64,000 bases of DNA from Terrabacter sp. Root181. Lineage in GTDB: Bacteria; Actinomycetota; Actinomycetes; Actinomycetales; Dermatophilaceae. The notes beneath the pieces are model-generated. The model was not told the origin of the DNA and made no database searches. It saw only the letters and a list, made by a program, of their open reading frames with translations. The translations under genes and the position numbers were made by a program. The DNA is taken from NCBI RefSeq assembly GCF_001428505.1, contig NZ_LMHU01000001.1, forward strand, positions 602,457 to 666,456, read 5' to 3'. Shown here one piece after another: positions 1-64,000 of the stretch; position 1 is the first letter of the stretch; each line of letters opens with the position of its first letter.

Positions 1-474
1 CGGGTCGTGCTGCTCGGGCTGGAGCTCGCCGGGCAGGCTGCGGCCGCGATCGTCGACGGTGTCGGGCTGCAGGGTGAAGTCGTAGCGGGTGACGGAGCGT
101 TGCAGCTGGGTGACGGTCGCGTGCTGCGCGAACTCGGCGGCCGTCGCGTCGAACGCGGCCGGGGTGTGCCGGGCCACGACCGCGGCCTGGTCGAGGCTGA
201 TCCGCCCCTCCCGCAGCGCGGCGGCCGTGGCGGGCAGCTCCTGGGCGCGGCGGGCGAGCAGGATCACCGCGCCCGCCTGGCCGCGGGACAGTCCGGCGCG
301 GAGCATCAGCCAGTGCTCGGGTGAGCGCAGCCCCGCGGCCTGCCACGACCCGTCCGACAGGACGGTCGCGACGAAGTCGACGAGCCGGGCGTGCGCGTCG
401 TGCAGGTCGGCGGCCAGGGACGCGACGTGCTCCCAGTCCTGCTCGATCTGCTGCGCGGTCCGGCTCTGCTCCAT
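1..474 (-). CDS. DUF222 (13E12-type) HNH endonuclease-family protein, N-terminal part
   Basis: The gene is cut by the window edge; only 158 codons are visible, running from an ATG at 474 towards base 1. The visible part is the helical DUF222 domain that precedes an HNH nuclease domain in a large actinobacterial family. Recognisable pieces are DGSWQAAGLRSPEHWL (residues 41-56) and GLSRGQAGAVILLARR (61-76). The HNH motif itself would lie outside the window. A TACGAT -10 box sits 6 bases before the ATG, so the mRNA is probably leaderless, and a LexA-type box overlaps that -10. The family's biological role is not established; DNA-damage control is inferred from the box. A second full member lies at 31831-33168. 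Confidence 0.8.
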   Translation of the reverse strand, partial: MEQSRTAQQIEQDWEHVASLAADLHDAHARLVDFVATVLSDGSWQAAGLRSPEHWLMLRAGLSRGQAGAVILLARRAQELPATAAALREGRISLDQAAVVARHTPAAFDATAAEFAQHATVTQLQRSVTRYDFTLQPDTVDDRGRSLPGELQPEQHDP

Positions 475-481
475 CCTCTGA

Positions 482-497
482 TCGTACAGGTGTTCGA
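482..497. promoter_or_regulatory. LexA/SOS box over the -10 of the HNH gene
   Basis: TCGTACAGGTGTTCGA matches the actinobacterial SOS consensus TCGAAC-N4-GTTCGA at 11 of 12 fixed positions, and also has the A..T pair seen inside the corynebacterial version. It overlaps the TACGAT -10 (481-486, minus strand), which is the position expected for a repressor site. LexA control is inferred. Confidence 0.6.
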
Positions 498-560
498 ACG
501 ACCCGACAAGGCTTGTCCACACGAAATCCACTGTCCCGCAACACAACTCGTAGCGAACCG

Positions 561-1403
561 TCAGCGGAAGCGGGCGGCGAACTCGCCCGGCGTCATGCCG
601 GTCGCCTTGCGGAAGTCACGGGTGAAGTGCGCCTGGTCGGCGTAGCCCAGGTCGACCGCGATGCCGGCCAGCTCGGCCTCGGAGTCGCGCAGACGGTCCG
701 CCGCCTCCTGGAGCCGGCGACGACGGATGAGCCACTTGGGTCCGAGCCCGATCCGCTTGTGCAGCAGGCGTTGCAGGGTGCGCTCGTTGATGTCGAAGCG
801 AGCGCACAGGTCGTCGACACGCAGCAGCTCGGGCGAGGTCTCGACGTCCTCGATGATGGCGTTGACGATGAGGCCCTCGTCGTCGACGGGCAGCAGCGGC
901 CGCAGGGCGTCCTCGACGACCTCGCGTGCGTCCGCCTGCGCCGCGGGCGACGTCGGGTCGGGTCGCATCAGCGACCGCAGGCGCCTGGTGAGGCCCGGGC
1001 CATCGAGCGTCGTCACCGTCGACAGGTCGACGTAGCGGTCGGTCATCCGGCGCACCGGCTCACGGGTCAGGAGGTGTCCGGCTGCGGGCTGGAGCATGAG
1101 ACCGACCGCCCAGCCGCGCCCGGTGAGCATGGTGTGCGAGAGGCCGGACACGACCCCGTAGAAACGGGTGTAGGTGTCGGAGACGACGACGAGGCACACG
1201 GGGTACTGCAGCACCCGCTGCACCGAGTCGCGTCCTTCCGGCACGTCCCACACCGGGATCCAGAACCGGCGGGCGAGGTCGGTGAGGTCCGGGGAGACGG
1301 AGGCGCGGGCGATCGACCACGTGTGGTCGGTGGGGTCGACGAGGTGGGCCCGCTCGATGTCGTCGCGGGCCGCCGTCCGTCCTGCCCCGGTAGACGTCGT
1401 CAC
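561..1403 (-). CDS. AraC/XylS-family transcriptional regulator
   Basis: A 280-residue DNA-binding regulator. The last 90 residues form the paired helix-turn-helix of the AraC family: the first helix pair lies around DLCARFDINERTLQRLLHKR and the second around LAGIAVDLGYADQAHFTRDF, followed by the typical MTPGEF ending. The first 170 residues form an effector domain with no motif I can tie to a ligand. An upstream ATG (1457) is in frame, but GTG 1403 is preferred because TACTTT lies exactly 7 bases before it (1411-1416), the spacing of a leaderless promoter. It is single-gene and the target is unknown; the neighbouring dicarboxylate regulators have their own promoter. Confidence 0.85.
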   Translation of the reverse strand: MTTSTGAGRTAARDDIERAHLVDPTDHTWSIARASVSPDLTDLARRFWIPVWDVPEGRDSVQRVLQYPVCLVVVSDTYTRFYGVVSGLSHTMLTGRGWAVGLMLQPAAGHLLTREPVRRMTDRYVDLSTVTTLDGPGLTRRLRSLMRPDPTSPAAQADAREVVEDALRPLLPVDDEGLIVNAIIEDVETSPELLRVDDLCARFDINERTLQRLLHKRIGLGPKWLIRRRRLQEAADRLRDSEAELAGIAVDLGYADQAHFTRDFRKATGMTPGEFAARFR

Positions 1404-1506
1404 GTGTCGAAAAGTACCAAGACCCACCGACGGCGGGCTTCCTGGCGTGACCCCCATGACCTCGACCACCACATCGGCCGTCGGACGCCCGCGAAGGCCT
1501 GAGTGG

Positions 1507-2205
1507 TCACCGCGCCCAGAGGTACTCGACCTCGGGACGTCCCGCGCCGGCATACCTCGACCGTCGCACGGCGACCCTGGTCTCACAGAGGTACTCGGCG
1601 TAGCGGCGCGCGGTGACCCGGCTGACGCCGAGCTCCTCTCCGAGCTCGGTCGCCGAGCGGCCCGTGTCGGCGTCGCGCAACAGGCGTGAGACGCGAGCGA
1701 GCAGCTCCTCGCCCATCCCCTTGGGCAGCCGCGCCTCGGTCGCCACGCGCGCGCCGGCGAAGACCTCGTCGACCTCGGCCTGCGTGCCGATCTCCGCGCC
1801 GCTCGTCACCTGGTCGCGGTAGGCGCGGTAGGCGAGCAGCCGCTCGCGCAGCGTCGCGAAGACGAAGGGCTTGAGGAGGTACTGCACGATCCCGAGCGAC
1901 ACGGCGGCGCGGACGACGTCGAGGTCCCGCGCCGACGTGACCGCGATGACGTCGGCGCGGTGGCCGGCGGCACGCATGGCGCGCACGACGTCGAGACCGT
2001 GCCGGTCGGGGAGGTTCATGTCGAGCAGGACGACGTCGATCTCCTTGTCCTGCAAGGTCTTCAGCGCCGCCTGGGACGTGCCTACGGTCGCGACGACCTC
2101 GAAGCCGTCGACGCGGCCGACGTATGCCGTGTGGGCCTCGGCCGCGATCGGCTCGTCCTCGACGACGAGGACCCGCAGCACCGCGGACACCGGTGGCTCA
2201 GTCAT
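1507..2205 (-). CDS. response regulator of citrate/C4-dicarboxylate type (DpiA/DcuR/CitB-like)
   Basis: A 232-residue cytoplasmic response regulator. The receiver domain occupies residues 10-130, with the acidic pair ED at 16-17, phospho-acceptor D62 in VVLLDMNLPD and K112 in YLLKPF. The C-terminal domain ends with a winged-helix-like segment (LGVSRVTARRYAEYL), as in CitB/DcuR proteins rather than NarL or OmpR types. The ATG at 2205 lies inside the end of the sensor kinase gene (8-base overlap), so the pair is translationally coupled. With the kinase it most likely controls the divergent dctA gene. Confidence 0.9.
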   Translation of the reverse strand: MTEPPVSAVLRVLVVEDEPIAAEAHTAYVGRVDGFEVVATVGTSQAALKTLQDKEIDVVLLDMNLPDRHGLDVVRAMRAAGHRADVIAVTSARDLDVVRAAVSLGIVQYLLKPFVFATLRERLLAYRAYRDQVTSGAEIGTQAEVDEVFAGARVATEARLPKGMGEELLARVSRLLRDADTGRSATELGEELGVSRVTARRYAEYLCETRVAVRRSRYAGAGRPEVEYLWAR

Positions 2206-3835
2206 CGCCACCACCCGCCGGCAGCCGCACCGTGAACGTCGCCCCCGGCGGACCCGACACCTCGAGCGTCCCCCCGAGCCGGTCGACGGTCTGCCCCACG
2301 AGGGCCAGCCCGATGCCGCGGCGCCCGGCGCTGCCCTGCTCCTTCGTCGACCAGCCGCGCCGGAAGGCGTCGTCGACCGCACCCGGCGGCAGGCCCGGCC
2401 CGTCGTCGGAGACCTCGAGGACGGCATACGCGTCCTCGACCCGGGAGTCGAAGCGCACGTGCCGCTCCGGCCGGGGGGTCCCGGGCTCGCCGGCCACGGC
2501 ATCGAGGGCGTTGTCGATGAGGTTGCCGGCGATGGTCACGACGTCCCGGGTCGGCGCGACGTCGCGCGGCCAGTGCGCCCCCGGCTCGATCTCGAAGGCG
2601 ATGCCGCGCTCGTGCGCCTCGGCCGCCTTGCCGAGCAGCAGCGCCGTGAGCGCCGGCTCGTCGACCGAGCCGACGACGCGGTCGGTGAGCAGCTGCGAGA
2701 CCTGCAGCTCGTCCGTGGCGAAGTCCAGCGCGCGGTCGGTGTGCCCGAGCTCGATGAGGCTGACGATGGTGTGGAGCCGGTTGGCCGACTCGTGCGCCTG
2801 CGACCGGAGCGCCTCGGTGAGGCCGCGGGCCGAGTCGAGCTCGCCCGTCAGGGCCTCGAGGTCGGTGCGGTCGCGCAGGGTCGCGACGTGGCCGAGCAGG
2901 CGCCCCTGCCAGCGCGCCGGGCCGCGGTTGAGCACGAGCACCCGGGCCGACGTCACGTGCAGCTCGTCCTCGTGGGCGGCGTCGTCGGTGAGCGCGGCCG
3001 TCAGGGCCGGCGTCAGTCCCAGCTCGGCGACCGGTCGACCCACGGCGTCGGCGGGCAGGGCGAGGAGCCGGGTCGCCTCGTCGTTCGCGAGCCGGAGCCG
3101 GCCGTCGAGATCGGTGATGATGAGGCCCTCGGTGACGGCGTGGAGGACGGCGTCGTAGTACTCGTACATCTCGCGCAGCTGCTGCTCGCCGAGGCCGTGC
3201 GTCTGTCGTCGGATGCGGCGGGACACCAGACCCGTCCCGAGCCCCGACAGCAGCGCCGCCACGAGTCCCGCGAGCAGCAGCCCCGGCAGCTGGGCGCGCA
3301 CCCGCTCGCCGACCGCCGACTTGCGGATGCCGACGGAGACGAGCGCCACGACCGTGCCCTGGTCGGTCACGGGGACCACGACCCGCGACGACGGCCCGAG
3401 GGTGCCGGTGTAGTCCTCCTCGACGACCCCGCCCGCGAGCGCCGCCTCCGTGTGGCCGAGGAACTTCTTCCCGATCTGGGTCGGGTCGGGATGGGTGTAG
3501 CGGATCGCGTCGCGGCTCATGACGACGACGAAATCGGTGCCCGACTCGACCCGCACGCGCTCGGCGTAGGGCTGGAGCGCGGCCGACGGGTCGGGACCCT
3601 GCACGCCGGCGACGACGTCGGGCGTCGCGGCCATCGTCTCGGCCACCGCGAGGGCGCGGGCGATGGCCTCCTGGTCACCGGCCCGCTGCGCCTGGCCGTA
3701 CACCCCGGCGAGCCCGGCGGCGACGACGAGCACGGCGATGAGCACCTGCAGCGCGAAGGTCTGCCCCGCGACGCTCCAGCGACCGGGTGCACCGAGCACC
3801 CGGGTGGCGGTCGACGAGAGCGAGCTCAACGGCAT
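2198..3835 (-). CDS. sensor histidine kinase of citrate/C4-dicarboxylate type (DpiB/DcuS/CitA-like)
   Basis: A 545-residue membrane kinase. Transmembrane segments at about 25-48 and 183-205 flank an extracytoplasmic PDC-type sensor domain with the family's RYTHPDPTQIGKKF segment (112-125). A PAS domain follows (about 222-325). The phosphorylation motif is the DcuS/CitA form, RSQAHESANRLH, with H348 the probable phospho-histidine. ATP-binding boxes NLIDNALDA, SDDGPGLP and GIGLALV complete the protein. The start ATG coincides with a copy of the dispersed GTATGCCG motif. It is divergent from dctA with 116 bases between start codons, which fits a substrate-sensing system for C4-dicarboxylate or citrate uptake. 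Confidence 0.9.
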   Translation of the reverse strand: MPLSSLSSTATRVLGAPGRWSVAGQTFALQVLIAVLVVAAGLAGVYGQAQRAGDQEAIARALAVAETMAATPDVVAGVQGPDPSAALQPYAERVRVESGTDFVVVMSRDAIRYTHPDPTQIGKKFLGHTEAALAGGVVEEDYTGTLGPSSRVVVPVTDQGTVVALVSVGIRKSAVGERVRAQLPGLLLAGLVAALLSGLGTGLVSRRIRRQTHGLGEQQLREMYEYYDAVLHAVTEGLIITDLDGRLRLANDEATRLLALPADAVGRPVAELGLTPALTAALTDDAAHEDELHVTSARVLVLNRGPARWQGRLLGHVATLRDRTDLEALTGELDSARGLTEALRSQAHESANRLHTIVSLIELGHTDRALDFATDELQVSQLLTDRVVGSVDEPALTALLLGKAAEAHERGIAFEIEPGAHWPRDVAPTRDVVTIAGNLIDNALDAVAGEPGTPRPERHVRFDSRVEDAYAVLEVSDDGPGLPPGAVDDAFRRGWSTKEQGSAGRRGIGLALVGQTVDRLGGTLEVSGPPGATFTVRLPAGGGDD

Positions 3836-3868
3836 ACCTCGGGCCGCGAGAACTCAATGAACACAAAG

Positions 3869-3882
3869 GTGACCCTAGTCAC
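3869..3882. promoter_or_regulatory. candidate operator between sensor kinase gene and dctA
   Basis: GTGACCCTAGTCAC has perfect 5-bp inverted arms (GTGAC/GTCAC) around a 4-base spacer in the 116-bp divergent gap. It is the only clear palindrome there, so it is a candidate binding site for the adjacent response regulator. It is short and could be chance. Confidence 0.35.
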
Positions 3883-3951
3883 TGGCCACGGCAGCCTCGT
3901 CACATTCACCGGTCCCGCGCCCAGCGTGGGACCCAGCCAACGGAGGTCACC

Positions 3952-5352
3952 GTGAGTTCCACCGCCGACAGCGCCGTCGACGCCCAGCCGGGCTCGGCAC
4001 CCAAGCGCGACCGCACCCATTTCCTCTACATCGCCGTCATCGTCGCCATGGTGGCGGGCATCCTCGTGGGATGGGCCTTCCCCGAGGTGGGCAAGAGCCT
4101 CAAGCCCCTCGGCACCGGCTTCGTCAACCTCATCAAGATGATGATCACGCCGATCATCTTCTGCACCATCGTCCTCGGCATCGGCTCGGTCCGGAAGGCC
4201 GCCCAGGTCGGCAAGGTCGGCGGTCTCGCCCTCGGCTACTTCATCACGATGTCGACGGTGGCCCTCGCGATCGGCCTCGTCGTCGGCAACATCATCAAGC
4301 CGGGCGACAGCCTCAACCTGACGGCCGCGGTCGCGGAGTCCGGGCAGTCGCAGATCGCCGCCGAGTCGGAGGGCACGGTCGACTTCCTCCTCGGCCTCAT
4401 CCCCGACACGCTGGTCTCCGCGCTGACGTCGGGCTCGGTGCTCCAGGCACTGCTCATCGCGCTCCTCGTCGGCTTCGCACTCCAGCAGATGGGCAAGACC
4501 GGTGAGCCGATCCTCCATGCCATCAAGTACCTCGAGCGCCTCGTCTTCCGCCTCATGGCGATGATCATGTGGGCCGCCCCGATCGGCGCGTTCGGCGCGA
4601 TGGCCGCCCTCGTCGGTGCCACCGGCATCGGCTCGCTCAAGAGCCTGGGCCTGCTCATGGTCGCCTTCTACGCGACGTGCGCGATCTTCGTCTTCGCCTT
4701 CCTCGGCAGCATCCTCAAGGTCGTCACGGGGATGAACGTCTTCTCGCTCTTCCGCTACCTCGGCCGCGAGTTCCTCCTCATCCTGTCGACGTCGTCGTCG
4801 GAGTCGGCCCTGCCGCGCCTCATCGCCAAGATGGAGCACCTCGGCGTCTCCCGCCCGGTCGTCGGCATCACCGTGCCGACCGGCTACTCCTTCAACCTCG
4901 ACGGCACCGCGATCTACCTGACGATGGCGAGCCTCTTCATCGCCGAGGCCATGGACAAGCCGTTCAGCATCGGCGAGCAGATCTCGCTCCTCGTCTTCAT
5001 GATCATCGCCAGCAAGGGCGCTGCGGGCGTCAGCGGCGCCGGTCTGGCGACCCTCGCCGGTGGCCTCCAGTCGCACCGCCCCGACCTCGTGCCCGGTGTC
5101 GGCTTCATCGTCGGCATCGACCGCCTCATGAGCGAGGCCCGCGCGCTGACGAACTTCGCCGGCAACGCCATCGCGACCGTCCTCATCGGCACCTGGGTCG
5201 GCGAGATCGACCGCGACAAGGCGTCGCGCGTCCTCTCCGGCCAGGACCGCTTCGACGAGGCGAGCATGCTCGACCACGACGACGATGTCCTGGACGACCA
5301 GGTCCCGGACGCCCGCCGTCACGAGCCCGAGCTCGTCGGCGCCAGTCGCTGA
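3952..5352 (+). CDS. dctA: C4-dicarboxylate:cation symporter DctA
   Basis: A 466-residue inner-membrane symporter of the DAACS family, importing succinate, fumarate and malate with cations. Family hallmarks are LIKMMITPIIFCTIVLGIGS in the first third, the serine-rich re-entrant loop STSSSESALPRL, and GYSFNLDGTAIYLTMA with the conserved Asn and Asp of the transport site. The GTG start at 3952 is chosen because GGAGG lies 6-10 bases upstream. It is divergently transcribed from the DpiB/DpiA-like pair, which probably activates it, and ends at a strong terminator. Confidence 0.93.
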   Translation: MSSTADSAVDAQPGSAPKRDRTHFLYIAVIVAMVAGILVGWAFPEVGKSLKPLGTGFVNLIKMMITPIIFCTIVLGIGSVRKAAQVGKVGGLALGYFITMSTVALAIGLVVGNIIKPGDSLNLTAAVAESGQSQIAAESEGTVDFLLGLIPDTLVSALTSGSVLQALLIALLVGFALQQMGKTGEPILHAIKYLERLVFRLMAMIMWAAPIGAFGAMAALVGATGIGSLKSLGLLMVAFYATCAIFVFAFLGSILKVVTGMNVFSLFRYLGREFLLILSTSSSESALPRLIAKMEHLGVSRPVVGITVPTGYSFNLDGTAIYLTMASLFIAEAMDKPFSIGEQISLLVFMIIASKGAAGVSGAGLATLAGGLQSHRPDLVPGVGFIVGIDRLMSEARALTNFAGNAIATVLIGTWVGEIDRDKASRVLSGQDRFDEASMLDHDDDVLDDQVPDARRHEPELVGASR

Positions 5353-5362
5353 CACGACCGTC

Positions 5363-5397
5363 GAAGGGCCGCGAACCTGCCGGGTTCGCGGCCCTTC
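5363..5397. terminator. strong hairpin terminator after dctA
   Basis: A perfect 15-bp stem (5363-5377 with 5383-5397, GAAGGGCCGCGAACC) closes a 5-base loop 11 bases after the dctA stop. It lacks a long U tract, as is usual in high-GC Actinobacteria, and a short CTTCT follows. Confidence 0.8.
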
Positions 5398-5577
5398 TCC
5401 GTGGTCGTGGCCCATGTCACTCCTGCGCGTCCGGCACTTCGGGAACCTTTGGCACACATGGGGATTCCCGCCTGCGTATGCCGTCTGCCACGTCCCTGGA
5501 CCGCGCTCGCTTTGCGCTCGTCCCCCCATCTTCGACACAGTGGACGCTTCTTCGAGACATCTGTGACACGTAACTGT

Positions 5578-5622
5578 GAGGAGACAGACGGCACCTCGTC
5601 GGGGTGCCGTCCATGACGTATG
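5578..5622 (+). promoter_or_regulatory. hairpin between Shine-Dalgarno and start codon of the BCCT gene
   Basis: GAGGAG at 5578-5583 is the only good ribosome-binding sequence, but it lies 36 bases before the ATG at 5620. The gap contains a perfect 9-bp stem, GACGGCACC (5587-5595) with GGTGCCGTC (5603-5611), around a 7-base loop. If the stem forms, 3+8 unpaired bases remain and the effective spacing becomes about 11. An in-frame TGA at 5614-5616 rules out an upstream start. The rest of 5398-5577 holds no gene; it contains one copy of the dispersed motif at 5476-5483. Confidence 0.55.
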
Positions 5623-7440
5623 AGTGAACTGACCAAGAGTCCCGACGACGCGCTGCACCCGGCGCTCGAACCGCCACCCGTGAACCACGAGGAGGCCGCA
5701 CCCTCCCGGGTCGACACGGTCGTCTTCGGCGTCGCGGCGGCTGTCGCCATCGCGTTCGTGCTGTGGGGCGCCCTCGACACCGAGAGCCTCAGCGCGAGCG
5801 CCACCGCCGGCCTCGACTTCGTCGTCCACAACACCGGCTGGCTCTTCTCGCTCGTCGCCTCCGGCTTCGTCGTCTTCGTCATCTGGCTGGCCGCGAGCAA
5901 GTACGGCAACATCCCCCTCGGCGGTGACGGCGAGGCCCCCGAGTTCCGCACGTCGTCGTGGGTGGCGATGATGTTCTCCGCCGGCATGGGCATCGGCCTG
6001 ATGTTCTACGGCGTCACCGAGCCGCTCACCCACCTCGTGACCCCGCCGCCCGGCACCGGTGCCAAGGGCAACCCCGAGGCCGTGCAGACCGCGATGGCCA
6101 CGACGATGTTCCACTGGTCGCTGCACCCGTGGGCCATCTACGCGGTCGTCGGTCTCGCCGTCGCGTACGGCGTGTTCCGCAAGGGCCGCTCGCTGCTCAT
6201 CAGCTCGGCCTTCGCCCCGCTCTTCGGCGAGAAGCGTGCGAACGGCCCGGCCGGCCGCGTCATCGACATCTTCGCGATCTTCGCGACGCTCTTCGGCTCC
6301 GCGACCTCGCTCGGCCTCGGCGCCCTCCAGATCGGCTCCGGCCTCGAGATCGTCGGCGGCATCGGCACGGTCGGCAACGGCGTGCTCATCGGCATCATCG
6401 CCGTCCTGACCGTCTGCTTCATCCTCTCGGCCGTCTCCGGCATCGAGAAGGGCATCCAGTGGCTCTCGAACATCAACATGGTGCTCGCCCTGGCTCTCGC
6501 CTTCTTCGTCTTCGTCGTCGGCCCGACGGTCTTCATCCTCAACCTCGTGCCGACGACCATCGGCTCCTACTTCAAGGACCTCGCGATGATGTCGGCCCGC
6601 ACCGACGCCGCGGGTGGCGACGGCATGAAGGACTGGCTCGCGGGCTGGACGATCTTCTACTGGGCCTGGTGGGTCAGCTGGACGCCGTTCGTCGGCATGT
6701 TCATCGCGCGCATCTCGCGTGGCCGCACGATCCGCCAGTTCGTCTCCGGCGTGCTGCTCGTGCCGTCCGTCGTCTCGCTCATCTGGTTCGCCATCTTCGG
6801 CGGCGCGGGCATCGACCAGCAGCAGAACGGCCAGGACATCGCCGGGCAGGCCTCGCCCGAGGGCTCGCTCTTCGCGATGCTCGGCAACCTTCCCTGGCCG
6901 ACCGTGACCGCGGTCGTCGTCATGCTCCTCGTCGCGATCTTCTTCGTGTCGGGTGCCGACGCCGCGTCGATCGTCATGGGCACGCTCTCGGAGAAGGGCA
7001 CGCTCGAGCCGTCGAAGAAGACCGTGGTCTTCTGGGGCGCGGCCACGGGTGCCGTCGCCGCGACCATGCTGCTCATCGGCGGCGAGGACGCCTTGTCGGG
7101 CCTGCAGAACGTCACGATCGTCGCGGCCCTGCCCTTCCTCGTGATCATGGTCGGGTTGGCCGTCGCGCTCGTGAAGGACCTGTCGCGCGACCCGCAGGTC
7201 GTCCGGCGCCAGTATGCCGTCGCGGCCGTCGAGCACGCCGTCGTCGCGGGCGTCAGCGAGCACGGTGACGACTTCTCGCTCACGGTGCAGGAGACCGCGC
7301 CCGGCGAGGGCGTCGGCGAGATGGTCCAGACCGACCCCGTCGCCGACCCGGTCGTGGCCGAGGACGTCGCGGCGCAGGACGGGCTGGGCGGCGCGGTCGA
7401 CGAGCAGACCGAGAAGGTCGGCGCGTCGATGCGCCTCTGA
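5620..7440 (+). CDS. BCCT-family betaine/carnitine/choline transporter
   Basis: A 606-residue secondary transporter with twelve predicted membrane helices after a hydrophilic N-terminus of about 30 residues. The glycine-rich TM3 motif GMGIGLMFYGVTEPLTH is of the sodium-coupled BetP type. The TM8 aromatic box reads YWAWWVSWTPFVGMFIARIS, matching the substrate-binding tryptophans of the family. A hydrophilic C-terminal tail of about 80 residues, rich in Asp and Glu, could be an osmosensing tail as in BetP (inference). The likely role is glycine betaine or related solute uptake under osmotic stress. The gene stands alone between terminators and has an unusual structured leader (5578-5622). Confidence 0.9.
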   Translation: MSELTKSPDDALHPALEPPPVNHEEAAPSRVDTVVFGVAAAVAIAFVLWGALDTESLSASATAGLDFVVHNTGWLFSLVASGFVVFVIWLAASKYGNIPLGGDGEAPEFRTSSWVAMMFSAGMGIGLMFYGVTEPLTHLVTPPPGTGAKGNPEAVQTAMATTMFHWSLHPWAIYAVVGLAVAYGVFRKGRSLLISSAFAPLFGEKRANGPAGRVIDIFAIFATLFGSATSLGLGALQIGSGLEIVGGIGTVGNGVLIGIIAVLTVCFILSAVSGIEKGIQWLSNINMVLALALAFFVFVVGPTVFILNLVPTTIGSYFKDLAMMSARTDAAGGDGMKDWLAGWTIFYWAWWVSWTPFVGMFIARISRGRTIRQFVSGVLLVPSVVSLIWFAIFGGAGIDQQQNGQDIAGQASPEGSLFAMLGNLPWPTVTAVVVMLLVAIFFVSGADAASIVMGTLSEKGTLEPSKKTVVFWGAATGAVAATMLLIGGEDALSGLQNVTIVAALPFLVIMVGLAVALVKDLSRDPQVVRRQYAVAAVEHAVVAGVSEHGDDFSLTVQETAPGEGVGEMVQTDPVADPVVAEDVAAQDGLGGAVDEQTEKVGASMRL

Positions 7441-7482
7441 CCGAGGTCGCGTCAGACCGTCACCGGCAGACCCCTCGAGCGC

Positions 7483-7514
7483 GCCGCATCATCCGCCTGG
7501 CCGGATGATGCGGC
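7483..7514. terminator. bidirectional terminator between convergent BCCT and response-regulator genes
   Basis: A perfect 13-bp stem GCCGCATCATCCG (7483-7495) with CGGATGATGCGGC (7502-7514) and a 6-base loop, extended by GAGCGC pairing past a 2-base bulge. It overlaps the last codons of the minus-strand gene and serves both convergent genes. Confidence 0.75.
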
Positions 7515-8139
7515 GCTCGAACGCCGCCGCGACCGCGCCGGCTCGGGTGTCGACGCCGAGCTTGGTGTAGACGTGCGAGAGGTGCGACTTCACGGTCGCC
7601 TCCGAGACGAGGAGCTCGCGCGCCATGTCGCGGTTGCCGAGCCCCCGGGCGAGCAGCTCGAGCACCTCCACCTCCCGCTCCGTGACGACCGGACCGGGTG
7701 AGGCGGTGCGCCGGACGAGCCGCGCCGCCACCGAAGGCGCGAGCACCGTCTCGCCGCGTGCGGTGGCGCGGATGCCCGCGAAGAGCCGGTCGGGCGGAGC
7801 GTCCTTGAGGAGGTAGCCGAGGGCGCCTGCGTCGAGCGCCCGCAGGATGTCGGCCTCGGTGTCGTAGGTCGTCAGCACCAGCACGTGCGGCGGGTGCGGC
7901 AGGGCTCGCAGCCGAGCGGTCACCTCCGCCCCGCCCGGCCCGTCGCCGAGGCCCAGGTCCATGAGGACCACGTCGGGGCGTTCCGCCGCGACGACCCGCA
8001 CGGCGCTCGCCAGGTCGCTCGCCTCACCGACGACGGCGATGCCCTCCTGCCCGTCGACGAGCGCGCGCAGGCCCGCGCGCACGACGGGGTGGTCGTCGAC
8101 GAGGACGACGCGCACGACGTCGGAGCCGCTGTCAGCCAC
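7489..8139 (-). CDS. NarL/LuxR-family response regulator
   Basis: A 216-residue response regulator. The receiver domain spans residues 8-125 with DD at 15-16, phospho-acceptor D61 (VVLMDLGLGD) and K112 (YLLKDA). The C-terminal LuxR helix-turn-helix includes LTEREVEVLELLARG-like sequence (VTEREVEVLELLARGLGNRD) and SEATVKSHLSHVYTKLGV. Its start lies within the end of the upstream sensor kinase gene (8-base overlap), so the two form a coupled two-component system. The target is not shown by the sequence; the BCCT gene next door is convergent and not obviously in its operon. Confidence 0.9.
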   Translation of the reverse strand: MADSGSDVVRVVLVDDHPVVRAGLRALVDGQEGIAVVGEASDLASAVRVVAAERPDVVLMDLGLGDGPGGAEVTARLRALPHPPHVLVLTTYDTEADILRALDAGALGYLLKDAPPDRLFAGIRATARGETVLAPSVAARLVRRTASPGPVVTEREVEVLELLARGLGNRDMARELLVSEATVKSHLSHVYTKLGVDTRAGAVAAAFERRIIRPGG

Positions 8140-9316
8140 GGGGTTCCTCCACCACGAGGGGGAAGCGCACCGTCACGGTCGTGCCCTCACCCGGGGCGCT
8201 CTCGACGGCGGCGCTGCCGCCCAGGCCCGACGCCCGTTCGCGTATGCCGTCCAGCCCGTGTCCGCGGTTTCCGCGCGCTCCCGGGCGGCGGGCCGGGTCG
8301 AAGCCGTGCCCGTCGTCGCGGACGTCGAGGCGCACCTCGTCCGAGAGGAAGGTGAGGCTGACGACGGCCCGGGTGGCGTCGGCGTGCTCGACGACGTTGG
8401 CCACGGCTCCCCGCGCCGACCGGACGAGCGCGCTCGCGACAGCGGGGTCCACGGCGACGGGGGCACCGTGGACCCGGACCTGCACGTCGAGCCCGTGGGT
8501 CCCGCCGGCGACCCGCTCGAGGGCCGCCGTCAGGGCGTCGCCGGTCGCGTCGTCCTCGAGGCCGGCCGGGGCGAGGTCGCGCACCACGCGGCGCACCTCG
8601 TCGAGCCCCTCACGCGCCGCGACGCCGGCGGTGGCGACGTGCTCGCGGGCGGCGGCGGGCCTGCGGTCCCAGTCCTGCTCAGCCGCGCTGAGGAGCAGCG
8701 TGATGCTCGAGAGGCCTTGGCCCACGGAGTCGTGGATCTCCCGCGACAGCCTGGTCCGCTCGGCGAGGGCGCCCGAGCGGCGTTGGGCCGCAGCGAGATC
8801 GGCCTGTGCATCGGTGAGCTCGTCGATGAGGGTCTGTCGGGTGCGCGCCTCGCGCTCCAGTGCGCGGTACGACAGCACGGTGACGAGCGCGATGCCGACG
8901 GGCCCGACGACGACCGTCGGGTCCAGCTCGTCGATGATGCGACTCCACGCCACGCTGACGACCGTGGTCATGACGACGACGACCGTGACGGCATACGCGA
9001 AGGGAAGGACCTGGAGCACGGCGAAGGCCACCGGCACCGCCGTCCACGCGAAGGACGGGGCGACGAGGCTGAGGGCCACCCACAGGACGACGACGACCGT
9101 GATCCACACGTAGGGCCAGGCGGCGTGGCCGGCGACGAGCCGACGGGTGAGGTAGGCGGCGCCGAGGACGGCCGCACCCGCGAGGACGAGCACCGCCGTG
9201 CCGTCGAGGTCGTGGCGCAGGAGATAGCGCACCGAGCACGTCACGAGGAGCGCGACGAGGACGGCGTCGAGCCACCGGTCGAGTCGCGCCACCGGCGCGA
9301 GGATGCCCTCCTCCAT
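8132..9316 (-). CDS. NarL-type sensor histidine kinase (HisKA_3)
   Basis: A 394-residue membrane kinase. Residues 15-155 hold about six hydrophobic helices with almost no extracytoplasmic loop, so the sensor is intramembrane. A coiled linker follows, then the dimerisation/phosphorylation helix RLSREIHDSVGQGLSSITLL with H195, and a GHKL ATPase domain with NVVEHADATRA and DDGHGFD, ending around residue 385. The ATG at 9316 is supported by a TAGGCT -10 box 7 bases upstream (9324-9329). It partners the overlapping LuxR-type regulator; the signal is unknown. Confidence 0.88.
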   Translation of the reverse strand: MEEGILAPVARLDRWLDAVLVALLVTCSVRYLLRHDLDGTAVLVLAGAAVLGAAYLTRRLVAGHAAWPYVWITVVVVLWVALSLVAPSFAWTAVPVAFAVLQVLPFAYAVTVVVVMTTVVSVAWSRIIDELDPTVVVGPVGIALVTVLSYRALEREARTRQTLIDELTDAQADLAAAQRRSGALAERTRLSREIHDSVGQGLSSITLLLSAAEQDWDRRPAAAREHVATAGVAAREGLDEVRRVVRDLAPAGLEDDATGDALTAALERVAGGTHGLDVQVRVHGAPVAVDPAVASALVRSARGAVANVVEHADATRAVVSLTFLSDEVRLDVRDDGHGFDPARRPGARGNRGHGLDGIRERASGLGGSAAVESAPGEGTTVTVRFPLVVEEPRG

Positions 9317-9323
9317 GACCGGC

Positions 9324-9329
9324 AGCCTA
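9324..9329 (-). promoter_or_regulatory. -10 box, leaderless promoter of the sensor kinase gene
   Basis: TAGGCT on the minus strand ends 7 bases before the ATG at 9316. This is the TANNNT spacing that gives leaderless mRNAs in Actinobacteria. Confidence 0.5.
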
Positions 9330-9464
9330 GGGACGTCGAGGGCGCGTCGGCATCATCCGATCGGCTATCCGGGAGTGGCCGGTCGCCCGACGCGGTGGAC
9401 GGGGTGCGCCCGCGACGGTGGTGGGACTGCACCGACCCCACCGCGATCCCCATCGGAGACCACC

Positions 9465-10433
9465 ATGACGCGCACCCCCACAGTCCTCACGGTCCTCACC
9501 GTCCTCGCCGCCGCGCCCCTGCTGCTCCCCGCTCAGGCCCAGGCACAGCCGTCTGACCGCGGCCGACCGGGGACCTACCTGCTGACGGGTGACACCGGCG
9601 GCTCGAAGTTCGAGGGCATCGGCGCCGACGAGCGCCGGGGCCTCTTCTACGTCAGCGAGACGACGGGCGGGGAGATCCACCGCGGATCGGCGGGGGTCGC
9701 GCAGACCGAGCAGTGGCTCGGTGGCGACGGGACCGACGGTCGCTTCACGGCGCGTGGCGTCACGACCGACGCCGGCGGGCGCGTCTACGTCGCCGGCGGG
9801 CCCAACGGCATCGGCACCGGACGACCCGACCTCTGGGTGTACTCGCCCGACGGCGAGCTGCTCGCGGCCCTCCGGGCACCGGACGGGAACGTCTTCCTCA
9901 ACGACGTCGCCATCGGGCCGGACGGCGCCGCCTACTTCACGAACTCCAACGCGCCGCAGGTCTACCGGGTCGCCCGCGACGGTGGCGACTGGTCCGTGAC
10001 GCAGTGGGCCGACGCGACGGGCACGATCGAGCAGCGGCCCGGCTTCAACCTCGGCGGCGTCGTCGTCAGTGCCGACCGCTCCGCCCTCGTCGTCGCCCAG
10101 GGCAACGCCGGGCTGCTCTGGCGCTTCGACCTCGCGACCGGGGCCGCGACGTCCGTGGACACCGGCGGCGCCGCCCTCACCGACGCCGACGGGCTCGTGC
10201 GGCAGGGCTCGCGCCTGACCGTAGTGCGCAACGTCGCCCGGATGCTCGCCACGCTCGAGCTGACCGCCGACGGACGCAGCGCACGGCTCGTCTCGCAGCA
10301 GGCCACCGACCCGGCCCGCGTGCTGACGACGGCGAAGGTGCTGCACGGCCGCACGCTCTACGTCGACAGCAAGTTCGACGAGCCGGTGGCGTCCGGACCC
10401 TACGAGGTCGTCACCGACCCGCTGGCACGATGA
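9465..10433 (+). CDS. exported SMP-30/gluconolactonase-like beta-propeller protein
   Basis: A 322-residue secreted protein. Residues 1-27 form a Sec signal peptide (hydrophobic LTVLTVLAAAPLLLPAQAQA, cleavage after AQA). The rest is a six-bladed beta-propeller pattern with recurring GxDGxAYFT-type strands, for example NDVAIGPDGAAYFTNSNAP and GVTTDAGGRVYVAGGPNG, resembling SMP-30/gluconolactonase and NHL folds. No enzymatic residue set is certain. The stop overlaps the ATG of the ankyrin lipoprotein gene by 4 bases, so the two are co-translated and probably act together outside the membrane. Substrate unknown. Confidence 0.8.
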   Translation: MTRTPTVLTVLTVLAAAPLLLPAQAQAQPSDRGRPGTYLLTGDTGGSKFEGIGADERRGLFYVSETTGGEIHRGSAGVAQTEQWLGGDGTDGRFTARGVTTDAGGRVYVAGGPNGIGTGRPDLWVYSPDGELLAALRAPDGNVFLNDVAIGPDGAAYFTNSNAPQVYRVARDGGDWSVTQWADATGTIEQRPGFNLGGVVVSADRSALVVAQGNAGLLWRFDLATGAATSVDTGGAALTDADGLVRQGSRLTVVRNVARMLATLELTADGRSARLVSQQATDPARVLTTAKVLHGRTLYVDSKFDEPVASGPYEVVTDPLAR

Positions 10434-11722
10434 GCACCATGGGACGAGGCAGCAGGGGGACGGCAGCGGTGGCGGCCCTCGCCGGGCTCGCGCTCACCAC
10501 CCTCGTCGCCTGCACCTCGAGTGGCCCCGCGACCACGGTGACCCCAGCAGCAGCACCGGCCACCGCGACCGGCGCGGCGACGAGGCCACTCGACGAGGAG
10601 ACGGTGACGCCGTCGGCGGCCGATCGGGCGCTGCTCGACGCCGACCTGCGGGCCGCCGCGTGGGACGACGACCTGCCGCGCGCCACGGCCCTCGTCGCGC
10701 GGGGCGCGGACGTCAACGCCAAGGACGACACCCAGCAGTCGGCGTACCTCATCGCCACGAGCGAGGGCCGCCTCGGGCTGCTCCGGCTGGCGCTCGCGCA
10801 CGGCGCCCGGGTCGACGACAAGGACAGCTGGAACGGCACCGGCCTCATCCGTGCGGCCGAGCGCGGGCACGGTCTCGTCGTCGGTGCGCTGCTCCGGGCC
10901 GGCATCGACCGCGACCACGTCAACCGGATCGGCTACCAGGCGGTCCACGAGGCCGTCTGGCTCGGGCGCGACACCACGACCTACGTCGACACGGTCCGCC
11001 TCCTCGTGGCCGGCGGTGCCGAGCTCACCCGACCCTCGCGCGACGAGGGCCTCACCCCGCTCCAGATGGCCCGCGAACGCGGGTTCGACCGACTGACAGG
11101 AGTCCTCGTGACAGCGACCACCACCGACCCCGTCAAGGACCCGGACGCCGCCCTCCTCGCGGCCGCGTCGAGCGGCGACGCCGACGGAGTGGCTCTGGCC
11201 CTGCGCGCGGGTGCGGGTCTCGAGACGCGGGACGCGAAGCAGCGCACCGCGCTGCTGCTCGCGGCCACCGGCGACCACGTCGACGCCGCACGGGTGCTCG
11301 TCGCGATGGGTGCCGACCCAGACGCCCTGGACGACCGCCACGACACGCCGTGGCTCGTCACCGGCGTCACCGGCAGCGTCCCGATGCTCGAGGCGCTCCT
11401 GCCCGCGGGACCCGACCTGACCATCCGCAACCGCTTCGGCGGTGTCTCCGTCATCCCCGCGAGCGAGCGCGGCCACGTGGACTACGTGCGCCGCGTCGTC
11501 ACGACCGGCATCGACGTCGACCACGTCAACGACCTCGGCTGGACCGCTCTGCTCGAGGCCGTCATCCTCGGCGACGGCGGTGAGCGCCACCAGCAGATCG
11601 TGCGCATCCTGCTCGACGCCGGCGCCGACCGGTCCATCGCCGACAAGGACGGGGTCACCGCGCTCGAGCACGCCCGCGCCAAAGGGTATGCCGCCATCGC
11701 CCGGATCCTCGAGCGTCCCTGA
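10430..11722 (+). CDS. ankyrin-repeat lipoprotein with duplicated halves
   Basis: A 430-residue lipoprotein. The signal sequence ends in lipobox LVAC (Cys 28), followed by a Thr/Ala-rich linker to about residue 62. Ankyrin repeats then fill two halves (about 65-215 and 235-428) that look like a tandem duplication: RDHVNRIGYQAVHEAVWLGR in the first matches VDHVNDLGWTALLEAVILGD in the second, each followed by a VRLLVAGGAEL or VRILLDAGADR helix. Ankyrins bind proteins, so an extracytoplasmic scaffold is likely. It is coupled to the beta-propeller gene through a 4-base overlap; ATG 10439 is an alternative start. Confidence 0.82.
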   Translation: MSTMGRGSRGTAAVAALAGLALTTLVACTSSGPATTVTPAAAPATATGAATRPLDEETVTPSAADRALLDADLRAAAWDDDLPRATALVARGADVNAKDDTQQSAYLIATSEGRLGLLRLALAHGARVDDKDSWNGTGLIRAAERGHGLVVGALLRAGIDRDHVNRIGYQAVHEAVWLGRDTTTYVDTVRLLVAGGAELTRPSRDEGLTPLQMARERGFDRLTGVLVTATTTDPVKDPDAALLAAASSGDADGVALALRAGAGLETRDAKQRTALLLAATGDHVDAARVLVAMGADPDALDDRHDTPWLVTGVTGSVPMLEALLPAGPDLTIRNRFGGVSVIPASERGHVDYVRRVVTTGIDVDHVNDLGWTALLEAVILGDGGERHQQIVRILLDAGADRSIADKDGVTALEHARAKGYAAIARILERP

Positions 11723-11744
11723 CCCGCTGGGCGAGTCAGGGACG

Positions 11745-11778
11745 GCCGGCCCCACGCGACCAGACCGTGGCGGCCGGC
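11745..11778. terminator. terminator between convergent ankyrin and ABC permease genes
   Basis: An inverted repeat, GCCGGCCCCACG (11745-11756) with CGTGGCGGCCGGC (11766-11778), forms a 12-bp stem with one bulged base and a 9-base loop between the two convergent stop codons. Confidence 0.6.
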
Positions 11779-11784
11779 TTCCCC

Positions 11785-12633
11785 CTACTTGGTGAAGCCG
11801 GCTGTCAGGCCGCTCAGCAGCTGACGGCGTCCGACGACGTAGAGCGCGAGAATCGGCAGCGCGGTGAGCAGCACGGCGGCGAGAATGGCCGGCACGTTGA
11901 TGCCGTACTGGCCCTGGAAGGTCCACAGCGCGAGCGGCAGCACCCGCAGGTTCGGGCTCTGGGTGAGCACGAGCGGGAGCAGGAAGCCGTTCCAGATGAG
12001 CAGGGCGTTGTAGATCGTCACCGTCACGAGCGCCGGGCGCGTCAGCGGGAGGGCGAGCCGCCAGAGCGTCTGCCACTCGCTGCAGCCGTCGAGGCGCATC
12101 GACTCGAAGAGCTCGTTGGGCACGTCGCGGATGAAGTTGGACAGGACGAGGACCGAGAGCGGGATCGCGAATGCGATCGACGGCAGGATCAGCGCCAGCA
12201 GGGTGTCGTAGAGGTGCAGCCGGATGATGATGAGGTACACCGGGATGATCGTCGCCTGCAGCGGGATCGCCAGGCCCATCAGCAGGACCGCGTTCGTGGA
12301 CTTGAGGAACCAGTGCGGCCGGCTCCGGATGATCGCGAAGGCGGCCATGAACGAGACGAGGACCGCCGGGATGACCGCGCCGACCGTGACGATGACGCTG
12401 TTGAAGAAGTAGCGGATGAAGCCCGACTCGATCACGAGCCGGTAGGCGTCGAGCGTCGGCTCGGACGATGGCACGAACGGGTTGGTGACGAAGTACTCGG
12501 ACTGGCTCTTGATGCTCGTGATGACGATCCAGTAGATCGGCAGGATCACGATGAAGAGCCAGAACCAGCTGAGTGTGCCGCCGATCCAGTTCGTGCTGCG
12601 GATGCGGGTGGTCTTCTGTGGTGTGTCGGCCAC
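11785..12633 (-). CDS. sugar ABC transporter permease (MalG/BxlG-like)
   Basis: A 282-residue inner-membrane permease with six predicted helices. The cytoplasmic ATPase-contact (EAA) loop is ELFESMRLDGCSEWQTLWRL followed by ALPLTRPALVTV. It forms the channel with the preceding permease; no ATPase gene lies in the cluster, so a shared MsiK-type ATPase is expected, as in streptomycete sugar importers (inference). It follows the upstream permease by 3 bases and is last in the minus-strand operon. The gene order (binding protein, permease, permease, with divergent GH3 and LacI) suggests xylo-oligosaccharide uptake. Confidence 0.88.
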   Translation of the reverse strand: MADTPQKTTRIRSTNWIGGTLSWFWLFIVILPIYWIVITSIKSQSEYFVTNPFVPSSEPTLDAYRLVIESGFIRYFFNSVIVTVGAVIPAVLVSFMAAFAIIRSRPHWFLKSTNAVLLMGLAIPLQATIIPVYLIIIRLHLYDTLLALILPSIAFAIPLSVLVLSNFIRDVPNELFESMRLDGCSEWQTLWRLALPLTRPALVTVTIYNALLIWNGFLLPLVLTQSPNLRVLPLALWTFQGQYGINVPAILAAVLLTALPILALYVVGRRQLLSGLTAGFTK

Positions 12634-12636
12634 GGC

Positions 12637-13563
12637 TCAGGCCCCCTCGAGTTGGCTGGCGGTCTGGTCGCCCCCGCCGAGGCGTCGGAACAGGAGCGCG
12701 AGGAGCAGGCCGACGAGGACGAGGATGACGCCGATGGCACTGGCCGGGCCCATCAGGTTCGCCTGGAAGCCGCGCTTGTACATGTCGAGTGCGAGCACCC
12801 GGGTGGCATCGCCCGGTCCGCCGGCGGTGAGGACGTAGATGAGGTCGAAGAACGTCAGCGAACCGACGACCATGAGCGTCGACGACGTGACGATCGTGTT
12901 CTTCAGCTGGGGCAGCGTGATCGAGAAGAACTGCCGCATGCGCCCGGCTCCGTCGATCTGGGCCGCCTCGTACATCGAGGTCGGGATCTGGCGGACCGCG
13001 CCCTGGTAGATGAGCGAGTGGAACGGGATGAACTGCCAGGACACGACGAAGACGACGACCCCGAGAGCGAGCTTCGGTTCACCGAGCCAGTCCTGGGACA
13101 TGAACGGAAGCCCCAGGCCGGTGCCGATGCCGAAGTTGGGGTCGAGCAGGGCCTTGAAGGTGATCGCGATCGCCGCCGAGCTGAGCAGCAGCGGGATGAA
13201 GTAGAGCACCGCGAGGAACGCACGGTACTTCTGTGCCCCGGCGAGGAAGACGCCGAGGAGGATGCTCATCGGCGTCTGGAACAGCCAGGAGAGGGCCGCC
13301 ACCTGGAACGTGACCCACATGGCGTGCGGGAGCCCGGGATCGGAGAGCACGGACTTCCAGCTGGTGAGGCCGGAGGGCACGACCTCGCCGATGCCGTCCC
13401 ACGTGGTGAAGCTGAGCAGGAGCACGCCGATGAGCGGGATGACGCCGAAGGCGACGAAGAAGACCAGCGCCGGGACCGCCAGCCACCCGAGCGAGCGACC
13501 GTGCACGCTCTTGGCGGAACGGGACGGTGCCGGCCTGGCGGACCCGACGCTGGCGGCGGTCAC
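12637..13563 (-). CDS. sugar ABC transporter permease (MalF/BxlF-like)
   Basis: A 308-residue permease with six predicted helices after a basic N-terminus. The EAA loop MYEAAQIDGAGRMRQFFSIT is followed by LPQLKNTIVTS, typical of carbohydrate importers. The GTG start at 13563 is chosen because it overlaps the binding-protein stop as GTGA; longer versions would run back through that gene. It pairs with the 11785-12633 permease. No nucleotide-binding subunit is encoded nearby. Confidence 0.88.
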   Translation of the reverse strand: MTAASVGSARPAPSRSAKSVHGRSLGWLAVPALVFFVAFGVIPLIGVLLLSFTTWDGIGEVVPSGLTSWKSVLSDPGLPHAMWVTFQVAALSWLFQTPMSILLGVFLAGAQKYRAFLAVLYFIPLLLSSAAIAITFKALLDPNFGIGTGLGLPFMSQDWLGEPKLALGVVVFVVSWQFIPFHSLIYQGAVRQIPTSMYEAAQIDGAGRMRQFFSITLPQLKNTIVTSSTLMVVGSLTFFDLIYVLTAGGPGDATRVLALDMYKRGFQANLMGPASAIGVILVLVGLLLALLFRRLGGGDQTASQLEGA

Positions 13564-14906
13564 GAGTTCGTGACCGCGTTGAGGTTGGTGGCGAACTGCT
13601 CCGGGGTGATGCTCAGCTGGAACAGCTTGGCGATGTTGTCGAGGAGCGTCTCGGCGGCGCTCGGCGGCAGGGCCTGGTCCCACGACTGCGCGAAGACCTT
13701 GGCGTTGCTCGACACCCCGTAGAGGAACTTGAGCCACTCGGCGTCCTCGGAGCTCCCGATGTTGGAGTCGGCGCCCTTGACGATCGGGATGGAGCCCGTG
13801 TCGATCCACGCCTTGACCTCGGTCGAGTCGAGCACGCCGGTCGTGAAGAACTTCTTGGCCGTCTCCTTCTCGGCGGCAGTGGCCTTCGACGAGATCGAGA
13901 GGTACTGACCGGGGTTGCCGACGGTGTTCGTCGGGTCACCCTTGCCGCCGGCCACCGGCGGGAAGTTCATCCAGCCGAGGTGTCCGCCCTTGACGAAGTC
14001 GCCGCCGTCGCTCTTCATGCTGCCGTACGTCCAGGCGCCGTGCAGCATCATGGCCGCCTTGCCGGTGTAGAGCAGGGCCTGGTCGGCGTTGGAGTCGGCC
14101 GTGATCGACGAGAAGCCCTTGATGAAGCCGTTGGCCTTGACGAGGTCCTGCACCTTGGTGAGGGCCGTGATCGCGTCGGGGTTGGACCAGGCGTCCTTCT
14201 GGCCCTCGAACGCGGCCTGGAACACCTCGGGACCACCGATCCGGTCGAAGAGGAACTCGAGCCACATCATGTTGGTCCACCGGGACTGGCCACCGAGGGA
14301 GAACGGGGCGATGCCCTGGGCGTTGAACTTCGGGACCAGCGCCATGATGTCGTCCCACGAGGTGGGGGGCTGCACGCCCACCTTCTCGAAGACCGACTTG
14401 TTGTAGTAGAGCACGATGGGCTGCACGGTCTCGCACGGCATGGCGTAGATCTTCCCGCCGACCGTCGCTGCCCCGAACGAGGACGGGAAGAGCTTGTCCT
14501 TGACGGCGGCGTTGTCGCTGAACCACGAGGTGAGGTCCTCGACCTGGCTGGCATCGACGTACGACTTGAGCCCGCCACCGCCCCAGCCCCAGATGATGGT
14601 GGGTGCCTGGCCGGCACCGAGGGCCGTCTTGATCTTCGTCTTGTAGGCGTCGTTCTGGAACGCCGTCTGGGCGATCTGGGTGCTCGCGTTGGCGGCGTTG
14701 AAACGGTCGACGGCCCCCTTGCGGATGCCCTCACCGGGTTGGCCGGTGAGGTACCAGTAGGAGGCGCCGGAGCCGGCGGCGCCGGCGCTGCCCGAGGACG
14801 TGCTGCTGCTCGGCCCCGAGCTTCCGCACGCGGCGAGGGCCCCGGCCAGGGGAACGCCCATGGCGAGCCCGAGGAAGGTGCGACGAGAGGTTGTTCTGGG
14901 ATCCAC
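13560..14906 (-). CDS. extracellular sugar-binding lipoprotein of ABC importer (BxlE-like)
   Basis: A 448-residue solute-binding lipoprotein. The N-terminus carries a twin-arginine motif (SRRTFLG) followed by a hydrophobic stretch and lipobox LAAC, so it may be exported folded by Tat and then lipidated. The mature part is a family 1 extracellular binding protein (ATVGGKIYAMPCETVQPIVL, then YYNKSVFEKVG and PTSWDD). GTG 14906 is preferred over longer starts because GGAG lies 7-10 bases before it. It is first gene of the importer operon and faces the GH3 gene across a 263-bp control region. Xylo-oligosaccharide binding is inferred from context. Confidence 0.88.
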   Translation of the reverse strand: MDPRTTSRRTFLGLAMGVPLAGALAACGSSGPSSSTSSGSAGAAGSGASYWYLTGQPGEGIRKGAVDRFNAANASTQIAQTAFQNDAYKTKIKTALGAGQAPTIIWGWGGGGLKSYVDASQVEDLTSWFSDNAAVKDKLFPSSFGAATVGGKIYAMPCETVQPIVLYYNKSVFEKVGVQPPTSWDDIMALVPKFNAQGIAPFSLGGQSRWTNMMWLEFLFDRIGGPEVFQAAFEGQKDAWSNPDAITALTKVQDLVKANGFIKGFSSITADSNADQALLYTGKAAMMLHGAWTYGSMKSDGGDFVKGGHLGWMNFPPVAGGKGDPTNTVGNPGQYLSISSKATAAEKETAKKFFTTGVLDSTEVKAWIDTGSIPIVKGADSNIGSSEDAEWLKFLYGVSSNAKVFAQSWDQALPPSAAETLLDNIAKLFQLSITPEQFATNLNAVTNS

Positions 14907-15127
14907 GTTGATCTCCACTGTGTCATGGCCGCGGGCGGCCTGGCCTGTGTCGCATGAGCGTTGGCCAGGAGGGCGTCCGGGCACGCAACAACTTGGTGCG
15001 AGCGACGATACTTTTCGCCGGTTTTTCGTGTCAAGGGTTGTGTTCGGATCGTGTCCGGGTAGAAGGTGATCCCATATTCCGTGCTCAAACAGTCACGTTC
15101 GGCACACATCGTGACTATCGACAGGTG

Positions 15128-15142
15128 GTCGAAACTTTCGAC
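15128..15142. promoter_or_regulatory. LacI-family (BxlR-type) operator
   Basis: GTCGAAACTTTCGAC has perfect 7-bp arms around a central C, inside the 263-bp gap between the divergent binding-protein and GH3 genes. It matches the CGAA-N-TTCG core known for BxlR and xylanase control in Streptomyces. It lies 27 bases before the GH3 start. The adjacent LacI protein is the probable ligand; sugar-induced release is inferred. Confidence 0.65.
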
Positions 15143-15169
15143 GCGCTGTCGTCTCGAAGGAGGACCACC

Positions 15170-17590
15170 ATGATCGAGGCCACCCGGCTGCCGCAGGACG
15201 AGGTGTGGCTCGACCCGTTGCGCAGCCCCGAGGTGCGGGTCGACGACCTGCTGGCCCGACTCACGTTGGCGGAGAAGGTCGGCCAGCTCGGCAGCCGGTG
15301 GGTGCTCAACGACATGTCGGCCACCGGTGAGCCCGACGACGAGGCTTCCGAGGGGCTCGACCAGGCCGAGGTGATGAACGTCGCTCCGATGCAGGACGTC
15401 TTCGCGGCCTCCGGGACCCTGGCGCTGGAGGACGCGGCTGCGCACGGGCTCGGGCACCTGACCCGGGTCCACGGCAGCCTGCCGCTCACGCCTTCGGAGG
15501 GCGCCGCCGAGGTCGTCCGCCAGCAGCGCGTCGTCATCGAGCGGTCGCGACTGGGGATCCCCGCGATCGTGCACGAGGAGTGCCTGACCGGCTTCACCGC
15601 CTACGGCGCGACCGTCTACCCGGCGGCGATCGCGTGGGGCGCGACCTTCGACCCCGAGCTCGTCGAGGCGATGGCGGCCGCCATCGGTCGTGACATGGCG
15701 GCCGTCGGGGTGCACCAGGGGCTCTCGCCCGTCCTCGACGTCGTGCGCGACTACCGGTGGGGGCGCGTCGAGGAGACGATGGGGGAGGACCCCTATCTCG
15801 TGTCCATGCTGGGGGCGGCGTACGTCCGTGGCCTGCAGGGGGCGGGTGTCATCGCGACGCTCAAGCACTTCGCCGGCTACTCCGCCTCGAGGGCGGCCCG
15901 CAACCACGGGCCGGTGCCGATGGGCCGGCGCGAGCTGCTCGACGTCATCCTGCCGCCGTTCGAGATGGCCGTCCGCGAGGCCGGCGTCGGTTCGGTGATG
16001 AACTCGTACTCCGACGTGGACGGGGTTCCGGCGGGCGCCGACCCGTGGCTGCTCACCGAGACCCTGCGCGACACGTGGGGCTTCACGGGCACGGTGGTCT
16101 CGGACTACTGGGCCGTGCCGTTCCTCTCCTCGATGCATCGCGTCGCCGCGGACGCGGACGACGCCGGGGCGCTCGCCCTGGCGGCCGGCATCGACGTCGA
16201 GCTGCCCGACACCCTCGGTTTCGGCCAGCAGCTCACGGCGCGGGTCGCCGAGGGAGACCTCGACGGGTCGGTCGTCGACCGGGCGGCCCGGCGGGTCCTG
16301 CTCCAGAAGATCCGCCTCGGCCTGCTCGACCCCGGCTGGACCCCGGAGGGCTCGGTCGAGCGGGCGGCCGACGTGGAGCTCGACTCCGCAGACAACCGGG
16401 CCCTGGCCCGCACGATGGCGGAGCGCAGCATCGTGCTGCTCGACGCCGGCGACGTGCTGCCTCTGGCCGGCCCTGGACGCCCCGCCCACACAAAGGTCGC
16501 CGTCATCGGCCCGGCGGCCCACGACCCCCGGACCTTCATGGGCTGCTACGCATTCCCGAACCACGTCCTGCCCCGCTACCCGGCCAAGGGACTCGGCATC
16601 TCGGTGCCGACCCTCGTCGAGGCACTGCGCTCCGAGCTGCCGGATGCGAGCATCGTGCACGCACGCGGCTGCAGCACCAGCGGGTCCGATCGCTCGGGCC
16701 TCGCCGAGGCCGTGTCCATGGCGGCCGACGCCGACGTGTGCGTCGTCGCGGTCGGTGACCTGGCCGGCCTCTTCGGCCACGGCACCTCGGGTGAGGGCTG
16801 TGACGCCCCCGACCTGAGCCTTCCCGGCGTGCAGGGCGAGCTCGTCGCCCGCCTCATCGAGACGGGCACTCCGGTGGTGGTGGTCGTCGTCTCGGGGCGG
16901 CCGTACGCCCTCGGCGAGGTCGCGGGACGCGCCGCCGGCCTCGTCCAGGCCTTCATGCCGGGCGAGGAGGGCGCCGCGGCCATCGCCGGGGTCCTCTCTG
17001 GTCGGGTGCAGCCGTCCGGCAGGCTTCCCGTCCAGATCCCGCGGTCGCCCGGTGCGCAGCCGGGCACCTACCTCCAGCCGTTGCTCGGCGTCGGCAACCA
17101 CGGCATCAGCACCCTGGACCCGACGCCGCTCTACCCGTTCGGGTTCGGCCGGTCGTACACGAGCTTCGTCATCGACGGTCTCGAGCTCAGCGACGACGAG
17201 ATCGCGACCGACGGCGAGGTGCGCATCACGGTGCGCGTCACCAACACGGGCGACCTCCCGGGCGCCGAGGTCGTCCAGCTGTACCTGCACGACGCCGTGG
17301 CGCAGGTGACACGGCCGGTCCTGCAGCTCGCCGGTTTCGCTCGCGTCGACCTCGAACCCCTAGAGTCGCGCGTTGTGACGTTCACACTCCACGCCGACAG
17401 GACGGCCTTCACCGGTCGCGACCTTCGTCGTGTCGTGGAGCCGGGTGACCTCCAGGTCATGGTGGGCAGCTCCGCCGCCGACCTGCCGTGCGTGGCGGTG
17501 CTGCGTCTGACGGGCGAACCCCGGCTCGTCGGCGCCGAGCGTGTCCTCGTCACGCCCGTGCAGGTCTCCGGGGCCGAACGCGAACGGTAG
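15170..17590 (+). CDS. GH3 beta-xylosidase/beta-glucosidase (BxlA-like)
   Basis: An 806-residue cytoplasmic glycosidase; no signal peptide. The N-terminal GH3 barrel (about 25-350) contains IPAIVHEECLTGFTAYGATV, RWGRVEETMGEDPYLV and LKHFAGYS, and the nucleophile is D312 in VVSDYW. The C-terminal alpha/beta domain (about 400-625) and a fibronectin-III-like domain (about 690-800) follow. The HEECL-G segment and domain order match BxlA-type beta-xylosidases better than BglX. AAGGAGG 6 bases before the ATG fixes the start. It probably cleaves oligosaccharides brought in by the divergent importer and is followed by its LacI regulator after 7 bases. Confidence 0.87.
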   Translation: MIEATRLPQDEVWLDPLRSPEVRVDDLLARLTLAEKVGQLGSRWVLNDMSATGEPDDEASEGLDQAEVMNVAPMQDVFAASGTLALEDAAAHGLGHLTRVHGSLPLTPSEGAAEVVRQQRVVIERSRLGIPAIVHEECLTGFTAYGATVYPAAIAWGATFDPELVEAMAAAIGRDMAAVGVHQGLSPVLDVVRDYRWGRVEETMGEDPYLVSMLGAAYVRGLQGAGVIATLKHFAGYSASRAARNHGPVPMGRRELLDVILPPFEMAVREAGVGSVMNSYSDVDGVPAGADPWLLTETLRDTWGFTGTVVSDYWAVPFLSSMHRVAADADDAGALALAAGIDVELPDTLGFGQQLTARVAEGDLDGSVVDRAARRVLLQKIRLGLLDPGWTPEGSVERAADVELDSADNRALARTMAERSIVLLDAGDVLPLAGPGRPAHTKVAVIGPAAHDPRTFMGCYAFPNHVLPRYPAKGLGISVPTLVEALRSELPDASIVHARGCSTSGSDRSGLAEAVSMAADADVCVVAVGDLAGLFGHGTSGEGCDAPDLSLPGVQGELVARLIETGTPVVVVVVSGRPYALGEVAGRAAGLVQAFMPGEEGAAAIAGVLSGRVQPSGRLPVQIPRSPGAQPGTYLQPLLGVGNHGISTLDPTPLYPFGFGRSYTSFVIDGLELSDDEIATDGEVRITVRVTNTGDLPGAEVVQLYLHDAVAQVTRPVLQLAGFARVDLEPLESRVVTFTLHADRTAFTGRDLRRVVEPGDLQVMVGSSAADLPCVAVLRLTGEPRLVGAERVLVTPVQVSGAERER

Positions 17591-17597
17591 GTCGTCC

Positions 17598-18635
17598 ATG
17601 AGCAGCTCGCCGCGCACGACGCTGGCGGAGGTCGCGTCGTCGGCAGGGGTCTCGGTGGCCACCGTGTCGAAGGTCGTCAACGGTCGTCGGGACGTGTCCC
17701 AGACGACCCGAGCGCGCGTGCAGGAGCTGCTCGACCAGAACGGCTACCGACCCCGCGGCCCGCGACGGGGGCGCCCGACGGCCAGGGCGTCCATCGAGCT
17801 CGGCTTCGAGGGTGACCTGCACGCCTACTCGGCCGAGATCATCCAGGGCGTCGTCGACGCCGCGGCACTGTCCGGGACGCCGGTCATCATCACCCGGCAG
17901 CCTACGGGCGCGCCGTTGTTGGGGCCCCCGGAGCAGTGGGCCCAGGACCTCGCCGACCGGGGCATCGGGGCCTTCATCGCCGTCACGAGCGTCATGTCGG
18001 CGGACCAGATCGCCGCGCTGGCACGCTGGGGTGTGCACCTCGTCGTCATCGACCCGCTGGAGCTGCCGAACATCGACGTCACGAGCGTCGGCTCGACGAA
18101 CTTCGCGGGTGGGGTCTCGGCCACCCAGCACCTGCTCGAGCTCGGACACCGGCGCATCGCCTTCCTCGGCGGACACCCGCTCGCCGCCTGCAACGAGGCC
18201 CGCATGCACGGCTACCGGGCGGCCCTCGAACGCATCGGCGTCCCGGTGCGGTCGGAGTACGTCCGCTCGTCGCACTTCATGTACGTCAACGGCGTCGAGG
18301 GTGGTGCGGCCCTGCTCGGCCTGCCGGTGCCCCCGACCGCGATCTTCGCCGCGTCGGACGAGATCGCGGTCGGCGTCATGGAGGCGGCCCGGGCCCGCGG
18401 CCTGCGGATACCGGACGACCTCAGCATCGTCGGCTTCGACGACACGCAGCTCGCGCGCATGGCGTCGCCGCCGCTCACGACGGTTCGCCAGCCGTTGACC
18501 GAGATGGCGCGCGTCGCGGTGCTCACCGCTCTTCGGCTCATCGCGGGCGAGGCGATCGAGTCACACCACGTCGAGCTCGCCACCGAGCTCGTCCTGCGCG
18601 GGTCGACAGCGCCGCTCGACCCCTCGGTGGGCTGA
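17598..18635 (+). CDS. LacI-family repressor (BxlR-like)
   Basis: A 345-residue repressor. The N-terminal helix-turn-helix reads TLAEVASSAGVSVATVSKVV with hinge helix RVQELLDQNGYRPRG, followed by a periplasmic-binding-protein-like effector domain (about 70-335) containing GHRRIAFLGG and SIVGFDDTQLARMASPPLTT. It is 7 bases after the GH3 gene and so co-transcribed with it. The perfect palindrome at 15128-15142 is the likely operator controlling both the GH3-lacI and importer operons. The inducing sugar is inferred to be xylose-type from the arrangement. Confidence 0.9.
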   Translation: MSSSPRTTLAEVASSAGVSVATVSKVVNGRRDVSQTTRARVQELLDQNGYRPRGPRRGRPTARASIELGFEGDLHAYSAEIIQGVVDAAALSGTPVIITRQPTGAPLLGPPEQWAQDLADRGIGAFIAVTSVMSADQIAALARWGVHLVVIDPLELPNIDVTSVGSTNFAGGVSATQHLLELGHRRIAFLGGHPLAACNEARMHGYRAALERIGVPVRSEYVRSSHFMYVNGVEGGAALLGLPVPPTAIFAASDEIAVGVMEAARARGLRIPDDLSIVGFDDTQLARMASPPLTTVRQPLTEMARVAVLTALRLIAGEAIESHHVELATELVLRGSTAPLDPSVG

Positions 18636-18643
18636 CGGCGGAG

Positions 18644-18659
18644 GTGGCGACGCCGCCAC
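18644..18659. terminator. weak hairpin between convergent lacI and PH-domain genes
   Basis: GTGGCG (18644-18649) pairs with CGCCAC (18654-18659) around a 4-base loop in the 40-base gap between the convergent genes. Only 6 bp, so function is uncertain. Confidence 0.3.
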
Positions 18660-18675
18660 TCGACGGGCGGGTGTC

Positions 18676-20202
18676 TCAGCTGAACTCGGCCGACAGCTCG
18701 GGGCTCACCCGCGCCAGGACGGCATACGCCATCTCGACGGGCACGTCGACGACGTCGTAGTGCTGGGCTCCCGCGGCCGTGGTGGCGACGAGGGTCGCGA
18801 CGCCCACGCGCCGCTGGAAGAACGACTGCTCGACCTTCCAGCCGATGATGCCGTCGCGGTCGAGCACGACACGCTGCCGGTCGAGCGAGCCGTGGCGAGA
18901 CACGAGGTGGTCGGGTGTCACGGCGTGCCCGAGGGCGCCGTAGCGGTCGCGGCCCAGGGCCACGGCCCCGACGAACAGCATCGGCACGAGGACGAGCAGC
19001 GAGCCGTGCCAGTCCCACAGCACGCGGGCGACCACGAGACCGGCCGCGACGAGGGTGGCCGGCACGAGCGCACGCGTCATCCGTCGTCGCCGGGCGGCCG
19101 GGCCGTGTGGCGTCAGCGGACCCGACACGGCGGCCTCGTCGGGCCGTATGCGCAGGGCGAGGGGCGTCACGACGCCCGCCGGCGCCGGGGGGCACAGCCA
19201 GTCGGACCCACCCTGCTCGCGCAGCAGGCCCGACGTCACGACCTTGAGCCGGCGCGCGCCCGCGAGCCGGAGCCCCAAGGGCTCGTCGAGCCGGATGCCG
19301 CGCACGCGGGCGGCGTCGATGCTCGTCTCACGGTTGGTGAGCAGGCCGCGACGCGTGTGCAGGGTGCCGAGACGGTTGCGGGTGAGGCGGAAGCCCCAGA
19401 AGGTCAGGACGTAGGCACCGACCGCGAGGAGCGACACGACGCCGAGCAGGAGCAGCACGTCGAGCCACCACGACAGCCGTGAGACGAACGACGCGCCGTC
19501 GCGGAAGACCGACCGCTCCTGCGAGAACCGCGAGAAGCCCTGCGACGCGAAGCCGACGATCGCCGCAGCGCTCGCGAGCCCGGTCACGGTGAGCGGCGCG
19601 TAGCGGATCCACGACGGGTCGAGGCGCACGAGCACCTCGTCGTCGACCGGAGGGGGCGCGTCGCCGGGCACCGCGTCGGCCGGCACGGGCGCGCCGGTCG
19701 GGGCGGGCAGGCCGGTGACCGCGGGGTCGACCCGGTGGAGCAGCTCGGCCCGCAGCCGACGACCGGCGTCGACGCTCAGCGAGTCGAGGACGAGCCGGTC
19801 GTGGCCGCCGCCGGCCGTCGAGATCTCGACCTTGGCCAGGCCGAGCAGCCGGTGGTGGACCTGCGCCGTCAGGTCGATGGTGCGCACCTTGTCGAGGCGC
19901 GCCGTCGTCGTCTGCTTCGTGAAGAGGCCACGTCGCAGCTCGATCTGGCCCGCGGTGATGCGGTAGCGGGTCGTCACCCAGCGCAGCACGCCGAACGCGA
20001 CGATGAGCGGGACGGCATACAGCTCCCAGCGGTCGTTCTGGTCGGAGCCGGCCCGGAAGATCACGAGCGCGAGCAGCGCCGGGAGGAAGCGGATCAGCGT
20101 CTCGAGGGGGTGGACGAGCAGCATCCGGGCATCGAGTCGGCGCCAGCCGTCCGTGTCGTCCGCGGGCTCGCGGAGCTCGCCGGGCGCGCTCTCCTCGTTC
20201 AC
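18676..20202 (-). CDS. bacterial PH-domain (bPH2/YdbT-like) membrane protein
   Basis: A 508-residue membrane protein with three bPH2 (DUF304) units, each following a pair of hydrophobic helices. Signature stretches are RYRITAGQIELRRGLFTKQT (about residue 81), RLTRNRLGTLHTRRGLLTNR, and DHLVSRHGSLDRQRVVLDRD near the C-terminus. It resembles B. subtilis YdbT, which with YdbS has been linked to bacteriocin resistance in Bacillus; that role here is only an analogy. The GTG at 20202 overlaps the upstream PH gene stop as GTGA, so the two are coupled. The upstream ABC exporter runs in the same direction. Confidence 0.82.
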   Translation of the reverse strand: MNEESAPGELREPADDTDGWRRLDARMLLVHPLETLIRFLPALLALVIFRAGSDQNDRWELYAVPLIVAFGVLRWVTTRYRITAGQIELRRGLFTKQTTTARLDKVRTIDLTAQVHHRLLGLAKVEISTAGGGHDRLVLDSLSVDAGRRLRAELLHRVDPAVTGLPAPTGAPVPADAVPGDAPPPVDDEVLVRLDPSWIRYAPLTVTGLASAAAIVGFASQGFSRFSQERSVFRDGASFVSRLSWWLDVLLLLGVVSLLAVGAYVLTFWGFRLTRNRLGTLHTRRGLLTNRETSIDAARVRGIRLDEPLGLRLAGARRLKVVTSGLLREQGGSDWLCPPAPAGVVTPLALRIRPDEAAVSGPLTPHGPAARRRRMTRALVPATLVAAGLVVARVLWDWHGSLLVLVPMLFVGAVALGRDRYGALGHAVTPDHLVSRHGSLDRQRVVLDRDGIIGWKVEQSFFQRRVGVATLVATTAAGAQHYDVVDVPVEMAYAVLARVSPELSAEFS

Positions 20203-20717
20203 GTGGCGTCGCCCGTCTCGGCCACGGCCGCCGCCGTCAGGGCCTCGACGAGCTCGCGGGCAACGGGCAGGTCGAGCCCGTGGATCGTGACGGGCCCGGC
20301 GGCCGACGCGGTCGTGACGGTGACGGCGGCGAGTCCGAGCAGCTGCGCGACGGGCCCGCGCTCGAGGTCGACGGTCTGCACGCGGCCGAGGGGCGCGATG
20401 CGGCGCTCCTGCCAGAGCCAGCCGCTCTGCGTGTAGATCGCGCGCGGCGTCGCCTCCCAGCGGTGCACGCGGTAGCGCCACTGCGGCATCGCCACGGCGT
20501 AGGCCGCCCCGGCGACGAGCCAGACGGCGCCGACGACCCAGTGCGGGGTGCGTGACGGTGCGTCGTCGACGAGCCACCAGACGACCTGACCCGCCAGCAG
20601 GACTGCGAGCACCACGAGCGCCTGGAACGTCCACATGACGACGGCGCGGCGTGAGACGCGGTGGGCGGGGTCGCGGAGCACGGGGTCGGAGGCGACGGGG
20701 ACGTCGGCGGGTTCCAC
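20199..20717 (-). CDS. small bacterial PH-domain (bPH2/YdbS-like) membrane protein
   Basis: A 172-residue membrane protein with two adjacent helices (about 29-75) and one bPH2 domain: YRVHRWEATPRAIYTQSGWL, then RRIAPLGRVQTVDLERG. The C-terminus TIHGLDLPVARELVEALTAA is typical of YdbS proteins. The start is uncertain. GTG 20717 is preferred because CACCGT lies 6 bases upstream like a -10 and codon use before it is poor, but an ATG at 20768 that shares one base with the ABC exporter stop would give 189 residues. It forms a pair with the three-domain protein downstream. Confidence 0.75.
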   Translation of the reverse strand: MEPADVPVASDPVLRDPAHRVSRRAVVMWTFQALVVLAVLLAGQVVWWLVDDAPSRTPHWVVGAVWLVAGAAYAVAMPQWRYRVHRWEATPRAIYTQSGWLWQERRIAPLGRVQTVDLERGPVAQLLGLAAVTVTTASAAGPVTIHGLDLPVARELVEALTAAAVAETGDAT

Positions 20718-20767
20718 GACCCCACGGTGCCACACGCCGGGCACGGGCACCCATGCCCCTCCGCGCA

Positions 20768-22636
20768 TCAGGCAGCGAGCGCCTCGCGTGCGGAGCCCTC
20801 GCGGGCCTCGACGAGCCGCGCGTAGCGACCTCCACGAGCCATCAGCTCGTCGTGGTCGCCGAGCTCGGCGACCCGGCCTCGGTCGAGGACGGCGATCTGC
20901 TCGGCGTCGCGGATCGTCGACAGGCGGTGCGCGATCGTCAGGGTGGTGCGTCCGGCCATGAGCCGGTCGATCGCGGCCTGGAGCTCGCGCTCGGTCTCGT
21001 TGTCGAGGGCGCTCGTCGCCTCGTCGAGCACGAGGACGCGCGGGTTGCGCAGCAGCGTGCGGGCGATCGCGAGGCGCTGCTTCTCACCGCCGGAGAACCG
21101 GTGGCCGCGGGCGCCGACGACGGTGTCGAGCCCGTCGGGCAGGCTCGCGACGAGCGGCGCGACCTGGGCGGCCGCGAGGGCCTGCCACAGCTCGTCGTCG
21201 GTGGCACCGGGGGCCGCCAGCAGCAGGTTGTCGCGGATCGAGGCGTGCACGAGGTAGGTGTCCTGCGAGACGACTCCGACGATGCGGGCGAGGTCGGCCG
21301 GGTCGAGGTCCCGCAGGTCCACCCCGTCGATGGTGACGCGGCCGGACTGGGGGTCGTGGAGCCGTGCGAGCAGGCCGGCGAGGCTCGACTTGCCTGAGCC
21401 GGTCTCGCCGACGAGAGCCAGCGTCGTGCCCGCGGGGACGTGCAGCGTGACGTCGTCGACGGCATACGTGTGCTCGGCGGCGGACGGGTCGTGGCTGAAG
21501 GCGACGCCCTCGAAGCGCACCTCCCCGCGGAGCCGGTCGTGCTGCACCGCAACGGGATCGGCGGGTGGTGCCACCTCGACGGGCAGGTCGAGGTAGCCGA
21601 AGATCCTGCTGAAGAGGGCCATCGAGGTGACCCACTGGGCGCCGACGTCGAGCAGTCCCATGAGGGGCCGGAAGATGCCGGACTGGAGGGTCGTGAAGGC
21701 GATGAGCGTGCCGATGGTCATGCCGCCCGAGGTCGCGGGCAGCCCGGCCGCGAGGTAGATGAGAGCGGGGATCGCGGCGAAGATGATCTGCATCGTCGCC
21801 ATCCGCCAGCGGCCGGCGAGCTGTGAGCGCAGCTCCAGGTCGATGAGGTCGGTGGACGTCGCGGCGAAGCGGTCGGCCGTGGCCTCGCCGGCGCCGAGGG
21901 TCTTGACGAGGGTGGCGCCGCTCACGGTCAGGCCCTCCTCGACCTGGCTGTGCAGGTCGGCGAGGCGGCGCTGGCGCTGGGCCGTGATGTCGCGGCGCAG
22001 CAGGGCGACCTTGCGGGTCATGAGGACGGCCGGCGGGATGACGAGCAGCGACAGGAGCGAGAGTCGGGGGCTGAGGGCGACCATGGCGATGGCCGTCGCG
22101 ACGGCGGTGGTGAGGTTGCTCGCGATCGACGTGGCCGTCGAGGTGATGACCGACTGCATGCCGCTGATGTCGTGGGTCAGGCGCGACTGCACCTCGCCGC
22201 TGCGGGTGCGGGTGAAGAAGGCCACGGACTGGCGTTGCAGGTGGCGGAAGACGTCGGTGCGCAGGCCGTGCATGACGCGCTGGCCGACGGCGGTGGTCAG
22301 CCAGGTCTGGACGACGCCGAGCAGCTGGCTCACGACGGTGACGGCGAGCATGCCGCCGACGGCCCACAGCAGGAGTCGGACGTCCTGGTGGGGGAGGGCG
22401 TCGTCGATGACGGCGCGCAGGAGGAAGGGCTGGGCCATCGAGATGACCGAGATCGCCACGATGAGCGCCGTGACGACGGCGACGGTGCGGACGTGGGGGC
22501 GGAAGAGGCCTGCGACCCGTCGCAGCGAGACGGGGGACTCGGCGAGCTGGGCGCGGTCCTGCGGGTCGATCTTCTCGGGCTGGCGGCCGCGGCCGCCGCG
22601 GGTGGGGGGCGTCAGGGGGCTGGTGGTGTCGGTCAT
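20768..22636 (-). CDS. ABC multidrug/lipid exporter, fused membrane and ATPase domains
   Basis: A 622-residue half-transporter that works as a dimer. Six helices (about 50-345) carry the ABC transporter type 1 domain; the ATPase domain has Walker A GETGSGKSS (410-418), signature FSGGEKQR (514-521) and Walker B VLVLDEAT (534-541) with the catalytic Glu present. It is close to MsbA/BmrA-type drug or lipid exporters. It is divergent from a MarR gene with an inverted-repeat operator between them, a classic arrangement for drug-inducible efflux. GGAG precedes the ATG by 7 bases. Confidence 0.92.
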   Translation of the reverse strand: MTDTTSPLTPPTRGGRGRQPEKIDPQDRAQLAESPVSLRRVAGLFRPHVRTVAVVTALIVAISVISMAQPFLLRAVIDDALPHQDVRLLLWAVGGMLAVTVVSQLLGVVQTWLTTAVGQRVMHGLRTDVFRHLQRQSVAFFTRTRSGEVQSRLTHDISGMQSVITSTATSIASNLTTAVATAIAMVALSPRLSLLSLLVIPPAVLMTRKVALLRRDITAQRQRRLADLHSQVEEGLTVSGATLVKTLGAGEATADRFAATSTDLIDLELRSQLAGRWRMATMQIIFAAIPALIYLAAGLPATSGGMTIGTLIAFTTLQSGIFRPLMGLLDVGAQWVTSMALFSRIFGYLDLPVEVAPPADPVAVQHDRLRGEVRFEGVAFSHDPSAAEHTYAVDDVTLHVPAGTTLALVGETGSGKSSLAGLLARLHDPQSGRVTIDGVDLRDLDPADLARIVGVVSQDTYLVHASIRDNLLLAAPGATDDELWQALAAAQVAPLVASLPDGLDTVVGARGHRFSGGEKQRLAIARTLLRNPRVLVLDEATSALDNETERELQAAIDRLMAGRTTLTIAHRLSTIRDAEQIAVLDRGRVAELGDHDELMARGGRYARLVEAREGSAREALAA

Positions 22637-22672
22637 GCAGTCACTCCATGTCTGGTCTCCGGTTCATGATGC

Positions 22673-22694
22673 TGAGGTTACCTCATTATGAGGT
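22673..22694. promoter_or_regulatory. MarR operator between exporter and marR
   Basis: Two overlapping inverted repeats share a central arm: TGAGG-TTA-CCTCA (22673-22685) and ACCTCA-TTA-TGAGGT (22680-22694). The double palindrome covers the divergent promoter region. It is the natural binding site for the MarR dimer(s), giving autoregulation and exporter repression (inference). Confidence 0.7.
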
Positions 22695-22726
22695 CGATCT
22701 ACACATCGGCCCGTATGCTGCTCACC

Positions 22727-23158
22727 ATGCGTGACGCCGACGAGCCCTCCCTCGACGAGCTGCTCATGGGCGCGGCACGCGCCCTCCGACGCCGTTGGGC
22801 CACCGGCCTCGGGCCCGACCTCTCGCCCCATGACGCCCGGGCGCTCCGCGTCATCGGGCACCACGGCCCCACGCGGCTCGGGGTCGTCGCCGACCACCTG
22901 CGCATCGCGCCGCGCTCGGCCACCGATGTCGTCGACCGGCTCGAGTCTCGGGGGCTCGTGCACCGCAGCCCCGACCCGGCCGACCGACGCGCCATGACGG
23001 TCTCGCTCACAGAGGTGGGGGAGTCGGTGCTCGCGGAGGTCGACGAGGCCCGGCGCGAGGGCGCGGCCGACTTCTTCGGCGCGCTGAGCGACCGCGAACG
23101 CGCGTCGCTCGCCACCATCCTCGGCCGGCTCGACCCCCGCGGGCCCCGAGAGGGCTGA
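22727..23158 (+). CDS. MarR-family transcriptional regulator
   Basis: A 143-residue winged-helix regulator. The DNA-binding region reads LGVVADHLRIAPRSATDVVD with recognition helix followed by LESRGLVHRSPDPADRRAMT, where the conserved DxRxx wing (ADRRA) is intact. The ATG at 22727 is chosen: an in-frame ATG at 22688 falls inside the operator, and TATGCT at 22714-22719 lies 7 bases before 22727, suggesting a leaderless transcript. It probably represses the divergent ABC exporter and itself. Confidence 0.9.
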   Translation: MRDADEPSLDELLMGAARALRRRWATGLGPDLSPHDARALRVIGHHGPTRLGVVADHLRIAPRSATDVVDRLESRGLVHRSPDPADRRAMTVSLTEVGESVLAEVDEARREGAADFFGALSDRERASLATILGRLDPRGPREG

Positions 23159-23244
23159 GGGGCGAAATGTCCTCTGGCATACACTTCGCTGCCGGCAACC
23201 GACGGCACGCGAGGCCGGGGCGAGCACCGGCGAGGAGCTGGTGG

Positions 23245-23976
23245 GTGGCTGTCGTCAACGGGCTGGTCATGGTCGAAGGACTACCGGGATCGGGCAGGAG
23301 CACGACGGCGCGCGGCATCGCATCGTGGCTCGCCGACCAGCAGGTCGAGGTCGAGCACTGGGCCGAGGGTCGGGTCGACCACCCCGTCGACCACCCGGTC
23401 GGCGCCGAGCAGGTGGTCGTCCTCGAGACCGCCGATCTCCTGGCGCTCGCCGCCGAGTCGCCCGCGATGTCACAGGCCCTCCTCCGCGCGGCCGAGCAGC
23501 ACGGTGACGTGTGGCTCGTCCGTCAGGAGCGGCACCCGGACCTGCCGCTCGCGCTCGTCGAGCGGATCGTGGACGCGGCCCGTGGGACTCGTGTCCCCGC
23601 CGACGTCAGCACGGCACTCGTCGCCGACAGGTGGGAGCGCTTCGGCGCGACGCTGCCCCGTGGCGTGCACGTCTGGGAGTCGGTCCTGCTCCGTTCACCC
23701 GACGCCGACGTCGTCGCCCGCCTCGTCGAGGCCGTGCGGCCGCACGCGCCGGCACTCGTCTACCTCGACCACGAGCGCGACGCCGCGTCCACGCGGCAGG
23801 GCCAGCGCCGCGGGCAGGAGCTCGCGGTCGTCGAGGCGCTCGACCTGCCGACACTCGTCCTGCCGGTCGGCGACGGCCGCTGGGACGACCACGAGTCCGC
23901 CGTGCGCGACTTCGTCGCCGACCACCTCGGCCTCGGCGACCGCCCCGGTCTCACCGAGTCGGAGCAGGTCGCCTGA
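23245..23976 (+). CDS. P-loop NTPase/kinase-like protein of unknown role
   Basis: A 243-residue cytoplasmic protein starting at GTG 23245, supported by GAGGAG 7 bases upstream. The Walker A motif is GLPGSGRST at about residues 12-20, in the style of nucleotide or small-molecule kinases. Later segments include VHVWESVLLRSPDADVVARL and LPTLVLPVGDGRWDDHESAV. No substrate motif is recognisable. It heads a tightly spaced group with a 2H phosphoesterase 2 bases after its stop, which suggests a nucleotide- or RNA-related job, but this is weak. Confidence 0.75.
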   Translation: MAVVNGLVMVEGLPGSGRSTTARGIASWLADQQVEVEHWAEGRVDHPVDHPVGAEQVVVLETADLLALAAESPAMSQALLRAAEQHGDVWLVRQERHPDLPLALVERIVDAARGTRVPADVSTALVADRWERFGATLPRGVHVWESVLLRSPDADVVARLVEAVRPHAPALVYLDHERDAASTRQGQRRGQELAVVEALDLPTLVLPVGDGRWDDHESAVRDFVADHLGLGDRPGLTESEQVA

Positions 23977-23978
23977 CC

Positions 23979-24521
23979 ATGCCCCTCCACTCGGTCGAGG
24001 GCCTGCTCGACGCCACCACCGACACGGAGGTCCGGCGTGAGTGGGCGGCGCTCGCGGAGGCGGGTCTGCCGAGCCAGGCGAAGCACCAGGGCGCGACGAA
24101 CGCGCCGCACGTGACCCTGGCCCTGGGTGGTGCAATCCCCGACTACGTCGAGGCCCGGATCGCCCGCACCCTGGAGACGATGCGGCCGGTGCCGGTCCGT
24201 CTCGGGTCCCTGCTCGTCGCGGGCTCGCGCCGCTACGTGCTCGCCCGGCTCGTCGTCCCGACGGCCGAGCTGCTCCGGCTCCAGCAGTCGGTCGCGGCCG
24301 CGATGGTCGGGGCGCCCGACATCCCCGATCAGGTGCGCCCCGGACGCTGGACGCCGCACGTGACCATCGCGCGCGGGCTCGGCTCCCGCCAGGTCGGTGA
24401 GGCTCTCGCCGTCCTCGGTCGTGCCCGCCCGCTCGACGGGACGATCGAGTCGGTCCGGCGCTGGGACCCCAACGCCGGGCGCACGTCGCAGGTCGGCGGC
24501 CTACCTACGATGGGCGCATGA
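23979..24521 (+). CDS. 2H phosphoesterase (2'-5' RNA ligase/cyclic phosphodiesterase family)
   Basis: A 180-residue protein with the two H-x-T motifs that define the 2H family: HVTLAL at about residue 45 and HVTIAR at about residue 127, each at the end of a beta strand. Such proteins open 2',3'-cyclic phosphates or join RNA ends; the exact substrate is not deducible. The start follows the P-loop gene stop by 2 bases, and its stop overlaps the next ATG (ATGA), so it is part of one translational unit. Confidence 0.85.
   Translation: MPLHSVEGLLDATTDTEVRREWAALAEAGLPSQAKHQGATNAPHVTLALGGAIPDYVEARIARTLETMRPVPVRLGSLLVAGSRRYVLARLVVPTAELLRLQQSVAAAMVGAPDIPDQVRPGRWTPHVTIARGLGSRQVGEALAVLGRARPLDGTIESVRRWDPNAGRTSQVGGLPTMGA
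24506..24511 (+). promoter_or_regulatory. internal -10 box before the monooxygenase gene
   Basis: TACGAT lies 6 bases before ATG 24518, inside the end of the 2H gene. It would give a leaderless transcript for the last three genes of the group. Confidence 0.4.
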
Positions 24522-25552
24522 GCCTCGAACTCGGCCTCGACACGTTCGGCGACATCGCCGACGGGCCCGACGGCGCCCCGCTCCACCCCGCGACGGTGAT
24601 CCGGGAGGTGCTGGCCGAGGGCGAGCTCGCCGACCGGCTGGGCCTCGACTTCTTCGGCGTCGGCGAGCACCACCGCGACGACTACGCCGTCAGCGCCCCG
24701 GACGTGCTCCTCGCCGGCCTGGCGGGCCGCACCGAGCACATCCGGCTCGGCACGTCCGTCACGGTCCTCAGCAGCGACGACCCGATCCGGGTCTTCCAGC
24801 GCTTCTCGACCGTCGACGCGATCAGCCGGGGTCGCGCCGAGATCACTGTCGGCAGAGGCTCGTTCGTCGAGTCGTTCCCACTCTTCGGCCTCGACCTCTC
24901 CGACTACGAGACCCTCTTCGAGGAGAAGCTCGACCTGCTCGCCGCCGTCGTGGCCGAGCAGCCGGTCCGGTGGGAGGGCTCGATCCGCCCGCCCGTCCGG
25001 GTCGAGAAGGTCATGCCGGCGACGGAGTCCGGCCACCTGCCGGTCTGGGTCGGCGTCGGTGGCACGCCGCAGTCGGTCGTCCGCGCCGCGCACTACGGCT
25101 TCCCCGTCGTCATCGCGATCATCGGCGGCTCCGCGCGCCAGTTCGCCCCGCTCGCCGACCTCTACCGTCGCGCGCTGTCCGAGCTGGGCAGGCCCGAGCT
25201 CCCGGTGGGCGTGCACTCGCCGGGCTACGTCGCCGCCACCGACGAGCAGGCGCGCGACGACTTCATGCCGCACTTCCTGCCCTACATGAACAAGCTCGGC
25301 CGCGAGCGCCGCTGGGCGCCCATGGGCACGGACCAGGCGCTCCAGCAGCTCGGGCCCGAGGGTGCCGTCTACTGCGGCTCGCCCGACACCGTCGCCGCCA
25401 AGATCGTCGACACGGTGCGCGTGCTCGGCCTCTCGCGCTTCCAGCTGAAGTACTCCTTCGGCACCCTCCCGCACGACCAGCGCATGCAGTGCATCCGCCT
25501 CTACGCCGAGGAGGTCGTGCCGCGCGTGCGCGCGCAGCTCGGTGAGGGCTGA
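24518..25552 (+). CDS. luciferase-like (LLM-class) flavin-dependent oxidoreductase
   Basis: A 344-residue TIM-barrel enzyme of the bacterial luciferase-like family that uses reduced FMN or F420. Characteristic segments are LDFFGVGEHHRDDYAVSAP, IRLGTSVTVLSSDDPIRVF and DAISRGRAEITVGRGSFVES, which resemble the PP_0088-type subgroup with unknown substrate. The ATG overlaps the 2H gene stop and may also be read from its own -10. A glycosyltransferase gene begins 1 base after its stop. Confidence 0.87.
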   Translation: MSLELGLDTFGDIADGPDGAPLHPATVIREVLAEGELADRLGLDFFGVGEHHRDDYAVSAPDVLLAGLAGRTEHIRLGTSVTVLSSDDPIRVFQRFSTVDAISRGRAEITVGRGSFVESFPLFGLDLSDYETLFEEKLDLLAAVVAEQPVRWEGSIRPPVRVEKVMPATESGHLPVWVGVGGTPQSVVRAAHYGFPVVIAIIGGSARQFAPLADLYRRALSELGRPELPVGVHSPGYVAATDEQARDDFMPHFLPYMNKLGRERRWAPMGTDQALQQLGPEGAVYCGSPDTVAAKIVDTVRVLGLSRFQLKYSFGTLPHDQRMQCIRLYAEEVVPRVRAQLGEG

Positions 25553-25553
25553 C

Positions 25554-26855
25554 GTGCGGATCCTGCTGCTGGGCATGGGATCCCGCGGTGACGTCGAGCC
25601 GCTCGTCGCGCTCGGGCAACGCCTCCGGCGGATGGCGTATGCCGTGTCGCTCGCCGCGCCGGCCGACCTCGGTCACGTCGTGGCGGGCAGTGGTGTCGAC
25701 TTCGAGCCGCTGTCGTTCGACCTCGAGGGCCCGCTCCGGGAGGGGCTCGGACGTGACTCGCTCCGGGGCTCGGCGCGGACGCAGGTGCGCGAGGCCCGGC
25801 TGATGCGGCAGGTCATGGCCGGGACGGCGCCGGCGCTCGCCGCGGACGTCTCGCGCCTCGTCGACGGCGCCGATGCCGTGGTCTCGGGGGCGCTGACCTT
25901 CGACCTCGTCGACGCCCTGCTGTCGACCGGTGGTCACAGTGGTCGCCCCGCGAAACCGCACGTCTACGCGGTCTTCGCCCCGGTCTGGCCGAGCGCGCAC
26001 GGGGAATCGGTCGCACTCGCGCTGCGCCCGCGGTCGACGTCGTGGGTCAACGACGCGTGGAGCACCCTCGCGGGCCGCGTCGCCCTCGACCTCTTCCGTC
26101 CGTCCGGCGACGTGGTGCGCGCGCGACGAGGACTGCCACGACAGCGTTTCCGTCACTACACGGCCACGGCCGAGCGCACCCCGACCCTGCTCGCGGCCAG
26201 TCCGCACGTCGTCCCGCCCGCTGCCGACTGGCCACCGGCACTGCGCCAGACCGGCTACTGGGTGCGCGACGACGCCGCCGGCCGGTCGCTGGACCCGACG
26301 CTCGAGGCGTTCCTCGGCGAGGGGGATCCTCCGGTCTTCGTGGGCTTCGGCTCGATGCCGACGCCCGACCCGGCGGGAGTCGTGGCCGCCGTCGTGCGGG
26401 CGCTCGGCCGGCTGGGCGTGCGTGGTGTCGTGAGCGAGGGTCTCGCCGGGCTGTCGGTCGATGCCGAGCCGGAGGACGGGACGCACCGGCTCCTCGGGAT
26501 CGGATCAGCCCCGCACGACGTCCTTTTCCCGCGGTGCGGCGTCGTCGTCCACCACGGGGGAGCGGGCACGACGGCTGCCGCGGTCCGGTCCGGGGTGCCG
26601 CAGGTCGTCGTGCCCCATGCCGCCGACCAGCCCTACTGGGGCCGTCGGATGGCCGACCTCGGCGTCGCCGCGCCGCCGATCGCGCGCAAGGACCTCACAG
26701 CGGCCCGGCTCGAGCGGGCGCTCGAGGTGGCGCTGTCCCCGGGAGCCCGCGCGGCGGCATACGCCCTCGGTGAGTGCGTCGGCGCGGAGGACGGCGCTGG
26801 CGATGCCGCAGCCCTCATCCACGCCCACCTTCAGGGCAACGCGCCGATGCCCTGA
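25554..26855 (+). CDS. GT1-family glycosyltransferase (UDP-sugar, MGT-like)
   Basis: A 433-residue enzyme with the two-domain GT-B fold. The N-terminus VRILLLGMGSRGDVEPLVAL is the typical acceptor-domain start with the catalytic-region glycine loop; the C-terminal nucleotide-sugar motif is VVVHHGGAGTTAAAVRSGVP followed by QVVVPHAADQPYWGRR. It is similar to sterol, macrolide and glycolipid glucosyltransferases. GTG 25554 starts 1 base after the upstream stop, so it is probably co-translated with the monooxygenase; together they may modify a small molecule or lipid (inference). Confidence 0.85.
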   Translation: MRILLLGMGSRGDVEPLVALGQRLRRMAYAVSLAAPADLGHVVAGSGVDFEPLSFDLEGPLREGLGRDSLRGSARTQVREARLMRQVMAGTAPALAADVSRLVDGADAVVSGALTFDLVDALLSTGGHSGRPAKPHVYAVFAPVWPSAHGESVALALRPRSTSWVNDAWSTLAGRVALDLFRPSGDVVRARRGLPRQRFRHYTATAERTPTLLAASPHVVPPAADWPPALRQTGYWVRDDAAGRSLDPTLEAFLGEGDPPVFVGFGSMPTPDPAGVVAAVVRALGRLGVRGVVSEGLAGLSVDAEPEDGTHRLLGIGSAPHDVLFPRCGVVVHHGGAGTTAAAVRSGVPQVVVPHAADQPYWGRRMADLGVAAPPIARKDLTAARLERALEVALSPGARAAAYALGECVGAEDGAGDAAALIHAHLQGNAPMP

Positions 26856-26875
26856 GGGAGGTGTGTCCTCCGCCG

Positions 26876-26881
26876 TACCAT
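26876..26881 (+). promoter_or_regulatory. -10 box, leaderless promoter of the adenylate cyclase gene
   Basis: TACCAT ends 6 bases before ATG 26888 in the 32-base gap after the glycosyltransferase stop. Confidence 0.45.
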
Positions 26882-26887
26882 CGCGGC

Positions 26888-28168
<1,281 letters not shown>

Positions 28169-28185
28169 ACGCGGTCCGAGTGGCG

Positions 28186-30241
<2,056 letters not shown>

Positions 30242-30296
30242 GCCGATCGCGCGTCGAGCGTCACAGTGGGTCGGAACCGTGGGTGAGAATGGCGGG

Positions 30297-31742
30297 GTGA
30301 GCGAGACCGAGCACCTGGACGTCCTCGTCGTCGGAGCCGGCCTGTCCGGCATCGGCGCCGGCTACCGCCTGTCGACGATGAGCCCGTCGCGCTCGTGGGC
30401 GATCCTCGAGGGGCGCGACTCGCTCGGCGGCACGTGGGACCTCTTCCGCTACCCGGGCGTCCGGTCCGACTCCGACATGATGACCCTCGGCTTCCCCTTC
30501 GAGCCGTGGACCGACCCCGATGCGATCGCGGACGGGCCCAAGATCCTCGACTACCTGCGGTCGACGGCGGAGAAGCACTCCATCGCCGAGCGGATCCGTC
30601 TGGGACACAAGGTCGTCGGCGCCGACTGGTCGAGCGAGGACGCGCGCTGGACGGTGACGGTCGACCGCGGGGGAGTCCGAGAGCGGCTGAGGTGCAGGTT
30701 CCTCTACCTGTGCAGCGGCTACTACGACTACGAGCGACCGCACGACCCGCAGCTGCCGGGCCTCGGCTCGTTCGAGGGTGAGGTCGTGCACCCGCAGTTC
30801 TGGCCGGAGGGCCTCGACGTGGCGGGCCGGAAGGTCGTCGTCATCGGGTCGGGGGCGACGGCCGTGACCCTCGTGCCCGCGCTCGCCGACGCCGGTGCCG
30901 ACGTGACGATGCTCCAGCGCACGCCGACGTGGATCGCGTCGCTGCCACGTCGCGACCGGGCGCGCGACGTGCTGCAGAAGGTGCTGCCGACGCGGGCCGC
31001 CGGCACCGCCGCCCGCTACAAGAACGTCCTCGGGACGATGGGCGTGTACGAGCTGAGCCGTCGGCGCCCGGCCCTCATGAGGTCACTGCTGTCCAAGGGA
31101 GCCGCGAAGTCCCTCGGCTCGACGGACCTCGCCAGCGACCACTTCACCCCGACCTACGACCCGTGGGACCAACGCCTCTGCGTCGTCCCCGACGGCGACC
31201 TCTTCGAGGCGGTGCGCAGTGGACGGGCCCACGTCGTCACCGACACGATCGAGACCTTCCTGCCACACGGCATACGGCTGCACTCGGGACGTGAGCTCGA
31301 CGCCGACGTCGTCGTCACGGCGACGGGGCTGCGCATCAAGATCGCCGGTGGCATCGCCATCACCGTCGACGGGCAGGCCCGTCCCACAGGCGATCTCACG
31401 GTCTATCGCGGTGTCATGTTCGCCGACGTGCCCAACCTCGCCGTCTGCGTCGGCTACGTCAACGCGTCGTGGACCCTGCGTGCCGACCTGGCGAGCCGCT
31501 ACGTCTGCCGGCTGCTCAACCACATGAAGCACCACGCCTGGCGGGTGGCGACCCCGCGCGCTCCGGAGGGCATGGAGGGGCAGCCGCTGCTGCCGCTCGC
31601 GTCGGGCTACGTGCAGCGTGCCGCGGGCGACCTGCCGCAGCAGGGGGACGCGGCTCCGTGGCTGATGCGGCAGAACTACCTGCTCGACCGCCGCGACATG
31701 CTCCGCAGCGACGTCACCGAAGCGATGTCCTTCGCCCGCTGA
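30297..31742 (+). CDS. EthA-like Baeyer-Villiger flavin monooxygenase
   Basis: A 481-residue FAD- and NADPH-dependent monooxygenase. The FAD motif is VLVVGAGLSGIGAGYRL at the N-terminus, followed by GGTWDLFRYPGVRSDSDM. The Baeyer-Villiger fingerprint F-x-G-x3-H-x3-W-P is intact as FEGEVVHPQFWP, and the NADPH motif is VVVIGSGATAVTL. Length and sequence resemble mycobacterial EthA, which oxidises ketones and activates thioamide drugs. GTG 30297 is preferred to 30279 because GAGAAT lies 6 bases before it. Divergent fadH suggests a shared role in degrading a ketone or unsaturated lipid (inference). Confidence 0.88.
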   Translation: MSETEHLDVLVVGAGLSGIGAGYRLSTMSPSRSWAILEGRDSLGGTWDLFRYPGVRSDSDMMTLGFPFEPWTDPDAIADGPKILDYLRSTAEKHSIAERIRLGHKVVGADWSSEDARWTVTVDRGGVRERLRCRFLYLCSGYYDYERPHDPQLPGLGSFEGEVVHPQFWPEGLDVAGRKVVVIGSGATAVTLVPALADAGADVTMLQRTPTWIASLPRRDRARDVLQKVLPTRAAGTAARYKNVLGTMGVYELSRRRPALMRSLLSKGAAKSLGSTDLASDHFTPTYDPWDQRLCVVPDGDLFEAVRSGRAHVVTDTIETFLPHGIRLHSGRELDADVVVTATGLRIKIAGGIAITVDGQARPTGDLTVYRGVMFADVPNLAVCVGYVNASWTLRADLASRYVCRLLNHMKHHAWRVATPRAPEGMEGQPLLPLASGYVQRAAGDLPQQGDAAPWLMRQNYLLDRRDMLRSDVTEAMSFAR

Positions 31743-31775
31743 AACACCGGTCAGACCTCGCTCCCGTGGCCCTCG

Positions 31776-31793
31776 GTGCGCCCCTCGGCGCAC
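31776..31793. terminator. short hairpin between convergent monooxygenase and HNH genes
   Basis: GTGCGCC (31776-31782) and GGCGCAC (31787-31793) form a perfect 7-bp stem with a CCTC loop in the 88-base gap between the convergent genes. Confidence 0.45.
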
Positions 31794-31830
31794 GGTAGAC
31801 GTACCCGAAGCAAGCCTCCGGATGGCGACG

Positions 31831-33168
31831 TCAGAACGGGGGCGGGTCCGGGTCGGCGCCGAGACCGGGCGCCGGGGTGCCGTCGTCCAGGCTCGCGCGC
31901 CAGTCCTTCGGCCTCGTGACGTAGCGGCGTCCGGTCGTCGTGGTCCACGCGAGCCCATCGTCGTCGACGGGCTCCGATCTCCAGATCCCGGCGGTCTTGA
32001 TGTTGTGGTGGAAGCGCTCCTTGGCGTGGAGGTTGCCGACCGATGTGGGGCCCTGCGGCCATGCGATCTCGTGGTCGAGGTCGCAGCGGCTCGCGGGCGC
32101 CTCGCAGCCCGGCCCGCGGCACACGCCGTCGACGGCGCGGACGTGCTCGACCATCGCACGCGTGGGTCGGTAGGAGTCCGAGGGTGCGCTCAGGGCGCGG
32201 CCGGTCCGCACGGCGACGGGCAGCGTGTGCCACGCCGACCCGGGCCGCGTCATGATGTCGCGCGCCTGCCGGGCGGTGACCCAGCCGTGCCCCGGGAGCT
32301 CGCACGCGGCGTCGGACTCACCCACGGCCACCTCGAACGGCACGACGAGCCACGCGGTCGCTGGGGCGTCGGGGCCAGCGGTCGGCCGCCCGTCCTCCAG
32401 CGGACCACTGAGCATTGCCTGACCGGCGAGGTCGCAGCGGAGCTGGTCCAGCGATCGAGGGTCGCCGGCACCGCGACGGGCGCGTGCCGCGGTGTCGAGC
32501 CTGTCGAGCACGGCGGCGACGACGTCACCGGTGGCCACCAGCGTCAGGGAGCCCATCCCGTCCTCGGTCAGGCGGCCGAAGACGCCGCGACGGCTCTTGG
32601 CGTGCTCGTGGCGCTCAGCGGACCCTCGGTGGTCGACGGAGGCCACGGCGCGACGCAGCCGCGTGGAGAACGTGCGCTGCGGCAGCACCTGGCCGTCGCG
32701 ACTCGGCGCCAGCACCGACCGCTCGACAGACTCGACGTCGGCATCGGGCAGCAGACCGGTCTCCGAGACGACCTGAAGCGCGCGGTGCAGGGACGTCGAG
32801 CCGTCGCGGAGGGCCTGGCGCACGAGCCGGTGGCGCCGCGGACCGGTGGCCAGCGTCAGCCGCCGTGCGACCTCCCCGGCCCCAACGCCGGTCGCGAGGG
32901 CGATCTCCTCGGCGACGATGCGGTCGGTGCAGACGTGGACCGAGGCCGCCGCGATCTGCTGGGCCTCGATGGTGTGGAGGGCGGCATAGGCGTCGAGCAG
33001 GTCTGACTCGACCTGGGCCTTTTCGACCTCGAGCGCCTCGATCTCGCGGAGGATGCGGTCGCCCTCGATCGTCAGGTCGATCTGGAGATGGGCCTTGGTG
33101 TAGGTCTCGTCGAAGGCGGTGTCGGCCGGCGACGGCCCGATGCGCGACGGGTTGAAGAACGGTGTCAC
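31831..33168 (-). CDS. DUF222 (13E12-type) HNH endonuclease-family protein
   Basis: A complete 445-residue family member. The helical DUF222 region covers about residues 40-300 and a C-terminal HNH zinc-finger-type nuclease domain lies around 355-410: CRGPGCEAP, then CDLDHEIAWPQG, then NLHAKERFHHNIK, so the His-Asn-His and Cys pair are intact. It starts at GTG 33168 with GAGGAGG 5 bases upstream. A LexA-type box lies 45 bases before the start, over the probable TATGTT -10. Members of this family belong to the SOS regulon in Mycobacterium tuberculosis; the DNA target is unknown. A second, partial member sits at the left end of the window. Confidence 0.88.
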   Translation of the reverse strand: MTPFFNPSRIGPSPADTAFDETYTKAHLQIDLTIEGDRILREIEALEVEKAQVESDLLDAYAALHTIEAQQIAAASVHVCTDRIVAEEIALATGVGAGEVARRLTLATGPRRHRLVRQALRDGSTSLHRALQVVSETGLLPDADVESVERSVLAPSRDGQVLPQRTFSTRLRRAVASVDHRGSAERHEHAKSRRGVFGRLTEDGMGSLTLVATGDVVAAVLDRLDTAARARRGAGDPRSLDQLRCDLAGQAMLSGPLEDGRPTAGPDAPATAWLVVPFEVAVGESDAACELPGHGWVTARQARDIMTRPGSAWHTLPVAVRTGRALSAPSDSYRPTRAMVEHVRAVDGVCRGPGCEAPASRCDLDHEIAWPQGPTSVGNLHAKERFHHNIKTAGIWRSEPVDDDGLAWTTTTGRRYVTRPKDWRASLDDGTPAPGLGADPDPPPF

Positions 33169-33212
33169 CGTGACCTCCTCGCGAATCGCACTGCGCTTGT
33201 CCAGTACCCAAT

Positions 33213-33228
33213 TAGAACATATGTTCGA
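33213..33228. promoter_or_regulatory. LexA/SOS box upstream of the HNH gene
   Basis: TAGAACATATGTTCGA matches TCGAAC-N4-GTTCGA at 11 of 12 fixed positions, with a perfect GAACATATGTTC core. It overlaps TATGTT (33216-33221, minus strand), a plausible -10. The rest of 33169-33365 shows no gene. Confidence 0.72.
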
Positions 33229-33365
33229 TACCGTTTCAAGGGTCTTGTTGCTGATTGTGCACAGCGAATCGCTCTGTCCCGCGGTCTGTTTCGACGTCGT
33301 GGGTGCGCTCGCGCGGAATGCCCGACCGCGCGGTCCGGAGCGAGGTCTGACCGGACCGCCCCGCC

Positions 33366-34631
33366 TCAGGCGATGTCGATGCGGTCCGACACGAGGCCCT
33401 CGTCGGCCAGCGCCCGCAGCCGGGTCAGCGTGCGCTCACGCACCGCCCACGGGTCGATCGTGTTGACGTAGATCTTCGTGCCGCCCTCGAAGCCGGCCAG
33501 CGTCGAGACCCGCCACTTGATGACGGCGCGCAGCGGCACGGGCAGGTCGAGCGACGGCGGGCCGTGGTGCCACTCCTCGTTGGTCGGCACGTCGGCGCCC
33601 GTCGCGGCGTGGCACGCGTGCACGAGGTCGGAGAAGTCGCGCACCTCGTCCTCCGAGAGCTCCCACGGGCGGCGCGACGTGTTGGACGTGTAGACGACGA
33701 GCGCCGGGTACTGGTGGCCGATGCCGGCGAAGGCCGCGGCCGTCGGGGTGCGGGCGACGACGAGCCCCTGTGCCTCGGCGTACTGCGGCCCCCACCGCGC
33801 GAAGAGGTCCGGCTCGGCCCGCACCCGCTCCGTCTCGCGCTCGAGGTCGACCCCCGGCTCGTCGATGGCGACGAGCTGCTTGTGCAGGTGGTCGAACGAC
33901 GCGCCCGCCGGCCGCAGCCAGTTCTGGAACGCCGACACGTAGCGGGCGTGCGGGTTGCCGCGGTAGAGGTCACACACGGCCGTGATCGTGAATCGCGTGT
34001 ACTGCCAGTGCTCTTCGGGCGTCAGCGTCCCCGCTGCGGCGTTCTGCGTGTCGTCCGTCGCACCGTCGACGAAGTGCCGTCGGGCCACGACGACCTGGTG
34101 ATTACCGGCGAAGAGCCCGACCGCCTCGCGCTCGAGGTCGTCCTCGTCGAGCGGCTCGGCCCCAGCGCCCGACACGCCCCGCGAACGCATCCGGATGCGC
34201 GCCAGCGCCGTCACGTGCGCGCGCCCTGCGGGCGTCGAGAGGTATGCGGTCCGGTGCGCCAGCGACTCGGGCGTCGGCTCGTATCCGTGGGTCAGGTGCC
34301 AGTAGTCGTAGGTGAGGATCTCGAAGAGGTTCGGGAAGAGCCGGAGTTCCGGCACGGTGTCGCCGAGCTGCTCCGCGACGAGTCCCCGCACCTCGCGCCA
34401 CGACGAGCCGTCGCGGACGACCCGGGCGATCTCGGGGGTCGTCTCGATCATCCGTCCCCAGCAGAAGGCGCAGTGCCGGTCGTGTTCGGCGGGGTCCAGC
34501 GGGCGGGGATCCGGCCTGGGGATGCCGAGGGGCCGGGCCCCGCGGCCGGGCAGCGTCCAGACCTTCGTGCCGGTGAAGGGGTTGACCTGCTTGATGGTCC
34601 CGTCGGGCAGTCGCGTCAGGGGCTCGATCAC
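33366..34631 (-). CDS. GalT-like HIT-superfamily protein (DUF4921 type)
   Basis: A 421-residue protein related to galactose-1-phosphate uridylyltransferase. A zinc-type Cys pair (HCAFCWGRM) lies near residue 54 and the histidine-triad-like catalytic sequence is FDHLHKQL, which keeps the H-x-H-x-Q pattern of GalT (HPHGQ) but with a different context. Other stretches (RLFPNLFEILTYDYWHLTHG, and NEEWHHGPPSLDLPVPLRAV) place it in the DUF4921 group whose reaction is not established. A true galT is at 49663-50793, so this one is probably not the Leloir enzyme. Its GTG has TAGGCT 6 bases upstream and faces a GH3 gene only 40 bases away. Confidence 0.8.
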   Translation of the reverse strand: MIEPLTRLPDGTIKQVNPFTGTKVWTLPGRGARPLGIPRPDPRPLDPAEHDRHCAFCWGRMIETTPEIARVVRDGSSWREVRGLVAEQLGDTVPELRLFPNLFEILTYDYWHLTHGYEPTPESLAHRTAYLSTPAGRAHVTALARIRMRSRGVSGAGAEPLDEDDLEREAVGLFAGNHQVVVARRHFVDGATDDTQNAAAGTLTPEEHWQYTRFTITAVCDLYRGNPHARYVSAFQNWLRPAGASFDHLHKQLVAIDEPGVDLERETERVRAEPDLFARWGPQYAEAQGLVVARTPTAAAFAGIGHQYPALVVYTSNTSRRPWELSEDEVRDFSDLVHACHAATGADVPTNEEWHHGPPSLDLPVPLRAVIKWRVSTLAGFEGGTKIYVNTIDPWAVRERTLTRLRALADEGLVSDRIDIA

Positions 34632-34637
34632 CCTGCC

Positions 34638-34665
34638 AGCCTAGGTCGACACGGTCGGCTAGCGT
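34638..34665. promoter_or_regulatory. compact divergent leaderless promoters
   Basis: Two -10 boxes face away from each other: TAGGCT on the minus strand (34638-34643), 6 bases before GTG 34631, and TAGCGT on the plus strand (34660-34665), 6 bases before GTG 34672. Only 16 bases separate them, so each -35 region must overlap the other promoter. Confidence 0.6.
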
Positions 34666-34671
34666 CGAGGC

Positions 34672-37026
34672 GTGCCCGACAACGCTGCCGACCGCCACGC
34701 CGACCCCCAGAGCCCACCGCCGTACCGCGACGCGTCGCTGCCGGTCGAGGAGCGCCTCGACGACCTCATCGGCCGGATGACGCTGCCCGAGAAGGTCGGC
34801 CAGATGCTCCAGCTCGACGCGCGCGGCGACCTGACCGACATCGTCCACACGAAGCTGGCCGGCTCGATCCTGCACACCTCCCCCGAGCGGATGCTCGAGG
34901 CCATCGCCCTCGCCGAGCAGACCCGGCTCGGCATCCCGCTCCTCACGGCGGACGACTGCATCCACGGCCACTCTTTCTGGCCGGGCGCGACGATCTTCCC
35001 CACCCAGCTCGGCATGGCGTGCTCGTGGGACCCCGAGCTCGTCGAGCAGGCCGCACGGGCCACCGCTGTCGAGGTCTCCGCGACCGGCGTCCACTGGACC
35101 TTCTCGCCGGTCCTCTGCATCACCCGCGACCTGCGCTGGGGCCGGGTCGGCGAGACGTTCGGCGAGGACCCGCACCTCATCGGCGAGCTCGGCGCGGCGA
35201 TGGTCCGCGGCTACCAGGGCGACGGCCTCACCGACCCGACCGCCGTCCTCGCGTGCGCCAAGCACTTCGCCGGCTACTCCGAGACCCAGGGCGGCCGTGA
35301 CGCGAGCGAGGCCGACCTCAGCCGCCGCAAGCTGACGTCGTGGTTCCTCCCGCCGTTCGAGCGTGCCGTCCAGGAGGGCTGCCGCACCTTCATGCTCGGC
35401 TACCAGGCGATCGACGGCGTCCCCGTGACGGCCAACGGCTGGCTCCTCGACGAGGTGCTCAAGGGGGAGTGGGGCTTCACCGGCACCCTCGTCACCGACT
35501 GGGACAACGTCGGCCGCATGGTCTGGGAGCAGAAGGTCTGCGCCGACGACGTCGAGGCGGCGGCGGTCGCGGTGCGTGCCGGCAACGACCTCGTCATGAC
35601 GACACCCGCCTTCTTCGAGGCCGCGCAGGAGGCCGTCGCCCGCGGCCTGCTCGACGAGCGCGACATCGACGAGGCCGCCCGCCGGGTGCTGCGCGTCAAG
35701 CTCGAGCTCGGCCTCTTCGAGAACCCCCGCCCGCCGGACGGCGAGCGCCAGCGCCTCGTCATCGGCTCCGCCGAGCACGCCGCCCTCAACCTCGACGTGG
35801 CCCGCCGGTCGCTCGTGCTGCTCACCAACGACGGCTCGCTGCCGTATGCCGTGGGCGCCCCCGATGCGACCGACCTCGCCCCGCGCACCGCCGCCGTCAT
35901 CGGCCCCAACGCCGACGACCCGCAGGCCAACCTCGGCGACTGGGCGGGGGCCTCGGGCCAGGTGGACTGGATGCCGGACGGGCACCCGCGCGAGACGGTC
36001 GAGACCGTGCTCGACGGCTTCCGGGCCGTCGTCCCGCCGTCGTGGACCGTCACCCATGCTCGCGGAGCCGAGATCGAGACCCTCGTGCCCGACCCGGATG
36101 GCCCTCTCTTCCCCGACGGGCAGCCGCGCCCGCCGGTCTCGGCGGCGGCGCCCGTCGACCCCGACCAGCTCGCCGACGCCGTCGCGACCGCGAGCTCGGC
36201 AGACCTCGCCGTCGTCGTCCTCGGCGACACGATCGCCCTGACGGGGGAAGGCTGCTCGACCGCGACCCTCGACCTCCAGGGCGGCCAGGTCGCGCTCCTC
36301 GACGCCATCGTCGACGCGCTCGACGGCACCGGCACCCCGGTCGTCGTCGTGCTGCTGCACTCCAAGCCCAGCGTCCTGCCGCCCAGCGCCCTGCGCGCAG
36401 CGGCGGTCATCGAGGCCTTCAGCCCCGGGATGCGCGGCGGCCGTGCCGTCGCCGAGCTCGTCCTCGGCCGCATCGAGCCCGCCGGCCGGCTTCCCGTCTC
36501 CGTCCCGCGCCACGTCGGCCAGCAGCCGACCTACTACAACCAGGTGCGCGGGCAGCACGGCCACCGCTACGCCGACCTGACCCAGGAGCCGCAGTTCGTC
36601 TTCGGCGAGGGCCTGACCTACACGACCGTCGAGTGGTCCGACCTCACCCTCGACGCCACCGACCTCTCCCCCGACGACGTCGTGGCCGCGGAGGTCACGC
36701 TGACCAACACGGGGCAGCGGACGGCATACGAGGTCGTGCAGGCCTATGTGACCGACGTCGTCACGAGCGTCACGTGGGCGGCCAAGGAGCTCAAGGCGTT
36801 CCGTCGCGTCACGGTGCCGGCCGGCGCGTCGGTCAGCACCCGCATCGAGGTCCCGGCCGCGGCCTGCTCCATCGTCGACGCGGCGGGACGCCGCATCGTG
36901 GAGCCGGGCGAGTTCGAGCTCCGGGTCGGACCGAGCTCGCGCGACGCCGACCTGCTCCGGGCGACGTTCACGATCACGGCGCCGCGGACGCCGGTGCCCT
37001 CGGCGTCAGGGCGGCCAGCGGGATGA
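34672..37026 (+). CDS. GH3 beta-glucosidase-type glycoside hydrolase
   Basis: A 784-residue glycosidase without signal peptide, so cytoplasmic. GH3 barrel segments include RLGIPLLTADDCIHGHSFWP, RWGRVGETFGEDPHLIGEL and CAKHFAGYSETQGGRDAS, with nucleophile D276 in LVTDWDNV. The C-terminal alpha/beta domain (about 380-600) and a fibronectin-III-like domain (about 665-770) follow. It resembles BglX-like broad beta-glucosidases and differs from the 15170-17590 enzyme (only the barrel motifs align). The gene is divergent from the GalT-like protein and its 3' end overlaps the opposite-strand reductase gene by 53 bases. Confidence 0.87.
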   Translation: MPDNAADRHADPQSPPPYRDASLPVEERLDDLIGRMTLPEKVGQMLQLDARGDLTDIVHTKLAGSILHTSPERMLEAIALAEQTRLGIPLLTADDCIHGHSFWPGATIFPTQLGMACSWDPELVEQAARATAVEVSATGVHWTFSPVLCITRDLRWGRVGETFGEDPHLIGELGAAMVRGYQGDGLTDPTAVLACAKHFAGYSETQGGRDASEADLSRRKLTSWFLPPFERAVQEGCRTFMLGYQAIDGVPVTANGWLLDEVLKGEWGFTGTLVTDWDNVGRMVWEQKVCADDVEAAAVAVRAGNDLVMTTPAFFEAAQEAVARGLLDERDIDEAARRVLRVKLELGLFENPRPPDGERQRLVIGSAEHAALNLDVARRSLVLLTNDGSLPYAVGAPDATDLAPRTAAVIGPNADDPQANLGDWAGASGQVDWMPDGHPRETVETVLDGFRAVVPPSWTVTHARGAEIETLVPDPDGPLFPDGQPRPPVSAAAPVDPDQLADAVATASSADLAVVVLGDTIALTGEGCSTATLDLQGGQVALLDAIVDALDGTGTPVVVVLLHSKPSVLPPSALRAAAVIEAFSPGMRGGRAVAELVLGRIEPAGRLPVSVPRHVGQQPTYYNQVRGQHGHRYADLTQEPQFVFGEGLTYTTVEWSDLTLDATDLSPDDVVAAEVTLTNTGQRTAYEVVQAYVTDVVTSVTWAAKELKAFRRVTVPAGASVSTRIEVPAAACSIVDAAGRRIVEPGEFELRVGPSSRDADLLRATFTITAPRTPVPSASGRPAG

Positions 37027-37423
37027 CGCGGCCGGCGGCCTTGGCCTCGTAGCCGCCGAAGAACGGCGCGACTTCGAGGAGGCGCCGCCACAGGCGGTCG
37101 CGCTCGTCGCCGTGCGCGACGTGGACGTCCACCTCCATCCGCTCGTCGCCGACCTCGATCGTGGCCGTGTCGGCGTGCCGGAGGTTGCGGAACCACTGTG
37201 GCTCCGCCGCGGCACCACCGGCGCTCCCGCACACGACGTAGGACCCGTCGTCGAGGAAGTAGCCGACCGGGCTGGTCCGCGGGGTGCCGGACGACCGACC
37301 GGCCACGGTGAGCAGGAGGATCGGCATGCCCTTGACGGAGCGAAGGAAGCCCACGTCGAAGCGGCGGTAGAGCGCCACGTGCGCCGAGTTGCCCGCACGC
37401 ATCATCCGGTTGGCCACGCCCAT
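36974..37423 (-). CDS. deazaflavin-dependent nitroreductase (Ddn/DUF385) family protein
   Basis: A 149-residue protein of the split-barrel family that uses F420 in Actinobacteria. Typical segments are LLLTVAGRSSGTPRTSPVGY and FLDDGSYVVCGSAGGAAAEP, then WFRNLRHADTATIEVGDE. The ATG at 37423 is supported by AGGAGG 5 bases upstream. The last 53 bases lie opposite the end of the GH3 gene. It may reduce quinones or nitro compounds; the substrate is not deducible. Confidence 0.87.
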   Translation of the reverse strand: MGVANRMMRAGNSAHVALYRRFDVGFLRSVKGMPILLLTVAGRSSGTPRTSPVGYFLDDGSYVVCGSAGGAAAEPQWFRNLRHADTATIEVGDERMEVDVHVAHGDERDRLWRRLLEVAPFFGGYEAKAAGRVIPLAALTPRAPASAAP

Positions 37424-37522
37424 GGTCGCCTCCTGGTCCCGCGGCACCCGTCTGCCGACCCGTCCAGTGTGGACCTGCGGGCGGCTAGGGTCGAGATCTC
37501 GCCACCGATGATGAGGAGCCCC

Positions 37523-38494
37523 ATGCGCGCCGCACGAGTCACGAGCCTCGACGGGCCGGCGTCCGTCACCGTCGGCGAGGTCGACGAGCCCGCGGCGGCT
37601 CCCGGTCACGTCCTCGTCGACGTCCACGAGGCCGGGGTGAGCTTCCCCGACGTCCTCATGAGCCGGGGGCTCTACCAGATGCGCCCGGACCTGCCCTTCG
37701 TCCCGGGCGCCGAGTGCGCAGGCGTCGTCCGTGAGGTCGCGGAGGGCAGCGCCTTCAGCGTCGGCGACCGCGTCGCGGCCTTCCCGGTGCTCGGCGCCTT
37801 CGCCGAGACGGTCGCCGTGCCCGAGGCGATGGTCTTCCCGCTGCCCGACGCCGTGTCGTTCGAGGCCGGCGCGGCACTGCCGATGAACTACCTCACCGTC
37901 CACTTCGCCCTGACCCGTCGCGGCCAGCTCGAGCGCGGCGAGACCGTGCTCGTCCACGGCGCCGCCGGTGGCATCGGCACGGCCGCCATCCAGCTGGCCC
38001 GTGCCATGGACGCCCGCGTCATCGCCGTCGTGTCGTCCGACGACAAGATCGAGACCGCCCGCGCTGCCGGCGCGCACCACATCGTGCTCGCCGACGGCTT
38101 CCTCGCCGCCGCGAAGGAGCTCACGGACGGGCGCGGCGTCGACGTCGTCGTCGACCCGGTGGGCGGCGACCGCTTCACCGACAGCCTCCGCAGCCTCGCC
38201 CCCGAGGGGCGACTGCTCGTCATCGGCTTCACCGCCGGCCAGATCCCCGAGGTCAAGGTCAACCGACTCCTGCTGGGCAACATCAGCGTCGTCGGCGTCG
38301 GGTGGGGTGCCTTCTGGATGCCCGACCCGACCTACCTGCGCACCCAGTGGGACGCGATCCTCCCGCTCCTCGAGAGCGGCGCGCTCGCACCGCCCATCGG
38401 CGCGCGGCACCCGCTCGACGACGTCGCGGCCGCCCTCGGCGAGATCGACGAGCGCCGCGCCCACGGCAAGGTGACGCTCACCGTCCGCCAGTAG
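37523..38494 (+). CDS. NADPH:quinone oxidoreductase-like zinc-independent MDR enzyme
   Basis: A 323-residue medium-chain dehydrogenase/reductase. The NADPH-binding motif VLVHGAAGGIGTAAIQLARA is of the quinone oxidoreductase (QOR) type, and the zinc-ligand residues of alcohol dehydrogenases are absent (SFPDVLMSRGLYQMRPDLPF instead). The ATG at 37523 has GAGGAG 5 bases upstream; a TAGGGT -10 lies near 37488, giving a short 5' leader. The neighbours are an SDR gene in the same direction (10 bases apart) and the Ddn-like reductase in the opposite direction. Confidence 0.88.
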   Translation: MRAARVTSLDGPASVTVGEVDEPAAAPGHVLVDVHEAGVSFPDVLMSRGLYQMRPDLPFVPGAECAGVVREVAEGSAFSVGDRVAAFPVLGAFAETVAVPEAMVFPLPDAVSFEAGAALPMNYLTVHFALTRRGQLERGETVLVHGAAGGIGTAAIQLARAMDARVIAVVSSDDKIETARAAGAHHIVLADGFLAAAKELTDGRGVDVVVDPVGGDRFTDSLRSLAPEGRLLVIGFTAGQIPEVKVNRLLLGNISVVGVGWGAFWMPDPTYLRTQWDAILPLLESGALAPPIGARHPLDDVAAALGEIDERRAHGKVTLTVRQ

Positions 38495-38497
38495 GTT
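38492..38497 (+). promoter_or_regulatory. -10 box, leaderless promoter of the SDR gene
   Basis: TAGGTT overlaps the stop codon of the quinone reductase gene and ends 7 bases before ATG 38505. That ATG lies inside a copy of the dispersed GTATGCCG motif. Confidence 0.45.
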
Positions 38498-38504
38498 GGG
38501 CCGT

Positions 38505-39329
38505 ATGCCGTCCCGCTCGCTCCGCGTCCGGAGCTCCGCCCCCACGTCCCCGCGCCGCGTCCTCGTCACCGGCGGTGCGTCCGGCCTCGGGCTCGCGCTC
38601 GTGCGCGCCCTCGTCGCCCGCGGCGACCACGTGCTCGCGACCGACCTGCAGGCCGACCGGCCCGACGCGCTCCCGGACGCGGCGGCCTACCTCCCGCTCG
38701 ACGTGCGCAGCGACGAGGCGTGGGCCGCGGCCCTCGCCCACGTGCGCGAGACCTGGCGTGGGCTGGACCTGCTCGTCAACAACGCCGGCGTCGCCGCCGG
38801 TGGGCGCATCGACGTGGCGACGATGGACGAGTGGCACTGGATCGTCGACATCAACCTGCTCGGTGTCGTCCGCGGCTGCCGCACGTTCACGCCCCTCCTC
38901 AAGGAGCAGGGCAACGGGCACATCGTCAACACCGCGTCGCTCGCCGGCCTCGTCCACGCCCCGGGGATGGCCGCCTACAACACCGTCAAGGCCGGCGTGG
39001 TCGCCCTGAGCGAGACCCTGTCGCACGAGCTCGCCCCGCACGGCATCGACGTCTCGGTCGTGTGCCCGTCGTTCTTCCGGACCAACCTCGGGTCGTCGTT
39101 CCAGGGCGCGGACACCGAGATGGAGGAGGCCGGCAAGAAGATGGTGAGCGGCTCGAAGCGCACCGCCGACGAGATCGCGGCCGTCGTCGTCCGCGGCATC
39201 GACGCCCGCCGCGACGTCATCCTCACCGACCGCGACGGCCACGTCGCGTGGCGGGCCAAGCGGTTCGCCCGCCCGGCCTACACCGCCGTCATGAAGCGAG
39301 CGGCGAAGCGGGTCGCAGCCGGTCGCTGA
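38505..39329 (+). CDS. short-chain dehydrogenase/reductase
   Basis: A 274-residue classical SDR. The cofactor motif is VLVTGGASGLGLALVRAL (TGxxxGxG), followed by the NNAG motif in LLVNNAGVAAGG. The catalytic Ser and the YxxxK are in IVNTASLAG and AAYNTVKAGV. The C-terminus is basic (AKRFARPAYTAVMKRAAKR), as in acetoin/dehydrogenase-type membrane-associated SDRs. NADP or NAD preference and substrate are not clear. It follows the quinone reductase gene by 10 bases but appears to have its own promoter. Confidence 0.88.
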   Translation: MPSRSLRVRSSAPTSPRRVLVTGGASGLGLALVRALVARGDHVLATDLQADRPDALPDAAAYLPLDVRSDEAWAAALAHVRETWRGLDLLVNNAGVAAGGRIDVATMDEWHWIVDINLLGVVRGCRTFTPLLKEQGNGHIVNTASLAGLVHAPGMAAYNTVKAGVVALSETLSHELAPHGIDVSVVCPSFFRTNLGSSFQGADTEMEEAGKKMVSGSKRTADEIAAVVVRGIDARRDVILTDRDGHVAWRAKRFARPAYTAVMKRAAKRVAAGR

Positions 39330-39364
39330 GGCGCCGGGCACGGGCCGTCAGTCGGGCGGGCGGG

Positions 39365-39835
39365 TCAGGGGCGTGGAGCGCGCCGGATGTCGACGTCGGC
39401 CGGCGTGGCCGCGCCGAGCACCCCGGCCAGGCTCGCCCGGAGCAGCCCCGCCGCCTCCGCCGCGCTGTCGAGGGCGCGGCTGAACTCCGGCTCGTCGCCC
39501 TCGCGCTCCCAGCCGAGGTCGGCGAGGGCGGCCTGCTGGTCGCTCGTCAGGTCGGTCAGACCCTCGAACTGCGTGTCACCGATGCACTCGAGCGCGAGCA
39601 CGCCCTCGAGCCGCCGTGCCTGCACGAAGACGTCCGGGACGCGCGCCGGTCGAGCCGGCCGCGCGCCGCCCCGGCGCCGGCCTCGGGGAGCCCGCTCGGC
39701 GGCATACGTGCTCGCCGCCTGTGACGACACGTGCACGGTGAAGGTCAGCCAGTCGTCCTCGGTGAGCGCCGCGAGGTCGGCGGCGATGCGGGTCGTCCAC
39801 GACTCCCACGACTCCTCGAGCGGCCCCTCGCTCAT
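39365..39835 (-). CDS. hypothetical protein, TY-Chap/YbjN-like C-terminal part
   Basis: A 156-residue cytoplasmic protein I do not firmly recognise. After a helical N-terminus (WTTRIAADLAALTEDDWLTF) and a basic Arg/Ala/Pro linker, the C-terminal half has the pattern DVFVQARRLEGVLALECIG and then SDQQAALADLGWEREGDEP, which recalls the TY-Chap/YbjN chaperone-like fold of actinobacterial hypotheticals. It overlaps the thioesterase stop by 4 bases (ATGA) and is co-translated with it. No function is proposed. Confidence 0.7.
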   Translation of the reverse strand: MSEGPLEESWESWTTRIAADLAALTEDDWLTFTVHVSSQAASTYAAERAPRGRRRGGARPARPARVPDVFVQARRLEGVLALECIGDTQFEGLTDLTSDQQAALADLGWEREGDEPEFSRALDSAAEAAGLLRASLAGVLGAATPADVDIRRAPRP

Positions 39836-40305
39836 GCGGGGACCTCCACCACCGCCGTCTCCATGAGGGCGCGCAGGTGATCGGGGATGGGGGTCGGGCG
39901 GCGGGTCGCGGCGTCGATCTCGACGTGCACCCAGTGCCCGAGCGCCTTGATCGCGGCGTCGGGCGCCGCGCCCCGCTCGGGGTCGACGAAGAGTCCGAGC
40001 TGGTAGGTGACGCTGCTCCGGCCGAGCCGCACCACGCGAACGCCGACGACGAGCGGCGCCGGGAAGGCCACCTCGGCGTAGAAGGCGCACGACGACTCGG
40101 CCACGACGCCCTGAGTCGAGTCGGTCATCGGGTCGACCGTCACGTGCTCGGCCTGCCAGCCGTTGATCGCCGAGTCGAACAGCTCGTAGTAGACGGCGTT
40201 GTTGAGGTGGCCGTACATGTCGTTGTCGGACCACCGGGTCGTCACCGGGCGATGGACCGGGAAGTCGGCGAGCGTCAGCTCGCGGGCGTCGGGCGTGCTG
40301 GGCAT
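39832..40305 (-). CDS. acyl-CoA thioesterase, 4-hydroxybenzoyl-CoA thioesterase (hotdog) family
   Basis: A 157-residue hotdog-fold thioesterase. The motif TRWSDNDMYGHLNNAVYYEL contains the catalytic Asp (SDNDMYGHLNN) of the YbgC/4HBT group. The C-terminal strands (SSVTYQLGLFVDP, IKALGHWVHVEID) complete the fold. It hydrolyses acyl- or aryl-CoA; the substrate is not deducible. The ATG at 40305 has CAGGAT 6 bases upstream, a near-consensus leaderless -10. It faces the SNF2 helicase gene divergently. Confidence 0.88.
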   Translation of the reverse strand: MPSTPDARELTLADFPVHRPVTTRWSDNDMYGHLNNAVYYELFDSAINGWQAEHVTVDPMTDSTQGVVAESSCAFYAEVAFPAPLVVGVRVVRLGRSSVTYQLGLFVDPERGAAPDAAIKALGHWVHVEIDAATRRPTPIPDHLRALMETAVVEVPA

Positions 40306-40361
40306 GCCCCCATCCTGCCCGACCTTGTGGACGACACCTCGGCGGTGTCGGCGGGCGAACG

Positions 40362-40367
40362 TAGAGT
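40362..40367 (+). promoter_or_regulatory. -10 box, leaderless promoter of the SNF2 helicase gene
   Basis: TAGAGT ends 6 bases before GTG 40374. Confidence 0.5.
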
Positions 40368-40373
40368 GCTCAG

Positions 40374-43300
40374 GTGGTGTGGAGCGTGGGTCGGGCGACG
40401 TGGGTGGCTGACGTCACCGACCCCGACATCGCCCAGCAGGTCGGCACGCGCACCTTCGAGCGCGGGCAGGCGTATGCCGTCGAGCGTCGGGTCCGCTCGC
40501 TCGCCACCCGCCCCGACGGGATGATGCTGCTCGGCACCATCGAGGGCAGCGGCAGCGAGACCTACCAGACGATCGTCGAGGCGAGACCGCACCCGAAGGG
40601 CCGCTCGCACCTGTGGAGCGGGCGGTGCAGCTGCCCCGTCGCGGCCGACTGCAAGCACGTCGTGGCCCTCATGCTCACAGCGCGTGACGTCGCGCAGGGC
40701 AAGGTCGTCGAGCCACGACCCGCGGCCGACGGTGATGTCCCCGCCGAGCCGGTCGCCGAGGCATCCGTCCCGCTCGTCGTGCCGCCGCACTGGTCCGACG
40801 TCTTCGGCCACGTCCGGCCGCGCGCGGTCGAGCCGTCCCCCGCCGCCGGGCGCCCCGAGCCGCGCGGCGACCTCATGCCCGCGGGCCTCTTCGTCGACAC
40901 CGTCTACCGCGACCCGCGCGGCCGGCGTGGGGTGCCCGAGCTCAGCTACGGCCTGAGGCCCACCCGCTGGACCCGCGCCGGCACGTGGCACCGCACGCTC
41001 TCGTGGCACGACGCGCTGCCCCAGTGGCGCGCCGGCATCCGCTTCCTGCCCGAGCACGAGCGGATCATGGGACGCCTGCACGACGTCGCCCGGCACGGCT
41101 CGGGCGGCACCACCTACTTCTCGTCGACGCCGCCGCTCTCGCTCGACGCGAGTCCCGAGGTCTGGCCGCTCCTGCGCGAGGCCCGTGCGGCCGGCATCGA
41201 GGTCCTGCCCGGCGAGGGCGTCACGGGCCCGGTCCACGTCGCCGACGACGCCGCCCTCGTGCTCCTCGTCAAGCGGGCCCCCGACGGCAGCGGCGACCTC
41301 GACCTCGACGTCGACATCGAGGGGATGCCGGCCGGGGCCACCGGCGAGCGGCTCTTCCTCGGCGACCCCGTCCACGCCGTCGCGGTCGAGGGTGACGACG
41401 CCTCGCTGACGTTCGTGCCGCTCGACCAGGACCTCGACCTCGGACCCGAGGCCCTCGCCTCCGCGCTCGCCGGACTGCGCGTGCCCGCCGACGAGCGGGG
41501 GCGCTTCCTGCGCTCCGTCGTGCCCGGCCTGCGGCAGCGCCTCCGCGTCCGGTCGGAGGTGCCGCTGCCCGCGCCCGAGCTGCCCGAGGACGTCGAGCCC
41601 GAGGTCGTCACGGTCCACGTCCGGGTCGTCAGCGACGTGCCCGGCGAGCTGCGCCTCGACCTCGGGCACGCCTACGACGGCACGCCGCGGCCCTTCACGA
41701 CGGCGCGCTTCGGCACGGTCGGCGGTCGCGACCGCGACGCCGAGTCCGCAGCGGTCCAGGCCGCGACATCGCTGCGCTCGGTGCCCGGAGCCCTCCGCGC
41801 CGACCTCGGGGGGCACGCCTACCTCGTGCCCCGGGTCGTGCTCACCGGGCTCACCGCCGCCCGGTTCGTCGTCGACACGCTGCCGCTGCTCGAGGCCGAC
41901 GAGCACGTGACGGTCGAGGTCGACGGCGACGTCCCCGACTACGAGGAGGTCACGTCGGCGCCGGTCGTCCGGCTGGGCGCCGGTGAGCGGCGTGAGCAGG
42001 CTGAGCCCGGTGACTGGTTCGACCTGCGGGTGTCCGTCGAGGTCGACGGCGAGGACGTGCCCTTCGAGCCGCTCTTCGGTGCGCTCGCCCGGGGTGACGA
42101 GATCATGCTCCTCGACTCCGGCGCCTTCTTCCGGCTCGACCGTCCCGAGCTGCACCGGCTACGCGACCTCATCGAGGAGGCCCGCGACATCGCCGACCCC
42201 GAGACCGGCGGCCTGCGCCTCAGTGCCCACCACGCCGACCTCTGGGACGAGCTGGTCGCGCTCGGTGTCGTCGACGAGCAGAGCGCGCGATGGGCGGCCA
42301 ACGTCGAGGCCCTCGGGTCGCTCGAGTCCGGCCCGCTCGCCGAGGTGCCGCCCGACCTCCGGGCGACCCTGCGTCCCTACCAGCTCGACGGCTACCGCTG
42401 GCTCGCGCGCCTCTGGGACGCCCGCATCGGCGGCATCCTCGCCGACGACATGGGCCTCGGCAAGACGCTCCAGGTCATCGCGGTCCTCGTCCGCGCGCGC
42501 GACCGCGGCGAGCTCGGTGACGCGGGTCCCGAGTCCCGTGGTCCGGTGCTCGTCATCGCTCCGACGAGCGTCGTCGGCACGTGGATGGGCGAGCTCGAGA
42601 CCTTCGCGCCGCACCTGTCCGCGGTCGCGGTCACCGCCACCGAGCGCAAGCGCGGGGTGACCCTCGCCGACACCGTGGCCGGTGCCGAGGTCGTCATCAC
42701 CTCGTATGCCGTCCTGCGCCTCGACGACGCCGCCTTCCACGCCGTCCGCTGGGGTGGGGTCGTGCTCGACGAGGCCCAGTTCGTCAAGAACCGGCAGGCC
42801 AAGACCCACGTCGCCGTGCGCCGGCTCGGGGCGCCCTTCACGGTCGCCGTCACGGGCACGCCCCTCGAGAACTCCCTCATGGACCTCTGGTCGCTGCTGT
42901 CGCTCACCGCACCGGGGCTCTACCCGCGGCCCGACGTCTTCACCAAGAACTACCGCAAGCCCATCGAGTCCGGCGAGCGGCCCGAGCTGCTCGACCTGCT
43001 GCGCCGCCGCATCCGGCCCCTGATGCTGCGCCGCACCAAGGAGCAGGTCGCGATCGACCTGCCGCCCAAGCAGATCCAGGTCATGGCCCTCGACCCGCAC
43101 CCGGTGCACCGGCACATCTACGACCAGCACCTCCAGCGCGAGCGGCAGCGCGTCCTCGGCCTGCTCGACGACCCCGAGTCCAACCGCGTCGCGATCCTCG
43201 CCGCGCTCACCCGCCTGCGCCAGCTCGCCCTCGACCCGGTCCTCGTCGACGAGGTCCACGCCGGCAAGGCGACCGCCGCCAAGATCGAGTTCCTCGTCGA

Positions 43301-43784
43301 CCAGCTGCGCGAGCTCGCCGCCGAGGGCCACCGGGCCCTCGTCTTCAGCCAGTTCACCGGCTTCCTGCGCCTCGTCGAGGCCGCGCTGACACGCGCGGGC
43401 CTCGACACGGCATACCTCGACGGGTCGACGACCGACCGTCAGGCGGTCGTGCGCGGCTTCCGCGAAGGCGACGCCGTCGCCTTCCTCATCAGCCTCAAGG
43501 CCGGCGGCTTCGGGCTGACGCTCACCGAGGCCGACTACGTCTACGTCCTCGACCCGTGGTGGAACCCCGCCGCTGAGGCCCAGGCGATCGACCGCGCGCA
43601 CCGCATCGGCCAGAGCCGCCCGGTCACGGTCTACCGCCTCGTCTCGACGGGCACCATCGAGGAGAAGGTCGTCGCCCTCCAGGAGCGCAAGCGCGACCTC
43701 TTCCAGCGCGTCGTCGACGAGGGCGGCTCGCTGTCCGGTGCGATCACGGCCGACGACGTGCGCGACCTGCTCGGACTCGCCTGA
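40374..43784 (+). CDS. SWIM zinc-finger SNF2-family helicase
   Basis: A 1136-residue DNA-dependent ATPase. An N-terminal SWIM zinc finger has C85, C87, C93 and H95 (CSCPVAADCKH). A long middle region (about 110-650) precedes the SNF2 ATPase: Walker A DDMGLGKTLQ near residue 692, DEAQ box near 797, then the C-terminal helicase half with LVFSQFTGFLRLVEA, LISLKAGGFGLTLTEADYV and the Q/R motif AIDRAHRIGQSRPVTVYRLV. Members of this bacterial HepA-like group are implicated in transcription recycling or DNA repair. It stands alone between divergent and downstream promoters. Confidence 0.92.
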   Translation: MVWSVGRATWVADVTDPDIAQQVGTRTFERGQAYAVERRVRSLATRPDGMMLLGTIEGSGSETYQTIVEARPHPKGRSHLWSGRCSCPVAADCKHVVALMLTARDVAQGKVVEPRPAADGDVPAEPVAEASVPLVVPPHWSDVFGHVRPRAVEPSPAAGRPEPRGDLMPAGLFVDTVYRDPRGRRGVPELSYGLRPTRWTRAGTWHRTLSWHDALPQWRAGIRFLPEHERIMGRLHDVARHGSGGTTYFSSTPPLSLDASPEVWPLLREARAAGIEVLPGEGVTGPVHVADDAALVLLVKRAPDGSGDLDLDVDIEGMPAGATGERLFLGDPVHAVAVEGDDASLTFVPLDQDLDLGPEALASALAGLRVPADERGRFLRSVVPGLRQRLRVRSEVPLPAPELPEDVEPEVVTVHVRVVSDVPGELRLDLGHAYDGTPRPFTTARFGTVGGRDRDAESAAVQAATSLRSVPGALRADLGGHAYLVPRVVLTGLTAARFVVDTLPLLEADEHVTVEVDGDVPDYEEVTSAPVVRLGAGERREQAEPGDWFDLRVSVEVDGEDVPFEPLFGALARGDEIMLLDSGAFFRLDRPELHRLRDLIEEARDIADPETGGLRLSAHHADLWDELVALGVVDEQSARWAANVEALGSLESGPLAEVPPDLRATLRPYQLDGYRWLARLWDARIGGILADDMGLGKTLQVIAVLVRARDRGELGDAGPESRGPVLVIAPTSVVGTWMGELETFAPHLSAVAVTATERKRGVTLADTVAGAEVVITSYAVLRLDDAAFHAVRWGGVVLDEAQFVKNRQAKTHVAVRRLGAPFTVAVTGTPLENSLMDLWSLLSLTAPGLYPRPDVFTKNYRKPIESGERPELLDLLRRRIRPLMLRRTKEQVAIDLPPKQIQVMALDPHPVHRHIYDQHLQRERQRVLGLLDDPESNRVAILAALTRLRQLALDPVLVDEVHAGKATAAKIEFLVDQLRELAAEGHRALVFSQFTGFLRLVEAALTRAGLDTAYLDGSTTDRQAVVRGFREGDAVAFLISLKAGGFGLTLTEADYVYVLDPWWNPAAEAQAIDRAHRIGQSRPVTVYRLVSTGTIEEKVVALQERKRDLFQRVVDEGGSLSGAITADDVRDLLGLA

Positions 43785-43806
43785 ACCGAAACATGATTCG
43801 CATCCG

Positions 43807-43822
43807 GCCCCACGTCCGGGGC
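43807..43822. terminator. weak hairpin after the helicase gene
   Basis: GCCCC (43807-43811) and GGGGC (43818-43822) with a 6-base loop, 22 bases after the stop. Stem only 5 bp. Confidence 0.3.
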
Positions 43823-43904
43823 TGAGGCCCTAGCGTGGACGTGAGCCGCTTCGGATGGGCGGCGCGTGCACGGCTCGAGACAACTCACCCCCTCGGAGGT
43901 CCGC

Positions 43905-44351
43905 ATGAGCACCGTCAGCCCCAGCATCACCGCCACGTCCGACCGACTCCGCTCGGTCGCCCTCATCGGGACGATCATCATCGTCATCGGCGTCATCATG
44001 GCCTTGGCCGGGGGCATCACCTGGTTCCAGGTGCAGTCCCAGCTCGCCAGCGAGAAGATCACCGTCTCGGAGGACGCCGCGAGGTTCGCCGGGCAGCCCG
44101 TGAACTCGCCCTGGACCGCGTACTCGGAGGCCGAGACCATCGAGAAGCACGCCCTCGCGGCGAGTGGCGGCAAGACGTACGCCGAGCTGCCCAAGGATGA
44201 CCCGAACCGTCAGGTCGTCATGACCGGCTCGTTCCTGCGCGCCTCGCTCTTCACGTCGGTCCTGGCCTTCGGCGTCGCGTTCATGGCGTTCGGCGTGGGC
44301 ATCGTCCTCGTCCTGGTCGGCTTCGCGTTCCGGCGGATCGCCCGCGCGTGA
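43905..44351 (+). CDS. small two-helix membrane protein of unknown function
   Basis: A 148-residue protein with a hydrophobic helix near each end (about 22-44, VALIGTIIIVIGVIMALAGG; and about 112-140, SVLAFGVAFMAFGVGIVLVL) and a polar extracytoplasmic middle. It resembles conserved actinobacterial proteins sometimes mislabelled as aromatic ring-opening dioxygenase LigA; no enzyme motif is visible. CGGAGG lies 6 bases before the ATG, and a TAGCGT box near 43831 could be its -10. Its stop overlaps the next start as GTGA. Confidence 0.75.
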   Translation: MSTVSPSITATSDRLRSVALIGTIIIVIGVIMALAGGITWFQVQSQLASEKITVSEDAARFAGQPVNSPWTAYSEAETIEKHALAASGGKTYAELPKDDPNRQVVMTGSFLRASLFTSVLAFGVAFMAFGVGIVLVLVGFAFRRIARA

Positions 44352-44818
44352 CCGAGCACCCGGTGCTCGACGAGCTGGCCGCCCAGGAGGCGCGACTCGT
44401 CTTCGACCGCTTCGACGACGACACGGCATGGGCGTTGGGCGTCGCGCTGCGCGACGCGGCCCGGGCCGCAGGGTCGCCCGTGGCGATCTCGATCCGCCGC
44501 AACGGGCAGCGCCTCTTCCACGCGGCGCTGCCCGGGGCGACGGCCGACAACGACGGGTGGCTCGAGCGCAAGAGCGCCGTCGTCGACCGCTACGGCCACT
44601 CGTCCCTCTACGTCGGCGAGGAGTTCCGCGCCGCCGGCAAGACCTTCGAGGAGAGCTCGCGCCTCGACCCGGCAGGGTATGCCGCCCACGGTGGTGCCTT
44701 CCCGGTCATCGTCCGCGACGTGGGCTGCGTCGGCACCATCGCCGTGTCCGGCCTGCCGCAGCGCGAGGACCACCGGCTCGTGGTCGAGACGCTCGAGGCC
44801 TTCCTCGGACGTGCGTGA
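44348..44818 (+). CDS. UPF0303/HbpS-like heme-degrading-domain protein
   Basis: A 156-residue cytoplasmic protein of the UPF0303 group within the DUF336 (GlcG/HbpS) fold. Recognisable stretches are VAISIRRNGQRLFHAALPGA, KSAVVDRYGHSSLYVGEEF and GAFPVIVRDVGCVGTIAVSG, then LPQREDHRLVVE. HbpS binds and degrades heme in Streptomyces, but close UPF0303 proteins are uncharacterised, so this is a fold assignment only. It is coupled to the small membrane protein gene by a GTGA overlap. Confidence 0.82.
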   Translation: MTEHPVLDELAAQEARLVFDRFDDDTAWALGVALRDAARAAGSPVAISIRRNGQRLFHAALPGATADNDGWLERKSAVVDRYGHSSLYVGEEFRAAGKTFEESSRLDPAGYAAHGGAFPVIVRDVGCVGTIAVSGLPQREDHRLVVETLEAFLGRA

Positions 44819-44904
44819 CCTGCGCCGTTTGACCTCAAGTCGGGTTGAAGTCGGAGGGTGGGCCAAGTGGGTACGTGACCCACAGCCCGTGCTCACGGAC
44901 ACCC

Positions 44905-44963
44905 TGTCGACGCCGTTCCGGTGCGGCATAGAGTGGTCGGAGCCGGATGGTCTCCAGAAAGGA
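44905..44963 (+). promoter_or_regulatory. promoter and ribosome-binding site of the superoxide dismutase gene
   Basis: TAGAGT (44929-44934) is a good -10, with TGTCGA (44905-44910) at an 18-base spacing as a weak -35. AAAGGA follows at 44958-44963, 7 bases before GTG 44971. The predicted 5' leader is about 30 bases. Confidence 0.5.
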
Positions 44964-44970
44964 ACGACAA

Positions 44971-45591
44971 GTGGCTTACACGCTTCCCGAGCTCGACTAC
45001 GACTACGCCGCCCTCGAGCCCCACATCAGCGCCCGCATCATGGAGCTGCACCACAGCAAGCACCACAAGGCCTACGTCGACGGCGCCAACGCCGCCGTCG
45101 CCAAGCTTGAGGAGCTGCGCGATTCGGGTGACTACGCCGCGGTGAACGGTGTGGAGAAGAACCTCGCCTTCCACCTCGGCGGTCACACCAACCACTCGGT
45201 GTTCTGGAAGAACATGAGCCCCGACGGTGGTGGCCAGCCCGAGGGTGAGGTCGCCGCGGCGATCACCGAGTACTTCGGTGGCTTCGAGAAGTTCCAGGCG
45301 CACTTCAACGCCAACGCCAACGCGATCCAGGGCTCCGGCTGGTCGATCCTCGCGTGGGACACCCTCGCCGAGCGACCGCACATCATGCAGCTGTTCGACC
45401 AGCAGGGCAACATCCCCGTCGGCCAGATCCCGCTGCTCCAGCTCGACATGTGGGAGCACGCCTTCTACCTGCAGTACGAGAACGTCAAGGCCGACTACGT
45501 CAAGGCCTGGTGGAACCTCGTCAACTGGGAGGACGTCGCCGCCCGCCTCGAGCGCGCCAAGGCCACCAAGGGACTCATCATCCCCGCCTGA
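44971..45591 (+). CDS. sodA: Fe/Mn superoxide dismutase
   Basis: A 206-residue cytoplasmic enzyme that dismutes superoxide. All four metal ligands are present: H27 (MELHHSKHH), H75 ([10 protein letters not shown]), D159 and H163 ([12 protein letters not shown]). The motif GSGWSILAW follows the usual second domain start. Mn, Fe or mixed use cannot be settled by eye; actinobacterial homologues are usually Mn or cambialistic. GTG 44971 is fixed by AAAGGA upstream. It is monocistronic, convergent with the PLP lyase operon. Confidence 0.95.
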
Positions 45592-45608
45592 CCTCCAGCA
45601 CCGCACGA

Positions 45609-45641
45609 GAGGCGGTCATCCCTGCCCGGGGTGGCCGCCTC
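45609..45641. terminator. possible bidirectional hairpin after sodA
   Basis: GAGGCGG (45609-45615) pairs with CCGCCTC (45635-45641); the interior is GC-rich and may pair further. It spans the end of the convergent PLP lyase gene. Confidence 0.4.
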
Positions 45642-47079
45642 CGTCGTCCCCGGTCGGACGGGCCAGCCGGTCGACGACCCCGAGCAGGAGCACCTCGCGC
45701 AGGGCCGTCGGCAGGGCGTCGAGCAGCGCGTTTACCGGCGCCATCCGCTCGGGCAGCACGAGCCCGCCGTCGCCACCCGCGAGACCCGCGGCGGCGAGCA
45801 GCCCCGCGAACGTGGCCTCGTCGAGGGTCGCGGGGTCGATGGCGGCGGCCATCGCGACGAGCTCGGCCGGCGGGATGGCCGGGCCGGCAGCGCGGGCCGC
45901 CTCGGTCGCGGCGGCGAGGTCGGTCGCGATGAGGTCGGACGACGACGCCGTCGCCGCGCTGAAGGTGAGGTGCAGCGTGGCCGGCAGGTCCCGGAAGCGC
46001 ATCTGCGGCTGGACGAACCAGCCACGGTCGAGCATCTCGTCGCTGATCGTGAAGACGTCGCACGAGCCGTCGGTGACGAGGGAGAGCAGCGTCGAGTCCG
46101 GGGGAGCCGCGACCGACAGGCCGGGTATGCCGTCCACCGCAGCTGCGAGGTCGAGCGTGGCCGTGCGCGCGTCATGGGCGAGCGACGTGTAGCGGTCCGC
46201 GCCGATGTGGTGCACGACCGCCCAGGCCGCGGCCACCGGGCCGCCCGACTTCGTCGACTGGGCCGTCGTGTTGAGCATCGTGTAGCCCGGCCAGCGGGCC
46301 GACGCGAAGAGGTGCGCGCGGCGCAGGTCGGCTGACGCATGGAGCAGCACCGAGACGCCCTTGGGGGTGTAGGCGTACTTGTGCAGGTCGAGCGACAGGC
46401 TCGTCACGCCCTCGACGGCGAACGTCCACGGAGGCTGCCCGGGCTCGGAGTCGCGCAGGTGTGGCAGCACCCAGCCGCCGATGCACGCGTCGACGTGGCA
46501 GCGCACCCCGGCGGCCGCGGCTGCTGCGGCGATCGGCGCGACGGGGTCGATGACGCCGTGCGCGTAGGACGGGGCCGAGGCGACGACGAGGACGGTCCGG
46601 TCGTCGATCGCGGCCGCCATCGCCTCGGGGTCGGCGCGCTTCGTCACGGGGTCGACGTCGACCAGGACGGGCTCGACCCGCAGCCAGTGCGCAGCCTTGT
46701 GGAAGGCCGCGTGCGCCGTCGTCGGCAGGACCATCCGTGGAGCGGTGACGTCGGGCCGCGCGTCGCGGGCGGCGAGGACCGCGAGCAGGATCGACTCGGT
46801 GCCGCCAGAGGTGACCACACCTGCGAATCGCGCCGGCGCGTCGACCAGTCGGCCGGCGATGCCGACGAGGTCGTTCTCCATCTGCAGCAGCGACGGGAAG
46901 GCGGTCGGGTCGAGGCCGTTCGTCGACGCGAACGCCGCGAGGGCCTCGCGGCCGATGGCGTCGGCGGAGGCCAGGCCGGAGTCGTAGACGTAGGCGAGGG
47001 TGCGCCCGCCGTGGGTCGGCAGGTCGCGGGCGCGCATCGCCTGCAGGGCGTCCCGGATCTCGTCGTGGTCCATCGTCAC
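45616..47079 (-). CDS. PLP-dependent lyase/decarboxylase (sphingosine-phosphate-lyase-like)
   Basis: A 487-residue fold-type I PLP enzyme. VTSGGTESILLAVLAARD binds the cofactor phosphate, HVDACIGGWVLPHL carries the Asp and neighbouring residues, and the Schiff-base lysine is in SLSLDLHKYAYTPKGVSVL. That lysine context and TSGGTES are those of sphingosine-1-phosphate lyases and related group II decarboxylases. The true substrate may be another phospho-amino alcohol or amino acid. GTG 47079 has AAGGAG upstream and overlaps the transporter stop by 4 bases; ATG 47073 is an alternative. The coupled carrier may supply its substrate. Confidence 0.83.
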   Translation of the reverse strand: MTMDHDEIRDALQAMRARDLPTHGGRTLAYVYDSGLASADAIGREALAAFASTNGLDPTAFPSLLQMENDLVGIAGRLVDAPARFAGVVTSGGTESILLAVLAARDARPDVTAPRMVLPTTAHAAFHKAAHWLRVEPVLVDVDPVTKRADPEAMAAAIDDRTVLVVASAPSYAHGVIDPVAPIAAAAAAAGVRCHVDACIGGWVLPHLRDSEPGQPPWTFAVEGVTSLSLDLHKYAYTPKGVSVLLHASADLRRAHLFASARWPGYTMLNTTAQSTKSGGPVAAAWAVVHHIGADRYTSLAHDARTATLDLAAAVDGIPGLSVAAPPDSTLLSLVTDGSCDVFTISDEMLDRGWFVQPQMRFRDLPATLHLTFSAATASSSDLIATDLAAATEAARAAGPAIPPAELVAMAAAIDPATLDEATFAGLLAAAGLAGGDGGLVLPERMAPVNALLDALPTALREVLLLGVVDRLARPTGDDGGGHPGQG

Positions 47080-48455
47080 AGGGATCCATCTCCTTCGGAT
47101 CGAGGTATCTGGCTGTCACCTGTGATCGCGGAATACATCGAACCAGGGGAGGGGAAGGCTCGGAGGGAGAGGAACGAGAGCGCGACGAGGACGGCGGGCA
47201 CGAGGGAGAAGCCGATCCCGATCGCGACCAGGGCCGACTCCGACTGCGGGACGGTCGATCCCGTGGAGGACACGTAGCCTCCGAGGGCCAGCACGGCGGC
47301 ATACGTGGCCGGTCCGAGCGCCAGGCCGAGCGTCTCTCCCGCGGTCCACACGCCGGTGTAGAGGCCGACGCGCGTGCGCGACTCCTCCGTGCGGCTCGCG
47401 ACGTCGGCGAGCATCGCGAGCGGGAACATCTGGGCGCCGGCGTAGCCGATGCCCACGACGGCCACGCACGCGTAGACGAGGCCCTCGGGCAGTGAGCGCA
47501 GCAGCACGAGGGCGAGGGCGCCGCCGCCGAGCAGGAGCGAGGCGACGAGGTAGCCCGGCTTCTTGCCCCGGCTCGTCCCTAGGCGCTGCCACAGCGGGGT
47601 CACGACGAGGGCGGGGGCGACGAAGCAGACGAAGAGCAGCGTCGCGGACAGCGGGGTGCCGATGATCCAGCGGGAGACGTAGTCGACTCCCGCGAGCATC
47701 GCCCCAGTGGCGAGCGCCTGGAGGACGAACGTCGTCAGCAGCAGCCGGAACGGCTTGTCGGAGCGGATGATCCGCAGCTGGTCGCCGAAGGTGGTGCTCG
47801 TCGGCGCGCCCATGCGGACCGGCGCCGACCGGGTGCCGCGCCACGCGCCGAACGCCCCGAGGGCGATGAGGGAGGCGACGAAGAAGCCGACGACGCGGTA
47901 GCCCCAGTCGGGACCGAACGCGTCCCGGATGGCCGGTGACGCCCCGCCGCTGACGAGGATCGCGAGGGCGAGGATCGCGACCCGCCACGTCATGAGCCGG
48001 GTGCGCTCGTCGTAGTCGTCAGTGATCTCGGCCGGCATCGCGACGTAGGGCACCTGGAAGAAGCTGTAGGCCGTCGCGCAGGCGAGATAGGCCACGGCGA
48101 CCCACCCGGCCGCGAGCCACTGCGGCGCGGTCGGACCGAGGAAGAGCAGGGCGAAGGCCGCGGCGAGCAGCAGGCCGGCGCGGATGAGGAAGGGCCGGCG
48201 CCGCCCGTCGGGATGGGTCGACCGGTCGCTGATGCGGCCGGCGACCGGGTTGAGCACGACGTCCCAGGCCTTGGGGGCGAAGACGATGACCCCGGCGGCT
48301 GCGGCCGGCACGCCGAGCCGGTCGGTGAGGTAGGGGAGCAGGAGCAGCCCCGGCACCGTGCCGAAGGACCCGGTCGCCACCGAACCGAGGCCGTAGCCCC
48401 GCCGCACGGCAGCGGGCAGGGCGGGGCTCGTCGTGGGCGGCGTCGCCGAGGTCAT
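47076..48455 (-). CDS. GPH/MFS-type cation symporter
   Basis: A 459-residue permease with twelve predicted helices. PKAWDVVLNPVAGRISDRST and HPDGRRRPFLIRAG near residues 62-95 form the GPH/MelB-type loop, and QVPYVAMPAEITDDYDERTR matches the conserved PYxAmxaElt-dydeRt motif. Many members carry glycosides, but several carry other solutes. The ATG at 48455 has TAGGGT 6 bases upstream. The stop overlaps the PLP lyase start, so both are made from one mRNA. Confidence 0.85.
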   Translation of the reverse strand: MTSATPPTTSPALPAAVRRGYGLGSVATGSFGTVPGLLLLPYLTDRLGVPAAAAGVIVFAPKAWDVVLNPVAGRISDRSTHPDGRRRPFLIRAGLLLAAAFALLFLGPTAPQWLAAGWVAVAYLACATAYSFFQVPYVAMPAEITDDYDERTRLMTWRVAILALAILVSGGASPAIRDAFGPDWGYRVVGFFVASLIALGAFGAWRGTRSAPVRMGAPTSTTFGDQLRIIRSDKPFRLLLTTFVLQALATGAMLAGVDYVSRWIIGTPLSATLLFVCFVAPALVVTPLWQRLGTSRGKKPGYLVASLLLGGGALALVLLRSLPEGLVYACVAVVGIGYAGAQMFPLAMLADVASRTEESRTRVGLYTGVWTAGETLGLALGPATYAAVLALGGYVSSTGSTVPQSESALVAIGIGFSLVPAVLVALSFLSLRAFPSPGSMYSAITGDSQIPRSEGDGSL

Positions 48456-48461
48456 GGACGC

Positions 48462-48467
48462 ACCCTA
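48462..48467 (-). promoter_or_regulatory. -10 box, leaderless promoter of the GPH carrier operon
   Basis: TAGGGT on the minus strand ends 6 bases before ATG 48455, in the 26-base gap after galK. Confidence 0.5.
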
Positions 48468-48481
48468 GTGAGCGCGCAGCC

Positions 48482-49666
48482 TCAGCGGTCGCGGTCGGCG
48501 GAACCCGACGCGGTCACCGTGAACGACACCGGGGGCGTGAAGCCCTCGGCCTCGAAGGCTGCCGTGACCGCCGCGGTCACGGCGTCGGCGTCGGAGGCGC
48601 GGACGATGGCGATGCACGAGCCGCCGAAGCCGCCCCCGGTCATCCGGGCACCCAGTGCACCGTGCGAGCGGGCCGTCTGCGTCGCGACGTCGAGCTCCTC
48701 GCACGACACCTCGTAGTCGTCGCGCAGCGACGCGTGCGAGGCGTCGAAGAGCCGCCCGACCTCGTCGAGGTCGCCGCGCTCGAGAGCCGCCACGGTGAGC
48801 GTGACGCGCTCGATCTCGGTGACGACGTGGCGCACCCGGCGCCGCACCTCGTCGGACCCGAGCCGCCCCAGGGCGGCCTCGAGCCCGGCGGGGTCGATCT
48901 CGCGCAGCGTCTCGACGCCGAGGTCCTCGGCGGCGGCTTCGCAGGCCTCGCGCCGGGCGGCGTACTGCCCGTCGACGAGCGCGTGCTCGGCCCTGGTGTC
49001 GGTGACGAGCAGGACGTAGCCCGCCGAGTCGAGGTCGAAGGGGACCTGGCGCGTCTCGCCCGACCGGCAGTCGAGCAGGAGCGCGGCGGCGGCGGCGCAG
49101 AGCAGCGAGGCCGACTGGTCCATGCCGCCCGTCGGGGCGCCGGCGATGACGTTCTCGGCCTCGACGCAGCGTGCGGCGAGGCGTGCGCGGCCCTCGGCCG
49201 AGCCGAGCAGGTCGAGGTCGAAGAGGTCGCTCGCCGCCGCGGCGACGGCGCACTCGAGGGCCGCGGAGCTCGAGAGGCCCGCACCGAGCGGCACGGTGGA
49301 GTCGACGAGGACGTCGAGACCGTCGACGTCGAGGCCGTCGCGGCGCAGGGCCCAGAGGACGCCCGCGACGTAGGAGCCCCAGCCACCGGGCTGCTCGGGC
49401 GAGATGTCGTCGAGGGCGACCTCGACGACGCCGTCCTGCTGGGCGGAAGCCATCCGGAGGACGCCGTCGTCGCGTCGGGACACGGCGGCATACGTCCGGT
49501 GCGGCAGGGCGATCGGGAGGCACAGGCCGCCGTTGTAGTCCGTGTGCTCGCCGATCAGGTTGACCCGGCCCGGCGCCGACCACACGCCCGCGGGGGCGTC
49601 GCCGAACCTCCGCTCGAACGCGCGCCACACCGACTCGACGACCTCGTCGGGGGTGCGCTCGCTCAC
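48482..49666 (-). CDS. galK: galactokinase
   Basis: A 394-residue GHMP kinase converting galactose to galactose-1-phosphate. The galactokinase signature APGRVNLIGEHTDYNGG lies near residue 31, the ATP loop VPLGAGLSSSAALECAV near 130, and the third GHMP motif GARMTGGGFGGSCIA near the C-terminus. GTG 49666 overlaps the galT stop as GTGA, so galT-galK are coupled. It is last in the deoR-galT-galK run and completes the first two Leloir steps for galactose released by the neighbouring galactosidases. Confidence 0.95.
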   Translation of the reverse strand: MSERTPDEVVESVWRAFERRFGDAPAGVWSAPGRVNLIGEHTDYNGGLCLPIALPHRTYAAVSRRDDGVLRMASAQQDGVVEVALDDISPEQPGGWGSYVAGVLWALRRDGLDVDGLDVLVDSTVPLGAGLSSSAALECAVAAAASDLFDLDLLGSAEGRARLAARCVEAENVIAGAPTGGMDQSASLLCAAAAALLLDCRSGETRQVPFDLDSAGYVLLVTDTRAEHALVDGQYAARREACEAAAEDLGVETLREIDPAGLEAALGRLGSDEVRRRVRHVVTEIERVTLTVAALERGDLDEVGRLFDASHASLRDDYEVSCEELDVATQTARSHGALGARMTGGGFGGSCIAIVRASDADAVTAAVTAAFEAEGFTPPVSFTVTASGSADRDR

Positions 49667-50793
49667 CGGGCGACCTCGCGCAGGCGGGCAGCCGCCTTCT
49701 CGGGCGCCACGTCGTTGACCCAGCCACCGACGCCGGACTCGGAGCCGGCGAGGAACTTCAGCCGCCCCGGGCCGCGCAGCACCGACATGAGCTGCAGGTG
49801 CAGCCGCGAGACGTCCCGTCCGGTCCTGGCCGGGGCCTGCTGCCACGCGGCGATGTAGGGCAGCGTGACGGGCGAGCCGTCCTCGGCGACGTAGTAGCGG
49901 TCGAGGCGACCGAGCAGGTCGCGGTAGATGACGGCCAGCTCGTCGCGCTCGTCGTCGTCGAGCGCGACGAGGTCGGGCACGTCGCGGTGGGGGGCGAGGT
50001 GCACCTCGACCGGCCAGCGCGCCGCGAAGGGGACGTATGCCGTCCAGTGCGTCCCCGAGACGACGACCCTCGAGCCGTCGGCGCGCTCGGCGGCGAGGAT
50101 GTCGGCGCCGAGGAGCCGGCCCGTGCGCTCGTGGTGACGGCGGGCCGCGTCGAGCAGCGCCTTGGTGCGGTCGGGCAGGTAGGGGTAGGCGTAGATCTGG
50201 CCGTGCGGGTGCGGGAGCGTCACGCCGATCTCGCGGCCACGGTTCTCGAAGGCGAAGACGTGCTCGACGTCGGGCAGGGCGCCGAGGGCCGCGGTGCGCT
50301 GCGCCCACGTGTCGATGACGGTGCGCACCCGGTCGACCGGGAGGTCCTTGAACGACGACTCGTGGTTGCTCGTGAAGCACACGACCTCGCAGCGGCCGAC
50401 AGCCGGACGGGTGCCGAAGATCCCCGTCGGGTCGGGGACGTCGGCACCGAGGGAGGTGACGGCATACGACGGGAAGCGGTTCTCGAAGACGACGACCTGG
50501 TAGTCGCGCTCGGGGATCTCGGACGGCGCCGAGCCGTGCCCGGCGGGGCAGAGCGGGCACTCGTCCTTGGGCGGCATGAAGGTGCGGTGCTGGCGGTGCG
50601 CGGCCACCGCCACCGAGTCGTCGACGAGGGCGTCGTGGCGCAGCTCGCCCGACTGGACGCGCGGCTCGACCGGGCGCGGGTCCACGGCGGTGCGCTCGGG
50701 CGTGCCGGGCTCGTCGACGTAGATGATCTCGCGCCCGTCGGCGAGGTGCCTCGTCGTGAAGCGGGCGGCCGTCCGGCTGTCGGTGGGCATCAT
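49663..50793 (-). CDS. galT: galactose-1-phosphate uridylyltransferase
   Basis: A 376-residue enzyme moving UMP between UDP-glucose and galactose-1-phosphate. The active-site triad sequence is HPHGQIYAYPY, with the second His as nucleophile; a zinc Cys pair is in CPLCPAG and the phosphate-binding region in ENRFPSYAV. The ATGATG at 50788-50793 offers two starts, both overlapping the DeoR regulator stop, so translation is coupled. It is distinct from the DUF4921 homologue at 33366-34631. Confidence 0.94.
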   Translation of the reverse strand: MMPTDSRTAARFTTRHLADGREIIYVDEPGTPERTAVDPRPVEPRVQSGELRHDALVDDSVAVAAHRQHRTFMPPKDECPLCPAGHGSAPSEIPERDYQVVVFENRFPSYAVTSLGADVPDPTGIFGTRPAVGRCEVVCFTSNHESSFKDLPVDRVRTVIDTWAQRTAALGALPDVEHVFAFENRGREIGVTLPHPHGQIYAYPYLPDRTKALLDAARRHHERTGRLLGADILAAERADGSRVVVSGTHWTAYVPFAARWPVEVHLAPHRDVPDLVALDDDERDELAVIYRDLLGRLDRYYVAEDGSPVTLPYIAAWQQAPARTGRDVSRLHLQLMSVLRGPGRLKFLAGSESGVGGWVNDVAPEKAAARLREVAR

Positions 50794-51566
50794 GCCTCCA
50801 CGATCTCGAGGGAGCCGACGCTCTCGCGCGCAGCGTCTCGCGCGCGCTCCGGGAAGGCGTTGTCGGTGACGAACAGGTCGACGTCGGCGAGGTCGGCGAA
50901 GGTGCTGAGGCCGATGGTGCCCCACTTCGAGGAGTCCGCGAGCAGGCAGACGTGCCGGGCCGACGCGACGAGGGCGCGGTTGGTCTCGGCCTCGACGAGG
51001 TTGGGTGTGGTCAGGCCCGTGCGGCCGTCGACGCCGTGCGCGCCGAGGAAGAGCAGGTCGACGTGGAGGTTGCGCAGGGCCGACACCGCGACCGGGCCGA
51101 CGAGGGCGTCGGAGGGCGTGCGCACCCCACCGGTCAGCACGACCGTCTGGCCGGGCGCTCCCGACTCGTGGAGCAGCTGGGCCACCGGCACGGAGTTGGT
51201 GACCACCGTCAGCTGCGGGATGTCCTTGACGGCGCGGGCGAGCTCGTAGGTCGTCGTGCCGGCCGAGATGCCGATGGCGCTGCCGACCTCGACCCGCTGC
51301 GCGGCAGCGCGGGCGATGGCCTGCTTCTGCGCGAGCTGGAGCAGGGACTTCGCCGAGAAGCCGGGCTCCTCGCTGCTCCGGGTGCCGCCGAGCGCCAGGG
51401 CGCCGCCGTGGACCCGCTCGAGGAGGCCGTCGGTCGACAGGCGCTCGATGTCGCGACGGATCGTCATGTCCGAGACACCGAGGCGCTCGACGAGGTCCGA
51501 GACCTTGACGGCACCCGACTCCTCGACGAGCTCGAGGATGACGGACCGCCGCTGGCTGGCGAGCAT
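50790..51566 (-). CDS. DeoR-family sugar regulator
   Basis: A 258-residue regulator. The N-terminal DeoR helix-turn-helix is QRRSVILELVEESGAVKVSD followed by LGVSDMTIRRDIERL, and the effector domain binds a sugar phosphate (GISAGTTTYELARAV, LTGGVRTPSDALVGPVA, LLADSSKWG). Located between galT and the GH42 gene (2 bases from the latter), it is the obvious controller of the galactoside module. Candidate operators are described at 53600-53615 and 53839-53851. The effector is probably a galactose phosphate (inference). Confidence 0.9.
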   Translation of the reverse strand: MLASQRRSVILELVEESGAVKVSDLVERLGVSDMTIRRDIERLSTDGLLERVHGGALALGGTRSSEEPGFSAKSLLQLAQKQAIARAAAQRVEVGSAIGISAGTTTYELARAVKDIPQLTVVTNSVPVAQLLHESGAPGQTVVLTGGVRTPSDALVGPVAVSALRNLHVDLLFLGAHGVDGRTGLTTPNLVEAETNRALVASARHVCLLADSSKWGTIGLSTFADLADVDLFVTDNAFPERARDAARESVGSLEIVEA

Positions 51567-51568
51567 CG

Positions 51569-53566
51569 TCAGTCCTCCCTGAGCACGGCCACGCCACCGG
51601 GGGCGAGGCGGACGCTGCCGTCGACAGGGGCGTCCGCGACGAGGTCGTACCCACTTGCGGTGATGGTCTGCTCGGCACCGGTGTGGTTGAGCAGGAAGAG
51701 CCACGAGCTGCCGCCGCCGCGGCGCCGGGTCGTCTCGACGCCGCGGGGGAGGTCCGCGACCGTCGGCTCGACGCCGGCTGCGTCCAGGACGTCGTCGAGA
51801 AGGGCGCCCAGGGTGGTGTCGTCCGGGAGTGTGCTGACGTACCAAGCGGATCCGGCGCTGCCCGTGCCCGCGCGACGGGTGACCGCGGGTCGGCCGGTGA
51901 GCGGCCCGGCGGCATACGTCGCCAGCACGTCGGTGCCGGGGAGGGCGGTGACGTCCTCGCTCCACCACGTGCCGGTGCCGTGGGCGAGGGCGACGCTCTC
52001 GTCGGGGCCGAGCGGGAAGAACTCCTCGACGCGCACCCCGAGCAGGTCGCGGAACGCGCCCGGGTAGCCGCCGAGCCGGACGTGGTCGTTGTCGTCGCTG
52101 ATGCCGGAGAAGTACGTGACGAGGACCTCAGCGCCGGCCTCGGCGGCCGCGGAGACGGCGGCCGCGTGCGCGTCGGTGACGAGGTAGAGCTGCGGCACGA
52201 CGACGAGGGCGTATGCCGTGAGGTCGGCCGACGGGTGCACGACGTCCGCCGTGACCCCGCGGTCGTGGAGCGCCCGGTGGATCGCCTGCGCGGCGGTCAG
52301 GGCGTCGAGCTCGGAGCTCGGCATGCAGGGCCCCTCGGCGGCCCAGATCGCTTGGTAGTCATGGAGGATCGCGACGCGGGAGTCGACGCGGCTGCCGACG
52401 AGCTCCCCGAGGCGACCGGCGATGCGGCCGAGCTCCTCGACCTCGCGGAAGCGGGCGCTGTCGGGGCCGGCGTGCGGCACGAGGGCGCTGTGGAACTTCT
52501 CGGAGCCGGCGCGCGACTGGCGCCACTGGAACCAGCCGATGGTGTCGGCGCCGCGGGCCACGTGGGCGAGGGCGTCGCGGATCGTCTGGCCGAAGTCCTT
52601 GGCGTGGTTGGTCGGCTGCCAGTTGACGGCGCTCGTCGAGTGCTCCATCAGCATCCACGGCGCGCCGTCCGCGAGGCCGCGGGTCAGGTCGCCGCTGTAG
52701 GCGAGCTCGGCGCGCGGGTGCTCGAGGGCGTCGACGATGTAGTGGTCGGTGCTGACGACGTCGACGGTGGGGGTCCACTGCGAGTAGTCGAGGTGGCGGA
52801 AGTGGTCGAGCGTCATGAAGTTCGTCGTCACGGGGACGCCGGGGGAGAGCTCGTCGAGGACGGCCCGCTCGGCCCACATGTGGTCGAGGAGGGCATCGGA
52901 GCTGAAGCGCTTGTAGTCGAGCACGTGGGTCGGGTTGTTGAACGTCGTCGACCGGCGCGGCGGGAGGATCTGCTCCCAGTCGGTGTAGCGCTGGCTCCAG
53001 AAGGCCGTGCCCCACGCGTCGTTGAGCACCTCGAGCGTGGTGTAGCGACGTCGGAGCCAGGTGCGGAAGTGCCGGGCGCACTCGTCGCAGTAGCACGGCA
53101 GGTTGTGGCACGCGTACTCGTTGGACACGTGCCACATCGCGAGGGCCGGGTGCTCGTGGTAGCGGGTCGCCAGCTGCCGCGTGAGGGCGACGGCGTACTC
53201 GCGGAAGACCGGCGAGGTGGGGCACCACGTCTGCCGGCTGCCCGGCCACAGGGTGTGGCCGTCGACGTCCACCGGCAGGATCTCCGGGTGTGCGGCCGAG
53301 AGCCACGGCGGCGGGGTCGCGGTCGCGGTCGCGAGGTCGACGGCGATGCCGCCGGCGTAGAGCTTGTCCATGATCGTGTCGAGCCACTCGAACGCGTACT
53401 CGCCCTTGGCCGGCTCGAGCCAGCTCCACGAGAAGATGCCGAGGCTGACGAACGACACGTTGGCGCGCCGCATCAGCTCGATGTCCTCGTCCCAGACGTG
53501 GCGGGGCCACTGCTCGGGGTTGTAGTCGCCACCGAGTGCCAGGGTCTTCGTCGGCCATGAGCGCAT
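51569..53566 (-). CDS. GH42 beta-galactosidase
   Basis: A 665-residue cytoplasmic beta-galactosidase. The N-terminus GGDYNPEQWPRHVWDEDI is the GH42 start. The acid/base is E150 in WHVSNEYACHNLPC and the nucleophile is E308 in WMLMEHSTSAVNW. Cysteines C115, C153, C158, C160 and C163 form the zinc site of many GH42 enzymes. A trimerisation domain (about 395-610) and small C-terminal domain follow. GAGGAG lies 14 bases before the ATG, rather far. It heads the operon with deoR, galT and galK, and is divergent from the sugar importer. Confidence 0.93.
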   Translation of the reverse strand: MRSWPTKTLALGGDYNPEQWPRHVWDEDIELMRRANVSFVSLGIFSWSWLEPAKGEYAFEWLDTIMDKLYAGGIAVDLATATATPPPWLSAAHPEILPVDVDGHTLWPGSRQTWCPTSPVFREYAVALTRQLATRYHEHPALAMWHVSNEYACHNLPCYCDECARHFRTWLRRRYTTLEVLNDAWGTAFWSQRYTDWEQILPPRRSTTFNNPTHVLDYKRFSSDALLDHMWAERAVLDELSPGVPVTTNFMTLDHFRHLDYSQWTPTVDVVSTDHYIVDALEHPRAELAYSGDLTRGLADGAPWMLMEHSTSAVNWQPTNHAKDFGQTIRDALAHVARGADTIGWFQWRQSRAGSEKFHSALVPHAGPDSARFREVEELGRIAGRLGELVGSRVDSRVAILHDYQAIWAAEGPCMPSSELDALTAAQAIHRALHDRGVTADVVHPSADLTAYALVVVPQLYLVTDAHAAAVSAAAEAGAEVLVTYFSGISDDNDHVRLGGYPGAFRDLLGVRVEEFFPLGPDESVALAHGTGTWWSEDVTALPGTDVLATYAAGPLTGRPAVTRRAGTGSAGSAWYVSTLPDDTTLGALLDDVLDAAGVEPTVADLPRGVETTRRRGGGSSWLFLLNHTGAEQTITASGYDLVADAPVDGSVRLAPGGVAVLRED

Positions 53567-53599
53567 GGGACACAGGGTGTCTCCTCGTTCGACGCGATG

Positions 53600-53615
53600 T
53601 CAACAATTTCAAACA
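53600..53615 (-). promoter_or_regulatory. candidate DeoR operator, GH42 side
   Basis: Read towards the GH42 gene the site is TGTTTGAAATTGTTGA. It shares TGTTTG and TTGTTGA with the importer-side site in the same orientation relative to its gene. DeoR-family proteins often bind such direct T-rich repeats; assignment is inferred. Confidence 0.4.
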
Positions 53616-53725
53616 CATCGGACGTGGCGATGTTCGGACGTCGCGTGGCGGTCTCGCGCTGTGGGACGCCGCAGGGGCCGATGTCCGCCGTCCGGCGACG
53701 TGGCCTCGCAGAGGGCGCGAATCCC

Positions 53726-53741
53726 TTTACAACGGTGTAAA
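53726..53741. promoter_or_regulatory. perfect palindrome, possible second operator
   Basis: TTTACAACGGTGTAAA has 6-bp perfect arms around ACGG. The shape is of the LacI/GalR type, but the only local regulator is a DeoR protein, so the binder is unknown. Confidence 0.4.
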
Positions 53742-53808
53742 ACCGGAGGTCAGCGCTGTTTCGAGGTCTCGGTTCGGTCGCGGACGTCTGTGGGTCTGGA
53801 CGAATCCC

Positions 53809-53837
53809 TTGACAGCGCCACCGGGCGCCGACATCCT
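53809..53837 (+). promoter_or_regulatory. sigma-A-type promoter of the importer operon
   Basis: TTGACA (53809-53814), 17-base spacer, CATCCT (53832-53837). The predicted transcription start falls inside the candidate DeoR site that begins at 53839, giving a leader of about 85 bases before ATG 53929. Confidence 0.5.
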
Positions 53838-53838
53838 C

Positions 53839-53851
53839 TGTTTGTTGTTGA
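53839..53851 (+). promoter_or_regulatory. candidate DeoR operator, importer side
   Basis: TGTTTGTTGTTGA lies directly downstream of the -10 box, over the predicted transcription start, and matches the GH42-side element apart from a 3-base length difference. Confidence 0.45.
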
Positions 53852-53928
53852 AGGTTTCTGGTGGCAGATGTTCGACTCTGTCGCCTCCTGTCGACAACGA
53901 ACCCGGCACAGCGTCAAAGGAGACCGCA

Positions 53929-55281
53929 ATGACCCGCCCCTCGAGCGAGGCCGAGTACCTGGCCCGCATGGTTCCCCCCTCCGTCCGCGGCGTCGACCGT
54001 CGGACCCTGCTGCGCGGCGCCCTCGGCGTCGGCACCCTGCTCGGAGCGGGCGGCCTCGCCGCGTGCAGCTCCGACAGCACGGGCAGCACCGGCGTGCCGA
54101 CGGGGGCCGTCACCGGCACCGTCACCGTCGGCTCCAACCAGTCGGACGCCGTGCCGAAGGCCGCCGTCCAGTCCTACATGGACGCCTTCTCCAAGGCGAA
54201 CCCCGGCACGACGGTCAAGATCAACACCGTCGACCACAACTCCTTCCAGGAGAACATCAACAACTACCTGCAGGGCTCGCCCGACGACGTCTTCACGTGG
54301 TTCGCCGGCTACCGCATGCAGTTCTTCGCGGAGAAGGGCCTCGTCGGCGACATCTCCGACGTGTGGAAGAACATCACCGGCATGCCCGACGCCCTCAAGA
54401 AGGCCTCGACCGCCGCCGACGGCAAGCAGTACTTCGTGCCGATCACCAACTACCCGTGGGCAGTCTTCTACCGCAAGAGCGTCTTCCAGGAGAAGGGCTA
54501 CGAGGTCCCCAAGACCCTCGATGACCTCAACGCCCTCGGCGCCCAGATGAAGAAGGACGGCCTCGCCCCGATCGCCTTCGGCGACAAGGACGGCTGGCCC
54601 GCCATGGGCACGTTCGACCAGATCAACCTGCGCGTCAACGGCTACGACTTCCACGTCAGCCTGATGGCCGGCAAGGAGGCCTGGACCGACCCCAAGGTCA
54701 AGAAGGTCTTCGACACCTGGGCCGGCATCCTGCCCCTCCACCAGGCCGACTCGCTCGGTCGCACGTGGCAGGAGGCGGCGCAGTCGCTCCAGCAGAAGAA
54801 GTCCGGCATGTACGTCCTCGGCTCCTTCCTCGCCCAGCAGTTCAGCAAGGGCGCCGAGCAGGACGACCTCGACTTCTTCACCTTCCCGGAGATCGACTCG
54901 ACGATCGGCACCGACGCCATCGAGGCGCCCATCGACGGCTACATGATGAGCGCCAAGCCGAAGAACGAGGGCGCCGCCAAGAAGCTGCTCAAGTACATCT
55001 CTGAGCCCGAGGCCCAGCTGCTCGCGCTCAAGGCCGACCCGAGCGTCATCGCCACGAACCAGACGGCCGACACGAGCGGCTACACGGCCCTGCAGAAGAA
55101 GTCGCTGGAGTACGTGAAGTCGGCCAAGTCGATCGCGCAGTTCATGGACCGCGACACCCGCCCCGACTTCGCCTCGACGGTGATGATCCCGGCGATCCAG
55201 AGCTTCATCAAGAACCCGAAGGACATCGACGGTCTCCTCACCAGCATCGAGGCCCAGAAGAAGAGCATCTTCGGTTCCTGA
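53929..55281 (+). CDS. extracellular galactoside-binding lipoprotein of ABC importer
   Basis: A 450-residue solute-binding lipoprotein. DRRTLLRGALGVGTLLGAGG is a twin-arginine-like signal followed by lipobox GLAAC (Cys 46), so export may be via Tat. The mature domain is a family 1 carbohydrate-binding protein (GSPDDVFTWFAGYRMQFFAE, then PITNYPWAVFYRKSVFQEKG). AAAGGAG precedes the ATG by about 7 bases. It is first in an operon with two permeases and an alpha-galactosidase, so raffinose- or melibiose-type sugars, or galacto-oligosaccharides, are the likely ligands (inference). Confidence 0.9.
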   Translation: MTRPSSEAEYLARMVPPSVRGVDRRTLLRGALGVGTLLGAGGLAACSSDSTGSTGVPTGAVTGTVTVGSNQSDAVPKAAVQSYMDAFSKANPGTTVKINTVDHNSFQENINNYLQGSPDDVFTWFAGYRMQFFAEKGLVGDISDVWKNITGMPDALKKASTAADGKQYFVPITNYPWAVFYRKSVFQEKGYEVPKTLDDLNALGAQMKKDGLAPIAFGDKDGWPAMGTFDQINLRVNGYDFHVSLMAGKEAWTDPKVKKVFDTWAGILPLHQADSLGRTWQEAAQSLQQKKSGMYVLGSFLAQQFSKGAEQDDLDFFTFPEIDSTIGTDAIEAPIDGYMMSAKPKNEGAAKKLLKYISEPEAQLLALKADPSVIATNQTADTSGYTALQKKSLEYVKSAKSIAQFMDRDTRPDFASTVMIPAIQSFIKNPKDIDGLLTSIEAQKKSIFGS

Positions 55282-55297
55282 CGGGAGGCGAGCCGCC

Positions 55298-56191
55298 ATG
55301 GCGAGCAAGCGCAAGTACAGAGGTATCGACCAGCTGTCGACACGCGACAAGGTCGTGGTGTCGTTCATGGTCATCGTGCCGACCCTCATCGTCCTGTGGC
55401 TCGTCTGGCTGCCGGCGATCGGCTCGGTCCTGCTCTCCTTCACCAACTGGGACGGGATCGGGCCGCTCTCCGGCATCAAGTCGGTGGGCCTGCAGAACTA
55501 CCGGGACATCGCGACGATCTACCCGCCGTTCTGGCCGGCGATCCAGCACAACCTGATCTGGCTCGCCGTGATGTTCCTCGTCGCGACCCCGCTCGGCATG
55601 CTCTTCGCGGTGCTCGTCGACCGAGGCGTGGCCGGCACGCGGTTCTACCAGACGAGCATCTACCTCCCGGTGGTGCTGTCCCTGGCCCTCATCGGCTTCA
55701 TCTGGCAGCTGATCTACTCGCGTGACCAGGGCCTGATCAACGCGATCACGGGTGGCACGACGGACTGGTACGGCGACCCGAACGTCAACCTGTGGGCCGC
55801 GCTCGTGGCCGCGAGCTGGCGCCACGCGGGCTACATCATGCTGCTCTACCTGGCCGGCCTCAAGGGCGTCGACCCGTCGTTGCGCGAGGCGGCCAAGATC
55901 GACGGTGCCAGCGAGTCGCAGACGTTCTTCAAGGTCGTCTTCCCGGTCATGCGGCCGATCAACATCATCGTCCTCGTCGTGACCTTCATCGAGTCGCTGC
56001 GTGCCTTCGACCTCGTGTGGGTCATCAACAAGGGCCGCAACGGCCTCGAGCTCATCTCGACCCTCGTGACACAGAACGTCGTCGGCGAGGCGAGCCGCAT
56101 CGGCTTCGGGTCGGCGCTCGCGACGATCATGCTGCTCATCTCGAGCGTGCTCGTCTTCGTCTACCTGCGCATCGCCATGAAGGAGGACTGA
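55298..56191 (+). CDS. sugar ABC transporter permease (MalF-like)
   Basis: A 297-residue permease with six predicted helices. The EAA loop is SLREAAKIDGASESQTFFKV followed by VFPVMRPINIIV. It follows the binding-protein gene by 16 bases (GGGAGG upstream of the ATG) and precedes the second permease by 1 base. No ATPase gene is present in the operon, as in the bxl-type importer earlier in the window; a shared MsiK-type ATPase is expected. Confidence 0.9.
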   Translation: MASKRKYRGIDQLSTRDKVVVSFMVIVPTLIVLWLVWLPAIGSVLLSFTNWDGIGPLSGIKSVGLQNYRDIATIYPPFWPAIQHNLIWLAVMFLVATPLGMLFAVLVDRGVAGTRFYQTSIYLPVVLSLALIGFIWQLIYSRDQGLINAITGGTTDWYGDPNVNLWAALVAASWRHAGYIMLLYLAGLKGVDPSLREAAKIDGASESQTFFKVVFPVMRPINIIVLVVTFIESLRAFDLVWVINKGRNGLELISTLVTQNVVGEASRIGFGSALATIMLLISSVLVFVYLRIAMKED

Positions 56192-56192
56192 C

Positions 56193-57110
56193 ATGTCCGT
56201 CACCGCCGACCCGGTCCAGGAGCGCAGCGAGGCACTGCTCAAGCCGCGCGAGGGGGGCCCGCAGTCCGGCCGTCGCTGGCTGCTGCCGGTCATGCTCACC
56301 CTGATCTCGCTGATCTGGCTGTTCCCGCTGCTCCTCGCCCTCGTCAACTCGTTCCGCGACTACGCCTTCACGGCGAAGAACGGCTACGTCTCGTGGGGCG
56401 GCTTCACCTTCGACAACTACACGAACGCGTGGCAGCAGGCCGACTTCGGCCTGCACTTCATGAACTCGGCGATCATCACGATCCCCGCGGTCATCCTCAC
56501 CCTGTTCCTGTCGTGCTGCGTGGCGTTCGTCGTGGCGCGCTTCTCGTACAGGTTCAACCTCGCGCTGCTGGGCTTCTTCCTCGCGGCGAACCTGCTGCCG
56601 CCCCAGGCGCTGCTCATCCCGGTCTACCGGATGTTCCGCGCCATCGAGGTGCCGCTGTGGATCAGCGACTCGGGCACCCTGCTCAACAGCTTCGTCGGCC
56701 TGATCCTCGTCAACATGGCCTTCCAGATCGGCTTCTGCGCCTTCGTGCTGAGCAACTACATGAAGGCGCTGCCGAAGGAGCTCTACGAGTCGGCCGTCAT
56801 CGACGGTGCGAGCGTGAGCCGGCAGTTCTTCCAGATCACGCTGCCGCTCTGCCGTCCGGCCCTCGCGGCGCTCGCGGTGCTGCAGACGACGTGGATCTAC
56901 AACGAGTTCTTCTGGGCCACGGTGCTGCTCCAGCAGGGTGACAAGTTCCCGGTGACGAGCTCGCTCAACAACCTGCGGGGCCAGTTCTTCACCGACAACA
57001 ACCTCGTGGCCGCCGGGTCGATGATCGTCGCGATCCCGACCCTGGTCATCTTCTTCGTGCTCCAACGACACTTCGTGGCCGGCCTGACGCTCGGCGCGAC
57101 CAAGGGATGA
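56193..57110 (+). CDS. sugar ABC transporter permease (MalG-like)
   Basis: A 305-residue permease with a hydrophilic N-terminus of about 30 residues and six predicted helices. The EAA loop is ELYESAVIDGASVSRQFFQI followed by TLPLCRPALAALAVLQ. GGAGG lies in the end of the preceding gene, and the next gene (alpha-galactosidase) starts 1 base after its stop. It pairs with the MalF-like permease. Confidence 0.9.
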   Translation: MSVTADPVQERSEALLKPREGGPQSGRRWLLPVMLTLISLIWLFPLLLALVNSFRDYAFTAKNGYVSWGGFTFDNYTNAWQQADFGLHFMNSAIITIPAVILTLFLSCCVAFVVARFSYRFNLALLGFFLAANLLPPQALLIPVYRMFRAIEVPLWISDSGTLLNSFVGLILVNMAFQIGFCAFVLSNYMKALPKELYESAVIDGASVSRQFFQITLPLCRPALAALAVLQTTWIYNEFFWATVLLQQGDKFPVTSSLNNLRGQFFTDNNLVAAGSMIVAIPTLVIFFVLQRHFVAGLTLGATKG

Positions 57111-57111
57111 C

Positions 57112-59313
57112 GTGACCGACCTGACCGACCAGTCCGCACCGTCCACCGTCCACCTGGAGTCCGCCGGGACCGCGCTCGTGCTCGAGCCGCGTCCCGGCGG
57201 CTCGGGGCTGCCCGAGGTGGTCCACTGGGGCCCCGCGCTCGAGGGCGGGGCGAGCACGTATGCCGCCCTGTCCGCCGTGACGACGGCGCCCGTCACCCAC
57301 AGTGCGCTCGACGTGCCGTGGCCGCTCACCGTGCTGCCCGGCGAGGCCGACGGCTGGTCGGGCACGCCCGGCTGGTCCGGGCACCGGGCCGGTGCCGCGG
57401 GCGCCGTGCGCTGGGGCGACGTGACGTGCGATGCCACCGACGGCGCCGTCGTGACGCGCGCGAGCTCGCCGGACGGCATACGCCTGGAGGTGCGGCACGC
57501 GCTCGACGAGCACGGCGTGCTCCGCGTCGACGCGTCGGTGACCAACACGAGCGACGAGACCGCACCCCTCGACGTGTCGGCGCTGCGGGCGATCCTGCCG
57601 CTGCCCGTGCGCGCCGACGAGGTGCTCGACCTCACCGGCCGCTGGTGCCGCGAGCGCTCACCGCAGCGCAGCCGACTCGACCACGGCACCCACCTGCGTG
57701 CGTCGCGCCGCGGGCGCACCGGGCACGACGCGACCCTGCTGATGATGGCCGGGACGACCGGCTTCGGCTGGCGCTCCGGTGAGGTCTGGGCCGTGCACAC
57801 CGCGTGGAGCGGCAACCACGAGCACCTCGTCGAGGCGCTGCCCGAGGGCGCCGGGCGCCACCACGCCGTCATCGGCGGCGGCGAGCTGCTCGCTCCCGGC
57901 GAGGTGCGCCTCGCGCCGGGGGAGTCGTATGCCGCCCCGACCGTCGTCTTCGTCCACTCGACCGACGGCCTCGACGGCCTGTCCCGACGGCTGCACCGCA
58001 GCCTGCGCGCCCGTCCCGCTCACCCGTCGCGCCCGCGCCCCGTCGTGCTCAACACGTGGGAGGCCGTCTACTTCGAGACCGACCTCGAGCAGCTGAAGTC
58101 CCTGGCCGACACGGCCGCCCGCATCGGGGTCGAGCGCTTCGTCCTCGACGACGGCTGGTTCGGCGGCCGGCGGCACGACCGCGCCGGGCTCGGCGACTGG
58201 GTCGTCTCGACCGACGTGTGGCCCGACGGCATGGGCCCGCTCGTCGACCACGTCAAGGGCCTCGGTCTCGAGTTCGGGCTGTGGTTCGAGCCCGAGATGG
58301 TCAACGAGGACAGCGACCTCGTGCGCGAGCACCCCGAGTGGGTGCTGCGCCCGGCTGCCGGCTCGCCGCGCGAGTGGCGCTGGCAGCAGCTGCTCGACCT
58401 CACCGACGACGACGCCTCCGCCCAGCTGCTCGAGCGGATCAGCGGCCTCGTCGCCGACATCGGCATCGACTACATCAAGTGGGACCACAACCGCGACCTC
58501 CTCGAGGCCGTGCACACCGTCGACGGCCCGTCCGGTCGGCTCGTCGACGCCCCCGCCGTGCACGCGCACACGCTCGCCTTCTACCGGCTCCTCGACGACC
58601 TGCGGGCCCGCCACCCGCGGCTCGAGATCGAGTCGTGCAGCAGTGGCGGCGCGCGCGTCGACCTCGCCGTGCTCGACCGCACCGACCGCATCTGGACGAG
58701 CGACTGCAACGACGCCCTCGAGCGTGCGAGCATCCAGCGCTGGACGAGCCTGCTCGTGCCGGCGGAGCTCATGGGCACTCACGTCGGCCCGGCGACCGCG
58801 CACACGACTCACCGCACGGTCGACCTCGGCTTCCGCATGCTCATGGCCCTCCAGGGCCACGCGGGCCTCGAGTGGGACATCACGCAGTGCTCCGACGACG
58901 AGCTCGAGGCGCTGACGGCGTGGACGGCGCTCGCACGCGAGCTGCGGCCGCTGCTGCACACCGGTGACCTCGTGCGGTCCGAGAGCCCCGACGGGACCGT
59001 GCTCGTGACGGGCACGGTCGACGCGGACCGCCGCCGGGCGGCCTACACGGTCGCCAGGCTGGTGACCGGTCGCGACGCGGTGACCGGGGCGCTGCCCCTG
59101 CCGGGCCTCGACCCCAGCCGGTCGTATGCCGTCCGCGTCCGTCCCGAGGCCGGGCTCCCTGCCGTCGTGCAGAACACGCCGCCGTCCTGGTGGGACGGGG
59201 CGCTCGGCGACGACGGCGTCGTCGTGCCCGGTGCCATCCTGAGCCGGGTCGGGCTGCCGGTCCCGGTGATGGGCCCTGCCCAGGGCTACCTCCTCGACCT
59301 CCGGGCCGTCTGA
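57112..59313 (+). CDS. GH36 alpha-galactosidase
   Basis: A 733-residue cytoplasmic enzyme, the usual GH36 length. After the N-terminal beta-sandwich, the barrel begins near residue 310 (VLNTWEAVYFETD). The nucleophile is D458 in YIKWDHNRDLLE and the acid/base D531 in RIWTSDCNDALER; FVLDDGWFGGRR and GLWFEPEMVNEDSDL are also conserved. It is last in the importer operon and would cleave imported raffinose-family or melibiose-type sugars; galactose then goes to GalK and GalT. The gene carries four copies of the dispersed GTATGCCG motif, unlike the rest of this operon. Confidence 0.94.
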   Translation: MTDLTDQSAPSTVHLESAGTALVLEPRPGGSGLPEVVHWGPALEGGASTYAALSAVTTAPVTHSALDVPWPLTVLPGEADGWSGTPGWSGHRAGAAGAVRWGDVTCDATDGAVVTRASSPDGIRLEVRHALDEHGVLRVDASVTNTSDETAPLDVSALRAILPLPVRADEVLDLTGRWCRERSPQRSRLDHGTHLRASRRGRTGHDATLLMMAGTTGFGWRSGEVWAVHTAWSGNHEHLVEALPEGAGRHHAVIGGGELLAPGEVRLAPGESYAAPTVVFVHSTDGLDGLSRRLHRSLRARPAHPSRPRPVVLNTWEAVYFETDLEQLKSLADTAARIGVERFVLDDGWFGGRRHDRAGLGDWVVSTDVWPDGMGPLVDHVKGLGLEFGLWFEPEMVNEDSDLVREHPEWVLRPAAGSPREWRWQQLLDLTDDDASAQLLERISGLVADIGIDYIKWDHNRDLLEAVHTVDGPSGRLVDAPAVHAHTLAFYRLLDDLRARHPRLEIESCSSGGARVDLAVLDRTDRIWTSDCNDALERASIQRWTSLLVPAELMGTHVGPATAHTTHRTVDLGFRMLMALQGHAGLEWDITQCSDDELEALTAWTALARELRPLLHTGDLVRSESPDGTVLVTGTVDADRRRAAYTVARLVTGRDAVTGALPLPGLDPSRSYAVRVRPEAGLPAVVQNTPPSWWDGALGDDGVVVPGAILSRVGLPVPVMGPAQGYLLDLRAV

Positions 59314-59320
59314 CGGTCGG

Positions 59321-59842
59321 TCAGGGGGTCCGGCAGTCGCGGCAGGTGCCGAGCAGCGCGGCGTGGCCGGTGTCGAGGACGAAGCCGAGGTCGTCGCGCA
59401 GCCGCGCTGCGACCCCGTCGAACACGTCCGGTGCCACGTCGAGCACACGCCCGCAGACGTGGCACTGGACGTGGGCGTGCCCGTGCTCGTGGTGGTGCTC
59501 GGGCTCCGGGTCGGCGAGGTGGTAGACCGTGGCCGACCCGCCGAGGTGGACGTGCGAGAGCACGCCGGTCTCGGCGAGCGAGGTCAGCGTGCGGTAGACG
59601 GTGGCCCGGTGGACGCTCGGCTCGACGTCGGCCACCCGCGTGCCGATCTGCTCGGCCGTGAGGTGCTCGTCGGCGAGGCCGGCGGCGTCGAGGACGTGCA
59701 GGACGGCATACCTCGCCGGGGTGACGCGCTCACCGGCGGACCGCAGCCGCGCGACGGCGGCGGCCACCCGGGGGCTCAGTGCGGGGCTCGGTGCGGGGCC
59801 CGGTGCGGGGCTCGGTGCGGGGCTCTCGGCGGAGGGGGGCAC
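59321..59842 (-). CDS. Fur-family metal-dependent regulator (Zur/PerR/Fur type)
   Basis: A 173-residue regulator. After a Pro/Ala/Ser-rich N-terminus comes the winged helix (RVTPARYAVLHVLDAAGLAD, then VHRATVYRTLTSLAETGVLS). Metal sites follow: HHHEHGHAHVQCHVCG and the C-terminal CRDC, so both Cys pairs of the structural zinc are present. Which metal or signal it senses is not decided by eye. GTG 59842 is chosen because GATAAT lies 6 bases before it; a GTG at 59884 would run into the divergent tdh promoter. The N-terminal tail is coded by four 12-base tandem repeats. Confidence 0.85.
   Translation of the reverse strand: MPPSAESPAPSPAPGPAPSPALSPRVAAAVARLRSAGERVTPARYAVLHVLDAAGLADEHLTAEQIGTRVADVEPSVHRATVYRTLTSLAETGVLSHVHLGGSATVYHLADPEPEHHHEHGHAHVQCHVCGRVLDVAPDVFDGVAARLRDDLGFVLDTGHAALLGTCRDCRTP
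59777..59824. repeat. four tandem 12-bp repeats in the Fur-family gene
   Basis: Consecutive copies CAGTGCGGGGCT, CGGTGCGGGGCC, CGGTGCGGGGCT, CGGTGCGGGGCT. The unit is a multiple of three, so copy changes keep the frame; each adds four residues (P, A, S or G) to the tail of the regulator. Confidence 0.85.
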
Positions 59843-59849
59843 GCTCCCA

Positions 59850-59868
59850 TTATCGGCAGTGGCAGACT
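59850..59868. promoter_or_regulatory. overlapping divergent leaderless promoters, fur-like gene and tdh
   Basis: GATAAT on the minus strand (59850-59855) is 6 bases before GTG 59842, and CAGACT on the plus strand (59863-59868) is 6 bases before GTG 59875. Only 7 bases separate the two boxes. Both deviate from TANNNT at one position. Confidence 0.4.
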
Positions 59869-59874
59869 CTCCCC

Positions 59875-60912
59875 GTGCGCGCACTCACGAAGCTGACCGC
59901 AGGCCCCGGCCTCTCGCTCGTCGACCGTCCCGAGCCCGAGTGCGGGCCCGCCGACGTCAAGATCCGCGTCCTGCGGGCGGGCCTGTGCGGCACCGACCTG
60001 CACCTCGCGGGCTGGGACGACTGGGCCCAGTCCACCGTCAAGCCGCCGCTCGTCATCGGCCACGAGTTCTACGGCGAGGTCGTCGAGGTCGGCGAGGACG
60101 TCACGGGCGTCTCCATCGGTGACCGCGCGTCGGGCGAGGGCCACATCGTGTGCGGCCGCTGCCGCAACTGCCGGGCCGGCCGACGCCACCTCTGCATCCG
60201 GACCGAGGGCATCGGCCTCAACCGCGACGGCGCCTTCGCCGACTACGTCGTCATCCCGGCGAGCAACGCGTGGATCCAGCCCGCCGACCTCGACCCCGAC
60301 CTCGGTGCCGTCTTCGACCCGCTCGGCAACGCGACCCACACCGCCCTGCAGTGGCCGATGGTCGGCGAGGACGTCGTCATCACCGGCGCCGGCCCGATCG
60401 GCGTCATGGCGGCCGCGATCGCGCGCCACGCGGGCGCCCGCTACGTCGTCGTCACCGACGCGAGCGACTACCGCCTCGCGCTCGCCGAGCACGCCGGCGC
60501 CGACCTCACGATCAACGTGACGCGCGAGAGCCTCGCCGACGCGCAGGCCCACCTCGGCATGAAGGAGGGCTTCGACATCGGGCTCGAGATGTCGGGTGCC
60601 GCGCCGGCCGTCACCGACATGATCGCCAACATGAACCACGGCGGCCGCATCGCGCTGCTCGGCCTGCCGCACCAGTCCTACGAGCTCGACTGGGGCAAGG
60701 TCATCACCCACATGATCACGCTCAAGGGCATCTACGGCCGCGAGATGTACGACACCTGGTACGCCATGTCGCAGATGATCGCGACGTCCGAGCGCTTCCG
60801 GTCGGCCGTCGCGCAGGTCATCACGCACCGCTTCCCCGCCGAGCAGTGGGAGGAGGCCTTCGAGACCGCCCGGTCCGGCCAGTGCGGCAAGGTCGTCCTC
60901 GACTGGAGCTGA
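59875..60912 (+). CDS. tdh: L-threonine 3-dehydrogenase
   Basis: A 345-residue zinc dehydrogenase oxidising threonine to 2-amino-3-ketobutyrate with NAD. It aligns along its length with E. coli Tdh in memory: CGTDLHLAGWDDWAQ, GHEFYGEVVEVGEDV, GDRASGEGHIVCGRCRNCRA, FDPLGNATHTAL, and IKGIYGRE-like LKGIYGREMYDTWY. Catalytic zinc ligands C38, H63 and E64 and structural zinc cysteines C93, C96, C99 and C107 are present. The GTG start is supported by CAGACT 6 bases upstream. No kbl gene follows. It is divergent from the Fur-family gene with 32 bases between starts. Confidence 0.92.
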   Translation: MRALTKLTAGPGLSLVDRPEPECGPADVKIRVLRAGLCGTDLHLAGWDDWAQSTVKPPLVIGHEFYGEVVEVGEDVTGVSIGDRASGEGHIVCGRCRNCRAGRRHLCIRTEGIGLNRDGAFADYVVIPASNAWIQPADLDPDLGAVFDPLGNATHTALQWPMVGEDVVITGAGPIGVMAAAIARHAGARYVVVTDASDYRLALAEHAGADLTINVTRESLADAQAHLGMKEGFDIGLEMSGAAPAVTDMIANMNHGGRIALLGLPHQSYELDWGKVITHMITLKGIYGREMYDTWYAMSQMIATSERFRSAVAQVITHRFPAEQWEEAFETARSGQCGKVVLDWS

Positions 60913-60923
60913 AGGGCTCTCGT

Positions 60924-61595
60924 ATGCCGTCCGCTCCCGACCCGGGTGACCGCCCCCGTCCGCTCGTCCTCCTCCACGGCCTCGGCCAGTCGCCGATCGC
61001 GTGGCAGGACTTCGTGTCGGCCTACGGCGCCGGACGCCCGATGACGGCGCCGTGGATGAAGGGCCTCAAGCCCAAGGACCCCGTCGGCTTCGACCTCGGG
61101 GCGGCAGCGTCCGGCGTCGCCGACGAGCTCGAGCTGCAGGGCGTGCGGCAGGCCGACTTCGTCGGGGTGTCGGTCGGCGCGAGCGTCGCGCTGCGCCTCG
61201 CCGTCGAGCGGCCTGAGCTCGTCGGACGGCTCGTCCTCGGCGGCGCGCTCGTACGGCCCGGCAGGGGTGCGCTGCGGATGCAGCGCCTCGCCATGCGGCT
61301 CGTGCCGGAGGGCCGGCTCGTGGACGCGGGGGTCTCGCGTCCGCGGATGCTCGCCGTGCTCGACGCGCTCAAGGGCTTCGACGGCACCGAGTCGCTGCGC
61401 ACGGTCACGGCGCCCGTGCTCGTCGTCGCCGGGTCGAGGGACAAGGCCGGGATCGCCGCCGCGCAGGAGCTGTCGCGGCACCTGCCGACCGCCCACCTCC
61501 AGGTCATCGACGGCGCCGGAGCCCTCGTCAACACCGAGTCGGCGCGCGAGCTCGCGGACCTCACGCACGCCTTCCTCGACGAGCCGGACCCGTGA
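60924..61595 (+). CDS. alpha/beta-hydrolase-fold protein lacking the catalytic histidine
   Basis: A 223-residue protein with the alpha/beta-hydrolase fold. The oxyanion region LLHGLGQ (residues 16-22), nucleophile elbow GVSVGAS (S83) and the acid in GSRDKAG (D173) are present. The usual C-terminal GAGH is GAGA here, with Ala 200 where the catalytic His normally lies, so hydrolase activity is doubtful unless another His (for example H215) replaces it. The ATG at 60924 lies in a copy of the dispersed motif, 11 bases after tdh. The stop overlaps the next gene start as GTGA. Confidence 0.82.
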   Translation: MPSAPDPGDRPRPLVLLHGLGQSPIAWQDFVSAYGAGRPMTAPWMKGLKPKDPVGFDLGAAASGVADELELQGVRQADFVGVSVGASVALRLAVERPELVGRLVLGGALVRPGRGALRMQRLAMRLVPEGRLVDAGVSRPRMLAVLDALKGFDGTESLRTVTAPVLVVAGSRDKAGIAAAQELSRHLPTAHLQVIDGAGALVNTESARELADLTHAFLDEPDP

Positions 61596-61969
61596 CCGCG
61601 CGCTCCGTCGCCGGCGTCAACGCGAATGACGTCGTGGCCTTCGGCGTCGAGGTGCTGGCCGTCGTCCTGCTCGCGGTCTGGGGAGCCACGCTCGGGACCA
61701 CCACCGCCGCCCACGTGCTCGGCGGGGTCCTCGTACCGACGGCCGCCGTCACCCTCTGGGGACTCTTCGCGGCGCCACGGGCCGTCGTGCAGGTGCCCGT
61801 GCTCGGCGTCCTGACGAAGGTCGTCGTGCTCGGTGGTGCGGTGGGTGCGGCCTTCGTGGTCCTGCCGGTCGCGTGGGCGCTGGTCGTGGCTGGACTCGTC
61901 GTCGTCAACACCGTGCTCACGTGGTTCGGTCCCTTCGCGCACCGGGGCGCGGGTCCGTCCTCGTTCTAG
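61592..61969 (+). CDS. DUF2568 (YrdB-like) membrane protein
   Basis: A 125-residue membrane protein with four predicted helices separated by short loops: VVAFGVEVLAVVLLAVWGAT, HVLGGVLVPTAAVTLWGLF, LGVLTKVVVLGGAVGAAFVV and WALVVAGLVVVNTVLTWFGP. This matches the DUF2568 family, whose role is unknown. It is co-translated with the upstream hydrolase-like gene (GTGA overlap). Confidence 0.82.
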   Translation: MTARSVAGVNANDVVAFGVEVLAVVLLAVWGATLGTTTAAHVLGGVLVPTAAVTLWGLFAAPRAVVQVPVLGVLTKVVVLGGAVGAAFVVLPVAWALVVAGLVVVNTVLTWFGPFAHRGAGPSSF

Positions 61970-61972
61970 GGT
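61967..61972 (+). promoter_or_regulatory. -10 box, leaderless promoter of the antiporter gene
   Basis: TAGGGT overlaps the stop of the DUF2568 gene and ends 6 bases before GTG 61979. Confidence 0.55.
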
Positions 61973-61978
61973 GCGAGG

Positions 61979-63541
61979 GTGGACGGACGTGTGCTGGCCC
62001 TCGTGGTGGTGGTTGGCATCATCGTGCTCACTCCGTTGGCCGACCGGATCCGGGTGCCGCAGCCGGTCCTGCTGACGATCTTCGGCCTGCTCCTGGCGTG
62101 GGTGACGCCGGCCAACCCGCTGTCCTTCGACCCCGCTCTCATCCTCCCCGTCGTCCTGCCCCCGCTGCTCTTCGCCGCGACCCAGCGCACGACCGTCAAC
62201 GAGTTCAGGGAGCACGCCGGTGCCGTCTTCGTGCTCGCGGTCGGCCTGACCCTGGCCACGGTGGCCGTCGTGGCCGTCGTGGCCCACGCGGCGGGGCTGC
62301 CCTGGGCGGTGGCCTGGGTGCTGGGTGCCATCGTGTCCCCACCCGACCCGGTCGCGGCGACGGCCGTGGCTCGTCGGCTTCGTCTGCCGCACCGGCTGGT
62401 CACCATCCTCGAGGGCGAGGGGATGTTCAACGACGCGACGGCCCTCGTCGCCTACAAGGTCGCCATCGTGGCCGCGGTGACGGGCGACATCACCCGGGCT
62501 GAGGTGGCGGTCGAGCTCGTCGAGGCGGTCGTGCTCGGCGTGCTGGTCGGGCTCGTGCTCGGACATCTCTCCACCATCGTGCTGGGCCGCATCCACGACG
62601 GCTACACCGAGACGACGGTGACCGTGCTCGTGCCCTTCGTCGCCTACGTGGGTGCGGAGCACCTCAACGGGTCAGGCGTGCTGGCCGTCCTCGTGCTCGG
62701 TCTCTACCTGCGCACCTTCGGACACGACGCCACCACCTCGGCGGGCTGGCTCCTCGGCCGCGCCGTCTGGTCGTTCTCCGACTTCCTCATCACCAGCCTC
62801 GTCTTCGCGCTGCTGGGCTTCGAGCTCGTCGCGGTGATCCGCTCCACCGAGACGAGCTCGGGAACCATGGGTCTGGCCGCCCTCGTGGTCGGCACGATCA
62901 TCGTCTTCCGGGCGGCCTGGATCTATCCGGCCGCGTGGCTGGCCCGCTTTCGGGCCCGGCGTCGCGACTCCCCCCTGCCCACCGGCTGGCGGGAGTCGAC
63001 GGTCGTCGCCTGGGCGGGCATGCGCGGTGTCGTCACCGTGGCCACGGCCGTCGCGCTGCCGACCGTCGTCGCGACGGGTGAGCCGCTGCCCGCCCGCGAC
63101 GAGGTGGTCACCGTCGCACTCGTGGTGGTGCTGGTCACCCTCGTCGTGCAGGGCCTGACGCTGACCCCTCTGACGACGTACCTCCGCGTCGGCAGCGACG
63201 TCGACGAGACGGCCGAGATCGCGCAGCTGCGGATGCGCGCCACCACGGCAGGTCTGGCCCGGATCAGGCAGGAGGAGGCGTCCCTCGACGAGGACGTCCG
63301 TCGTGCCGCGATCGCGCAGTACGAGGGGTACCTCTCGGCGCAGGAGACGATCGCCTCCGCCCGGGCGCGCGACGACGAGCACGCCCGACGGGGAAGGGCA
63401 CTCGAGTCCGTCCTGCGACGTGCCAGCGATGCCGAGCGCCGGCACGTGCTCGACGCGCGTCGACGCGGTGACGTGAGCGCGGCGAGTGCCGACGAGGTCC
63501 TGCGCGACATCGAGAACCGGGCGTTGCGGGACTTCGACTGA
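61979..63541 (+). CDS. CPA1-family Na+/H+ antiporter
   Basis: A 520-residue antiporter with about twelve helices followed by a charged cytoplasmic tail of about 120 residues (from residue 400). The conserved ion-site motifs of the NhaP/CPA1 family are present: AIVSPPDPVAATAVARRL and TILEGEGMFNDATALVAYKV (the FND with its Asp), then WAGMRGVVTVATAVALP near the end of the membrane part. The likely role is sodium or potassium extrusion for pH and salt balance. It is not obviously co-regulated with the BCCT carrier at 5.6 kb. Confidence 0.92.
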   Translation: MDGRVLALVVVVGIIVLTPLADRIRVPQPVLLTIFGLLLAWVTPANPLSFDPALILPVVLPPLLFAATQRTTVNEFREHAGAVFVLAVGLTLATVAVVAVVAHAAGLPWAVAWVLGAIVSPPDPVAATAVARRLRLPHRLVTILEGEGMFNDATALVAYKVAIVAAVTGDITRAEVAVELVEAVVLGVLVGLVLGHLSTIVLGRIHDGYTETTVTVLVPFVAYVGAEHLNGSGVLAVLVLGLYLRTFGHDATTSAGWLLGRAVWSFSDFLITSLVFALLGFELVAVIRSTETSSGTMGLAALVVGTIIVFRAAWIYPAAWLARFRARRRDSPLPTGWRESTVVAWAGMRGVVTVATAVALPTVVATGEPLPARDEVVTVALVVVLVTLVVQGLTLTPLTTYLRVGSDVDETAEIAQLRMRATTAGLARIRQEEASLDEDVRRAAIAQYEGYLSAQETIASARARDDEHARRGRALESVLRRASDAERRHVLDARRRGDVSAASADEVLRDIENRALRDFD

Positions 63542-63548
63542 CCGGCTC

Positions 63549-63929
63549 TCAGCAGAGGTTGATGCCACCGGCGTCGAGCAGCTTGGCCACGACCTGCTCG
63601 TCGCTGACGGCCGGGACCATCCAGTCCTTGCCGGCCACCGACTTCACGCCGGGCTTGCACTCGAAGGTGCTGACGCGACGGTCGAGCTCGACGGACTGGT
63701 CGTAGAACGCGGCCTCCACAGGCTTGCCCTGGGCGCCCGTGCACGTGATCCGGTGGTCGGCCAGCGACCCCTCGGAGTCACCGCTCGACGGGCAGACGAG
63801 CTCGGCGACGACGGCCCAGCCGGGGTGCGCGGCGGCCTCGGGCGACGAGGCCGGAGTGCTGCCACCGCAGGCGGCGAGGGGGAGGGCGAGGGCGGCCGTG
63901 GCGCAGGCGAGGGTCAGGCGTCGGAGCAC
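63549..63929 (-). CDS. small lipoprotein of unknown function (DUF4333-like)
   Basis: A 126-residue lipoprotein. The signal peptide LRRLTLACATAALALPLAAC ends in lipobox PLAAC (Cys 21), followed by an extracytoplasmic domain with four further cysteines (VCPSSG, ITCTGAQG, FECKPG, INLC). The pattern, a small Cys-rich domain after a lipoprotein signal with CPSS and TCTG segments, resembles DUF4333 proteins of mycobacteria. GTG 63929 has AGGGA 9 bases upstream. It converges on the antiporter. Bases 63930-64000 hold no recognised gene. Confidence 0.75.
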   Translation of the reverse strand: MLRRLTLACATAALALPLAACGGSTPASSPEAAAHPGWAVVAELVCPSSGDSEGSLADHRITCTGAQGKPVEAAFYDQSVELDRRVSTFECKPGVKSVAGKDWMVPAVSDEQVVAKLLDAGGINLC

Positions 63930-64000
63930 GAGAGCGTTCCCTGAGGGTGGGGGATGGAGGGGGGTCGCGCCCGGGGTGGCCGGACGCAAACCCCGGTCAT

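Follow-up and report, generated by a model that had tools for sequence, protein, structure and literature searches.

The window analyzed here, a 64-kb stretch of the genome of Terrabacter sp. Root181 (G000), contains 38 exact copies of the octamer GTATGCCG, 19 on each strand (Table 1). Its first seven bases, GTATGCC, occur 39 times. The order-3 Markov expectation was 1.98, and 100 dinucleotide shuffles of the window gave a mean of 0.83 octamers (standard deviation, 0.93; maximum, 4). The octamer is followed by T in 27 copies, by C in 10, and by G in 1. An earlier note on this DNA had counted about 39 copies of GTATGCC/GGCATAC, 38 of them continuing to the octamer, with T after 27 and C after 10. 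Our recount returned the same numbers, and the span given there (1549..60928) was accurate within 1 base (1548 to 60929).

Gene context was assigned with our own simple gene caller, and copies were defined as exact matches. Thirty-four of the 38 copies lie wholly within genes, three cover ATG CCG start codons, and one is intergenic. This agrees with the earlier description of nearly all copies as genic, with three on start codons, although two intergenic copies had been claimed and we found one. The in-gene copies fall into the frames TAT GCC (23 copies), GCA TAC (7), and GGC ATA (4), and 11 of the 34 are antisense. Several frames had been reported before; what had gone unstressed is that all 23 sense-strand copies share one frame, which encodes Tyr-Ala. 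A DNA-level reading survives this single sense frame because of the codon controls described below (codon shuffle and Tyr codon counts).

Table 1. Exact copies of GTATGCCG in the 64-kb window
Position	Strand	Context
1548..1555	-	in gene 1507-2190 (-)
2122..2129	+	antisense in gene 1507-2190 (-)
2422..2429	-	in gene 2198-3835 (-)
3830..3837	-	on ATG CCG start, gene 2198-3835 (-)
5476..5483	+	intergenic
7212..7219	+	in gene 5680-7440
8242..8249	+	antisense in gene 8132-9316
8989..8996	-	in gene 8132-9316
11686..11693	+	in gene 10469-11722
18720..18727	-	in gene 18676-20202
20013..20020	-	in gene 18676-20202
21460..21467	-	in gene 20768-22636
25637..25644	+	in gene 25554-26855
26755..26762	-	antisense in gene 25554-26855
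28746..28753	-	in gene 28186-30207
30193..30200	+	antisense in gene 28186-30207
31268..31275	-	antisense in gene 30297-31742
35844..35851	+	in gene 34672-37026
36722..36729	-	antisense in gene 34672-37026
38503..38510	+	on ATG CCG start, gene 38505-39329 (+)
39700..39707	-	in gene 39365-39835
40472..40479	+	in gene 40374-43784
42704..42711	+	in gene 40374-43784
43408..43415	-	antisense in gene 40374-43784
44677..44684	+	in gene 44348-44818
46125..46132	+	antisense in gene 45616-47079
47297..47304	-	in gene 47076-48455
49486..49493	-	in gene 48482-49666
50035..50042	+	antisense in gene 49663-50790
50460..50467	-	in gene 49663-50790
51910..51917	-	in gene 51569-53566
52211..52218	+	antisense in gene 51569-53566
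57258..57265	+	in gene 57112-59313
57474..57481	-	antisense in gene 57112-59313
57927..57934	+	in gene 57112-59313
59124..59131	+	in gene 57112-59313
59704..59711	-	in gene 59321-59767
60922..60929	+	on ATG CCG start, gene 60924-61595 (+)

Genome-wide excess, codon controls, and site conservation

Words were counted in whole genomes, and codon and Markov nulls were computed on sampled stretches. The 4.94-Mb Root181 genome contains 2231 copies of GTATGCCG, 1135 on one strand and 1096 on the other (P = 0.42), which is about one per 2 kb with a spacing of 1 to 2 kb. A reversed control word occurs 250 times. This control overstates the background, because 13 of its 18 copies in a 427-kb sample were pieces of real words. 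Strand counts for G213, a genome in one contig, were likewise balanced over its first 80 kb (12/11), and those of a small G315 sample were uneven (14/5). The octamer differs from its reverse complement. A word-masked order-3 model predicted 8.7 copies for stretches of seven genomes that carry the word, whereas 418 were present. The 24 one-mismatch neighbors occurred in the same stretches at 0.2 to 3.9 times expectation; GTATGCTG alone was clearly short (1 versus 5.8 expected), and GTATGTCG was in excess (28 versus 8.0 expected), as for decayed copies.

The Tyr-Ala reading of every sense copy in the window is what codon-pair, amino acid, or mutational bias acting by itself might produce. However, such a bias predicts a count near a codon-shuffle null. 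When codons were shuffled across 345 kb of coding sequence from G000 with every protein kept, 7.7 copies were expected (standard deviation, 2.8), whereas 151 were seen. Enrichment across the seven word-bearing genomes was 6.9- to 34-fold (the codon test leaves out G307, in which no genes were called). The Tyr codons of the window behave in the same manner: in the frame G.TAx.GCC.G there are 23 TAT and 4 TAC codons, and elsewhere there are 8 TAT and 331 TAC, which places 23 of 31 TAT codons in the word frame. In five relatives, TAT was retained in 102 of 110 comparisons inside the word versus 4 of 20 outside it, all of them comparisons that share ancestry. Bias is also contradicted by the antisense copies and by genera of similar base composition that lack the word (g11 and g5). 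Both the shuffle null and the distribution of Tyr codons therefore reject a codon-pair or protein-level cause, and we give bias alone a practically negligible probability. The synonymous neighbor GTACGCCG falls under the codon null in all seven GTATGCCG-bearing genomes (43 versus 62 in G000; 3 versus 12.4 in G122). However, the Markov model puts it over expectation (80 versus 44.3 in word-bearing genomes and 2.4-fold in wordless ones), so the codon null is the sole basis for a GTACGCCG shortage in word-bearing genomes.

These results bear on several claims of the earlier note. The octamer is strongly over-represented, with a genome-wide excess larger than had been claimed, and it lacks a strand preference in both window and genome, as stated there. 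The genome-wide counts and Markov models do not put it near the Markov expectation, and the codon shuffle and Tyr codons do not let codon-pair bias explain the excess. A codon-pair or protein cause had correctly been called unlikely.

Within the window, orthologous GTATGCCG sites were retained in six congeners in 31/36, 32/36, 29/34, 29/36, 19/22, and 19/31 cases, versus fractions of 0.34 to 0.54 for phase-matched control octamers. Conserved DNA held 35 sites in 47.3 kb and variable DNA held 1 in 12.2 kb (P = 0.003), a split drawn from one 64-kb window and five to six congeners in which "variable" may include DNA beyond the fetched stretches. To see whether the sites favor permissive parts of the core genome, flank identity was compared; it averaged 0.891 at word sites versus 0.901 at random sites (standard deviation, 0.017), a comparison confounded by codon phase. 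Close pairs of GTATGCCG, 8 to 40 bp apart in sampled genomes, were inverted in 22 cases and direct in 3 (P = 0.0002). For all words tried, the numbers were 32 and 7 (P = 0.00007), and the pairs lay mostly between genes, with 6 of the 32 inverted ones intragenic. No GTACGCCG pairs at 8 to 40 bp were found in three genomes, and CGAAGGGG gave 3 inverted versus 2 direct pairs. By analogy with paired DNA uptake sequences (DUS), close inverted word pairs are putative terminators.

A genome-wide word whose copies in the window are conserved and lie mostly in shared DNA might also be a site for chromosome organization or segregation, recognized by a nucleoid protein, used for SMC loading, or resembling KOPS or SlmA/Noc sites. 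However, GTATGCCG has no polarity toward the terminus, is not palindromic, forms inverted pairs, and is missing or respelled in other genera and even respelled within genus g114 (see below). We consider a segregation role quite improbable.

Spellings across the Dermatophilaceae

We surveyed 89 genomes from 53 genera of Dermatophilaceae, with comparison taxa outside the family limited to the same order. GTATGCCG was abundant in 30 of the 53 genera, and other genera of the family used the one-base variants GTACGCCG, GGATGCCG, and GTATGCGG. Copies per genome reached 3949 for GGATGCCG and 3903 for GTACGCCG, the latter with a weaker signal (2.3 to 5 times the codon null), and GTATGCGG occurred 34 times versus 2.0 expected in 80 kb of G311. 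An unrelated word, CGAAGGGGG, had 1311 to 1939 copies in four genomes, in genera g5 and g9 only, likewise without strand bias in whole-genome counts. No sampled genome of the order outside the family exceeded 177 copies of GTATGCCG or 101 of CGAAGGGGG. Pooled outgroup loci were also scanned de novo, with results confounded by orthology among the loci. Twelve genera had none of the words by count, and de novo scans of 40 to 60 kb in nine of these found no clear word (G050, G094, G235, G327, G307, G341, G361, G331, G334, and G318 were scanned; g100, g105, and g123 were left out).

Spelling also differs within a genus. In g114, G315 uses GTATGCCG and G351 uses GTACGCCG/GTACGGCG; the stretches compared come from different regions, with 293 aligned bases. 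On a ComEC tree, in which G310 was labeled GTACGCCG and G311 GTATGCGG, the words needed 8 changes for 5 labels, and word switches or losses are therefore frequent. In seven locus pairs that all share L122, no aligned site showed an in-place swap of GTATGCCG and GGATGCCG (0/30 and 0/38 comparisons).

The swap result bears on whether the octamer is a methylation or restriction-modification word, or a HIP1-like repeat, kept by modification or mismatch repair. HIP1 of cyanobacteria illustrates that highly iterated words can be tied to modification, and the sharp, exact specificity of GTATGCCG and the low count of its neighbor GTATGCTG would fit. However, the word is no palindrome, none of the 24 neighbors except GTATGCTG is clearly short, GTATGTCG is in excess, and inverted pairs occur. 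The single short neighbor and the lack of in-place dialect swaps led us to reject repair-type conversion, and this whole class of explanation appears very improbable.

The octamer, exact and present about once per 2 kb, also resembles Chi in size, as expected of a recombination hotspot read by a helicase-nuclease of the RecBCD, AddAB, or AdnAB type in double-strand break repair. Some Chi sites are G-rich, as is CGAAGGGGG. RecC was present in all four CGAAGGGGG genomes, so a missing enzyme is no argument against RecBCD for that word. However, neither GTATGCCG nor CGAAGGGGG has strand polarity genome-wide, nor was polarity seen in the first 80 kb of G213; close pairs are inverted in excess; and the congeners G315 and G351 are spelled differently. 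RecC (PF04257) is missing from the Root181 genome and was found in 34 of 89 genomes. It was absent from 33 of 46 GTATGCCG-only genomes (two of the 46 are borderline) and present in 15 of 26 wordless-labeled genomes (two of which use GTATGCGG). With any word considered, RecC was in 19 of 63 worded versus 15 of 26 wordless genomes (P = 0.018), opposite to the Chi prediction. On this distribution we rejected RecBCD-Chi for GTATGCCG. The enzyme surveyed was RecC, and the verdict covers RecBCD; a Chi-like role of any type is unlikely. The Root181 genome is at odds with RecBCD-Chi, with polar segregation signals, with palindromic repeats, and with codon bias.

A putative uptake tag and its likeness to known systems

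The Root181 genome encodes ComEC, ComEA, a TadA-type ATPase, two T2SSF proteins, TadE, RcpC, and Flp. ComEC was found in 29 of 30 genomes and TadE in 86 of 89, wordless genera included. Therefore, neither tracks the word, and we dropped the presence of Flp/Tad or ComEC as its switch. PilM, a marker of type IVa pili, the type that bears the receptor in Neisseria, was found in 4 of 89 genomes and is absent from that of Root181. This makes a reader of the neisserial kind unlikely in most genomes, and on this marker we rejected a type IVa pilus as the reader shared by all.

We conclude that GTATGCCG probably forms the core of a tag for self-recognition, similar to DNA uptake sequences, in Terrabacter and many other Dermatophilaceae. 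Such a system fits the one-base dialects most of all, and also the genome count, the codon null, the strand balance, the conserved sites, the paucity of copies in variable DNA, and the inverted pairs. Judged from the genomes, GTATGCCG and its variants bear the mark of uptake sequences with dialects, as known from the Neisseriaceae and Pasteurellaceae. The proposal of the earlier note, a nonpolar DNA-level signal at uptake sequence density, thus gains support from the nulls, strand balance, conservation, and dialects. A role in methylation or recombination, or as a nucleoid-protein site, had been listed there as an alternative.

In the mechanism that we propose, a surface receptor would prefer double-stranded DNA with the exact octamer during natural transformation. 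The most likely candidate is a minor Flp/Tad pilus subunit, or else another DNA-binding competence protein, and bound DNA would then pass through ComEA and ComEC. As kin DNA with the word recombined into the chromosome, the word would accumulate and be retained, with biased uptake and selection against loss maintaining it. Drift in receptor specificity might cause a new spelling to build up at new sites, and such spellings would create dialects and hinder exchange across genus boundaries.

To our knowledge, only two families, both Gram-negative, are known for self-tagged DNA uptake. Among the matches listed, the literature on uptake sequences added no further family, and neither this octamer nor any uptake sequence was reported in the Dermatophilaceae. 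We lean toward a broader view, held with somewhat less assurance, in which a third lineage, the first among Gram-positive bacteria, has independently evolved transformation guided by uptake sequences. This lineage would have a Flp/Tad-type or other non-type-IVa-pilin receptor and at least five spellings (GTATGCCG, GTACGCCG, GGATGCCG, GTATGCGG, and CGAAGGGGG) that partition family-wide gene exchange and switch even within a genus. If true, a Gram-positive tag mostly without the type IVa pilus marker would mean that such tags evolve repeatedly. Natural competence would be predicted for dozens of genera of Dermatophilaceae, adding the word to DNA would be a genetic tool, and G315 and G351, congeners that spell the word differently, would offer a direct route to the reader protein.

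Neisserial DUS come in dialects (PMC3630211). They are described as mostly intergenic, conserved, spaced by about 1.5 kb, absent from recently acquired genes, and used in inverted pairs as terminators (PMC2397512). Like them, GTATGCCG is a short exact word with thousands of copies on both strands at a spacing of 1 to 2 kb, with conserved sites, close inverted pairs, scarcity in recently acquired or variable DNA, and dialects that differ by a few bases between related genera. Unlike DUS, it has a high-GC Gram-positive host and an 8-base core without the functional CTG core of DUS, and it lies mostly inside genes in the window. Whereas DUS have the ComP receptor, 85 of 89 genomes here lack PilM, and the reader is probably different.

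The uptake signal sequences (USS) of the Pasteurellaceae have a density similar to that of GTATGCCG, with more than one word type within the family. As with USS (PMC2346458), one orientation relative to genes is preferred, with 97 sense and 58 antisense copies in G000. Unlike USS, GTATGCCG has a different host and machinery, and its flanks were compared by per-column base counts in the window only. Chi, KOPS, and HIP1 are likewise short, highly iterated genomic words. Chi and KOPS are strand polar and HIP1 is a palindrome, whereas GTATGCCG is neither. Micrococcus luteus belongs to the same phylum; its transformation needs Flp/Tad genes, and the term "uptake sequence" is absent from the paper reporting this (PMC4322843). 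Like M. luteus, Root181 carries comEA, comEC, and Flp/Tad genes.

An exact octamer maintained in the DNA

The octamer GTATGCCG occurs 38 times in the window as an exact match, 19 times on each strand, whereas dinucleotide shuffles predict 0.83. In 427 kb of the source genome it ranks first among over-represented octamers (179 versus 10.4 expected, order-3 Markov model), and stretches from seven word-bearing genomes contained 418 copies versus 8.7 under a word-masked order-3 model. The 24 one-mismatch neighbours, counted in the same stretches with the same model, stayed at 0.2-3.9 times expectation. Therefore, recognition would need all eight bases, exactly.

We also used a codon shuffle, which permutes synonymous codons and preserves every protein and the codon usage. 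In 345 kb of source-genome coding DNA, 151 copies were seen versus 7.7 under this null, and the excess was 6.9- to 34-fold across the seven word-bearing genomes shuffled in this way. In window genes, the frame G.TAx.GCC.G has TAT 23 times and TAC 4 times, versus TAT 8 and TAC 331 at all other positions. Therefore, GTATGCCG is a signal at the DNA level, as the earlier note had proposed; the third-order and codon-aware counts it had suggested both bear this out. Gene calls in the window confirmed its three copies at start codons and placed just one copy between genes, where it had two. Other features of the window are listed in the table.

Positions of other features of the window
Position	Feature	Remark
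11694-18719	Long GTATGCCG-free gap	The two gaps contain both lowest-GC 4-kb windows (0.673, 0.676)
40374-43784	Snf2-type helicase	Distant likeness to SCO1167-family and Zorya ZorD helicases, far under curated cut-offs
52219-57257	Long GTATGCCG-free gap	

The earlier note had also suggested looking at site turnover between related strains. In six congeners, with 86-92% identity across aligned window DNA, sites were mostly retained exactly (31/36, 32/36, 29/34, 29/36, 19/22, and 19/31), versus 0.34-0.54 for phase-matched control octamers. TAT was retained in 102 of 110 comparisons inside GTATGCCG and 4 of 20 outside it (five relatives, not independent). In the window's initial 59.5 kb, the 47.3 kb that aligned to four or all five of the relatives carries 35 copies and the remaining 12.2 kb carries one (P = 0.003), although part of this remainder may simply fall outside the stretches fetched. 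These comparisons indicate that GTATGCCG is maintained by selection or drive.

The synonymous neighbour GTACGCCG fell below the codon null in the source genome (43 versus 62) and in G122 (3 versus 12.4), G257 (3 versus 11.3), G343 (0 versus 5.3), G350 (7 versus 15.1), and G315 (7 versus 9.3), a shortage expected if one-step precursors get converted into GTATGCCG. However, the Markov model pointed in the opposite direction, with GTACGCCG exceeding its expected count 1.8-fold in word-bearing genomes and 2.4-fold in those lacking the word.

Strands, spacing, and inverted pairs

Strands were nearly equal in the whole 4.94-Mb source genome (1135 and 1096 copies), so the non-polar arrangement seen earlier held up, and in sampled stretches of GTATGCCG genomes; a small sample of G315 was uneven (14 versus 5). 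RecC was found in 34 of 89 family genomes (19 of 63 word-bearing, 15 of 26 labelled wordless) but not in the source genome. Its absence there and the lack of polarity exclude a RecBCD-Chi role for GTATGCCG in that genome. For CGAAGGGGG, an unrelated word of other genera, it is the lack of polarity that counts against such a role, since all four CGAAGGGGG genomes have RecC.

Copies of GTATGCCG were on average 1.0-2.4 kb apart in six of seven sampled genomes, G213 having a wider mean spacing of 3.4 kb. Intergenic density was at least that inside genes in six of seven (per kb, 0.75 versus 0.16 in G213, 2.61 versus 0.66 in G277, and 0.39 versus 0.40 in G257), the source genome being the exception (0.31 versus 0.45). 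Close pairs of GTATGCCG, 8-40 bp apart, were inverted in 22 cases and direct in 3; with all words pooled over 20 genomes, the numbers were 32 and 7. Six of the 32 inverted pairs were intragenic, and several pairs had arms longer than the word itself, as read from their sequences. No such close pairs of GTACGCCG were found in three genomes. Flanking bases vary from genus to genus; thus, the core is the octamer.

Spellings across the family

LeuS matches at 93-96% identity (Terrabacter and Intrasporangiaceae bacterium URHB0013) led us to take the family as the Dermatophilaceae/Intrasporangiaceae group. Enrichment was confined to it within the order (297 genomes, 20 families); the highest counts elsewhere in the order were 177 for GTATGCCG and 101 for CGAAGGGGG. 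Among 89 family genomes from 53 genera, 46 genomes from 30 genera were rich in GTATGCCG, with 221 or more copies per Mb; two of these genomes (genus g129) were also rich in GGATGCCG. The cut-off used for labelling let in two borderline genomes as well, G310 (GTATGCCG 81 and GTACGCCG 209 per Mb) and G363 (GTATGCCG 90 per Mb; 68% complete). More than 300 copies of GTACGCCG per Mb were counted in 8 genomes (6 genera), and more than 500 of GGATGCCG in 5 genomes (3 genera), with GGATGCCG at 382 per Mb in G235 (genus g11). GTATGCGG, counted in fetched stretches, was among the top words of genus g110 (G311, 34 versus 2.0 in 80 kb; G348, 8 in 20 kb).

CGAAGGGGG was found only in genera g5 and g9 (1311-1939 copies). 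In G066 (L044-L046) and G178 (L053-L055), of two genera without GTATGCCG, it is a second, unrelated dispersed word, on both strands and in several frames, with some inverted pairs; CGAAGGGG had 46 and 49 copies in 60 kb. Codon-null excess was 5.5-6.1 for CGAAGGGG, 6.0 for GGATGCCG in G316, but just 2.3-5 for GTACGCCG, a spelling that calls for more caution.

Congeners can differ: in genus g114, G315 has 1062 GTATGCCG and 374 GTACGCCG, and G351 has 19 and 1463. In 80 kb of G351 (L108-L109 and L237-L238), the top octamer, above GTACGCCG, was GTACGGCG (54 versus 11.1; 42 versus 10.6 in coding DNA under the codon null), which may be one more spelling or may reflect mixing with GTACGCCG. At leuS loci, GTATGCCG was dense in Terrabacter (10-13 per 23 kb), Humibacillus xanthopallidus (19), Lapillicoccus (18), Intrasporangium oryzae (14), and Knoellia remsis (14 in 15 kb), and GGATGCCG in a Humibacillus MAG (16 in 22 kb); neither was dense in Intrasporangium flavum.

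At aligned sites, GTATGCCG and GGATGCCG never replaced one another in place (0/30 and 0/38 comparisons): the new spelling arose elsewhere. On a single-gene ComEC tree of 29 genera, spelling labels clustered (8 changes versus 13.1 shuffled; 0/200 shuffles as low). GTATGCCG lies on either side of the midpoint root, which is a drawing root, and the two GGATGCCG genera are sisters. The pattern is consistent with an old GTATGCCG that was respelled or lost several times.

Other repeated words were also seen. In G314 (L104-L105), a longer repeat surrounds TGACCGTCGAACTG, its 9-mers each occurring 26-32 times in 40 kb; it may represent an array of repeats or a repetitive gene. GGTCGAGTA/GTCGAGTAG, over-represented in G326 (L098-L099; 16-17 copies per 40 kb) and G310 (L112-L113; 10), and GTATCGAGA, likewise in G326, look like pieces of a dispersed repeat. 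Two genera without a known spelling gave weak candidates: GCCGCGTTT in G094 (L047-L049; 11 versus 0.5 in 60 kb) and CGTAGCGA in G327 (L100-L101; 15 versus 1.6 in 40 kb). Pooled named loci of Brevibacterium had CCTCGGCG at 341 versus 79.5, a count that is not independent because the regions are orthologous.

Likeness to DNA uptake sequences

In the source genome, comEC (Competence and metallo-beta-lactamase domains) adjoins comEA (SLBB, HHH), and a Flp/Tad-type locus encodes a TadA-type ATPase, two T2SSF proteins, a ParA-like protein, RcpC, TadE, and Flp. According to PMC4322843, transformation of M. luteus, also an actinobacterium, requires such genes. ComEC was found in 29/30 genomes and TadE in 86/89, with and without the word, so their presence alone cannot determine spelling. 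PilM was found in 4 of 89 family genomes.

The common extension of the window copies, GTATGCCGTC, includes ATGCCGTC, the octamer with which the extended DNA uptake sequence of Neisseria begins. This overlap is probably chance, because the CTG core is missing. The extended neisserial sequence is quoted in the literature as GCCGTCTGAA.

The genomic marks of uptake sequences are described, as a combined set, in PMC3630211 and PMC2397512. By this genomic signature, we file the word as a candidate that would work like an uptake sequence; strict membership is a matter of uptake assays and a reader protein. With uptake sequences, the word shares an exact short form, no strand bias, conservation, scarcity in variable DNA, and inverted pairs, and the words together share one-base dialects among related genera.
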